Source of the DNA: Branchiostoma lanceolatum
Taxonomy: Eukaryota > Chordata > Leptocardii > Amphioxiformes > Branchiostomatidae
DNA: 64,000 nt
Direction of reading: 5' to 3'
NCBI RefSeq assembly: GCF_035083965.1
Contig: NC_089732.1
Location: 1,656,883-1,720,882, forward strand
In this document: in pieces, positions 1 to 64,000 of the stretch
Numbering within the stretch: the first letter of the stretch is position 1
Layout: each line of letters begins with the position of its first letter
Made by a program: the position numbers and the translations under genes
Notes under the pieces: generated by a model
The model's database searches: none
The model's input: only the letters and a program-made list of their open reading frames with translations
Told to the model about the DNA's origin: nothing

Positions 1-259
1 GTCTTTTCCGATCAGTTCAGTTCATCCTCAGTGACTGAGATGACACCAGTGCCTCCAAATGTACATGTCAAGCATGTCAGAGCGAAGTTCATCAAAAAGG
101 GGTTTTAGAACCTTTCTAGCCATACACGAAAGAGTAATTACTAACCAGTGCGGATCTTAATAACCTGTATCCACGATTGCCCAAGATTTTCATGTATTAG
201 TACTATTGAGATTACCTAGCTATAGGGTGACCTTAGGTTTTTAGATAAGACGTTCTTAC

Positions 260-3200
260 CCGGAATGGACATAGACATCCGGATGGCGATCCGGATCGGC
301 ATGTCCGGAGTGGTCTTGACGTGGCAGTACTCCTCCATCTTAGCGTTCAAGTTCGTCACGACGATGCACAGCTCCGTCTCGTACAGCTTGAACAGCTGGA
401 ACAACACAAGGGGTCAGGATCAATTGTTCATTCATTCATTCATTCATTCATTCATTCATTTATTCGTTCATGAGCCTGTTCGTTCCTTCCTTCCTTCATC
501 CATTAATCCAACCATTCATTCGTCCTTCCTTCCTTCCTTCCTTCCTTCCTTCCTTCCTTCCTTCCTTCCTTCCTTCCTTCCTTCCTTCCTTCCTTCCTTC
601 CTTCCTTCCTTCCTTCCTTCCTTCCTTCCTTCCTTCCTTCCTTCCTTCCTTCCTCCATCCATACATTAATCCATTCATTTATCGATCCATGCATTCATTC
701 ATTCATTCATCCATTCATTAATTGATCATTCCTTTCTTCGTTATTCCTTCATTCCTTCCTTCCGTCATTCAATTATTCATTTTTTATCCATCCATCCATC
801 CATCCATCCATCGATGTCTTTATTCATTGCTCGCTATCGGGTGGGGGTAATGACCTATAGGGTAAGGTCAACAACATCGACATACATGATAGGTGTTGCA
901 CCTCCTTCCCCTTTAATGGTTTGTTCCACAACTTGGACTTTCATAGGCAGAGGTGAATGACCTACCGGGCAGGTGAACAAGACTACAGGTTCTTGGAAGG
1001 GAACCATGGAGAATACAGGGTAAGATGGTCTTCTTAATGCTACGGCCGCGTGGCGCGTTGGATACACCCGATCCCTCGATCTCGGAAGTTAAGCAACGCG
1101 CGGTCCGGACAGTGCTTGGATGGGAGACCAACCAAGGACGTCCGGATTGCTGTAGCCTCACGAAGCTTTCCACGAAATCGTCTTCCGGGAGGGACGTAAA
1201 ACGGGGGTCCCGTGCTCGAGGAGGTGCCTCGAACACGTTAAACAGCCTCATTACCCTACACATTGGGTACCTGCCTGTGGCACTGGCTGCAAATACACCT
1301 GATATTATTATTAAAAGGGCAAGCAACACTGTAATGAAGCGTTATGCTCTTGAAGTATTCATGATAACATAGATAATGTTTGCATGTCAGGTTTGGAGCG
1401 GGGTTAACGTTACGTTATACTTTATAATTAACATTAACGTCTTGTGTGTTCACTGGCTAATGATCGCTAATCAACTTATTAAACCAAACATGTAACGCTA
1501 CAGCTAACGTTAACCAAACGACCAACAAAGTAAGCTGACCAAGCAACCGATTAAACAACCAACCAATTTTGTTAAAAAAAACAATTTTGCATCATTTTAC
1601 TGGAGGCGTGAAATCCCTTGATATTTACTACTGCCTAATTTGGCAAGTTGTTCCCTCCCTTCTTGATAATGGTACGGTCCGATGTGCTCTTTGACCTCTG
1701 CTACCTGCGTGTCGTATCGTGTGACAGGTTCTCCACAACTCACACCGGCAAGACAAAATGCTGAATACCGGGTAAATATGCGTCTATAGCCAGGACAAAG
1801 TAATTTCCCTTCCTCCTAAGTGTGTTGGCAACTTGTGGACGACTTTTGGAGTTCCAGAGTGGTAGAAAAATGGAGTAGAGCACTGATTTTTGTATGGGGG
1901 AGGGGGGCGAAGGGCATTGCTCTACTGACAACAGATCTACCAGATAGGCGTGGTGGGAGTTGGTTTGTATAAGTTACGCCATGTGTTGTTTTAAAGGCTT
2001 AACTCTGGGTTGAGTATTTATTTCTACTGCCTCATTTTTTATAGTATTTTATATCCGCCAGTTTACTAAGCTTGAAACGTTGTGTGGGTTTGGCTACATT
2101 CAATAATTTTACTTACAGACGGGTTATAGGTTAACGCATTGAATTTAAGAGCTTTCAAATACTCCGTTTTGCTTTTTGTCTATAAAACAGTGGTATTCCT
2201 GTCTGGGTAATTGAATCTCCATCAGTTGAGGTCTCTAGAACTAGGCTCTCCTTCTCTTGGTCTCGTTTATATAGGGTTAAACAAGAGAGAAATATGAAAT
2301 AGGACGTTTGAGCTGTGACCTCATATCACTACTCGGTAATATGTGGGAACCTTTAGCCCCTTTATCTGATGTGTTGGTAGAACAGGTTTTGTCACATTCC
2401 ACAGTGCCCTGATGTAACTCAGGGGTGATTCATTAATGAGTGATGTTACTCAGGGGTGGTTCAGTAATGCTAATTTCCAGTTTCAAAGTTTGCTTTAACT
2501 TAAAGTAAGTAACGTTACTACTGTGAAGTAAGTAATGTAACTTTAAGATATATTTGAAAAACAACATACAAAACTTTGTAATAGAGCCGAGTTCTGAAAT
2601 ATACTAGTAGAACTTTGCAACAGAACAGCTTACAGTTACAGATGTGATCTATGTGGCAAAGACAGGATTGTTTAGCCATAGCTGAAGCTGTAGGGCTGAT
2701 GTGAATTAAGGGTTTTACCATGGTCAATATTGACCAACAGAAGCCATATATATATATATTCAAATAGGGAGACAATGCTTGTTTGTTTGATGTGTAAGAT
2801 TTTGTATCACAGTATGGACATTTAAAGACAGTTATACTTCAGAATCGCTGATCTTTATGTGATATTTTTTCTACAGGAAGCTCGCAGGTCGTACCATTTT
2901 CATCTCAGGGGCGAGCAGGGGGATCGGGAAGGCCATCGCCCTGAAGTGCGCTCGAGATGGAGCCAACGTTGTCATCGCGGCCAAGACGGCAGAACCCCAC
3001 CCCAAACTCCCCGGCACCATCTACACAGCAGCTGAAGAAAGTACGTCTTTTTAAAACACTTAAAAGGAAAAAATGAGGGTTTGAATTCCTGTTTCTAGGG
3101 CATCGTTGGGGCTAAGAGATTTTGCTTTCAATTGCACAAAAAAGTACAATTAAATGTCTCTTTTTATGAAATTGGGTCACACTAGTAGGTGATATCTATA

Positions 3201-6200
3201 ACAACAGATGAAAACATGGGACCTTCATTCATTCTCTGACCTATAAGTTTTTAGATATTCCACAAAGGTAGTATTTTGAGGTTGTTGAAGGATTTGCCTT
3301 TGATAGCATTTGTAAATTCACCTTTGTTGGACTTTTATCACTCAGTTGAAGCAGCGGGAGGAAAATGTCTACCATGTATTGTGGACATCCGGTATGAGGA
3401 CCAGGTATGTAAAGCTCAAATCAATGTATCAATGTGTGAACAAGGCATATCTTGCTTTATTCTAGCTTTCATGGATTTTGTTTTTTAAGGAAACACCAAT
3501 GTGGACAGTTGATTCTAGGATCATGATTAAATATTGAAAACAGAGTCTGAGGGTAAAGACTGTACCTTAGTACACTCAGTTTTATGGAGTGAATGCAGTT
3601 AGATTCAAGTTTTCCTTCTAGCCCTCTGCTTTCATGTTACCTTCTAGCTGAATTTTTATCATGAAATGTCAGAGATCCAAGGAAGTAGATTTGTGTTAAG
3701 TTAACACCATAAGATGTATAGGGCGGTGCCCATCCCTATTTCATAGCCCTGGGCCACACTGTGGTGCAATCACTGCAGCAGGGGGCTAGTCCACTGGCAG
3801 TGGAGTGTGTTTAACTTCCATACTGTTTCAGAAGTATGTACCATTCTTATAAAGTCTTTGGTATGACTCAATGCGCCTCTTGTCCAGAGGTGTCCTACCC
3901 GGGGCTTGAACCCGGGCCTTCTGGTCCAAGTGATTTGAACCAGATGTGGCTAGTAACAGAAGCGCACCCCAGTAGTGTGGTCCAAGCATAAAACCATGCC
4001 GCACACGCATACAGGTGCAGTCAGCGGTGGAGCAGGCGGTTCAGAAGTTTGGGGGGATCGACGTCTTGGTGAACAACGCCAGCGCCATCAGCCTGACAGG
4101 AACCCTTGAGACTCCCATGAAGAGATACGACCTCATGAACGGCATCAACGCGAGGGGGACGTATCTCGTGTAAGTCTAAGACAGACTTCCCTTGCCTTGG
4201 AAGATCTACATGTTGCGTTAAGAACAAACAAAATCCTGAGCGTAATCTATGAAGGAAGGTTTAGATGTTACTCTCTAACTTGTGTAAAGCTTCAGAGATC
4301 AAGACAGATTGACAATGGCTTTGCTGCATGTGTGTACATGTATATGTGGTTCTAGTGGGTAGGCTACTAGTACTGAAAGGGCACAGTCCTTATAAAAAGT
4401 TGTATACTGTAATTCTTGATTTGTTAACTGTAACTTAATTTTAGCTGATTTAACGGTCACTAGTCAACAGCTAGAATTTCATCATCGCAAATATTTGATC
4501 ACTAATATTCGAGACAGTAATGTTTGTTCCCACTGTTGAAATTAAGTGCCATGACCTACTCCATTCTCCCCCAACCGCTATATTTTCCTGCCGGTATATT
4601 AAAGTGATTAACAGTAATTAGATGTTCCACCATTCATGAAAACAGTGTATTCTGTATCTGTCTCTCTTGTCACAGCTTGAGGAAGATTAGATCTTTACGT
4701 TTTCTCCTTTCCCTACAGTTCACAGAAGTGCCTTCCGTACCTGAAGGTTGGAAAGAACCCGCACATCTTAAACATCAGCCCTCCCCTCAACATGCAGCCG
4801 CACTGGTTCAAGGGACATGTCGGTAAGGAGGCTCACAAGACGTCTTACAAGATGATAGAGCATCGTCTTTCATTTGCTTTGCCTCCAAGTTTTGCAAACA
4901 GCAGAAGCAACCCTGACCAGCATGCCTTAGTTTTAGCACTCTAGAACCAAAACTTTTATAGGCACATGTTTATACAAATTATAGGTAATATTCTATTTAT
5001 TGAAGTTTGTATGTAGATGTAAATTCCTGCCCAAAAACCTTCACTTGAAGGCTTCAGTTTATTAATAGGATGCTGGGAATGATAGTTTTGGGCCCTGGTT
5101 ATATTGTTTCTACTGGTATTTCATGTTTACAAGATGAAGCTCTTTTTGTCCCTAGGTGGCAGCTGTTAATGCTACAAGGAAGTAATTGTCTCACCAAACT
5201 ATTCCAAGCAGTGTTTGTAATTACATGATCAAAATAATTCCCTAGGTGATGATGCAATCTGCTCTACAATAATTCTGATGACATGATCCGTTATACCCAT
5301 ACACAGCCTACACCATGGCCAAATATGGCATGTCCATGTGCGTACTGGGCATGGCAGAGGAGTTCAAGCCTGACAGGATAGGGGTCAATGCCATTTGGCC
5401 TCTGACCGGTAGGTGGCTGGGGGTCAAGTGTCAGGGAGAGGTTAAAGTTCAGAGGTGATCAGGCAAGCTTTACATTTGAAAAATTTAAAGAGAATGTATT
5501 TTTTTTTAAAGTAGGACTAAATTTTATTAGTTGCATTTTACAGTTAAAAATCCCAAAATATCTGAAAATCCCAAAATTTAATGAAATTTAGTCATGCTAA
5601 AGATACACCAAAGTAGCCACAAATACAATTTGTCACCTCTAGCTTCAACCTCTCCTGTATGTTGTGTGTTTGCTGTTTGCTTAAGGTGTGTTTTCTTCAC
5701 GTTGTTACAGCCTATACCATGGCCAAATATGGCATGTCCATGTGTGTGCTGGGTATGGCTGAGGAGTTTAAGGCTGAAGGCATAGCCGTGAATGCACTCT
5801 GGCCTCTAACTGGTAGGTTTTAAATATGTCCATGGTTACAACCCAAACAAAATTTCAAGATTTTGGTTTTCTACAGAAAATGCCAATCATGGATAGCAAT
5901 GAAATGGACTAATGCAAATTTTGGAAGATGCAAGTATTGTGATAAATCTTCAAGATCTCATTAAACTTTCTTGTTACCCTATGGCGTAATTCACCACAAG
6001 TGGAATTCTGCAAATAGTCGGCTGATCATATATTCATTAATACATGATTTATTGGAAAATACCCCCCCCCCCCCTGGAGGTTAATACTTCGTCTAAAAAC
6101 ATGACTTTTATGTTCATTGCCTTTCTGTTTCTTGCAAAATGTAAACTAAATAAAAAAAAGATATATTTTTGATTGTCTAGGGAAGTGATTTATTTTGTCA

Positions 6201-9200
6201 ACAGGCTATTCCTTAAGCCAGCGTCACATTTCATGCAAGCGTCGGCCGACTTTGTAGATCGCCCGAAGCTCGCCGAATTTCAAAATCTCGGGCGACGTCC
6301 GTCGAACACTAAAAACTAAAAATTCCCCATGAGGTGGTACCATCTCACCATCTCTTGGACATGGACAAAGTCAGTATCGACTAACCTGGTAAAAGGCCAA
6401 TATTTGGATCAACTGTTATTTCTAAAAATCGCCCGAAGCCCGCGTTATCGACAGGACGTCGGCCGTACTTCGGCCGAAAATGCACATTTGAAGCTCGCCA
6501 ACACGTCTGCCGAGCTAAATTTCTTATTTGTGACGGGGGCTTAAGCTTTTGAAATTAAAGACATGTGTTCATTGCCTTTGTGCTTCTCCCAGCCATCTCC
6601 ACAGCTGCGATGGACATGCTGGCTGGGAAGGACGCGCAGAAGCAGTGCCGCAAGCCGGACATCATGGCGGACGCCGCGTACGTGATGGTCACGCGGGACA
6701 GCGGGTCGTACACCGGGAACTTCGCTATCGACGAGGACGTTCTGAAGGAGGAGGGGATCCAGGACCTCGACCAGTACGCCTGCGTTCCAGGTACGGCTTT
6801 TTGTCTTTGCTCTAAACCCAATCAACTAAGTTTTTGTGGATTAATCATTTTTATTTTAGGGAGATTTATAGGCCAGGAAAACTTTAGTGTTGAGGGTATA
6901 CAGGACCTTGACCACCCTGCGTTCCAGGAAGGACTTGTCTACTTGACTCAAATTAACGGAGTTGAGCTCTTTTCTTAATATGTGCATGTGTTATGGAACA
7001 CACAATTTATTTCCTACTTCTAAATGGGGATACAGGCCTTGGGAGGACTTTCTTCTTTACTGAGTTATTTTGGCCTGCTGCCCATCCTTTGGCATGACTG
7101 AGTGCATTAGATTTGACATATACAGGAGGTCCATAAGATTAAGCCTGTGTGTCTCCTAAACAACTTTGGTTTGTAATTTATTTCATCTGTTTTCCATCTC
7201 CAGGCCATCCCCTGATGCCAGACTTCTTCCTAGACATCTCTGCTGAGGAGTTGAACAAGAATCTTAAGATTCCCCAGGCCTCAGCTGGCGGCGCGTCTCA
7301 GGCCGCGGCAGGAGGGCCGGCCCAGACATTTGAGGTCATCAACTCTCTCGTGTCTGAGGACATCCTCAGCTCGGTGAAGGGAGTCTTCCAGTTCAACCTC
7401 ACAGGTGAGTTTGGATTGGCCACTTCTGTCAGACTGGTGAAGTTTACACTGGTATATATGTGGTATACAAGGCCACACCAATTTAATTTCTTGGTTAACA
7501 ATTTTTTTTTTAAATTGTAGCACGACGACATCTTTAAAACAGAAAGCTGGGGTGAAAACTCGCACCTGACCCTGTTCACTCCCTGAAACTGTGTGCACCA
7601 AAGTACAAACTTTCCTCTGAGATTCTGTTTTCATGTTGATTTTCCAATTTAGCATCTTTTCAAAAATTCCGTTAACCAAGAAATCAAATTGGTGTGGCCT
7701 AAGCGTAGCCTGAATTGGTGACAACAAGGTTATGGGTCTGAATCCCGGCAAGAGGTCTCAACCAAAATGTTATGAGTAACTGCAGTCATCAGGAGGGGCC
7801 ATTTGGCCTGAGGTCCAGTGCAGTGCATGTAAATATGCTCTCTGCACTGGGTCGGTTTATGCTATGATTAAGTAGTCAGTAAGTCTAAGGATCTTGGAAC
7901 AAAGCTATGGGTCTGTATCTGAGCTACAATTGTAGAGCTCTCGACCAGAGGGCCAAAACAAAGGCTAGTAGTTTCACTTGTTTGGAGGGGCATCCACTGT
8001 TAGATGAGGACCACACCTCAAGCATGATTTTGTCTTGTGTGATAACCACACTTCAGTGTAGGGGTAGGCCTGGTGTTCAATGACTGAAAACAAATCAGTA
8101 GTGAATTTACCAATTGCAAGACCAATAGAATTGGAAGACAACTTTAGCCATCTTCAACAATCTCAATAAACAAACCCACACAACATCACTGTTCCCTATG
8201 CCAGAACTAAGAGACTGCAGCAATCCTTCCTGCATTGCGCCATCAGACTGTACAACAACTTACCTTCTGGGTCCTGAACATTCAGTCTTCCGTTTGACTT
8301 GACTTGAAGTAATGAATTTTTTAACAGCTTTGTACTTGTCTTTGTACATTGGTGATGATTTTAATGACATCTGTAACAAATGGTACTCAATTCAGAGGGA
8401 ACACAGCTGTGTTCTCTCTGCCTATGTACATTTTGAAGAAATGTGTAATAATAATAAAGTAAAAAAAACACCAAAGAAAACAACAACTGTTCCCGCAGGT
8501 GCTGAGGAGGGCACCTGGCACCTGAACCTGAAGGACGCCCCCGGCGGCGGGGGGGCGGGCGAGCCCGCGGGGAAACCTGACGTGACCATGACCATGACCT
8601 CGGAAGACTTCGTTAAGATGTTCGCGGGAGAAATGCAGCCGACTCAAGCCTTCATGTCGGGTAAACTCAGGATCAAGGGCGACCTGGCCATGGCCATCAA
8701 ACTGGAGAAACTCATGGGGGTGATGAAGTCTAAGTTGTAGGGGGGAAGGTTTAACAGGCTGTGTAGTGTGTCCACCCAGTAACATCAACTGGCCACATGT
8801 TGTTACACTGTATCCGGGTTGTAGTGCTACAATGTATCCACCTGATAACACCGACTGGCCACATTTTGCTACACTGTATTCTTAGACTTGTGTCATTTTG
8901 AATTGAGGAACTTGTGGGGCAAATGAAGTCCAAGTTGTAAAGGGGGAATGTTGAACAGGCTGTATAGAAGGTTGTAGTGCTACATTGTATCCACAATAAC
9001 ACCGACTGGCCACATGTATTGCTACACTGTATTCAGGTTGTTGAGAGTGCTACAATGTATCCACCTAATAACACCAACTGGCCACATATTGCTACACTGT
9101 ATTCATTCATAGACTTAGTGTCATTTTGAATTGAGGAACTTGTGGGCATTATGAAGTCGTTACGGAAAAAATTATCAAACAACCACATAATGCTACACTG

Positions 9201-11085
9201 TATCAACTTGTAGACTGAGTGATATGTTGAACTGAGAAACTTGTGGGCCAAATGCAGTCATTGTAAAATGTGGAACAAGCTTCAGCGGACGTTGTAGTAT
9301 GTTACAGCAAATACAATAAAGTCTATTATCATCATCATAAAGTCTATACAGTAGTGCCTACATTTTGTATTCAGGCATAGACTTGGAGCAGAAATACAGT
9401 TGACAGATTTAGATATGTGCTGGTTTTCTTACATAGACATTAACATACATGTGGGGAGATATTGTATTATATTCATGGCCGCTTTATTACTCAAAGTGTG
9501 CTTGTTCAAAGAAGTGTTGTTATACATGTATATTCTGTCATATGCTGCAACCAATGCAAACTAAGAATGGTCTTTGAGTATCTCTGCAAACTGTACACTT
9601 CTTACCTATTGTTATTTTTCATAACTCTGATTTTGTTGTGTAGCTGTGAAAAATAAACATCAAAGCCTCAGAAGTTTTACAGTTTTGTTCTTGCTGTTGT
9701 TTTGATATTTGTGACTTCAATGAAATCCTTGCGGTCAAGATTTACCAATAACTAGATTTTGCAGTCAGAAACATCATGTTTTGAATGTTTAGACCTTTAC
9801 AAGGCTTTTACTTTCTAATGTTAATAGTTCAATCAGACTTTCCTCACTAACATCCCTCCTTTCCGTTGAATGGTTTGTTCCTTAACGTTACCTATGACCT
9901 TTCACCCTGTACCGCGGGGTCAATGACCTTAAGAGCAATTGGGAATTACAGGCTAGGTGATCACATCACAACTATGGAGAATACTGGGTAAGATGACTTT
10001 CTTAAGTTTCTCAAGAAAGATGCATGAGTGTTCTAAGAAAGAGAGTAAGATGTCTTTTACTTTGTTAGGGGATGCAGGGAGTGTTGGCGGTAAAGCCTAA
10101 GCCATATGCATGTTACACAATTAGTCAAAAGCATATACTAGTATTCAGTACAATGGCTGATAGTACAGTAACACCAGCATAGTATGAAAACAGATGTCTA
10201 AGCCAGGAGCACCTGCAAATTACAGGAGTCTGATACCCTATATTTTGTAGAACAAATCACTGTATTTGGAGGCACCTAAAATGTGTACTAAGGTTCTTTG
10301 TGTCAGGTTAACCACAAATGTATTTACATAGCCCATGTGTCCTCTTTCCCCAATGTTGTTTAGGCAACCAAAGCGTTTCTTTTTTCAAAAGGCAGCAAGA
10401 GCATAAAATAGCTCTTCCACTGTAATGTCATGATAGATATAGGACACATGAACTGCTCTAATGTTGTAGGCAGTCAGAATTGGATTGTTTAAGACCTACA
10501 ATTATCAATTGACAACTTTTATATATAATGTATTTCAGAGAGCTAGCGGGCCGTACCATCTTCATCACGGGGGCGAGCAGGGGGATCGGGAAAGCCATCG
10601 CCCTGAAGTGTGCTCGAGACGGAGCCAACGTCGTCATCGCGGCCAAGACGGCGGAACCCCACCCCAAACTCCCCGGCACCATCTACACAGCAGCTGAAGA
10701 AAGTGAGTCACAATTTCCTCATCTGTGTTTCCACTATAAAGTTTATAAAACTTGTGGCAGGTGGCGTCTGTGTGGCATAGTGGCAGAACTCCGGCTATGA
10801 ACCAATGAGACCCAGGTTCAATCCCCAGTGGAGTACCCAGACATGTCCGGACATGACCCCAGACGTTGTGCCCTTGGGAAAGGCATTTAACACATATTTC
10901 CCATGTCCTAAGCCCAGCAGTAGGGTTTGGGTTGGCGTTAGGAAGGGCATCCAGCCGTAAAAACTCTTGCTACAAAAAAGACTTGCACTTGATGAGGAGT
11001 TCTGGGGCTCCTCATCAAGTGCAAGCTCCCCCATCCATGTGCAGGCACGTTCAACCCCCATATGATGGGAAATATAAGACGTAAA

Positions 11086-11174
<89 letters not shown>

Positions 11175-14100
11175 CCACCAGACCTGAACTCTTTTTGGCC
11201 ATGCTTGAGAAAATAAGTATAGAACAACCTACTTAGTCAATTGCTTTCCTTGATACAACAACATGGAATGAAAAAAATACTAATTGCTGATTTTACAGAT
11301 TTTTCAACATTAGGGCTTTTTTGGGGCTGTTCTTTAGTGTTCCTTTATACTAGATTGATACCCTACGATTGTTTCTAATCTAAAAGTTTAAGGCAACTCT
11401 CAAACTGCCTGGTAGCCTAGCTGAATCATAAGTTTAAGGATCTGTAGAGATTCTATTTCTTTCCTCTGAGGCAACTTCCTAAAGATATCGATGTTTCTTT
11501 TAGTTGAGGCAGCAGGAGGAAAATGTCTACCGTGCATTGTTGACATCCAGTTTGAAGACCAGGTCCAGTCGGCGGTGGAGCAGGGTTAGGGGTTAGAGTT
11601 TAAGGGTTAGAGGTTAATGTTTGATGTAATGTGTTGTCTCTCCCCAGTTGAAGCGGCTGGTGGGAAATGTCTGCCGTGTATTGTAGACATCCGGTTTAAG
11701 GACCAGGTGCAGTCAGCAGTGGAGCAGGGTTAGGGGTTAGAGGTTAAGGGTTAGAGGCTACTGTGTGATGTAATGTGTTGTTTCCCCCCAGTTGAGGCAG
11801 CGGGAGGAAAATGTCTGCCGTGTATCGTGGACATCCGGTTTGAGGACCAGGTGCAGGCGGCGGTGGAGCAGGGTTAGGGGTTAGAGGTTAAGGGTTAATG
11901 TTTGATGTAATGTGTTGTTTCCCCCCAGTTGAGGCAGTAGGAGGAAAATGTCTGCCGTGTATTGTAGACATCCGGTTTGAGGACCAGGTTCAGTCGGCGG
12001 TGGAGCAGGCGGTTCAGAAGTTTGGGGGGATCGACGTCCTGGTGAACAACGCCAGCGCCATCAGTCTGACGGGAACTCTGGACACGCCCATGAAGAGATA
12101 CGACCTCATGAACAATATCAACACAAGGGGGACCTACATGGTGTGAGTTGATGTAGTTTTTTGGATGTATAGCTATATCAACAAAATATGTGGAACCTGT
12201 TAGGATCATCAAGTACAGTAGGGGCATTCCACGGAATGCTCTCTATGCCGATGAAAACTTACGACCTCATGAACAACATTAACGCAAGGGGGACCTTCAT
12301 GGAGTGAGTTTAAGAAGTGTCGCTTTTGTCTATCTTTTCAGCATAAGGCCACAGTAAGTAGATTTTATGGATAACATCCTCTGCAGACCCAAAGCAAATG
12401 CAAGCGCACAAAAAAGAGGGGTAAAAATTAGAACAAGATGTCATCCACTTTAACACAAACAAAGGTGGCCCAGACTGTAGATGTGTCTTTTTCCAACTTA
12501 TGCGAATTAAGTTGAAAATTTATTCATTCTCACTTTTGCCACCCATGTCCAGGTCTCAGAAGTGTCTTCCGTACTTGAAGAAAAGTCAGAGGAATCCCCA
12601 CATCTTAAACATCAGTCCTCCACTCAACATGACGGCCGTTTGGTTCAAAGGACACGTTGGTATGGATGTTTGTTTGTTTCGTTTATTTGTTGTGGTTTGG
12701 TTGTTTACTTCCTGTAACGACATATCACTATTTTACTACAGTAACTTTTTATTATGATGTCTTTTATATCTTATTTTAGAATGGGCTCTCTTTGAACCTA
12801 AGAAAAATTGATTGTGATACAATGATGTATTATGGCTTTAGCTAAGTCCATATCATGCAAATAGTTCAAGCAATACCAATCTAGTGGCTGAGTGCAACCA
12901 TAGAGTTAAAGGGAAGAAAAACTTGAAAAGCCTACTCTACAGTACTAAGCTAAACCTAAATGAAATTTCTTGTCTCCTTTTTCAGCCTATACCATGGCCA
13001 AATATGGCATGTCCATGTGCGTGTTAGGGATGGCTGAGGAGTTTAGGGATGATGGGATAGGGGTCAACGCCCTCTGGCCCAGAACTAGTAAGTGTGGACA
13101 TATCTTTGGTCTAGTGATTAACAATTCCAGTTCAAATCCCTAGTAGTTTCCAATGGTGTACCCTTTGCAAAGAAAGTCTACATCAGATCTATTTCTCGAC
13201 CTAGCTCCGGTTAGGAACGTCCTTTTAGATATATAGTAGTATCCAGTATTTGATTGTTGGGGTCCCTGACAAGGGTGGACTGCAAATGGCTAGTAGTCTT
13301 CACACCATGTGGGAAAGTTGGATGGTACACAAAACCCATTCCATATTGCATGTGCCATCTGAAGTACATGTATCACAGGTTCACTTTATCCAGCTTTAGA
13401 ATTAACAATGCCTTATGTTGATTTCCTAGCCATCGGCACTGCTGCGATAGATGCCACGGGCCGAGGCAGGGGCGGGAGTCGTTCCACTGATATCATGGCG
13501 GACGCTGCGTACGCCATGCTAACACGGGACGGCAGATCGTACACGGGAAACCTCGCCATCGATGAGGATGTTCTGCGAGACGCCGGGGTCCGAGACTTCG
13601 AGCAGTACTCCTGTGTGCCAGGTGTGCTCCTTATGTCTTTAAGACTTGCCCCTAGCCTGATGATACCAAACCTCAAGTGGTCCTTTGTTTTATCAGCCCT
13701 CTACTCTAGAAAGCTGGTGGCAAACTTTTCAGGGCAGTGGGTCCTTCTAAGTTGCCATAGTGATTGCCATGCTGCGCTCTTATAATATATTGTATTTTGG
13801 TTTCCTTAGTGATGTCTATACTGGGTGCCTATTGGTACATTGTACTTCATTCTTTTGGCTGATTTTCTAAGTACTCACTATTAGAAAAACTCCATAGGAA
13901 AAATAAACAGCCCCAAACAGCAGAATTTTGAGTTTGACGGACAAGAATTGTTCCTCTTCAGTGGTAAAACAGACCAGGGAAAAATACGAACTTTTTTTTC
14001 TTTCAATTACCCCCAGAATTGCAGAGTAGCTGTTTACAGAGATGTAGTGCCCTGCAGACATGTAAATACCAAGCAGACAACTGGTGATCAGTCACAGTCA

Positions 14101-17100
14101 AACAGACTACAGGACAGGGCACAATGCTGGGGCATTGGGAGATACCACCCGGGCGGGGGTGTACAATAATAAAAGGAGGGCCTATACTGTTACAGTAACA
14201 TTGCAGAAACATTCACCAAAGACTGTCATACGATTATGACGTAGAATTTTCAACCGGGCTGTGACAGAACCCACCACTGACAGAATCTAAGAATGTCACA
14301 GCCTTTCTGCGTAACACGTAGACATCTGAATTCTGTACAATGTGTGCAGGACTATCCTTAGAATGCCCTCAGTTTGCACTTGTTTGATGACAGTAACCAG
14401 GCGCTAAGGTACTGTACATTTATATTTGGCACATCTAAGGCAGAGCCTTCAATCTCAATCCAAGCTGCCCAAGAAGACCACTTAGGCCGCCAGTGGCCCG
14501 TTAAAATCCGGTCTACGTGGACATGTGGTCACTGGTCACCATAGACAGGATTCTTAATGCTTGTGTCAATGGGAAAATTATCTAAGGCCACCAGAATGTG
14601 GTCTCAATGACCAGGTGGTCCTTATGTACAGGTGGTCCCCCCATGTATATTTGTTTTTAATTAGTAGTTGCAAAATGGTACATGAATACACATCTTAAAT
14701 AAAGTAAGCATCTATGCCCTGTGCTTACAGACAATGTGATAAGGATACATGTATTTTTCAATCAAGCTGGTTTTCTCTTACACTTATGATATTTTCTCCT
14801 TCTACTGAATACAGGGCGTGACCTCTATCCAGACCTCTTCATGGATGAAACGATGGAAGAATTAAACAAAGAGCGCCCTTCAGTGACCAGCAGAGGAACT
14901 GCAGGAACAAGCAAGACCAGCAAGTTGTAGCTGTTGCTGCAAGTGACTTATAAGCTACCAATTGCAAACTTGTCACATTGAAGTAACAGGTTTCAAAACT
15001 TATTAACATGTTCAACATGTGACAGCTAATGGTTACAACATGAGATTGTAACCACTAGCTGTGCCACTTATAAAAGATACGACCGTTTAGAAGTTGACTG
15101 CTCACTTAAGTTGGCAATGTGATCCCTAAAGATTTGATTTATTAGGCGGTATAAAAAGGCATACAGCCAGGCCTTCCCAACTAGCCAGAGGCTAGTAGAA
15201 AGGGCTACTAACCCTGGTTGATCCTACCACTTCTGAGAAATCGTTGTGACAAAAAAGTGCAACATCAATAATGTATGACTATCATGTACTTTTGTCATTT
15301 CTTGTGTGTTTCTGTTCTTTGCCATTTTGTCAGATAAATCACAACCTGTGTTGCCATTCATCAATCTGATATTCACACAAACATCGTCCTAACTCATTCA
15401 TACATTCATTCATTCATTCACTCACTCCTGACCTATGCCATGGTAATGACAGCATTGTACATCTTGTCCGCTTAATCTATATTCTGTATATTGTTATTTG
15501 CATACAATCCTTTTCTTATCTTTCATTCTTCTAACACTCATTCATTCAATCAATCACCCCCATACCTGTGCGAATGTGATGTCTGCGTTGCCCGTCTTGT
15601 CTGCTAAGATCTTTCCCAGCCAGTCTAGGAATTTCTGTCCCTTGTAGATGCCGTAACCCTTAATCATGTTGGGCATCATGCTCAGGTACGCCAGCTTGCT
15701 GTCTGTGAGGAGGGGATATGGAAAATTAGTTTTTGTCTGTTCGTGCTTGGCCAAAAAAATGCGAGCCGTATCAAAGCCACATTGCGCTACTTGAAAAAGA
15801 ATCATGCTTCACCGCAATTGATGATGGCTGCTTTAGTTTACTTTATTGTTTACCATGAAATATGATCATGTTTGGCATCATGGTTATATTGGCAAGCTTC
15901 AGCTGTCTATAGATAGGGCATTAGGTGAACTTGAAAATGTTTGTTTTCAACTTGTTTTTTGGTTGATCACGAAAAAAACCCTGTTAAGCCCTTGTCACAA
16001 ATTTGGCAGACAATCGTTTACTATGTGACAGAGGCATTAGTGTTCAACCTAAGACAGGAATGTAAAAGATAAAAATCGCTTCGAAATCTACCTTCGAAGA
16101 TGATAAAGTCGGAGTTCTTTTAAGTAACTAAAACACCTGTAGCAATCAGTCTCTTATACACTAACAGAAGCGGTGCATTTCATATCATCCATCTAGCGTT
16201 CAAATAATAGAAAAACGGATCCTTTTACCTTCGAACATGATGAAGAAACTCTCGTAAAGTCGGAGTATTTCAAATACTGGTAACTCAAACATACCTGTAC
16301 CGATCAGTACCGATACACGAACAGAAGTGGTGCATTGTATATCATCCAACCAACGTACAACACACACACACACACACACAAAACACAGCATCTGATCCAT
16401 TTACCTTCGAACATGATGTAGAAACTCTCGTAAAGTCGGAGTATTTCAAATACTGGTAACTCAAACATACCTGTACCGATCAGTACCGATACACGAACAG
16501 AAGTGGTGCATTGTATATCATCCAACTAACGTACAAAACAAACAAACAAACAAGCAAACAAAACACACACACACACAAAAACAGCAACTGATGATTACTG
16601 ATCCATTTTACCTTCGAACATGATGTAGAAGCTCTCGTCCGTGAGTCCGGCCAGCTCCTCTGGTGAGCAGCCCAGCGCCAGCAGCGTGGCGGGAATGGCG
16701 CCCGTCCCCACCCCCGCGAACCGCCGGATCGTCTGCAGCACCCCGATGGTCTGCAGGACCTGCGGAGATTTAACAAAAAATATTCAATTATTATCATTAT
16801 TCTGTCATGTTTATCCAGGGTAGCCCTGCTCAGTGATTAACACTGCTTTACAGTGGGGCCCTGCGTTACATAAAATAACTGATAATACAAACAGAAATAT
16901 CAACATACAGAATAATAATAATGATCATAATGAAAACAATGACGGTAATGATAACAATAGTTAAGCACAAGCGATAACAAATCATGAAATGCGTAATCGC
17001 TGTTTGCTGTTCATGCATCTAATACTACCGGAAATAAGCATTGGTTGTCGAATGGAGAAATCTAATAAAAGACAGCATATTTCAGGGAATTCTGGGGATG

Positions 17101-19713
17101 TTTTCGCGCCAGATTTGGCATCTCCAAAGAATATCATAAAGTTACGCTTGTCTTCAAACGCACCTTTGCGGCCCCGGCGTAGGCCAGGCCCCGGTGCCCC
17201 CCGGCACCTTCCAGCACCAGGTTCTCAAACGGGAAGTCGTACCGCGCGTACTTCCCTCTGACGTCATCATCCAGCATCCCCTCCAGGTTAAACTCTACCC
17301 TCTTGTTCGGGCGGAACTTGGAGAACAAGTTATCCATCATGTTCGGCTTGGCCAGCGCCCTGGCGTTGTTGTCCTTCGGCGGCATCTTCGATTGGTCCTT
17401 GATGATGGCCATCATGCCTGCGAAGGGGCTGGCTTTCTTGGGCTTCGGTACGTTGGGTTCTTCTGACTTCTTACTGAAGCTGAAAGGAAAGTGAAAGTGA
17501 TTTCGAACTAGTTTAGCTCAAATCTCGAACCAGTTTAGCTGAAATTCATTCAAAGACCAGATGAGCTATGAATAAATCTTCCACTGGTCGTTACAGAGAA
17601 GACAGACGCTATATACAGTATTTACAGGTTCATTGTATCAGGGAAATTCCCCGACAAGCACAATGAACAGTGGACCACGGCTTAACGTCACGTCCTAAGG
17701 ACTGCGACCCTTTCCGGCAGCGCGCATGTCGGGTGAGCTACACAGCCGGGATCGAACCCGGGACTTCTAGTTCCAGAGGCAGGATCGCTAACCGCTACCT
17801 GAACTTGCGGGACATCCTCTCCAGGAATGACGGCGTCCGCTCCACGGGCTTCTCCGGAACCTCGAGGGCCGCCTCGCTTGTCTCGTCATCGGACAGCTTC
17901 TTGTAGAACTCCGTGTTGTCTGCCGCTGGGGTGACGAGTAGAAGAAGAAGAAATGACTTTTTTTTTAGAAGTCTTACAAAAATGTATTTTGTATTTTCAT
18001 AAGCCATCTGCTAATTACTAATACATGTTCTAGCATTACCATTCATGTCGATAACATTCTTGAGAATTATCATAAATAGCATGACAGCGCTTAAGTAAAG
18101 CTGTTGGATAATTCTCCATAGTACGTTACACATGCGTTCTTGTAATTGTGCATCAAAAATTAGTCAACGTAGTGTATAAGTGAAATGACATTTTAGTACA
18201 CGAATTACATTGCATAAGATTAGAAATGTACTGCACACAGTTGGTTTCTGCTTATGTTATATTGTTGTGAGTGCATTATTCACTCAGTTTATGTTAAGTT
18301 ATCATTGTTTTGTGTCCTGAAGGAACCACCCTAAAGATTGATTCCGATCATAAAATATTTTTAATCATCATTCGACATGATCAATACGAAGAAAAAGTGG
18401 CGCTACGCTCAAATAGGTCTACATTTATATACCATGACAGTTGGAACCTAAGTACACTGATACAAAGGTTTTCTATCCCATATACATGTATTCAAATTCA
18501 ACAAACAAAGAAAACAAGTAGAAGGTAATGAAAGAATTCGCCCAACCTCCTTCAGCCGGTATTTCCTCCACATCATCGTTGAAAGTGATGGTTGCCTCCA
18601 TGCCATTGCCATCCGCCACTACTGATGCTTCATCTGAAGGAACAGACATGTTGAGATTCGAGACATCGTCAAGAAGTTGTGAAAAATAAGTGTATGGATG
18701 TTTTTTTCATGCGCTGTTTCATCTGTTGGTTGTTGAGTGGGCAGGCAGTGAGTCAGGTCAAGTAACATAGGATTGATCAATCATCAATCATTCAAAGACA
18801 GGATTCCGTAGAAAGAGGTTCAGGATGTTTTTGTTGTTGTTTGTTTCACATGCTGGTCGTGCGGTGGTGATTCACTTCACCATGGATGGAGAGAGTAGTA
18901 GTGTTAGAGAGCGATGGCCATTTTGAACCCTAAAGCACTCACAAATGAAGTAGTATTGTTAGAGACGGATGTTAGAACACGGTGCGTCCACCACACTGTC
19001 AGTCTACACGAAGTTCACCTTTTTCTGCCGCCGCCACCACATCATCTAGGGCGCGGGTAGGGTCATCCTCGGAGGCTGTCGCTAGAAAGGAATTCCAAAA
19101 TTATCGTCTTTCCCTACCCCATGCTATGAGCAATGGAAATGTATTGTTTTCGTTGATGTTTTCATTTCTGTTTCATCTGTTAAAGACCAAACAAGCCAGA
19201 TATTGAGTGAATGACTCCGAGTCAATGATTCTTTGTCCCATTTCCATCGACGGCATTATCATGCAATATAATATCACACCGTCGAAAATTTTACCACTTC
19301 TTCCGAAGCCAAAGATCTGTCTACGAACCGGAAATCGTGTAAACACATTCATCGATGATTCTGTTATCCTTTCAGCATACAAAGTAGCAAACAAATACAA
19401 ATGCAGGTGAAAACAGTACTGACAGAGATTCTGGTCGCAATCGGATTCTTTGTCGGGATCAAGATGTTTGCCGGTACAATCGGCCACCAACATATCAACA
19501 TATGTATGTCTAACCTGCGTGGGGCGGCGGTGGCGGTGGTGGAGGCGGGGGAGAAGCGCCTTCCTCCGCCGGCGGTGTCTCCGCTGATGCCGCCTCTGGT
19601 GTCTCGGGTGCCGGGGCCTCTGGTGTCTCGGGTGCCGGGGCCTCTGGTGTCTCGGGTGCTGGGGCCTCTGCCGCCTTCACAGACCCGTTCTTCTTACCCT
19701 TCTTTTTCCCCAT
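260..19713 (-). CDS. Patatin-like phospholipase-family protein, partial (3' end beyond left edge), probable pseudoenzyme
   Basis: Eight coding exons are visible: 19713-19515, 19081-19019, 18633-18547, 17925-17799, 17479-17164, 16759-16612, 15702-15566 and 395-260. All have GT-AG borders and matching phases, giving 404 codons. Residues 1-66 start MGKKKGKK, then carry an 8-residue Pro/Ala/Glu repeat (PEAPAPET) and a polyproline run. About residues 67-235 are acidic and low complexity. The patatin fold begins near 245, with an oxyanion-type glycine loop GAGGHRG at 250-256. Family members place the Ser of GxSxG next; here the motif reads GVGTG (280-284), so the nucleophile position 282 is Gly. 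MIKGYGIYKGQKFLDWL and the last exon (TELCIVVTNLN ... RMSMSIP) are typical of the patatin core. The DG(G/A) aspartate would lie left of the window. The start is the ATG at 19713, just after a likely acceptor at 19718, so a 5'UTR exon is expected upstream. The intron 15565-396 contains both HSDL2 genes. The family is clear; hydrolase activity is doubtful. Confidence 0.85.
513..655 (+). repeat. (TTCC)n tetranucleotide microsatellite
   Basis: Long uninterrupted TTCC array, flanked by ATTC/CATT-type repeats (421-475, 685-725) and a CATC array (787-812). It lies in the large patatin intron, just 3' of the HSDL2a promoter side. The open frames through it (FLPS and GRKE repeats) are repeat artefacts. 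Confidence 0.95.
1006..8740 (+). CDS. HSDL2: Hydroxysteroid dehydrogenase-like protein 2 (copy a), SDR + SCP2 domains, peroxisomal
   Basis: Exons: 1006-1019, 2877-3040, 3346-3404, 4015-4169, 4719-4822, 5307-5408 or 5711-5812 (alternative), 6593-6790, 7204-7404, 8499-8740. With one exon 6 the protein has 412 residues, close to the 418 of human HSDL2. It opens MENTGKLAGRT. The short-chain dehydrogenase domain shows the nucleotide-binding loop SGASRGIG (15-22; the usual T is S), NNAS (99-102), catalytic Ser151 in ILNIS, and YTMAK (Tyr167, Lys171). A linker follows, then an SCP2 sterol-carrier domain from about 305, ending in MKSKL*, a peroxisomal targeting signal type 1. The family is NAD(P)-dependent and linked to peroxisomal/mitochondrial fatty-acid metabolism; the exact substrate is not readable from sequence. 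It is the upstream member of a tandem pair lying antisense inside a patatin-gene intron. The start is chosen because both copies share a 14-nt first coding exon and similar DNA just upstream. Confidence 0.95.
1036..1317 (+). mobile_element. Candidate 5S-derived SINE
   Basis: The 5S-like head (1039-1156) continues directly into a body of about 150 nt, then a short ATT-rich tail (TATTATTATTAAAA, ending about 1317). A head, body and simple-repeat tail layout is that of SINEs driven by a 5S promoter (SINE3 class). I could not identify a clear target-site duplication by eye. Confidence 0.6.
1039..1156 (+). ncRNA. 5S rRNA-like sequence (divergent; head of a SINE)
   Basis: 118 nt aligning end to end with eukaryotic 5S rRNA (about 120 nt). 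Matches include GCTACGGCC at the 5' end, CCCGATC, GATCTCGGAAG, TTAAGCA, CTTGGATGGGAGACC (internal C-box region) and TGCTGTAGC at the 3' end. The terminal stem GCTAC/GTAGC pairs. Bases 1053-1060 (GCGCGTTG) pair perfectly with 1094-1101 (CAACGCGC) although both differ from standard 5S. No T-run terminator follows at once. It starts 19 bases after the HSDL2a exon 1 donor, in the sense direction. Probably the promoter head of a SINE3-type retroelement rather than a ribosomal gene. Confidence 0.75.
3715..3990 (-). mobile_element. SINE body and tRNA-like head on the minus strand
   Basis: 3715-3810 is the reverse complement of the SINE body at 22970-23060 (GTGTGGCCCAAGGGCTA..., CCAGTGGACTA). 3880-3960 read on the minus strand has a tRNA-like B box (GGGTTCAAGCCCC). 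These could be one element or two adjacent ones. HSDL2a intron 3. Confidence 0.55.
5307..5408 (+). other. HSDL2: HSDL2a alternative exon 6A (catalytic YxxxK)
   Basis: A 102-nt exon, phase 1 at both ends, with acceptor at 5304-5306 and donor GT at 5409. It encodes AYTMAKYGMSMCVLGMAEEF followed by KPDRIGVNAIWPLT. It is a homologous duplicate of 5711-5812. Its second half (IGVNA) is more like the single exon 6 of HSDL2b. Only one copy should be used per mRNA, since each carries the catalytic Tyr-Lys pair, although including both would keep the frame. Confidence 0.8.
5711..5812 (+). other. HSDL2: HSDL2a alternative exon 6B (catalytic YxxxK)
   Basis: A 102-nt exon with the same phases and splice borders as 5307-5408. 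It also encodes YTMAK but has a different second half (KAEGIAVNALWPLT), closer to the form known in vertebrate HSDL2. It is intact, with no stop and conserved splice sites, and most differences from exon 6A are silent or conservative. That pattern suggests selection on both copies. Confidence 0.8.
6213..6544. mobile_element. TTAA-flanked inverted-repeat element
   Basis: Both ends are TTAA followed by related inverted termini: TTAAGCCAGCGTCACA at the left and TGTGACGGGGGCTTAA at the right. The interior has further inverted, GC-rich blocks (GTCGGCCGA, CGTCGGCCGT). The TTAA ends suggest piggyBac-type target sites. It lies in HSDL2a intron 6, immediately upstream of exon 7. Confidence 0.6.
6877..6937 (+). 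repeat. Decoy copy of HSDL2a exon 7 3' edge
   Basis: The stretch encoding EGIQDLD...PAFQ repeats the 3' part of exon 7 (EGIQDLDQYACVP), about 130 bp downstream in the intron. The donor GT after CCAG has become GAAGG, so it is not spliceable as it stands. Confidence 0.75.
7471..7700. mobile_element. MITE-like element with about 30-bp inverted termini
   Basis: Left end GGCCACACCAATTTAATTTC and right end with the complementary GAAATCAAATTGGTGTGGCC, followed inward by TTGGTTAAC/GTTAACCAA. Non-coding interior of about 170 bp. In HSDL2a intron 8. Confidence 0.75.
8741..9660 (+). other. HSDL2a 3' region with diverged tandem repeats and poly(A) signals
   Basis: No gene is seen. Bases 8745-9270 contain about four diverged copies of a 130-180 bp unit (TGTAGTGCTACAATGTATCC, CTGGCCACAT, TTGTGGGCNAAATGAAGTC). 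The unit includes copies of the last coding bases of HSDL2a (ATGAAGTCCAAGTTGTAA at 8926). AATAAA signals occur at 9315-9320 and 9652-9657. Confidence 0.7.
9974..14930 (+). CDS. HSDL2: HSDL2 paralogue (copy b): SDR domain only, SCP2 domain absent, SKL retained
   Basis: Exons: 9974-9987, 10539-10702, 11929-12142, 12553-12659, 12986-13087, 13430-13621, 14815-14930; 302 residues. Optional 81-nt exons lie at 11504, 11648 and 11792. The SDR motifs are intact: TGASRGIG near 15-22, NNAS at 99-102, Ser152, and YTMAK with Tyr168 and Lys172. The exon equivalent to copy a exons 3 and 4 is fused (11929-12142, 214 = 59 + 155 nt), so that intron is absent. Exon 7 is 6 nt shorter, and GRGRGGSR replaces the usual LAGKDAQKQCRK stretch. 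The last exon starts like copy a exon 8 (GRDLYPDLFMDETMEELNKE), then ends after a short Ser/Thr tail in KTSKL*. The SCP2 domain is missing but a PTS1 signal is still present. It is transcribed in the same direction as copy a, about 1.2 kb downstream. A soluble peroxisomal reductase is likely. Confidence 0.92.
10768..11060 (+). mobile_element. tRNA-derived SINE
   Basis: Pol III-like A box TGGCATAGTGG (10772) and B box GGTTCAATCCC (10815) sit at tRNA spacing. They are followed by the CCTTGGGAAAGGCATTTAAC body seen in other copies here. A (GA)n microsatellite follows at 11092-11172. In HSDL2b intron 2. Confidence 0.7.
11092..11172 (+). repeat. (GA)n microsatellite
   Basis: Pure AG dinucleotide run in HSDL2b intron 2. 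The SLSLSL open frame through it is spurious. Confidence 0.97.
11504..11872 (+). repeat. Tandem array of three extra phase-compatible HSDL2b exons
   Basis: Three 81-nt segments (11504-11584, 11648-11728, 11792-11872) each copy the first 27 codons of the real exon at 11929, from IEAAGGKC to SAVEQ. Each has its own polypyrimidine tract and CAG acceptor and a possible donor at CAGG|GTTAG. The unit length is about 140 bp. Each exon is phase 1 at both ends and open, so any number could be included without a frameshift. A second potential donor (GACCAG|GT) lies inside each, matching the exon 3 end used in copy a. The spacers are made of degenerate GGTTAG-type repeats. Confidence 0.8.
12245..12306 (+). 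repeat. Decoy copy of HSDL2b exon 3/4 3' edge
   Basis: Repeats the exon end (MKTYDLMNNINARGTFM) about 160 bp downstream of the real donor and is followed by GTGAGT. The copied splice site still looks usable, but the segment has no acceptor of its own next to it. Confidence 0.75.
14931..15565. other. HSDL2b 3' region and start of patatin intron 7
   Basis: No coding exon is recognisable on either strand. It contains a short CATT/ATTC simple repeat at 15395-15425. It must hold the HSDL2b poly(A) site, but no AATAAA stands out. Confidence 0.5.
16060..16526 (-). repeat. Tandem copies of patatin exon 6 3' edge
   Basis: On the minus strand, ESFYIMFEG plus the donor (TTCGAAG|GTAAA) of exon 6 (ends 16612) is copied at about 16399-16430 and 16217-16250, with a more decayed copy near 16093. 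Each is followed by the same roughly 100 bp of intron (ACCTGTACCGATCAGTACCG; GGTGCATTGTATATCATCCA). Unit size is about 120-180 bp, with (AC)n tracts between copies. Confidence 0.8.
17735..17800 (-). mobile_element. tRNA-like SINE head
   Basis: Minus-strand tRNA-like sequence with B box GGGTTCGATCCC and an A box near 17795 that overlaps the donor of the patatin exon ending at 17799. Confidence 0.45.
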
Positions 19714-19913
19714 GTTTCTGTGGAAGAAGAGATTTGGAATTAAGATAAGCGACTTTCATAAGATACATGTCTATAATAGTGAAGGCGAAGGCTACCGTGT
19801 CCACCCTCCTCACTCCGATGTAGGAATTGACACGGTCACCATACTCGATCTGAATATCTGCACTATGCATCTGTACTATGTATCTGAATACGAATAAAGA
19901 TTATACGAGTGGT

Positions 19914-19950
<37 letters not shown>

Positions 19951-20593
19951 AGTATATAAAATTAAGCAAACGACTGCGCAAGCCAGACTAAGCAGAATGT
20001 ATGCAGTGCAGTTCTAGTAAAACTCCTGGTGCTGTAGTGCTCTGTGACACCTCTGGACCTGCTGTACAGGCACCTGGAGCTATACTTGTTTTGTAGATCA
20101 GCTGTTTTGGAGATACATGGGACACTGGTACCACAGTATCATGCATGGGCCACTGGTACCACAATCCCATAGGTAGTGGTAGATGACGGGAATTTCATAC
20201 TTGCTGCATTTCGAAGTTACTAGTAAGTGAATGTGAACATCGTTATATATGACCTGAAATGCAATAACAAATTGTTTCTTTGAACCTATGCTGTAGAGCA
20301 GGGCCTCATGAGGGAAGCATTAATTATTTCATTGACTGAACCGGGTCGACAACTTAACCCGGGCCCCAAATTATAATGTCAGGCTGACCATACAGGTCAG
20401 CAAAGGTGCACTCAAAACAGTGTGATTAGAGGAGGCGTGGTCCTCCTGTCATTCAAATTCTATTTATTTCGATACGCACTCTACCCGAAGACATTGTCGT
20501 TTCTTGACCATAAATCATGCAATCGGTAAACACATGTACACAACAAGGACTTAGGAATAGGTGTAAAATAAAACTCACCGCGTTTTATCTACG

Positions 20594-20737
20594 AGTCATA
20601 GTATTGCACCACCATTTATTCATAAGCACATAAGTTGATTTTAGTGATATTCACAGGCAAATTACACTTTTAAATCAGATGCCTGTGAATATCACTAAAA
20701 CTAACCTATGAATGAATGGTGGTGCAAGACTATGACT
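20594..20737. mobile_element. Foldback element
   Basis: Near-perfect inverted repeat: GTCATAGTATTGCACCACCA at the left against TGGTGGTGCAAGACTATGAC at the right. A second block inside (TTTTAGTGATATTCACAGGC and its complement) continues the hairpin. The unpaired centre is about 20 bp. Confidence 0.75.
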
Positions 20738-22576
20738 GGGCGCATCCCCCTGCCATGCCCTTAGGCTGTGAGATTGTTTCAATTTCAAACCCGATGAAAT
20801 GCATTCAACTTTCATGCCCTTCTGTTAATCAAATTATGTTCTAATTGTTATTACGGTAACACGTCGTGAAAATAGAACGCATTAGTATCTTTATTCATAT
20901 CAGGCACTGCTTGTATTCCTATTAATTTGAATGTTTACTTCCAAGATTCTGGAAACTCAAACGACACATTCCAACCATAGCAGACACCGCTTTCGACGCG
21001 GGTTGGAAATAGTGTCCGTTTCAACTCGAGCATTCACAATAGCGCGTACAATGTTCCATTCATTTGTACTCTCTAAATCTAGTAGTACTACCTAGCTGGT
21101 TCTCTTTGCAACCAGTATCCATGTCATTTGCGATATTCTTCAAACACAAACACATTCCTCCCTATATTGAGTGTGCAGGTTGGAAACGGAGTCCGAAAAC
21201 TTTTCAACAAACTACACGAACATTTTTCTAGTCACTTCTGCACATGTACAGTTAAGACAGTACTTACCTAGTTCCCTGGATCTTTGCACCTAGCACCCGT
21301 CAACCATGTAACTTATATAAACATTTTCATTTGTTCATCATTTGATTAGTAACATGAACCTATGAGATGTTTATCTTCTACAGTGTTTGTCTGTTCGCAG
21401 ATTACCGAATAATACACACTGCTTAAAGTTTACGCTGCTTAAAGTTACATGTGTGAAATTCGTTCAACTTGAGGTGTGGTTTGAGATCGTTGAACGTCTA
21501 CAACAAGACTGCGCTGAAAACGTACCGCTCATGTTAGTTTTTATCTGCAAAGCTGTTAGCAACAGGTAGTTCTATAGTCTGAATTGTTATTTTTCCTACT
21601 GAGTAAAAGCTAACTAGATCAAGTGATAACAGATTATCTGTCGGTGAACAGATTTCATCATAGTTAAACAGACCATATGCACTACATCGCCAGACATGGC
21701 TGGTCCAAGTATTTGTGCGTGCGTTTGAAATTGGCACATTTACACTGTAAATAACTAGTGACCCATTTTCGTAATCATAAAATAATCAAGGACGTATGCT
21801 ACTTCTGTTCTTGAAAATAAGTCACTATTTGTGCCCAATGAAAAATATAGTGCCACACGATGGAGTTGCAAAATTCTGATTTTAAAAGTTCCGTTTTTGT
21901 GCATACATTGATAGAGTGCCCATACTTTGTCCTTAGATGTAGTATCCCGTATCCGTATCATGCAATCCTACATTGTCTGTTGCACGCTCATTCTCGGCCC
22001 ATGGCGAAGGCGTTACGTTTTGCAGACTACACCTGCATCCTTGTGGCAATTGTCTCACCTTCTGATGGAAAACTTCGCAACAAACACTACAGATGGGCAC
22101 TCAAGCTTCGTAAAAAATCACAAAAAGACAGAAAAATCACCGTTTCAAGTTCAGTAAGGTCGAGACCGGACTCTAACAGTAGGTTTGTTGTTGTGAATGC
22201 CGCAATGCTTGAATTAGCGATGGCTGCACCGAGTTACGCAATGCTATCTGTACTTCGTAAAACATTTACACACTTGTACCCACCTTGTTAACGCTCAAAT
22301 CCGCGCGCTCTCGGCAATGTGTTGGGCAGAAGAGCTGAAGGAATATGTTTTTCCTTACGGGGAAGGTCGACGGTTTGTTGCTGCAACAGGTGCAGGTCAG
22401 CAGCGAACAGGCCTGGCAGCAGCGTACACAGGAATTTTAATCAGACTGACACGAAGTTTAACCAGTCGAGCGGGTGCGGGTCGCACGTATGACTGCGCGC
22501 AGACAACATGGCAGGGGCATGTCGACCTGGGCTCGAAGCAGATGTAAGGTGGTAGATTTCATCATCATCATCGTCG

Positions 22577-22755
22577 CCGCTTTCATCTGTCAACGATGCG
22601 GGCCACCACTGCTTTCCACGCACTTCTGTACATGTCCAGTGCTTGCCTTCTCACTCCTTCCCAAGTGAAGCCCAGTTCCTCCAAGTCTCTCATGACAGTT
22701 TTCTCCCATGTAATCTGCTGACCCCCCTCCCGTTCTTTTCCCCGGCGGTACCCAG
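22577..22755 (-). mobile_element. Non-LTR retrotransposon (LINE) ORF2 C-terminal remnant
   Basis: The minus-strand frame gives YRRGKEREGGQQITWEKTV, then MRDLEELGFTWEGVRRQALD, then RSAWKAVVARIVDR and a stop. This is the conserved tail seen at the end of many LINE reverse-transcriptase proteins (TW..T...EL..MG.TW..... A.DR..W...V). No reverse-transcriptase core is nearby, so the copy is 5'-truncated. Confidence 0.7.
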
Positions 22756-22830
22756 TTTAATGCCATCCGTGGGAGGCGTGTCCTTGGCATTGGTGGTAGA
22801 TTTGGTGACTTTATGTACAAGTATGCAACC

Positions 22831-23090
22831 GGTGCAATGGCCTAATGGGTAGTGTTCGCCTATCATACGGTAATACCCCCGGTCGAGTCATACCAAAGAC
22901 TTAAAAAATGGTACATTCTGCTTTCTCTGCTTGGCACTCAGCATTTGGGATAATGGTAGTTAAACACACACCACTACCAGTGGACTATCCCCCTGCTGTA
23001 GTGACTTGCACAAAGTTGTGTGGCCCAAGGGCTACTGAAACGAAAATGGCCACCGCCCTATGCACCGTCTGGTACGGGGGGACTTGAATG
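22831..23090 (+). mobile_element. tRNA-derived SINE
   Basis: A-box-like TGGCCTAATGGGTAG (22838), a B-box-like GGTCGAGTC, and a body with TTCTCTGCTTGGCACTCAGC and GTGTGGCCCAAGGGCTA. The same body occurs at 42630-42830 (plus) and 3715-3810 (minus). Confidence 0.7.
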
Positions 23091-23550
23091 AAACTAGTAA
23101 ACTTACTACAAAAAGTTCCCATCAATACTACAAGTGTAATAAGTAATATGCACTATATAAGCTATTGAGTTATTGCTTATATATGGTCACCAATGACTAT
23201 AGGAAGACTAGTGGTGTAAGATTATCGCAACATTTCTTGGCTCCATTTTTCTGAAATGGATCCATTTAAACATATTCTGAACCACATTCTTTTACGATCT
23301 TTTAACATACTAGTAGCTGAATTTACCTATTGGGTCAAATATATCAAATTCTTTAGGGAATTCCGGAAGAAAAGAACTTCCGGCAGATTACCGAGTCAGA
23401 TTTGAACTCGGACCCGGAACCTGAAGGGACGTTCATTGACGTACGTTATGAGTCCGTCCAACGGTGAGAGACACTATTGCTATAATCAGGTAAAGGGTCA
23501 AGGGTCATCCTACATCCGGGACATTGCGCGTCCTTTCGAGAACATCCAAG

Positions 23551-26500
23551 ATGGTGGTGGAAAAACTAGAAATCACTGACGAGTTCGAAGAGGTACGTTT
23601 TTGGTCGATATGATAGAATAATAATCAATAGAGGAAGTTAAGATAGTTGCAGAGGATGTACTGAACGTATTAGGACACGTAGCAAGATACTAGGGCTTTT
23701 TATTCTGAGCGAAACCGCGATGTCTCTGACCCCTTTTCAAGGGCGCCGGGTGCGCACGTTGGGTTTTATTGCGTAAAATTAGTACACAGCCACCGAAAGT
23801 GATCAAAATAATGAAGTAGACACATTTTCTTTTATTGGTGTACTTTAGAGTTACAGGGAAATGGTGCGTCGGCATGGTAACCCACTAAAATAGGACCAGA
23901 ACCATCCCAGTATTATCTTTCGTGAAGGCGCCAGGTTGGGAGGGGGGCGACCGGGTTCAGGTCATGACTACAGGTCAAGTTATGATGTTGAAGGTCACAA
24001 CTTAGCTTCTGTAGAACTGTCGTGATCAGATACGCTACCAGTGTTCTCACCAGGATTTTTTCACAGCATAGGGGTTAGATACAGAAGGCCAACTTAACGC
24101 GGTGCAAGTCACGCGTGGAGTGACCAGAGTAGGGAGTCCAGCATGTTCTCCCGGAAAATTTGTAAATTCATAACCCATTATTTCATGCATTTTGAGGGAT
24201 AAATTTTGTGAAGTAGAGTTTTTCCTCTGTCACAGCCTCATTCTAAAGCCAAATATGAACTTTTTGTAAGATTTATGAAGGGTCACAAGGTTTGTCCCAG
24301 AAAGAAACACCCCTATGCTGGTTGAAACACAGCATAGGGGTCCACATCACAGCATGGGGGGTCCAAATCACAGCATAGGGGGCCCCTATGCTGAAAAGGC
24401 CTGGCGAGAACACTGGCTACAACATATCATGTTCTCAGGAAAATAATGGTGCTACAACACTCATTGTTAGAAAAAATATCTAAAGGAAGTCCCAAGATAA
24501 ATGTACAAAGTAAAATATTGATAACATAATTTTTCTCAGGATATACACTTACTAGTACATACCGCACTGTACCAGGCAGCTCAAAACTAAAATAGTGTAC
24601 TCCATTGATATAAGTAACAAAATTATGCAGTTTTAACCGCCAGTATCATATGTTGATTACAAAACTCAGATGTGGTCGTTCTTGGCTAGCCTGGGTGCCA
24701 TCCTATTTCTACTGGGGGCTCCTACACTCGCTACTTTTTAGGGTAGCGAGTGTAGGAGCCCCGGTAGAAATAGGATGGCACCCAGGCTAGTTCTTGGCAG
24801 AGGGTTAAGTGTTTGTTATCTCCAAACAGATGTAAAACTCCGTCTCAGTGTTTTACACCAACAGGAGGCAAAACGTTACGAAATCCAATACAGAAAAGAG
24901 CACAAATTTAGTGCTGCTAAATGTTGAAAGAAAAAGGAAAAAAACAGGTGTTTAACACTGAGAATGAGCCAGTTTCTTACGTCTGTTTGGAGATTGAACG
25001 GTTTGTGTTTCCCAAAAAATATTGCAAATTGGGACCTTAAAATATCGAAACTTCTCTAAGTACTTATTTCTGTTTGTAGTTCTTTGACCTGTTTTTTTTT
25101 GTCTGTATATTAAGCAAAAAAGAGGTTATGCCAGTTGAATGATACAGATGAGGCATTAAAGCTGTGTACCGGTACAGTACCCGTACTACCGGGTACAATC
25201 AACAGGTCCAAAATACCTGACCCTGCTGTATCGGTATTCTCCAAGCAGAGGTTTTGGTCGGGGGGTAGTAGTGGCCGGGGTTTTTTAACATTGCCTCCCG
25301 TAACCTCTGCTACAGAACGCATAAGGGCGGGGCTGTTCTTTCAGAATCGGTGTGGCTGCCCCTCCCTTTGTACCATTAATTCATCATTAGGCAAAGAGTT
25401 TTACTGCCGGGGGATTAGCGTGGCCTCCGGTAACTTGGGGGAGTGTGCAGCCAGCCGGGCGGCACCCCGCGGTCTCCCCTACAATCACTTTGAATGGCTC
25501 CCGCCAGATTGAAAGCATAATAACTTAACCATTCCACACATGATGATAAATGTTTTTTTCAAGAAATCAAAGATATAAATAAGATGTATTATTATATCAG
25601 TAAATATATTATGTATTTTGAACATACTAATCTGAGTCTGAACTAGATATACCGACATGAGAAAAACGGACGTGGATCACCATTACGATTACATGTACAT
25701 GCAGTTCAACATGGTCCGGCATGGTCGGGTCAGCTAGCGGCAGTGTTTTTGACAGAGATTGTGGCTGATTTTCCAGTTTTAAAGACTCCACAATGGCATA
25801 TGAGGAAAGAATCAAAAGAATGTATGTACGTATTGTACGGTACACAATTTCCTGGTTTGAACTTTGTTTTATAGTAATATGTTTTTGCACGTCGAGTAGC
25901 CGGACATTTCAAAGCCTTACAGAAAGCCTTTGTCATTTTTGCAGCATGTTTTTTCAAAGTAGCAAAATAGAGAATTACATTGACTGCTAACAGTTATATA
26001 ACCATCAACATCAAATCTTAAGTACATTTGAGTCTTAGAATTACTGTGATAGCTGTGGGGAGGATAATGGAATCAACAGATAGACTTGCAAGTCAAGATT
26101 CTCATGCTCTGTCGTCTCGCTAGATCTGGTGTTTTTACACACGCTTTTATACGAACTCCTAGTAAGCGTTACTCTCTTACACTGAACAGTCTAGAGTAGT
26201 TCTATACGAGCACTTTATTCTCCCAAACGTATATACAGTGGTATACTGCGTTCCTGGTCCGGCAGACCGGAAGCACCCGTGGCGCGAGGACAGAAACACT
26301 AGACTCCCTTGGCAGACTTAGCACCTACTTTCAAAATGGCCTTTATGTGTCAAAGTGATTAGATTTAAAAGCCTTGATCGGTTCCGACATCTCGCAGAGG
26401 TTACGGGAGGCAATGTTAAAAACCCCCGGCCTCTACTACCCCCCGACCAAAACCTCTGCTTGGAGAATACTGTATCGGTACTGGACCTGACTCAGGGGAT

Positions 26501-29391
26501 GGCCACTTTGACAGATAAAATCACTATGAAATTACCGTGGCAGTGCTCTAAAGCCACTCTAAAGCACAGAAAACACATTTGCATGGCTGGAGTCAAATTT
26601 TCATCTGTGTTTTCATAAAAATGATACCTAGCTCTATCAAATATTATGTTTTTACCAGTTCAAACTTGCTTTTGTCCTTATTGAAAATCTAGCATTTTCC
26701 GAACAAGTAGTTTAGGTACAGGTTCAGGTCCGGACCTGTACCTTAACCCGTGTACCTGTACCTGTACCTAAAATCTGTTTAGGTATACAGCTCTATGAGG
26801 CATTGTGTGGCATTTTCATCATTAACAAGTGTGTTCTGTTCTCCATCACTCCCAGGATCCTCCAGAGCCAGAGGAGGAGGAAGAGGAGGAGGAAGATGAG
26901 GAGGACCTGGAGGTCAGAGTTCATAACTAACTTCATCTCTAGTGTGGGCTAATCTCCAAGCAGATGTCAGGAGGGGAGATTGTAATCCCCCATGAGGAGG
27001 GTTACACATGACGAAAATATGGTGGCATGAAATCATTATGATTTGATCTTCAGAAATTATAATGGCAAGATCTAGAAAATGTTTCGATCGTCAATCTGCT
27101 TGGAGATGGCTTTTTCAATTGACAACTTCCTAGGCCTACGTGTAAGGTTTCAAATATATAAGATGTTGTTTTCTGCTTATACGTTATAGCTTATTGCCAG
27201 AAAGGCATGTTAGATAATCTCAATCCAGGAATAAGAAAAGAGAGAAATTTAACCTTGCATTCTATCCCCATCACCCATGGGTAAAATCAAGGAAGACTCT
27301 GAAAACTACAACAGTCTTACTAAAGTACAGATATTGTTTTCTGCTCGTATGCCTGCGTGAAAGGGAAAGATGTTCACAACCTACATCTACAGTTGACTTA
27401 GAAATGAAGGAGAAAAATTTTACCTTGCATTATCCAGTTGTTTTACGTAATGTTCCACCTTCATGACGATGTGACCTTCATCAATGTGAAAAAATCACTT
27501 TCTGATCATAAATCATTGTTAAGATTAAAGAGGGGAAAATATTTGCAACCTATGCCTGCCCTTGAAATAAAAGATAAATTTCACCTTAATAGTAGTCCAC
27601 CATTTATTAGTATTATTTACTTTGTTTAATAGCAATCCACTGCTTTTACTTTGTTTAATATGTCTCGTTTAATCTACATTCATATTCATGTATGATTTAT
27701 CAAGTGATGGTTAATTCTTTATTTTATTGTTCACATGACCTCTATATTGTTTCATTTTGTTTATCATCCAACTTATCTCCTTTGTTTACCTGATCAACTA
27801 AAAATGTTTTGATTTGATAAAGGGAGGCCTTTACATAAGCAGAAGCTTTTTGGCCTGCCCTGCACTGTTTTATTTATCCTTGTATTTCTTTCTTATGTAT
27901 GTATATTCTAAGTGCGAAATAAAATAAACAAACAAAATAAACAAAACAAACACAAGCTGCTAGGGGGCCCAATACTACACCAATTCTTCATTATATCACA
28001 AGCTATCTGCCATCAAAAAATCAAGACCATAGCACGTCCAGGTCAAAAGAAACAAAAGCAGAAGTTCTGCTGCAGTACCAAGGTCACATACCAGGGGCCC
28101 AAAATCGACCTTGAATTTCTGCTTCCCAACACCCGCCCGCATACCAAATACATGTATCATTGTAATCCATCTAGAGGTTCTTGAGTTATGCTGACTACAG
28201 TAGTCTGGAAACACAGACACACACACACAGACAGACACACCCAAAACTATATCTCCATTTTTCATGGAGATAATAAGAGCTAAATGTCACCTTGCATTCT
28301 GTCCTCAGGACCCGATGGACAAGATCAGGGAAGACTGTCAGAGCGGCCACCACTGTGCGCAGGTCAAGTCCAGGTTCGTCGAGTGTGAGGACCGCGTGAA
28401 CAGCGGGAACGGGGAGCCGGAGGAACATTGCACGGAGGAACTGCTCGACTTCCTACACTGTGCCGATCACTGTGTAAGTATGGGCTTCTGTAGTGTACCG
28501 ATAGTAGTTATTTACAATGTACCAGGGCTGTCCAGGGAGGGATTTGCATGTTGTGACGGACAAAAATTTCACCCCAATCTGTCAAAAAAATCTGTACTTC
28601 CTGACATGAAACTGATGAAAATGTTTGACATATTCAACAACGAAAATCAACATCACTGTGCTCTGACATGAAACTGATGAAAATACGTTGATGAAGGTTA
28701 GACATCCAGGTAATAAGATACGCCAAAAATAATTACTCAAGCAACTGGATAAGATTTTCAAAATCTTATCCAGTTGCTTGAGTAATTATTTTTGGCGTAA
28801 CTGATGAAAATGTTTGACATATTCAACAACGAAAATCAACATCACTGTGCTGATCATTGTGTAAGTATGGGCTTCTGTACTGTACCAATATTTTTGTAAG
28901 CACAGTGTGTACGATGGACTGATATTTGCAGGGCTTGACAATCATTTTTGGATAAATAGGTTTACTGGTGCACCTAACTTAAACATTTTGGTACACAGAA
29001 AATATTTTCTGAACCAAATGCTGTAGCTATCTCTAAAAAAAAAATTTGAAAAGAAATGTTTATTTTTAATTTTTCTGGCGCAAAAATGTAAAAGAAATAT
29101 GCTGTATACGTATTACCTGTGTACAATGGTACCTGAATGTAGGTTACCTACACAGATATATGCAACTGTGCGCCCACAGTCAGAAAGTAGGTGCACAGCT
29201 CAAATTTTGGATGCGCAAAAGTGCATGTTAGTTATAAAGATCCTGCTACAGATTTGAAGTGTCTAGTCTTTTTTTCTGGTAGTGTAGACTTTCTATGTAG
29301 AAGTGGTTTTGAATTCTAGCAATAGTTCTTCTAACAAAATTTTATCTTCTCCCAACAGCTTGCAGAGTCCCTATGGAAGACTATTGTATAG
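23551..29391 (+). CDS. UQCRH: Cytochrome b-c1 complex subunit 6 (hinge protein)
   Basis: Exons 23551-23592, 26856-26912, 28309-28473 and 29359-29391 are all phase 0 and give 98 residues (human 91). Exon 1 encodes MVVEKLEITDEFEE. Exon 2 is a glutamate run (DPPEPEEEEEE...), the family's acidic N-terminal segment. Exon 3 carries the hallmark core: DPMDKIREDCQ, ECEDRV, CTEELLDFLHCADHC, with paired cysteines that form disulfides in the helical hairpin. Exon 4 adds LAESLWKTIV*. The protein sits on the intermembrane-space side of complex III and helps cytochrome c interact with cytochrome c1. The start codon overlaps a CCAAGATGGTGG sequence resembling a YY1-type site, common in housekeeping and mitochondrial gene promoters. 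A likely poly(A) signal ATTAAA lies at 30292-30297. Confidence 0.93.
24036..24420. mobile_element. Inverted-terminal element with CAGCATAGGGG repeats
   Basis: Left end ACCAGTGTTCTCACCAGG and right end CCTGGCGAGAACACTGG are inverted. The interior ends in several copies of CAGCATAGGGG in both orientations (24063, 24331-24395). UQCRH intron 1. Confidence 0.7.
24686..24790. mobile_element. Perfect foldback element
   Basis: CTAGCCTGGGTGCCATCCTA and its exact complement bound a hairpin of about 45-bp arms (TAGGAGCC / GGCTCCTA inside) with a short TTTTTAG loop. UQCRH intron 1. Confidence 0.8.
24818..24994. mobile_element. CTCCAAGCAGA-type MITE (CTCCAAACAGA variant)
   Basis: Ends ATCTCCAAACAGA and TCTGTTTGGAGAT; inverted interior blocks (CTCAGTGTTTTACACC, GGTGTTTAACACTGAG). 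Confidence 0.7.
25235..25312. mobile_element. CTCCAAGCAGA-type MITE, short form
   Basis: Starts TTCTCCAAGCAGAGGTTTTG and ends in AACCTCTGC. Its reverse-complement twin lies at 26391-26468, about 1.1 kb away in the same UQCRH intron. Confidence 0.65.
26391..26468. mobile_element. CTCCAAGCAGA-type MITE, inverted twin of 25235-25312
   Basis: Reads GCAGAGGTTACGGGAGGCAA on the plus strand and ends AACCTCTGCTTGGAGAATA. Nearly the exact reverse complement of the other copy. Confidence 0.65.
26952..27107. mobile_element. CTCCAAGCAGA-type MITE
   Basis: Termini ATCTCCAAGCAGAT and ATCTGCTTGGAGAT with a non-palindromic interior. It starts 40 bp after UQCRH exon 2. Confidence 0.7.
28719..28799. repeat. 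Perfect 81-bp palindrome
   Basis: TACGCCAAAAATAATTACTC at the left and its exact complement at the right, with 40-bp arms and a one-base centre. A motif from the arm (ATCCAGTTGCTTGAGTAA) recurs singly at about 46188 and 51757. It lies between the true UQCRH exon 3 end and its decoy copy. Confidence 0.9.
28801..28890 (+). repeat. Decoy copy of UQCRH exon 3 3' edge
   Basis: CACTGTGCTGATCATTGTGTAAG repeats the exon 3 end (HCADHC) with its donor and the following GTATGGGCTTCTGTA. It also repeats the ATGTTTGACATATTCAACAA block at 28621. No acceptor lies in front of it. Confidence 0.8.
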
Positions 29392-30595
29392 AGCAGACAG
29401 CAGTGTAGAAATTAGAGCTACATTGACACTGGTTATAGGAGAGACTTGTAAACACGATATCTAAACTTTTTGAAATTTGAAAAGTTAGAGAATGCTGACT
29501 CTGCTAAGCTTAATCTGTGCGCTTCTTTCCAGCATTTTACGACTGCTTCTTGTTTAAGCAGATGCTTTCTCCCCTCAGCTTTCAATGCAAGGAGAAAGAA
29601 ACCTTTTTCAGTGGTTGACACTAATGGCTTTTGAATTAGCATGATCCAAAATGTCATAATATTGGACAAACGCCACATATTTGCTTGTCTGCTTATGCTG
29701 CTTGCTATTCTTTTTGTGTAACCTTTGCCCTTGCTTTCTGTTTTGCTTCCCCTGCAGCTACAGGGCAAGTTGTGGCCGACCATGAAATAGAACGCTCTTT
29801 CCTGCTGTGCTTCCATACAAAGGCTTGCTGCCTCCAGTGCTGGTGTTGGAGTGATGAAATAAGACAGAAAATAGTTTATAATAGAATAATTCTCAACACA
29901 GTTACTGGTAATCAGTATTTGTCAATTTGCTGTTTTGTCAACATTCTACTACACTCTAGTGGTGTCAGACTTGTACAAGAAATAATTCAAACTGCATAGA
30001 TGTGCTACTGTTGCTAGGGAGACAGTTGTCATGGAGACAGTTGCTATGGATACCTTTAATTCCAGTGATGGCAGGCTTATACAAGTTGAAAACTGCAGTG
30101 TGGATTATGTCCATCAAAAGCAATCCTCCAATATATACTAGTAACTTGTTTCAACTCTGAAGTTATAAGTAGATGCTACTTTATTTTACCTTCTTGACAT
30201 TTAACTTTTAAATGCTTCAAGTTGAACTGTACACGGCACATACTATTGCATGTATGTCTTACTCCGACCAGTGTCCACCTCTCATGTTGATATTAAAGTT
30301 GTTTCCCATGTATAAGTGTTGTGGGTTTTGGTCTTTCTTTTCCAAGATAATTTACACCATGTATGCTGCTAGCCGCCATGCTTGATAGAAATGCATGGTT
30401 AGACATTGTGAATGGCACCTCGTATGAGGACGACCTGAACTGAACTGAACTGATGCTGGGATTGTGAGTTACACATAATAAACATTTTTTTAATCATTAT
30501 AAACTGATAAAGGTTGCAAAATACATGGTTGTTGAAGTTAGTACCCTAAAGTACAGGGCTTAACTTATATTCCAAGTAAACTAAAAGGAAGTGGC

Positions 30596-30780
30596 TACTG
30601 ACAGGATGATCCTGTCAGCTGTAGAAAAAACCACTGCTGACAGAACGATCCTGTCAGCAGTGGAAGAATCTGCACTGTTGACAGGATCATCCTGTCAACA
30701 GTACACATTTTTCTGCAGTTGACAGGATCATCCTGTCTACAGTGCAAATTTTCTACTGTTGACAGGATCATCCCGTTAAT
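30596..30780. repeat. Tandem array of five palindromic units
   Basis: Five copies at about 40-bp spacing of a palindromic core related to TGACAGGATCATCCTGTCA, the best copy extended to CTGTTGACAGGATCATCC and onward. Units are separated by T/A-rich spacers (GAAAAAA, CATTTTTCTGCA). It lies about 200-1100 bp upstream of candidate first exons of the G-gamma gene. Confidence 0.85.
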
Positions 30781-30970
30781 AGCCACCCCCATTTTACGAC
30801 AGTTGAACGTATGGAGTCAGTTGTATTTACGACAGTCGTGCTGTGATGTTGCTTCTGGGGAGCCTGTAACGTTTCGCGGTAATTTCGCGTAAAAACCTCG
30901 GAGCTCCCGAGAGACGGCGGACGCACTGTACTGGTAGCTCTACGAAAGTTGCCCCAAACACGCCAAGACG

Positions 30971-31019
30971 TCGTCAGATGACTTTAAGACTTTCTACACT
31001 TGTTAGAAACAGCATCAAG
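30971..31019 (+). promoter_or_regulatory. Candidate first exon / TSS region of G-gamma gene
   Basis: CpG-rich sequence (30860-30980) precedes an ATG frame MTLRLSTLVRNSIK that stops at AAG|GTAAGG. The phase (0) does not fit the known coding exon, so if used it would be 5'UTR. A second candidate non-coding exon ends at 31716 (ATAAAG|GTAAGG). Assignment rests only on position and donor quality. Confidence 0.3.
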
Positions 31020-31983
31020 GTAAGGAGGAGTGAGAAATCCTCACGGAACCACATGTTATTTTTGTTTACCTGCGGTCCGGCGTTCTTTGCGTAACTTCCG
31101 GGTCCGCACGGCAACGTAACCTGTTGCGCATATATCACATCAGCACTGTTAAAAAAAGGTATTACCTCGTTAACTTTGATGCTTAATAGAAGAAAATATA
31201 GTACTGTAAAGAAGAAGATAGTTACGGCCGGGTGCAGAAATCTAATTTGAGCATCGGGTGTGTGACTAAGTACCTCTATATTCACAAAGTGCAAGTAACG
31301 ATCTATTCTAGGCCCTTAAGAGCACTGGTAGGTTAAAGCGCGTCAAGCAAAAATATCAGGATGAAACCTGAAAAGAAGAAGTTGTGTGAATGGTTGTGGA
31401 TAAGTATATCAATATTTTTATGCTGTTGTGGAGAGGTGTCTTTTTACAATGTTTTAGGGTCTCTAGCAGGTAGTTATTTTCTTTTGCCTTGGCAAGTTAA
31501 ATTAAGCGCACCCCAGTTTTACAGACAGCGGTTTCACTTTCCGCCCCATCCTTGACCCCTCTGCTCCCCTTCCCAGTAGGGAAGCAATAAGAGGAGCTCT
31601 GTCCGCCGTCGGGTCCCTTAAACCACCGATCCTGAGCTCTCGAGTCCGCCTGAAGTGTTCTCCAACAGTACCGTTCTCACGCGAGGTACGACCAGGAACA
31701 CAAACAAGTGATAAAGGTAAGGGTGTATACTGTTACCGGGAAGTATGTGCGATCTCTCCGGTCTGGACATGATAAAACACCGGCTTTGGAACTAACTCAC
31801 TCCCGGTTCAGTTAATGTTAATTGAAAGAACTTGTATTAGATCTATATGGGTTTACAGCTAAACAATCATATTGTGAAAACAACGATCTTAAGAAAGTAA
31901 ATTCAGGGGAATAGCAAGTCTTTTTCCAACCCTAGACTATCCGTATCGATAGACTCAATTTGTTTAAGTCACAGTGAAACTTC

Positions 31984-32049
31984 CAAAGTTGATTTAGACA
32001 TACATACCAGTCAAACGTTATACTGGTATGTATGTCTAAATCAACTTTG
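31984..32049. repeat. Foldback element
   Basis: AAAGTTGATTTAGACATACA and its exact complement form arms of about 28 bp around a short loop. Confidence 0.8.
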
Positions 32050-32807
32050 TCTTGTTATGGGTCATACATAAAAGTCACATTTTACAGCAAGAGTGAATAA
32101 TTTAGTATTTTGGGCAGTGAAGCCAATGAGGATGACATTTCACATCCAATTACCAACTCAAGGCTATGCCTATGACTGAAATCATTTACTAATTTCCTAT
32201 TCAAAACAGTGTCTTTTGCAATTTGGACCTTGAAGGTTGATTTTAGAAACTTGATAACAGTGATAATCTAGCTGAACTATTGGGGTTTATTATTTATTAA
32301 AAGCAATTTTCATTTTTTTAATTGAAAAATAGAGGTGTCATGCAATATGTCTTGGTCGGAATATCTCATTTACATTTATTTACCGAAGTCAAATGTTGGA
32401 GTGTTCATTTCGCAAGTATCTCAGATTTGAATTAAGGTTAAGCTCTTCTCTTTATCAAAGTACCGGTGCTGCATGCACATCTCCTTTGATCAGTGTTGTC
32501 TGAATGATTAGTGACATTCTCTGCTCGCACCAGTGTAATAAGTCGTTTCTCAGAGGTACACTCTTGCCAGTAAAACGTTTCATTTCATTTGATCAGAATG
32601 CTCAAGGATTTAAGGAAAAGTCAGACAAGCATCTGAATTCATAAGACCAATCCTATAAATTCGCCAACATGTACCTTTATTAAAATAAGATATGAAATAT
32701 GATATCCCGATGCAAAATAAAAATGAAATAATGAAACAAAGTTGTCTAAAATGCATAGATTCTCTCATTAGTTGACCGGCTATTTTGATGGACAGCCAAG
32801 AGTGATA

Positions 32808-33018
32808 TATACTGTAAACGCATTTAAGTTGGCATGGTTTTAATTTTGGGATAGAGAGAAAATGGAGTGTCGCGGTGGTTTTAAGTTTGCATTTGAGACT
32901 ATAACAGACAAGGAGGTAGGACCGTAGGAGGGCAAAAAAAGTGTTAAGTTCGTGGCAAAAAGGTTACCACGAAAATCGCAAAAATAAAACCACCACGAAC
33001 ATTTCTGGATTTACAGTA
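32808..33018. mobile_element. TACTGTAAA-terminal MITE
   Basis: Starts ATACTGTAAACGCATTTAAG and ends TGGATTTACAGTAT. The interior has AACCACCACGAACATTT, shared with 48610-48729, and is related to 42075-42281. Confidence 0.65.
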
Positions 33019-34029
33019 TCATGTTGGTGTGGCCTTTGATTGACATTTCCTGCTTCAGACTAATATTAATAAGCAGGCTGGCTGTAAGGTGCAGTAATTT
33101 ACCAGCCTGTGTACCAAAAATACAACTACCATAATTGCTCCCATGCTGTGTGTAATGCGTCATTTATCATGTATTTTATTGGCTGCAGAGACAGGATGCT
33201 ACAAATTGTCTCCAGGCTCTTTTCAAATCATCAAATAAAAGTGACAGCTGTCAGTTTGATACCATACCGATCTGTAGTCTAATTTAGAATATCTTTAGCA
33301 GCTATTGAGGTTGATTTATTCCTTAATGTCATATTTCATTTGCTGCGGGGATAGGATACGGCAAATTCTCTTCAGAAGCTTCGACCAACGACTTACCGCA
33401 TCAGGATCAAACAACATGGGTTCGGAAATTGATTTTTGAGCCTGAAATGACTTCAGCCTCTTTTAAAATCTTTCTTCTAAATACACAGATGACCATCTTT
33501 CTCAAGGCTCAAGAAACCATCAGTGAAAATTCTGCCTCTTCCAAGTAGGCTCTTTGCATGCAGGAATGCCTGAATATTTTGATAAAAAGAATTTTTATTC
33601 TTCAGAAATTGTATTCTTTGCATTCAGACTGGCATGTTAACATGTCATGTTGTTTAATGTATATGCATGAGTGAATGCTATCTTTCATCAGTTATTTGCA
33701 TCAGGAATGGGGTAAAAAAGCAATAAACACTGATAAGGAAATGCATACAAACACTCCAACAATACAAGGTACCAAATCTCCTACAATGTTAGTAAGTTAC
33801 CTTTTTGGGTAACAGCCGGGCACAGGCAACCATCTTCACATCCAAGCTACATTAAAACTGTCCTGTTTAAAGTATCAAGTATATCTGTCCGGTTTTATAT
33901 GGTTAGCCCTTACCAGTCCTCAGCAACCATTTTTCCTCAGTCCCTTGAGTGGCTGCTGAATCCAGGTTTGACTGCCATAATCCTATAAACAAGAACTGCC
34001 AGATAAAAAAACATGATGTCTAACACAGC

Positions 34030-34600
34030 GCTGGTTTTCGTTTCCGGTTGCGCCCAGCAGAACTGGAGAACACACCGGCGCTATTGTTGTAAAGCACATT
34101 GTGTAGTTGCAAAAGGTATCAAAACCGAAAGTTCTGCTGCAGTACAGTAACAGTACAAACCACTAGCAGGCCCAAATTGTAATCATTTTGAGGTCTCATC
34201 AAGACCTACGGACGAACCAAATATCAAGATAATCCATCCATGCATTCTTGAGTTATCGTATTCACATACACACAGACAAACACTCACCCTAAAACATAGC
34301 CTTCATGGCGAAGGTAATTATTACAATTCACATTTAAGATGCAAATAGCACATAGCCAGAGTACCAGCCTCCGTAGTGACTGATGGCTCAAAAAAAGTTG
34401 CTTGCTAACCACTTTAAGGAAGCGAATTTTTTTGAGCCAGCAGTCACTACGGAGGCTGGTACTCAGGCTAAATAGCACACCAATATGGATACAAAATGTC
34501 TGACGCAGCGCTGTTTTTCGTTTCCGGTAATGTTCCCAGCGGAACTGGAGAACACGGCTGCACTGCTGAAGTGCGAGGACATTTTCCACTATGGGGTCCA
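34030..34600 (+). repeat. Two decoy copies of the G-gamma coding exon 5' edge
   Basis: The block TTTTCGTTTCCGGT...CCAGC(G/A)GAACTGGAGAACAC, which spans the intron end, acceptor and first exon bases, occurs at 34035-34090 and 34510-34590 and as the real exon at 34790-34870. The second decoy extends through GAAGTGCGAGGACAT but lacks the real ATG context. (CA)-rich CACAAACACAGACA repeats follow at 34637-34690. Confidence 0.8.
34353..34469. mobile_element. Hairpin MITE (copy 1)
   Basis: Inverted ends AGTACCAGCCTCCGTAGTGAC and complement, with interior TTGCTTGCTAACCAC. The same family is at 43163-43276. Confidence 0.8.
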
Positions 34601-34852
34601 CAGAGCTAAGAGCCACGCCACTAAGGGGTCCCCAGACACAAACACAGACACACACAAACACAGACACACACAAACACAGACACACACGAACATGAAAATA
34701 TAACCTTCTTGGTGAAGGTAATTACAATTCACATTTAAGATGCAAATAGCACACCAATATGGGTACAAAATGTCTGAGACAGCGCTGTTTTTCGTTTCTG
34801 GTTATTTCCAGCGGAGCTGGAGAACACGGCTGCCCTGCTGAAGTGCGAGGAC

Positions 34853-36662
34853 ATGTTCCAGAGCCGTGAGGAGCAGGACCTGTACGAAGCAGAGCAGGAA
34901 CTCAGCCAGCTGCAGTATGAGGCCAAGAACACCAGACGGGAAATGGTCTCTGTCTTCTCTTTAATATGATATGTAATTGATTTTGTCAAAGTGTGGCGTT
35001 GTGTTAGTGTATAGTCTCCAAGCAGACCTACGGGTTGCAAAGGCCGTATCCAACTGGCAGAAGGAGTTTTTATAGCAACCCAAGTGTTAGCCCTTACCTG
35101 TCCTCAGCAACCATTTGTCCTCAGTCCCTTGAGTGGTTTCTATATTTCTATAGTGGTTTCCCAAGGGTTGCTATAAAAACTCCTTCTGCCAGTCTGATAG
35201 GTCTTTGTAACCCGTAGGTCTGCTTGGAGACTATTAGTGTAATGGTTAGGAATTGGTTGACCCAAAACCCAGAGCCCCCCTAGGTTCAAGTCCCTTGACA
35301 TACCACTGATGTGCCTTTGGGACAAGTACTTTAAACAACTTTCCTCACTCCACCCAGGCGTAAAAATGGGTACCTCTAGTCAGAAAGGCAAAAGGCTGAG
35401 TAAAAGAAGAAGGTTGGACTCCTATAGCCTTTACCTTGGATTCAATGAGGTTCTGCATGCCCCTTTTACGTAGAGTGTAATCGGCCGTTTTAATTTTACC
35501 TAGAGCGTTGCCAACCACTCCATAATTTAGCGTAGAGCGTAGGGGGGGCTTTCCGAATTTAGAGTAGAGCGTAGGGAGGCTTTCTGAAATTAGCGTATTA
35601 CGTAGCCGGCCCTCCGAATTTAGCGTAGAGCATTGTCGGGACCCCCCCATGCAGACCCTCTTCAATTAGGTGGCCCCTTCAGTCAAGTCACCAGTAGACT
35701 GATTTTTAATGAAGCCCGAGTACAAATAGGAGTACTGAGATCACACTGAAGGTTCTGTTTTCCATAAAGGTGTCTCCCATACGGGAGATGGTCCCCGCAT
35801 TTTCTTTTTCTGTATCGATTAACTTTTTTGGTCCCTTCAGTGAAGCTATACTTATTTCTGAATTAAAGGAGCCCCAAAACATCATCAGGTGGCAAGGTGG
35901 CCTTGTAGTTAGGGTTGTTGACTCAGAACCTGGAGGTACCAAGCTCGAGTTCGAGTCCCGACCCCTGGGAAAGGTACTAAACACTACTCTCCAAGCAGAG
36001 CATGGGTTTCGGCTGGTTTTTGACGTGTTTTTAGGCGTTTTTGTCATGCCTTCTACTTTGTCATCGTTTTTGTTGTGACGCAAACTTGGGTTTGCGAGAC
36101 AAAAAAAAAATATGACAAAGTAGAAAGCACGACAATAACGCCTAAAAACACGTCAAAAACCAGCCGAAACCCATGCTCTGCTTGGAGAGTACTAGCTAAA
36201 CACCAATTTCCTCACTGAATGAATGAGAACCTCAGCTTTGGCTTATGTCCTTAAACAAAAACAGTTCAAATATGCAGCTAGTACTCTTTAGTACGAACCT
36301 GGTGTGCTACGCCATTAGGCTGCTAACCAGGCCTCTCACTGGGTATGCAATACAAACACATTAAAGAGTAAACATTAGACTTCTTCTTCTTCTTCCTGTA
36401 ATGTCCATCGGCCGGATATCGGCCATCACTAACATGTCACTGTTAGTACTAGCAAGGACATTATGGTACTAGTAATAGTTAGTACTGTCCTATGATATAA
36501 GAGATCTTATAAAAAGGTTCTGTTTTCCTTAAAAAGGTGTCTGTGTGCGCGGCGGATCTACAGAAGTACGTGGAGAACCACCAGAAGAAGGACCCGCTCG
36601 TGGTCGGCGTCCCGAACTCCAAGAACCCGTTCGTCGACAAGAAGGGATGCTGCATACTCTAG
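34853..36662 (+). CDS. Heterotrimeric G-protein gamma subunit
   Basis: Two coding exons, 34853-34945 and 36537-36662, make a 72-residue protein, the normal length for this family (68-75). The first half (EEQDLYEAEQELSQLQYEAK) is the coiled-coil helix that pairs with G-beta. The second half has the signature DPLVVGVPNSKNPF and ends KKGCCIL*, a CaaX box whose terminal Leu predicts geranylgeranylation and membrane anchoring. The sequence around the splice junction (RREMVSVCAADLQKYVE) resembles the transducin-type gammas (GNGT1/2), but I do not assign a specific orthologue. The first coding exon begins at an acceptor (34811|34812) with 41 nt of 5'UTR, so one or more 5'UTR exons lie upstream. The donor after 34945 (GTCTCT) is weak. 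A poly(A) signal AATAAA lies at 36724-36729. Confidence 0.88.
35012..35234. mobile_element. CTCCAAGCAGA-type MITE with long arms
   Basis: Termini TAGTCTCCAAGCAGACCTAC and complement. Inner arms AACTGGCAGAAGGAG and GTTTTTATAGCAACCC pair with the right half. In the G-gamma intron. Confidence 0.8.
35235..35400 (+). mobile_element. tRNA-derived SINE fragment
   Basis: B box GGTTCAAGTCCC (35283) and body CCTTTGGGACAAGTACTTTA...CTCCACCCAGGCG. Related copies at 35893-35985 and 54650-54870. Confidence 0.6.
35750..35777 (+). repeat. Decoy copy of G-gamma exon 2 acceptor
   Basis: GGTTCTGTTTTCCATAAAGG and TGTCTC repeats the sequence across the real acceptor at 36517-36545 (GGTTCTGTTTTCCTTAAAAA). Confidence 0.65.
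35893..35985 (+). mobile_element. tRNA-derived SINE fragment
   Basis: A-box-like GGTGGCCTTGTAGTTAGG and B-box GAGTTCGAGTCCC at tRNA spacing. It is interrupted at its 3' side by the MITE at 35984-36192. Confidence 0.6.
35984..36192. mobile_element. CTCCAAGCAGA-type MITE with long arms
   Basis: Termini TACTCTCCAAGCAGAGCATG and complement; arms of about 80 bp (GTTTCGGCTGGTTTTTGACG, TTCTACTTTGTCAT). The interior is unrelated to 35012-35234. Confidence 0.8.
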
Positions 36663-39600
36663 CCCGCACGGTCGGTAACCATGGTAACGGTTGCCCTGAC
36701 TACCCTGCCCCAGTAGCTGATATAATAAAACACATTCTTGAAATATACTGCACTGTTGCTGTGACAGCCGTTGACTTCAAAGAAAGATAATTTGGGAATT
36801 ATGAAGACATTATGAAGCATTTTCTATGGAAGGTCTGATTGCTAATTAATGATAATTGTAAAGCAAGCTGCAAGCATGCCATGCACACATTTCCATGCTA
36901 CAATCCCTGAGAACAGCTGGAATTGTACTTCTTAGGAAATGAGGATAAATTTTGAGCATCAGGTAGAATTTTGCCAGGTTTTTAAAAATCATAATATTTT
37001 TACCGGAAAATATACTATGAAGCATGAAATTAAACCTGACAGAAAGACAGTACCATCAAAAATATAAAGGATTCTAGAATCAGTTTCTCATTAGTTAGTA
37101 TTTTATATGTATTCATCTGTGGCATTCATTAAGTCAAGATAGTGTTTTACAGAGTGACTTATTCATGTTCTCTACAAGTGTTATATTGTTGTTCTGGTGA
37201 CGTAACTATTACAGTCAAACTGTAACGTTATAGCTAGTATTTAATGGAGTACACTTTGACATTCCAGTAATGAGATTTTTTCAGCAGTGTCTAAATTTGA
37301 TTAGATACTACAGCATGTGCGTGTATGTGGAATAAGTACATATACACAATGTACCAGTGATATGTTGATTGAAAAGAATTGTTATCAATATTACCACTGT
37401 GACAGACTATGTTTTATTAATCAGGAATTGTGAATTGGAAGTCCTTAACAACCATTCTGTATTGTGAGTATAGCTGTAAAAATAAAATCTCTCTTTATAT
37501 TTCATACCTGGCTTTGTGGCTGTCAGCTTGTGGAAGTAAACAGTGATTGTATAAATCATTATGTATTATGTCTGTGCATTGTATTTGTATCCAGGGAGCC
37601 TGAAAAACAGGTCAAGAGACCTGAGTGTGTCCGCTCAGCTAAATAAATAAATGAAAAAGGGGACCCACTATTTGACCCTCTCTCCGTAGCCGACTTCCTT
37701 GGCATACTATTCACTCTATTTGGCCAATTTCTACTATTTTTTCAGTGATCCGCGGAGCCTGGTAGAGGCTACCCTTTGTCACCCTTTGAGGCTAAGCTGT
37801 GTCACACTGGAGGCAAGGTAATTTGTTTGCAAGCCTTCCACAACCTAGCAATCAACAGTTACAGCCCAAGATTAGCCTGACCTTATCAGATGAAGGTTTA
37901 ACCTTAAGCCTGCTAAGGTAGACACTTGGAACCAAAGCTATATTGGTTACAGGGTTAGGCAGCAGGGAGAAGGTTAAAAGAGGTAGTAAATGACACAAAA
38001 CGTGATATTTTCCACTGATGACTTTACTAAATACTGCTGTCATGATAAAATCATAGTACATGTTACCTGTCTGGAATGCTGAGATGTTTTTTACAGCTTC
38101 CCTCTCAAACATTTTCCTCCTCTTCATTCATTTGGTTTAAGACTTAGCTAACAAATAAAGACATGGCATAAGTAAAACAATTTTCTTAACACAGTAACCT
38201 CACTGTATGGAAAGTACTGCATCCATCTATCTCAAATCTTACAGCTTTTCATGGTGTTTACAACTGTTACAAGAGACCCCTTTCCAAACTTTGGTGCCCT
38301 TGCAAAATGTTCTCTCATAACTGTAATAATGAGAGCACAATCTGGCGGGAAAGTGTGCAAGATGGGCAAAAACGATAGTCGATAATTGTAATAATTCTAA
38401 TTGGGCCCTGATTGGAAATGGGTCTACGATAATGGTGAAATCGCAATATCACTTTACTGTGTTTCACACTCAGGTCTATCATACTGTACAAATGGCTCAT
38501 TTCTATTGCTCCTGTCAAGTGCAGCACTTTCCTGTGTAAGAGACAGGTTGGACACATACATAATCTCCAAGCAGATCTATCGGTGGCAAGGCAGTATCAA
38601 AAGGGCCAACCTGTACCAAAAGCCTTGGGTGGCTTCTGGTACGGTTGGCCCTTCTGATACTGCCTTGCCACCTATAGATCTGCTTGGTGATTACACTTAG
38701 TACATAGATTTGGCAAGTCAGCCCTCCACCCCCAACAAAATCTCACTTCTTCCACAGTTGAGGAATGATATGCAACAATGCTAACGATAAGGACTGTATG
38801 CACTCATGTGTGACAGTTACATAAACAGATCATAAAATGGCTTGCTTGGGTCCATGACATAATGTTCGTTTTGGCCAAGATGGGGAACACACAAGCAGAC
38901 TTTTCTTTGCACTCTCACAACTTCTCCCTTCAAGTTCAGTGTCAGAATATGTTTAAGCTATCAAAGGAATGCAAGCTCAAATTTTTCACTTAAAAGAATT
39001 CATCATGTATATGTAGTTCATAGTCGGAATGTAAGATCTATTGCATAAATGGCTTTTAGCTAAGGAAGTCTTTAGTTCTCAACAGTGTCAATATGTAGAG
39101 TTATCTGCATCAAAAGTATGCCGACACACCTTCCAGTCCAATATTAGACTAGTACCACTACTGCAACTAAAATTCCCGTCACAGAAAATCTTCCTATCAC
39201 AGTCAAGATCTGTTTCAGTCTGTAGCTTAGTTTTTCAAACGAAAAAAAAAAATATCTGTGCAACACAAAACATGTAAATTTGCACTAAAAGCCTGTAGAG
39301 GCAGCTGTGTTAAAACGATGTGCAGTAAACTAATAAATAAAGACTTTAGGTTACTTTTTTCAGCTATAAACATTGTGTTTGAATGCGTTTAACAGAGTTA
39401 CATATCTATTAATTTTGTGTAATCTTTCACCCTTTTCTAAAATGAAACTTAATAAACAATGTTAAGTAGTTTTTCATTTAAATTTACATTTTAATTTCAG
39501 TCAGAAATATGACATAATGCTATTGGAAACTGTCATACTCATTGCCACATGTTAACTACTCTAAAGACTGCATTTGTACAGAAAGGATAATATTTGAACT

Positions 39601-40121
39601 CAGGCTGTACAAGGAAAAGTGATGGCAGCATTTATGATTATACAATAATTATACAAAGGGCACTTTTCACATTAAAAGATATTGACATAACTTCATCAAA
39701 CCACATAATCTACTTTTTAAAGATGGCATCTTTGACAGAAAAAACAACAACATTTTAAAGTGCTGAGCCCATTTTTCTCAACGTTGACGAAATTCACATA
39801 AACACTTTGTGGCTTTCCTCCACTAAAATCTTTTGCTGATCATAAACATGCAAAATTGGGCTGTCAGATCTCTTTTGGGGGTGGTCCACTTTTCTTCCTT
39901 ACCTTTCAGGGTCCACAAAGAATGCCGTCATCAAAAACTAGATAAAATGTGGTTCGACCCACAGAGGAATTTTGACAAAAATCTTATCTGAAATTCTAAA
40001 AATAAAAGCTTTAACGACTGCATCAAGCTGACCCAAACAAAACTAGGCTATTTCACTTCTTCGAATGTAGATGATGACATAGAAACCTGTCCTCCCCCGT
40101 TCTGTAATGGTCCGGTCCTCA
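36663..40121. other. Intergenic region, tail-to-tail between G-gamma gene and SLC30A7
   Basis: G-gamma 3'UTR (AATAAA at 36724 and further AT-rich signals near 37478). One MITE lies at 38561-38692. Otherwise it is AT-rich sequence with no supported exon. It must contain the SLC30A7 3'UTR next to 40122. Confidence 0.5.
38561..38692. mobile_element. CTCCAAGCAGA-type MITE
   Basis: Termini TAATCTCCAAGCAGATCTAT and the complement ending CTTGGTGATTA. Arms contain GGCAAGGCAGTATCA and GGGCCAACC with their complements. Confidence 0.8.
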
Positions 40122-47409
<7,288 letters not shown>

Positions 47410-47990
47410 CGCAGCGATCTCGGAACCGTGTGGAGAGAGAAATCAGGGCCGGGAAACTGGCATGACACTCCGAAGATTTCTGCAGGCTTTCTGCTCAGGT
47501 TCTGGGAAAATACAGCTGGGTTTCCGGTTTGGAATGTAGTCTAGAATTTTGTCATTCAAAGAACTGCTTAAAATGTCTTAAGTTAGCACATAGCCTGCAA
47601 AAACAGCAACTAATGAAATGACATTTAGCCCCCCTTTCTTCCAATTTTGCCCGAATCTAAGCCGATTTCATTGTAATAATTACATGGCCATGTGGAACCC
47701 CCTTTCTTTCACCACCAGTTCTAGGCTACATGCGGGAACCGGAAGTACATGTGGCATGGTTGGACGGATGTTGAAGTGGAAGAGTTCAAAAAGATGATAG
47801 GGGAGTATTATACCTACTAACAAAATAATAGAAAGATGGCTTGCATAGGAGCATTTCTATAAAATTGAGTATAAAATATATTTTCCATAATACGGATTTG
47901 TACACCTTACTCTGCTTTGTGGTCAAATAATTTTTTTAAAAACATTTTGACTCACCTACAGTATGAATGGTATAGACCCACGTGAGCATC
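47410..47990. promoter_or_regulatory. Divergent promoter region SLC30A7 / MTREX
   Basis: 581 bp separate the two start codons. No gene or TATA box is evident. MTREX starts in CATCATGGCGGCC, a YY1-like sequence overlapping the ATG. The two housekeeping genes presumably share a bidirectional promoter; this is inferred from spacing alone. Confidence 0.5.
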
Positions 47991-50900
47991 ATGGCGGCCT
48001 TCGGAGACGCCGACGAGCTTTTTAGCGTCTTCGAAGAAAAGGAGGATTCCTCGCCGAAACCTGGACCTTCCAAGGAGGAGGATAAGACACAGAGGAAGGG
48101 GAGATACCCAGACAAAGCCAGGTACACTTTTAAGCCTGTAGGAACCACGGTTTTTGTATGACAGCAAATGTTGTGTGTTGTGATCGAACGTTTCGTTTGT
48201 GATACTGAAACATGCGTGCACATCTCAACTGTGCTCTGATAAACATTTGTATGATCGGAAACAAATTATGTGTTCTGTAACCAAATCACGTAGATGACGT
48301 GAGTCTATGGGGGAAATAGTTAAGAGCAAGAAGCTTGTAGAACTGAAACCTAAAAGCACAACACTGCCCCCCCCCCCACCCCACAAGGCATTACTGTAAC
48401 AGGGACTATCATGCAGCAGTGATAGCACCACACCAACTGCTCAGCCTATGGGGTCGCGACCTTTTAGCCTAGTGGTTGGAGTGCGTGAGGTTATGATCCG
48501 GAGCTCGGGAGATCGAACCCCGGGGCCGGCAGTTTATGTTACTCCCTTTCGGTGTTTCAATGCAAAATGTAGGGTTCCCTGTGGTTTTAAGTTGCTGCAG
48601 CGCTACACAGTAGTCACATACTGCTACAGTATGGGACAAAAATGTTCGCAGTAATCGTAGGTTTGCGGTGAAACGGTCGCTGTGAAAACCGCGAACATAA
48701 ACCACCGCGAACATTTCTGCATTTACAGTTTAACCAGTATTTGAAATTTTGATAATGCTTCTTATCCATCCTCCCATGTTATCATGAACAGTAAGAGCAA
48801 GAGGAGCAGAGCACAGGAGGAGGAAGAGGAGGATGCTGGGAGTAAGAAACACAAGGCGGTGTCGATATCAGTCCTGTCGGAACCCATGAACACAGAGGCT
48901 CTCTCACAGGTCAGGCTAAGTACTGGTAGTTATGTGGGCTTGTCAGCTGGTACAGCTAAATGTTGAGAGCCATTTACGTATTTATTTATTTGCATACCCC
49001 TTGTCAAGTTGTCTGATAGATGTGGTATATGCTGTGTACATGCTTGAACTGTAAGTGTAACCCCTAAGACGTATGAGTTATTGAGTATAGTGTGCTAGGT
49101 GAATTATGTGAAAAACAGATCCTTCGGAATATGATACTTCATCTCACCCGTTATCACATAATAAACAGCCACATGATCATTGATGGTATAACACTAAACA
49201 GTAACAAGATGGTGATGATATTATAACACGGTGATGCAAACCATTATTCCATTGTTCAGGGAGAACCAAGTACACATTGCTTTAAACTTGACCTTATGTT
49301 TCCCCAGGCTGAACTTGACCTCCTGCCCAAGATCCGTACGGAGACGGTAGACACAGAGCAGGCGTGTACGCACGAGGTGGCTTATCCGGAGGACTGCAAA
49401 TATGAACCTGTCAAGGAACTGTCCACCACACCTGCTAAGGTAAGACACTTAAGATACAATATGTCTTTGAGTGGTCTGGTACTAGGTGTAAGAACTAAGA
49501 TGTATAGTAGGACTAGTAGGAGCAGGCATGCAAACTCAAGGTAGATATGGATATGAACCTAAGGACCTAAGGAGATGTCCACCACATCTGAGGTAGGGCA
49601 CGTGTCTTTGAGTAGTATCGTAGGTGTAGGAAGTATATTATTTTTGTGGAGGAGTAGGTATGCATTCTCGAGGTCACCTACTCTGAGGACTGTCACAGAG
49701 CTGTCCAAAACACCTGTTGAGGACATATCCTACGCATCTGATTAAAGCTAGTTTTTTTAAAATTGTATGGGAGGAAGTATATTTTATTGTGGTAAGACAT
49801 GTCCTTCAAACCAACCGAGGTTAGATAGTATTCTGAGTATGGTAGGGCCAGATACATTTCTAGTCATTAAGATTTTCAGAAATATCCGTTCTGTGCTTGA
49901 ATCTAGGAAATGAATCAAATAATTCTGCAATGCAAGTTGAATACACAAACTTAAAGCAATGTCAAAAATGTTAACCAATGCTTGATGTATTTCATTTGTT
50001 GACTGTTTGAATGTTTTCCAGGTGTACCCATTCGTCCTGGACCCATTCCAGAAGGAGGCTCTGCGGTGCCTGGAGAGTAACCAGTCAGTCCTGGTGTCCG
50101 CACACACGTCCGCCGGCAAGACGGTGGTGGCAGAGTGAGTGCATATGTTTTGTTGTGATCAGTATTTTTGTTTGTTTTTACCTTTTACCTACCTACCTAC
50201 TCTCACCTCTCAAATAGAAGTACCCCTAAAATAGACGTACCCCCCCGGACAAATCCTCAAAATCTAATATAAGTACCCCCTGAAATAAAAGTACCCCCCA
50301 GAAAATTTCATGTTTGGGACAGTGTTCTCACCGCAAAAGCGCCACCTCCATCGGCTACTTATAGCGGTGAGAAGCAGTACTCCAGTCAGAAGCTCTGAAG
50401 AAGGTGTCTGATAGACATCAAAACGTTAGCAGATGAGATTACCTGGTTGTGTAAAAAGAATCTCCTATATCCTGCCTTTAAAACTGCAAACTACAAATAC
50501 TTCAATCCTAATGCATAAATTTCCTAATTTTCTACAGGTATGCCATTGCCATGTTGTTACGAGACAAACAGCGAATGATCTATATATACCACACCCTACA
50601 GCTTAGCTTCCCCTAGCAGCTTCTTTTAAAACTGCAAACTGGAATAATTTCAATCCTAATGCCTCATTATTATCATCTATTAACCTCTTTTTTTACAGAG
50701 TTGTAGAATACAGTCCAACCTGTCTAAGACATCCACCGAGGGGACATATAGAACCTGTTTTTCTGAGACAAGGGGTTTTCAAACAAATCAGAGCGAGCAG
50801 ACAAGACAGAGACACCTATTTCCAAGTTTATGTCCTTCAATTAATGTGAAATATACCAAATATGTACAAGATATTGCATATGCCTAACTTCCCATATTCC

Positions 50901-51982
50901 CGTTAGGTACGCCATTGCCATGTCGTTGCGGGACAAGCAGCGAGTGATCTACACCACGCCCATCAAGGCTCTGAGTAACCAGAAGTACCGCGAGCTGTAC
51001 GAGGAGTTCCAGGACGTCGGGCTGATGACCGGAGACGTCACCATCAACCCCACCGCCTCCTGTCTCGTCATGACGACAGAGGTTGGTTTGTCTGTTTAAC
51101 ATTACCAAGGAACAGAGTACACAAGTTTTTGGAGTTCTTTTGTTTTGCAAATGAAAAAGTTTTGTACTAATTTTATGTACTGCCATCTTACTAGTCTCAT
51201 TTTGCAATTCATCATTTCTTCACTCCATAGATTTCAAGGATCATGCTGTAACAAAAGTCTAGCTAAGTGGTTACATGCTTTTGCACGTACTGTTAGTAAT
51301 GATGCTATTTTCTTCCACAGATCTTACAAAGCATGTTGTACTGAGGCTGAGAACTTATATGCATGATGTGTAACTGTTAGTTATAATGCTATTTTTTTCC
51401 CCAGATCCTGCGGAGCATGTTGTACCGAGGTTCAGAACTGATGAGAGAAGTGGCCTGGGTGGTGTTCGACGAGATTCACTACATGAGGGACAAAGGTACG
51501 TCTTATGTTTTTTCCACAACATTGTACATTCAGTACTGTATTCCTGATTAAACTATGTGTGCCAGAATACAGCATAACTGCCCTCTGTTTGATAATCCTG
51601 CTTCTAGATCATACAAAGTCATGTATTTAGGTTGGGGGTGTCCCTGAATACAACTTTTTTTTACATTCAGTTTACATTTTTCCATTAAGCTTACAAAGTT
51701 TACCAATAATGTTACAATCATAACCAATGTCTGACCGTTCCCAAAGTTCATCCAGTTGCTTGAGTAACTGTTACCTTTTGTAGTTACATTATCTGCCGTT
51801 TTAACAAGCTGACATGTCTGACGTGTGTTTTGCCTCCAGAGCGAGGTGTGGTTTGGGAGGAGACCATCATCCTCCTGCCCGACAACGTGCACTACGTCTT
51901 CCTCTCCGCCACCATCCCCAACGCCAGGCAGTTTGCAGAGTGGATCTGCTGGCTACACAAGCAGGTGGGTGTCTATCAATCG

Positions 51983-52028
<46 letters not shown>

Positions 52029-55000
52029 CTGAGCATAGAGAGAAAGCTCCACAGAAAGGAATTGTCCATCCATAGCCTGGGGCAGAAAGCAGGCATGCTG
52101 AAATAGACATGAGCACTTCTCACATAATGATATAATGGTAAATTACCTTCTATTGGTGTGACTGTAGATACCATTATATTAGATGCCTTCCCTACCTAAA
52201 GCCCTGATGTGTTCTCTCTTCCTGCAGCCCTGCCACGTTGTGTACACAGAATACAGGCCCACGCCGCTGCAGCACTACATCTTTCCAGCAGGGGGCGATG
52301 GCTTACATCTGGTGGTCGATGAAACAGTGAGTACTTTTTTTCGCATGGAAAGAGGAACATTGTACACAAACACCATGTAGTTTTGATGAACTCTCATTTA
52401 TCTGTTTTACAGTGGTAGACTTTGTTCACTTTTACTTTATTAGTTTACCAGTTTATGCACTCAGATATTTAAGATTTACAACCTGTTGAGTGTTCAGTCT
52501 ATTAAGTAATCAACTAATTAATTAGTTACCTCATATCAATCCATGCCTACATTTTAGAGAACACTTTCTAGAGTCAAAGAGTGGTACAATTTGAACATTA
52601 CTACTGGACTAAATACGCTAAAAAACGATAAAAATCGGACGTTTCGGGCGTCCATCCGACTGCCCTTTTTCAACGAGAAGAATGAAGTTTACCTACGGAT
52701 GCATCTAGAGTCTTTTCAGAAAATTGTGTCAGCCAGCGATGAAGTTTTCAGGAGGATGGTTATAAAGCTGGCTTTGGTGTTTAGAATGCTGTTTATAGTA
52801 TTTGCAGAAATACAAAGGCATGTTAAGGACCACACTTCATCCATTAATTGACTGTATTGGCCAAAGAATTAGTTTGTAGATTTTATTTTCTACTTTTCCT
52901 CATTTTTACAACTGTCTTGTTTTCAGGGCTCTTTTCGGGAAGACAACTTCAACACAGCAATGGCCGTCCTGCGAGACGGGGGAGACAACTCCAAGGGGGA
53001 CAGATGGAACAAGAGAGGCTTCACAAAAGGTACACTATCATTCCTCAACTTTTTTGCTGTTGTGATATGTCAAGTGAGTAGTCATGTAGTGCACTTCGAC
53101 ACTACCTTGTTTTTTGCTGAACTGTGATTGGTTAAGCCTCCTAGGGCACTCTTGTTTGAATAAAGTTCTAAATGGGAACTATGCGGCTATTGCGTCTTTT
53201 CTGGCGTGTGTACGGTTGACTTGAGGTTGCCCTCTGCTATTTGCCTACTATTTCAAATATGTCCCTTTTTTTGGATTCTGCCTAAGTGCTCATGATTAAA
53301 AATTTTAACTTAAAATAAATCTGTCCACATGCTTCTCTTACTTCCGAAAATAATTTCATCAGGTTGGTAGAACATAGGATATTTGGAGTTTCTTTTAACA
53401 CAACCAGGTAATCCAGTACTCCAGTCAGAAGCTCTGAAGAAGGTGTCTGACAGACACCGAAATGTCAGCAGGTGAGATTACCTGGTTGTGTTAAAAGAAA
53501 CTCCAAATATCTTAAAATAAATCCTTTAATTGTCCCTTCCTTTCCAGGCCCGTCCAACGCCTTTAAGATCGTGAAGATGATCATGGAGCGGAACTTTGCT
53601 CCCGTCATCGCTTTCAGCTTCAGTAAGAAGGAGTGTGAGGCCTACGCTCTGCAGATGTCCAAACTGGACTTCAACACAGGTGAGGAATTAAAGAAGGATC
53701 TCAAACCAGTCTAGCTTATGCTATGGTCACATTTCTAAATCGGGGCCCGGCCGGCCTGTTTGCCGGAGCCAAAAATAAAAGCGTATGTCAGGAAATATAC
53801 ACAAATTATGCTCATGATTAATATTTTTGACGTTTGTGTGTTTTTTTGTCTTTTATACAATACTTTTCGTACCCACAGACTGTCCGGCCGGGCCCTGGTT
53901 TGGATATGTGACCGTAGCATTAGTAGTAGTAGTACATTTGTTGTAGAAGTAGTAATATAGACTGTAGTAGTATCCAATATTTGATTATACTGCTGCGGGG
54001 GTCCCTGACACACAGGTGGGCAGCAGTGTTCACACTGCATTTCCAAGCGTGTCCAGTGTGTCCATGCAGGACCATCTTACTGGAAACCAAAACTTCCGCT
54101 GGTTTTGAAAAGACAGATGACAAATTAAGGAGTCAAGTGTAGTGTTTCTTTTAGACTACAAGCTTTAAGACTTCAAGTATCAAACGTTCCCATTTTTACC
54201 CAGATGAGGAGAAGAAGCTTGTGGAGGAAGTTTTCTTCAATGCCATTGACTGTCTGTCAGACGAAGACAAAAAACTACCACAGGTGTGTTTTAATACCTC
54301 CGTCAAGAAGGTTTAATTAATTTGTGTTTTTATAAATAAACTAAGCATAATTGGAGGACCTATGGATTGATTGTTATGATTTTTAGTGTATGGTTTGATA
54401 AAACCTTAGAAATTTGGCTTTGCAACTTGTGGTTTGGGTTCTGTCCTACATTCTGTGCTGTTAAAGATGTAACCTGCAGTACCTTGTAACTCCACCAGGT
54501 GGAGCATGTCCTCCCTCTGCTGAAGCGAGGCATCGGGATCCACCACGGCGGTCTCCTGCCCATCCTGAAGGAAACCATCGAGATCCTCTTCTCCGAGGGG
54601 CTCATCAAGGTCAGGTTCTTTACCTACTGCTAATAATAATCAATAATGTGGGGTCGTGTGGCGTAACGGCAGGATTTTTGACTCAGAACCAAGGGGTTCC
54701 GGGTTTGAATCCCCTGCTGCCACCGATCTTGTGCCTTTGGGAAAAAAGGTACTTAACACGATTTTCCCCACTCCACCCAAGTGTAAAAATCGGGTACATT
54801 ATGTGTGTGGGTCACGACACCAGCAATAGCTGCCTGTGTCCCACGTGTATTGCACTGTTGCAATTCCAATAAATCAAATCAAATGAGTGAGTCATTGACT
54901 AACCCATTCTGTGCCAACTGTTGTGTTAATGGTTAGGTTTTATCAGCAGAGTGTACTATGACTGTGATGGTTTAAACTCTCAGTAGGTAACATTACTATT

Positions 55001-58000
55001 GGAAGCAAAACCAACGTCAACACAGATACATACAAGATACGTGTATTGGTTCAACTGCCTGTTTTCCAAATATGCCTAGGAATCAAAAAGTCATAACTAT
55101 CGAACATTCATTTTATTTGACCCCTCAACATTCTACAACCTTCTCAGCCAGATATAGCTGTATGTCATATAGCTGTATGCATGAGGCTTTCACCTTTGTA
55201 ACTCATAAGAACTTTAGTCCAAAAAGCATAAAAATCATTTCAAATTGTTCCCTTATGGGAGGCTACAAAAAGAAATTACAAATCTTTAAGTCAACTTTGT
55301 GAGTCCTGAAATGTAGCCATGTCAGAGACCCAATGTGCACAGTTTATAATCACAGCAGACTCTACTGCCTGTGGTTTCTGACCCACCGGCCTCTCCCCCT
55401 TCCTTCCCCCCAGGCCCTGTTTGCTACAGAGACCTTCTCCATGGGGCTGAACATGCCGGCCAGAACTGTCTTGTTCACCAGCGCGCGCAAGTTCGACGGC
55501 AAGGACTTCAGATGGGTGAGTATATGTGCAGTGTACTTTGATGCTCATTTGTTTTGAAAGGTTTCCTTTTGTTTGATTTCTTTTCTCTTTATTCTAATAC
55601 TCTCATCCGATTCATCATATCAGGCGGCTTGTCCGGACTAAGGCTGCTCTCTCCCTCCAGGCGTCACAGTCCGCCATTAGTTGGTCTAATACTCTAAATT
55701 CTAGGAAAACACAAAATTGTGATGAGCATAGTAAGAGAGCAAAGGAGACAGTTATGTACAAAAAGATGGGTTAGTTGCAACCACATGCAAAATCTGGCAT
55801 GCATAAATTAAACTTTTGCATCAACAGGGTATGACCGTTAACCTCTAACCTTTACCCCGTGACCAGGTGTCGTCGGGTGAGTACATCCAGATGAGCGGGC
55901 GGGCGGGGCGGCGAGGCCTGGACGAGCGAGGAATCGTCATCCTCATGATCGACGAGAAGATGGGGCCGAGCGTCGGCAAGAACCTCCTCAAGGTGACGTC
56001 TTAATCTTTAAACTTCATCCTTAGGCATTGTCTTGGCAAGACTTGACTTGAACTTAACTAGAACACAGATACTTATTCATCATCTTGGCAAGACTTGACT
56101 TTAAGTGAAGTCTTATCCTTTGCACTGATTCTTTGTCAGTTCTTGGCAGGTGTCTTCTTACAGTGAATCCCTGATGTCAACATGTTTAAATTCATATGTC
56201 AAGTCCTAATAAGAAAAGTGCAGGTATTTCATTAAGATAACTGTGCAGATTGAACAGCCTTCATGTTTTGAATGACTCCTACATGTAGCTCTCTTGGTCC
56301 TTAGATTTTTCATTTTGTCCAAGAACCTACATGTAGTACTTCAAATTTTGAAAGTCTAAGAGTGGTCTTCAAACATGACGTTGAAAACAATAGAAAATTA
56401 AAGACTGGTCTTCAAACATGTTGAAAACACTACAATATTTGAGAGTTGTCTTGGAACATGTTGCAATCAGTTAAACAATATTCATAATGTGAAACAACTT
56501 TTTCGCAGCACAATTTGCGACTGAACTGTCCTGTCCCCCTTACCCTGTAGGGAGCCCCTGACCCCCTCAACAGTGCGTTCCACCTGACCTACAACATGGT
56601 CCTGAACCTGCTGAGAGTCGAGGAGATCAACCCGGAGTTCATGCTGGAGAAATCCTTCTACCAGTACCAGAACTACAGCTCTATACCAGCCATGATCACT
56701 AGTAAGAACTCTACTTTTCTTTAATGCCTGTGCCTTTGTGCTTTTACTTATACTTCAGTGTTCATATGTAAGGTTGTCGAGGTAAGCAATGTATCCCTGT
56801 CCCTTATATTAGAAGAGGCAGTCTTTTTTTCACAATATGCAGCCTGACATATTACACATTTTGGAATAGGATTTCAATCAGCTTGTAGCCAATGTTTGCC
56901 CAGCTGATGGGATGTTTCATTTTTGTTCCTAGACTCTCGCAGTCTTACCCAAAAAAGATGATTTAGTAAATGCCATTTACTACATGGTATTTTGTGTTCA
57001 AACTTCAAGGTCCAAAAACCTTTCTTGCTTCCCCATTGAGTGTCTTTCTCTGTCCTCAGAACTACAGAAGCTACAGGAAGACTATAATGCCATGACCGTG
57101 CCCGAGGAAGATTCCATCACGGCGTACTACAAGCTCCGTCAGCAGCTGGACAAGCACGGGCAGGAGATCGAGGCATTTATCCAGAAGCCGAAGTACTGTC
57201 TGCCCTTCCTGCAGCCCGGACGCCTCGTCAAGGTGCGCAACGAGACGGACGACTTCGGCTGGGGCGTCGTCATCAACTTCCAGAAGAAGGCCAACCAGAA
57301 GGTCTGGATTCTTTATTGGATGTTCAGAGGACCAAAGAATACTCAATGTTTATATTGAATATTTGTTGTATCGTTATGTTTTGTTAGTATGGTGGCTTTG
57401 AAAAGGTGGTAACACTTCTTCCACCATAGCCCTCTTGTGTTATGGTGAAGCACAATAGATAGATAAATACGTTCTGTATCAGGTAGCCATATATTAAACA
57501 TAAATGCAATGTATGCTAGGATAGCTCTATTGGAGATCAACCTTTATTCATGTATGCTCCAAGTCTGTAATCAAGAGTATGATAGATGATGATGATGATG
57601 CTAGGACAGAAATAAAACTATTGTGAAGTCTGAGCCCTTTATTCTTAGGTTCCTTGTTTTTAGGTTTCTTCTCCCAGGGTGCAAATTCATTATTTCCCTG
57701 CTCTACCCCCAGGCGCCCAACAACAGCACGGCGGAGCCGCTGTACGTGGCAGAGGTTCTCCTGCTCTGCTCCAAGGAGTCCGTGCGGAACGCGTCCACGG
57801 AGTCCGCCAAGCCATGCCGGCCGGGGGAGAAGGGTGAGATGGTCGTGGTTCCCATCATGCTCCAGCTCATCCGCTCCATCAGCAGCGTGCGGCTCTACAT
57901 CCCCAAGGACCTGCGACCTCTGGACAACCGGGAGAGTGTGCTCAAGTCCATACAGGTTAGGGGTCAAGTTTGTACAGGTCAGGGGTCAAGGGTTGAAACC

Positions 58001-61000
58001 TCAGCAGTGACACCTGTGAAAGCGTGCTTAAGCCTGTATAGGTCAGAGGGCAAGTCCATACAGATCAGGGGTCAGGTCAATATAGGTCAAAAGTCAAGGC
58101 CACACAGGTCAAAAGTGAAGTGCATACAGGTTAAAAGTCAAGTGTTTAAAAGTCAAGAGTTAAAGGGTAAGAGTAATTTTGTGTGAATTTTCAAGTACAT
58201 TTCACGACATGCTCAATTTTTAGTTACTTGAGTTAGCGAATTAGAAAAAGATTGTCACTATTCAAGAAGATGTGTACTACCAGCATTTCCTTGAGATTTT
58301 TTTTTCAAATGATACGTAAGCTGTAAACTTTTTGAATTGTTCTTCTGTTTTGTATACAGGAAGTTCAGAGAAGATTTCCCCACGGTGTGCCGTTACTGGA
58401 CCCAATAGAAGACATGGGCATCAAGGACGACCAGCTCAAGACAACTGTCAGGGTGAGGAGGGCTTCTTAAAGATGAACTGTGTAGAATGTTTAGTCTATG
58501 CAAGGTTCTTGTCAAACTGCAGTACATGCAAAAGAATGGTCTGTCTTGTTTATAATCTCATGCAAGTCAAGCAAAAACAACCTCACCTTGCTCTGCTGTG
58601 AGAACTACAGTGAATGCTATAAAAAGTAAATCTTGTGGAATTACAGTGATTGTGCACACATGTACAAATGTAGGAGGCCAAGTTCTTTTTCCTCACCACC
58701 AGTATGTGCAGTGTTGATTGTTCATGAGCCTTTTTTGTCTATTTCCAGAAAATCGAGGCGTTTGAGCACCGTATGTACTCCCACCCGCTCCACTCTGACC
58801 AGAGACTTCCAGAGCTGTACTCACTTGTGGAGAAAAAGGCTCAGGTAAGGTTTGCTGGTACTGAGGTCACAGCCAGCCATTTTCTTATGTGAGTGATTTA
58901 GCCTTGGCTCCAATTCTGCGAAATTATAAACTCCAATGTTTTCATATTACGGTCGGCTGGTGAACCGAAAGCAGCCAAATGTGAAGTGAAGAAGGAGTGC
59001 ACCATAAATGTTTTCATGTGAGTTACAGGATGTTTTCAAAGGAAAAATATTCTGTATGGTCCTAAAGAATGGAAATTTTTCACTGTGTCCTTATGCTTGT
59101 ACAGTTGACTGGTGAGTTAAAAGCTGCTAAACGTGAAGAAGACACGCACAAAAATGTTCAATCTTTAGGACAGGTACATGTATCACCTGTTTCTCTAGTT
59201 GGCTGGCCATGCGTGACCTGAAGGCAGCCAAATGTGTTTTATAATTTGTGAAATTTCTGCTAGATTTTCCTGTCACAGTTGACAGGAGAGCTTAAGGCAG
59301 CCAAACGTTAAGTAAAGAAGGCCTGCACAAAAAGTGTGATTTTAAACTCCTCTGTTTCCCTGTTACAGTTGGCGGGAGAGCTGAAGGCAGCCAAACGTGA
59401 GGTGAAGAAGGCGCGGACGATTATCCAGATGGACGAGCTGAAGTGCCGTAAGCGGGTGCTGAGGAGGCTGGGATACGCCACGACCGCCGACGTCATCGAG
59501 ATGAAGGGCAGGGTCGCCTGCGAGATCAGCAGGTGGGAACAGGGTGGTTGTTTTGTAGTGTTTAACTAGCAAACTCTTCACTTAATATGTACAAAAATGT
59601 ACAAGCTGTGCCATTGAGCAATGGGGGCAAACCCCTACTCATCTTCAGAGATATAATGGGTTCTTGAACTTCTGTTGTGACTTGATGTTGTAAAATATTT
59701 TAAGAAGGTTGCATCAATTAGTTACATCTTGGTGCAACTCAAAAGTGAGGGCGAAATTGTATATGACTGAAAATATATTCCAAATTACTACCGTACTACC
59801 AGATCCTAAAAATGCCTTCCCAGATATCCTCCTGCCTGACTGCAAATTCACACTTTTTTTTCTGTCCAGTAACTTTTCCTCCTAACATCCAACAGCAGGT
59901 TGCAAGGTGACTGTTATTCTCCAAGCAGAGGTTTTGATCAGGGGCGATCTTAAATGCTAAAAATCACAGCCACTACAGAGATTGAGACCTCTGCTTGGGG
60001 AATATTTCCATCTTGGGATGGAGCAATATAAGTGATTTTTTTTCCTCTCCAGTGGTGATGAGCTGCTCCTGACTGAGATGATCTTCAACGGAGTCTTCAA
60101 CGACCTTGATGCTCACCAGTGTGTGGCTCTTCTCAGTGTCTTTGTCTTCCAAGAAAAGGTGAGAACATTCTCATATCATTGACTGAGATACTGTAGAGTT
60201 CCTTTAGGACACTCCAACCAATTTACTGGACAATTCTTCTGAGATAGAGTGTTATAATGCCTGCAGTTGTCTAAATTGTAGCTAGTCTTTGTCTCCTATT
60301 TTATTCCATTATGATCTTATTGGATTTCTTTTTCTATCATTGTGTTGTTCCGCTGCAGTATGTAAAGCATCATGTCAAGCTGCTTGCCTGGACTTCGTCC
60401 CCTCTGCTTCTCCAAGCATCTCTCTACCTTTAATCAACATAATCTTGTTTTTTCCCCACTCCAGGCATCTGAGATGCCCAGACTTACAGAAGAGCTGGCC
60501 GGTCCTCTCAGACAGATGCAGGTTTGTTTGTTAATGAATTCATTGAAGTTAGTGCACCGCCCAAATGTGAACAGCCTCATGATCGATCTGTAAAGCCACA
60601 TTCTTAAGCTTGGCTTTAAAATGCCTTTCTATGTATCGACCCCGCTCTAGTAGTCAGCAAGAAGAATCATTAGCCCCAATGCCATAGAAACTGATGCTTT
60701 AGTTGTTTTTTAGATTTTTTTTAACAGTAATTTCTGTCTAACGCAGAAATCATGATGCCACAAAGGCGCCTAAAAGGCTGTCTTTTAACCTAGGCCTCAT
60801 GTTGAAACTCAGCTTGCAATTGGTTCTAAGATTTCATTCCATGGATCCCCCCCCCCAGGAGTCAGCGCGGAGAATCGCCAAGGTGTCGTCGGAGGCGAAG
60901 ATGTCGATTGATGAGGAGGACTACGTGGAGTCGTTCCGCCCCCACATGATGGACGTGTGTCACGCCTGGAGCAAGGGCGCGACCTTCGGACAGATCTGCA

Positions 61001-62030
61001 AGATGACCGACATCTTTGAAGGTCAGAAACCATCTTTAATTTCATTTAGGCTGGCAGAATACAGCAGATAGAATAGTGTGTCATAATGATGGTACGCTCT
61101 CTTTTCTTGGGCAGCAACTTTTGTAAGATGGCTGATATCTTTGAAGGTCAGAATGTTTTTTCGAGGGATGGGGTGGGGAAGCAAATAAGTGTGTGTAGTT
61201 ATACATAATGTTGGTAGAATAAGTTGACCAATACACAATCTGATACATACTATGTATTGAGGTCTTTTTAGAGCAAGGGCAGCGACATTTGCAAGATGCC
61301 ATTTGACAGTTTATTTCACAGGAATCTGTGATCGCTGGCGCTTGGGGAGACTTGTGTGACTGCAGTACTATTACATCCTGCTAGATGGCATCATACATGT
61401 GTTTTACCATAATTTGTTTCTTTGTAATCATTCCTCAGGAAGTATAATCCGCTGCATGAGGAGACTCGAGGAGTTGATGCGAGAAATGTGCCACGCCGCG
61501 AAGGCCATCGGGAACACCGAGCTGGAGAACAAGTTTGCTGACGGTAAAGTTTCATGATTTTTTCTTGTCCGGTAGTTTTGTACTGTAATTTTGTGGCATT
61601 AGATCATTGAAATCTTTGTGAAAATGTTTACAATAAGGATTCCAGTCAATAACTACTATAAACTAACAAAGAAATAAATTCTGTAGTCTTAAAAGGAATG
61701 CTTAGAAAGTGAAACCGTACAGTAATATTGATCAAAGATGAATTTTATTTGCCATGTACAATCCAGCATAACAATTTGCTCCGAAATGTAATGATTCATA
61801 TGTTACGGGGAACCTAATTACTGCAATTTTTGTCCTGTATCTGTCAGAATTAATTTAACACAGGACACACTCACATCACTATTGTGTATAGCAACAATAA
61901 TTATTCATTGAAGACTGTATATAAGATTAAAGTGCAATTTTGCTGTGTTTTGAGCTTGTTTTGTTTTGTTTTTCCAGGCATCACCAAGATCAAGAGAGAC
62001 ATTGTGTTTGCAGCCAGCCTGTACTTGTGA
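47991..62030 (+). CDS. MTREX: Exosome RNA helicase MTR4 (Ski2-like)
   Basis: Twenty-five exons: 47991-48121, 48792-48909, 49308-49439, 50022-50134, 50907-51081, 51405-51495, 51840-51964, 52228-52326, 52927-53029, 53548-53679, 54204-54283, 54499-54609, 55414-55515, 55867-55992, 56551-56701, 57060-57301, 57713-57955, 58360-58452, 58749-58844, 59369-59532, 60053-60158, 60465-60521, 60859-61021, 61439-61543, 61978-62030. The total is 1036 residues (human 1042). Features in order: N-terminal DELFSVFE; Walker A AHTSAGKT (154-161); DEIH box (245-248); motif [12 protein letters not shown] (512-521); the arch/KOW insertion (about 550-830) with [14 protein letters not shown]; and the C-terminal DSHCT helical domain ending [14 protein letters not shown]. 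The protein unwinds RNA 3'-5' and feeds it to the nuclear exosome as part of TRAMP/NEXT-type complexes. No lesion was seen. Poly(A) signal AATAAA at 62376-62381. Confidence 0.97.
48464..48540 (+). mobile_element. tRNA-like SINE head
   Basis: A box TTAGCCTAGTGGTTGG and B box AGATCGAACCCC at tRNA spacing, MTREX intron 1. Confidence 0.6.
48610..48729. mobile_element. TACTGTAAA-type MITE
   Basis: Contains ATAAACCACCGCGAACATTT and ends TGCATTTACAGTT. The left end (GCTACAGTATGGGACAAAAA) has the inverted ATGTTCGC block. Confidence 0.6.
49535..49730 (+). repeat. Two decoy copies of MTREX exon 3 3' edge
   Basis: ATATGAACCTAAGGA...TGTCCACCACATCTGAGGTAG (about 49548-49597) and GAGGACTGTCACAGAGCTGTCC (49686) mirror the end of exon 3 ([17 protein letters not shown]) and the intron that follows (TGTCTTTGAGTAGT). 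Confidence 0.75.
50388..50470 (+). repeat. Interspersed repeat (copy 1 of 2)
   Basis: GTACTCCAGTCAGAAGCTCT...GAGATTACCTGGTTGTGT recurs at 53416-53495. Their translation shares EALKKVSDR, but no longer frame exists, so I cannot name the element. Confidence 0.6.
50530..50625 (+). repeat. Decoy copy of MTREX exon 5 5' edge
   Basis: TTCTACAG then TATGCCATTGCCATG..., encoding [15 protein letters not shown], copies the first 45 bases of exon 5 ([15 protein letters not shown]) about 370 bp upstream with a good acceptor. The frame stops soon after. Confidence 0.8.
51228..51366 (+). repeat. Two decoy copies of MTREX exon 6 5' edge
   Basis: CCACAGATCTTACAAAGCATGTTGTACTGAGG (51317 on) has a good acceptor and copies the exon 6 start (ILRSMLYRG) with TGA in place of CGA. 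A weaker copy starts near 51228. Confidence 0.75.
51977..52026 (+). repeat. (CAAT)n microsatellite
   Basis: Twelve or so CAAT units beginning 12 bp after the MTREX exon 7 donor. Confidence 0.95.
53416..53500 (+). repeat. Interspersed repeat (copy 2 of 2)
   Basis: Second copy of the 50388 repeat. It is flanked by ATATTTGGAGTTTCTTTTAA at 53380 and its complement at 53490, so it may sit inside a foldback. Confidence 0.6.
53717..53924. mobile_element. MITE with ATGCTAYGGTCACAT termini
   Basis: Ends ATGCTATGGTCACATTTC and GATATGTGACCGTAGCAT. Inner GGGGCCCGGCCGG pairs with CCGGCCGGGCCC. MTREX intron 10. Confidence 0.75.
54650..54870 (+). mobile_element. tRNA-derived SINE
   Basis: A box TGGCGTAACGG (54658), B box GGGTTTGAATCCCC (54700), body CTTTGGGAAAAAAGGTACTT and CTCCACCCAAGTGTAAAAAT. 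MTREX intron 12. Confidence 0.7.
57956..58160 (+). repeat. Minisatellite derived from MTREX exon 17 3' edge
   Basis: About eight units of CATACAGGTCAGGGGTCAAG. The copy at 58020-58045 (GCGTGCTTAAGCCTGTATAGG) still resembles the exon end SVLKSIQ plus its donor. Confidence 0.75.
58930..59335 (+). repeat. Four decoy copies of MTREX exon 20 5' edge
   Basis: Copies near 58950, 59103, 59199 and 59277 of the acceptor plus [15 protein letters not shown]. The last reads CACAGTTGACAGGAGAGC then TTAAGGCAGCCAAACGTTAA, with a stop. Each is followed by similar intron text (GCACAAAAANTGT, TTTCCCTGTTACAG). The real exon begins at 59369. Confidence 0.85.
59916..60003. mobile_element. CTCCAAGCAGA-type MITE, short form
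   Basis: Termini TATTCTCCAAGCAGAGG and CCTCTGCTTGGGGAATA; short interior. It ends 49 bp before MTREX exon 21. Confidence 0.7.
61100..61310 (+). repeat. Two decoy copies of MTREX exon 23 3' edge
   Basis: GGGCAGCAACTTTTGTAAGA with GGCTGATATCTTTGAAGGTCAGAA (61111-61156), and AGCAAGGGCAGCGACATTTG (61274-61298), copy the exon end [18 protein letters not shown] and its donor. Confidence 0.8.
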
Positions 62031-62375
62031 ACATCCCCATGATCATGTCTCTGTAGTTTTATTAATTTAGAGTCTGCATCAAAGTTAATTTGTACCGGTA
62101 GATTCTCGATTTTGCAAAAACAAAACTGATCTAGAAGATAGACATGAAAACAGAGTCTGAGGGACCCTGAGTCTTTAGCTAAGTGGTTTACAGTCACTGT
62201 GTCAGTTTTTTTTAAATTTCTGTCAGGCAGACATGTTGTTTTGCTTGAAAATATCCAAGAAGCAAGCAAGTAAACTGGCTTACAGTTTATAGCAGTACCT
62301 TGTTTTTATATTTGTTCACAGAAAACCTAATGAGTATTGAAACCACAGGATGTATATGGCACTGGCATGAGTTGT

Positions 62376-62381
62376 AATAAA
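62376..62381 (+). terminator. MTREX poly(A) signal
   Basis: AATAAA about 350 bp after the stop codon, with a second one near 62403. Confidence 0.7.
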
Positions 62382-63010
62382 AGCAAGTCATTAACAATAC
62401 ATAAATAAAAACATTTACGATCATATTTGATCAACAACACTCATGGCTCCTAGTCTTTATTGTGTTGAAACTGAATATATACATTATATACAGACTGACC
62501 AGATTTGGATTTAACCTCTCAGTTATGTAATTAGTGATTAACGTTCAGTCTTAATCATGATCACCCGAGTATGATGAAGATGAAGGAAGGTTCACCCGCA
62601 AGGTTGGCCGGTGGGCAGAGAATTTTGTCACTTCAACGAAAAGGAGGGGTGTATTGTATTTGACTTGTCTGCATGTTTGTGAGTGTGCTCAGGTATGTGT
62701 GTGCTCGTCTGTGTGTGTGTGTGTATACGTGTGTATGTGTATGTGAGAGAATGTCTGGCTCTAAGTTTAACAAAATTCAAAATAATGAACTGTGGGAACT
62801 CTGGGATTATGTTTAAGTTGTGATAGTTTTTCAGTGACAAAGTTTATAGTAGCTGTTGTTCTCCCCCCCCCCCCCCAGTTCATTCTCACTTCCTTTTAAA
62901 TGTGTCTGATTTAAATTGAATTGTATGTTTAACTTGGTTTGTTCTTCGTCTGCAATTACGATTCTTATATTGCAATATCATGCAAGACAAGGTTGTTTCT
63001 GTTTATCCAG

Positions 63011-63512
63011 GCATCTGAGATTCCCAGACTTACAGAAGAGCTGGCCCCCAGACAGACTCAGCGGCAGGTGGGTTTGTTGATTTGTTAGTCTTTCTATGCA
63101 CCTACCGGGGTATTGAAATGTACCACTCAATGTTGACAGACAATCAAGGAAACAAATCAGCACGGTCCATCTTTTATGCTGCATCCAATTCAGTTAATCT
63201 AGATTAGAGGAATTTTCTGTACATATAATGCTTGGTTTCAAAATAAATGCCATGATGATAGAAAAGTATAATGCTTTTGTAAATGACAATCTTTTTACCA
63301 GTTAAGTTTCTTTCTAATATAAGTCAGGATGCCAATAAGGCCCAGACCTTCAATATGCAGCCCATCTTTGATTCTCACATCGAAACATATTTCAGGAGTC
63401 TGCAAGAGAGAAAGAATATTGAAGGTATCTGCAGAGGCATAAATGTCATTGACAAAGAGGACTACATTCTGCTCCCACCAGATGGATCTGAAGATGACTG
63501 ACATCTTTGAAG
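63011..63512 (+). pseudogene. Broken duplicate of MTREX exons 22-23
   Basis: 63011-63067 is the same length (57 nt) as MTREX exon 22. It is preceded by CAG and followed by GTGGGT, and encodes [19 protein letters not shown]. 63396-63512 matches exon 23 from ESAR to DIFEG but is shortened (117 versus 163 nt) and has an in-frame stop after ESAREKEY. The introns are retained, so this is a segmental DNA duplication rather than a retrocopy. It lies about 1 kb beyond the MTREX stop codon. Confidence 0.85.
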
Positions 63513-64000
63513 GTCAGAATTGTTCTACAATGTGGACAGAATTCCACCTAGTTCATATTTTCATAACTTAATTGAATTTAATGATACAACAAGCTGTGAG
63601 CATCAACTTTCCTCATTATATCAACAAAAGGAAAGCCTCTTTCACTTATAATGCTTGATATATTATAACTGTCAAATAAAAGCTGTATGATTGTGATCCT
63701 TGTGTCTGAGCATTGTATTTAAAAATTATTTACTATGTATTCATTCATAGCTTGCATTATTCACTAGAATTGCAATTGAAGTATTCCTTTTATGCCTTTG
63801 TTATTATATGCCCACAATGTTAATCTAGTTGTAATGTTTCTTATATACATGTATAGCTTATGGTACGCATTCAAGGTAAATGAAGATGCTAATTTAGAAT
63901 TTCCTGATTAGCTATAAGTGAGATTCAAATTCATGTGCATTTACTGCTGATATGGTCAATGTCCCATTCAATTTTTCTTATCGTTGGATGACTTTGGTCC
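63513..64000. other. AT-rich flank
   Basis: No exon, RNA gene or repeat of note is seen between the MTREX exon fragment and the right edge. Confidence 0.5.

Follow-up and report, generated by a model that had tools for sequence, protein, structure and literature searches.

We identified 24 local duplication events by self-alignment of a 64-kb window of lancelet DNA (the whole stretch analysed), and 16 of these cover a splice junction. The copies are probably mirage-type local duplications, largely neutral and biased toward exon edges; we put the probability of this reading at roughly three in four. A short exon end, together with its splice site and some adjoining intron, would be copied into the touching intron. 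Some copies would then expand to tandem arrays, and copies would afterwards decay. The phenomenon itself is already known as the 'mirage' of the amphioxus literature. What is new here is a density figure, a control that compares edges with introns, and a rule that places the copies in the adjacent intron.

Gene models of the window comprise 55 exons and 102 splice junctions in seven genes, which resemble animal proteins such as human MTR4. Duplications were sought by self-BLAST of the window, and matches with a score of at least 40 (at least 34 in the exon-masked test) were kept. Low-complexity stretches (dust) and offsets above 1500 were excluded ahead of counting. The search returned 45 matches at a score of at least 40 and none in eight dinucleotide shuffles (top shuffle score 33); duplicate copies in the window are above chance. 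The junction set was revised from 103 to 102 by taking out three doubtful junctions, correcting three positions and adding one exon. The earlier set placed 16 of 22 clusters at junctions (5.7 expected), and the present set places 16 of 24 (6.0 expected). Few events were available, and all come from one 64-kb window.

Several controls support a recurrent duplication habit centred on exon edges in this window. When junctions were shifted, the mean number of covered events was 6.0 (sd 1.7, maximum 12), and none of 2000 trials reached 16. Shifts inside the four larger genes gave 5.2, compared with 11 of 15 events observed on junctions (6 of 4000 trials equally high). When exons were masked and non-exon sequence alone was aligned, 9 of 18 events adjoined a junction, compared with 0.35 expected (0 of 2000 equally high). 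Slow decay of exon sequence is thus insufficient as the sole cause of the bias.

A probe test points the same way. For the 100 of 102 junctions that were testable, the adjacent intron alone was searched, and 17/100 had a copy at z of at least 5. Exon-centre probes were matched in 1/80 tests at this threshold and in 4/80 at z of at least 4, so interiors are seldom copied alone; probes outside genes had a copy in 2/132 cases. Intron probes gave 14/166, a modest contrast with junctions (p 0.048), and 3/155 once 11 probes in or beside junction-derived arrays were removed by position (11663, 11763, 16147, 16247, 40230, 41688, 41788, 49600, 58016, 59105 and 59205). Probes 35506, 56353 and 61082 remained at z of at least 5; the match of 61082 likewise pairs two decoys of the 61021 exon. 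Probe 49600 is the least clear removal, as its match pairs the intron just behind two decoys of 49439, and with it retained the intron figure is 4/156 (p 7.4e-5). An earlier probe test (score 40, 1 kb) had found copies for 15/103 junctions, 77/1032 introns, 18/252 near-junction introns, 27/467 exon interiors and 3/977 intergenic probes. That test could not part decoys from independent duplications, and the event, exon-masked and later probe tests are therefore preferred. The first-pass annotation had proposed an edge-centred mutational habit, to be abandoned if duplications were equally frequent at random intron positions; the comparison was run, edges are in excess, and the claim stands for this window.

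Eight of the 24 events lie off the junctions: 8705-9298, 28601-28851, 30599-30806, 33902/35086, 34263/34667, 41232-41343 (13.5 nt from a junction), 50477/50625 and 50536/50905 (an exon-head copy that begins 1.5 nt from a junction). The array at 8705-9298 (plus strand) sits at the stop codon and 3' end of HSDL2-like gene a, so that site 8926, previously taken for a splice-site copy, is not at a splice edge. Intron minisatellites were also met by probes 35506 and 56353. Such off-edge events, together with the modest contrast to raw intron probes, would be expected if ordinary local duplications arose throughout introns and exon-touching pairs stayed recognisable longer through their one conserved copy. 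We consider this unlikely. Ascertainment through exon conservation proved insufficient in the exon-masked test, and mismatch shares in aligned copies are similar in exon parts (110/945) and intron parts (76/623, computed without the row for 45899). Moreover, 11 of the 14 intron probe matches fall in junction-derived arrays by our own assignment, and exon interiors are equally conserved yet seldom copied.

An alignable copy was found at all 24 sites where exon-edge copies had been listed, mostly as strong self-BLAST matches, and, as claimed, copies occur in each of the six gene families. On the plus strand, donor edge 6790 has a decoy at 6892-6936 (copy of 6751-6799, score 42, donor lost). In HSDL2-like gene b, three upstream decoys and the real acceptor edge 11929 form an array at 11502-12009, whose units of 144/137 nt each hold 81 nt of exon head. 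A decoy of donor edge 12142 lies at 12247-12318 (copy of 12086-12157, donor intact), and one of the UQCRH-like gene donor edge 28473 at 28843-28890 (copy of 28456-28503). A join in the UQCRH-like gene resembling a template switch (two local segments with a 9-nt overlap) is real, but it was left unused because a tandem duplication followed by another event could account for it as well. Acceptor edge 34812 of the G-gamma-like gene has a decoy at 34470-34588 (copy of 34744-34860) and an older one at 34016-34073, and acceptor edge 36537 has a short decoy at 35749-35775. Two decoys of MTREX donor edge 49439 occupy 49551-49722. Acceptor edges 50907 and 51405 have decoys at 50536-50582 (homology begins at the AG) and 51289-51358 (two in-frame TGA). 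A 22-nt array at 57956-58166 adjoins donor edge 57955, four decayed decoys of acceptor edge 59369 lie at 58923-59337 (near 58951, 59104, 59200 and 59278), and a decoy of donor edge 61021 with intact donor lies at 61122-61153.

The minus strand carries two decoys of the patatin-like gene donor edge 16612 (16215-16431) and two tandem decoys of the last-exon acceptor 40169 of the zinc transporter-like gene (40251-40405, unit of about 100 nt). Acceptor 41218 has a weak decoy at 41268-41291 (z 4.6), and an array of 38/48-nt units at 41628-41997 consists of decoys of acceptor 41627. Donor edge 42840 has a decoy at 42575-42628, and decoys of donor edge 45899 fill 45816-45898 in units of about 42 nt. 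The weaker sites also aligned at their listed places, at 41278 (z 4.6), 45815 (z 11.4), 49548 (z 7.8), 49686 (z 6.2) and 61274 (z 4.4), and at each of them 0 of 500 shuffles were as good. At 61274 the copy (61272-61307) is confirmed but its exon-edge origin is not: its source, 60970-61007, is exon-internal and stops 14 nt before the exon edge.

Both 5' and 3' exon edges are affected. The copied stretch takes in 6 to 81 nt from the end of the exon, the splice site and between 2 and about 80 nt of the intron, and its ends are sharp (flank z-scores between -2.1 and 2.9). Copies stand head to tail at 11502-12009, 40151-40400, 41605-41931 and 45816-45936. Roughly half of the events at edges are separated from their source instead, with gaps of 89 to 976 nt, one of which contains a later palindromic insert; simple tandem duplication does not explain these spaced events.

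The partial copies follow a side rule. At 16 of 16 junctions (scan score at least 40), they are confined to the adjacent intron, with none across the exon. The donor edges in this set are 6790, 12142, 16612, 28473, 42840, 57955 and 61021, and the acceptor edges are 11929, 28309, 34812, 36537, 40169, 41627, 50907, 51405 and 59369. The count takes in 50907, where homology begins 2 nt ahead of the exon, and omits three junctions that were searched on one side only, as well as the four edges of a whole-exon pair.

That whole-exon pair is the one exception to the earlier statement that copies never span a whole long exon. HSDL2-like gene a carries a 102-nt exon with a YTMAK stretch at 5307-5408 (plus strand) and a second copy at 5711-5812 (plus strand), a candidate mutually exclusive exon. 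The two (5303-5414 and 5707-5818) are 84% identical, differ mainly at third positions, and are both intact, with splice phase 2 to 1 in each. This pair, the third-position bias of the decoys described below and one copied exon interior, hit by probe 15676 in the patatin-like gene, are consistent with edge copies being relics of whole-exon duplications, formerly alternative exons that were later truncated. However, downstream of an exon such relics should retain acceptor edges roughly as frequently as donor edges, and the reverse upstream; the adjacent-intron rule, obeyed throughout, makes this origin highly improbable.

Among 23 decoys examined (a count that omits those of 41218, 45899 and 49439 and one near 59200), 20 keep the GT or AG, and 13 score no more than 0.5 bit below the real site. 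Together with the chiefly third-position differences of their exon parts and the intact whole-exon pair, this might indicate alternative or regulatory splice sites under selection, whose longer life would produce the edge bias. Against this, splicing at the decoy would bring an in-frame stop into the message for 21 of the 23, and the remaining two no longer have their site. Three decoys have decayed within the copied coding part: those at 51289 and 59278 contain in-frame stops, and the one at 6892 is frameshifted. In the amphioxus globin genes, mirages are described as leaving regular splicing undisturbed (PMC3087553). Selection for function is therefore a very unlikely source of the bias, and the proposal that the habit continually supplies useful new exon or splice-site variants is unsupported by the stops and lost sites. 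The real edge remains joined to the body of its exon, and most likely the copies are non-coding passengers.

Substitutions in 15 independent decoys are concentrated at third codon positions. Non-CpG differences in exon parts number 7/158, 5/156 and 28/150 across the three codon positions, and 37/386 in intron parts. The third-position share (28/40) exceeds the 45% that we assumed for free decay beside a constrained exon (p 0.0013). Copying of the decoys from other coding alleles would produce such an excess. Among changes assigned to single decoys, in alignments with unreliable ends, the excess occurs in the HSDL2-like array alone (8/11) and is absent from the other three arrays (8/29). This weakens the argument from third-position bias to an allelic origin, which we have not treated as proven.

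Some decoys differ only synonymously in their exon part (4 of 4 differences in the decoy at 42575, 2 of 2 in that at 28843). This would also arise from an assembly that stitched two haplotypes together at exon edges, the decoy being the edge of the other allele, and the globin paper mentions an aberrantly assembled mirage in a draft genome (PMC3087553). We regard this as distinctly unlikely. Similarity breaks off abruptly in the intron without a continuing allelic intron, some arrays hold three or more decoys (11502-12009, 41628-41997 and 58923-59337), and some decoys contain stops. The authors of the PGBD5 study cite re-sequencing against assembly error (PMC3902484).

How mirage-type copies form is a matter for tentative proposals. 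The route that we consider most likely, at clearly less than even odds, is a DNA repair or recombination event involving two strongly divergent haplotypes. Such an event would run in the conserved exon; where homology runs out at the exon end, the edge would be re-copied into the adjacent intron. Slippage and unequal exchange could later raise or lower array size. The haplotypes of one lancelet are reported to differ by 4.39% in SNPs and by small indels over 9.29% of genome length, with an average synonymous substitution rate of 0.070-0.075 (PMC4284660). More speculatively, exon-intron boundaries might be a mutational hotspot in a hyperpolymorphic animal, as inter-haplotype homology ends there and the edge is re-copied into the intron. 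Decoy arrays would then record past exon alleles, and duplication rate should track heterozygosity across species.

The figures of 17/100 at junctions, 1/80 in exon interiors and 2/132 outside genes suggest that edges themselves are duplication hotspots. If so, the spliceosome would face a steady flow of cryptic splice sites that it has to ignore, new introns might come from such copies, and gene annotation would risk being misled. An anecdote would also become a rate, measurable in phased genomes.

Several known systems invite comparison. A study of lancelet exon shuffling reports unusually frequent rearrangement at the exon level, but it deals with coding exons rearranged between species or haploid assemblies and not with edge copies in the next intron (PMC4284660). 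Tandem exon duplication with mutually exclusive splicing has an anatomy, as generally described, that the exon pair at 5307/5711 matches, whereas the other edge events here copy one edge and give no usable exon.

The Rogers model attributes intron gain to tandem duplication of AGGT-containing exon segments (cited in PMC3087553), and gain of the tandem duplication type is reported for potato RdRp (PMC4974935). A duplicated exon edge could similarly supply a new intron. An intron at 3405-4014, at CAG|GTGCAG, interrupts HSDL2-like gene a; gene b is without an intron there and has three decoys, each with CAG|GT. The case resembles a gain under the Rogers model but may equally be intron loss in gene b. 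We found no duplicated flanks around the gene a intron, and the sequence ahead of its downstream exon has no clear likeness to a decayed copy.

The closest match is the amphioxus mirage minisatellite, published for Adh3, the globins BflGb6 and BflGb9 (PMC3087553), PGBD5 (PMC3902484) and troponin C. As described in those reports, mirages are duplications of an intron-exon boundary at the 5' or 3' exon edge, with units of 10 to 160 bp and GT/AG preserved in many copies (PMC3087553, PMC3902484). In one globin gene, two haplotypes hold 6 and 3 units, and the Adh3 mirage is somatically unstable (PMC3087553, PMC3902484). Descriptions of mirages have so far proceeded gene by gene, and the globin paper calls the mechanism unclear (PMC3087553). 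Our copies share with these accounts the unit spanning the exon-intron boundary, the involvement of both edge types and the frequent retention of GT/AG. Unlike the published mirages, they affect six gene families within 64 kb and 17/100 tested junctions, about half of them are spaced rather than head to tail, and their preference for edges has been tested against introns.

Self-BLAST of the window (low-complexity filter, offsets of at most 1500) returned 45 matches scoring at least 40, versus 0 in 8 dinucleotide shuffles. The first-pass annotation had reported tandem copies of exon edges at 24 sites, and this observation is correct in the window. Alignable copies occur at all 24 sites, the weakest being 41278 (z 4.6) and 61274 (z 4.4). 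The description as exon-edge copies does not hold for 8926, which is a coding end, and the copy at 61274 derives from exon sequence ending 14 nt before the edge, leaving out the edge itself.

The window holds intron-bearing genomic DNA of an animal, probably a lancelet to judge by its edge copies and by the mention of chordates in the first-pass annotation. It contains two tandem HSDL2-like genes, a patatin-like gene, a UQCRH gene (hinge protein family), a G-gamma subunit gene, a ZnT-type cation-efflux transporter gene, an MTREX gene (1522 bits against human MTR4) and a 5S ribosomal RNA gene (1038-1158, 60.9 bits). HSDL2-like gene a best matches human HSDL2 (3kvo); gene b is a short-chain dehydrogenase family member named for its likeness to gene a. 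Exon models were anchored on coding segments, with splice sites picked by a weight matrix and phase, and comprise 55 exons and 102 junctions (donor or acceptor edges).

Whether copies favor exon edges had been left open, and three tests in the window now concur that they do. First, 16/24 local duplication events overlap a junction by 3 nt or more, a number that none of 2000 circular shifts across 2800-61600 attained (mean 6.0, sd 1.7, maximum 12). Other cut-offs likewise gave 0/2000, except the strictest (score 60, 8-nt overlap), at which 10/17 events cover a junction (reached in 2/2000). With shifts confined to the four larger genes, 11/15 events cover a junction versus 5.2 expected (reached in 6/4000). 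Second, when only non-exon letters were compared (score at least 34), 9/18 events lay within 6 nt of a junction; 2000 random placements gave an expectation of 0.35 and never more than 3. Third, 50-nt probes were positive (z at least 5) at 17/100 junctions, searched against up to 800 nt of adjacent intron, in 1/80 exon-center tests, which paired each exon with each of its flanking introns, and at 2/132 positions outside genes, both within a minisatellite at 30.6 kb. Intron probes, each compared with at most 800 nt of the downstream part of its own intron, were positive in 14/166 cases (Fisher p 0.048 versus junctions). We assigned 11 of these 14 to junction-seeded arrays, and their removal leaves 3/155 (p 1.7e-5); keeping the least clear of the 11 gives 4/156 (p 7.4e-5).

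The sole positive exon-center probe reflects a weak copy (score 35) in the patatin-like gene, where exon-interior segment 15663-15704 recurs in the adjacent intron at 15865-15908. The minisatellite (30599-30806) lies outside modeled genes and has a unit of about 40 nt containing the palindrome TGACAGGATCATCCTGTCA. A nearly perfect palindrome (28713-28805, 46-nt arms, 1 nt between) lies behind a UQCRH-like exon and adjoins a decoy, as we call a partial edge copy.

Partial copies in the unbiased list involve 7 donor and 9 acceptor edges, and at 16/16 of these the copies sit solely in the intron touching the duplicated edge, with none across the exon. Breakpoints are sharp, and copies include 6 to 81 nt of exon and 2 to about 80 nt of intron. 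About half form arrays or near-tandem copies (11502-12009, 16104-16638, 40151-40405, 41605-41997, 45816-45936, 51289-51442, 57943-58166 and 58923-59412) and about half are spaced. Telomere-like GGTTAGGG/GGTTAAGG stretches occur in spacers separating exon-head copies at 11582-11900. In the G-gamma gene, one gap between edge copies consists partly of a 118-nt palindromic element (34353-34470, 54-nt arms), which one copy of the duplication contains and the other lacks. The 10-nt stretch AAATAGCACA flanks the element on both sides, an apparent duplication, and is single in the other copy. The element is probably a later insertion, which suggests one way in which tandem copies can become spaced.

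The proposal that such copies supply new variants is unsupported. GT or AG is kept in 20/23 decoys examined, and 13/23 score within 0.5 bit of the real splice site or better. In 21/23, use of the decoy would introduce an in-frame stop; the remaining two no longer have a splice site. Stops interrupt the duplicated codons at 51289 and 59278, and the 6892 copy has lost the reading frame. Judged by their sequences, the decoys would thus not be usable as exon variants.

The exception is a whole-exon pair in HSDL2-like gene a (5307-5408 and 5711-5812), both intact and in phase, which are candidate mutually exclusive exons that would yield two enzyme forms. The duplicated exon is the one with a YTMAK stretch, which we take to be the short-chain dehydrogenase YxxxK motif. 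Comparison of 3346-4169 in gene a with 11929-12142 in gene b also shows a 610-nt intron at CAG|GTGCAG in gene a that gene b lacks, reflecting either intron gain or intron loss. Gene b appears to lack an SCP2 domain, yet ends (14815-14930) in SKL, a peroxisomal targeting end, as does gene a.

Across 15 independent decoys, non-CpG differences at codon positions 1/2/3 number 7/158, 5/156 and 28/150, with 37/386 in introns; CpG sites, counted apart, give 2/18, 4/18, 9/23 and 8/20. The non-CpG third-position share (28/40) exceeds the roughly 45% expected, under our assumption on synonymous sites, for a decoy that decays freely while its exon is under constraint (p 0.0013). Copies drawn from other alleles would give such an excess at the synonymous rate of 0.070-0.075 that PMC4284660 states in its polymorphism section. 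Decoy-private changes in the HSDL2-like array fall at third positions in 8/11 cases; those in the other three arrays show no such bias (8/29), which counts against an allelic origin.

Repair between haplotypes would lose homology at the exon edge and could thereby duplicate that edge. In our view this tentative mechanism, to which we assign a probability of about 0.2 to 0.3, best fits the edge bias, the confinement to the touching intron and the polymorphism.

Duplications of this kind are already known. The literature matches listed, from a search mostly outside subscription papers, included no genome-wide count. Passages of a globin paper (PMC3087553) and a PGBD5 paper (PMC3902484) describe the same structures in amphioxus as ‘mirage’, minisatellite-like duplications across intron-exon boundaries, and cite Adh3 and troponin C as further cases.
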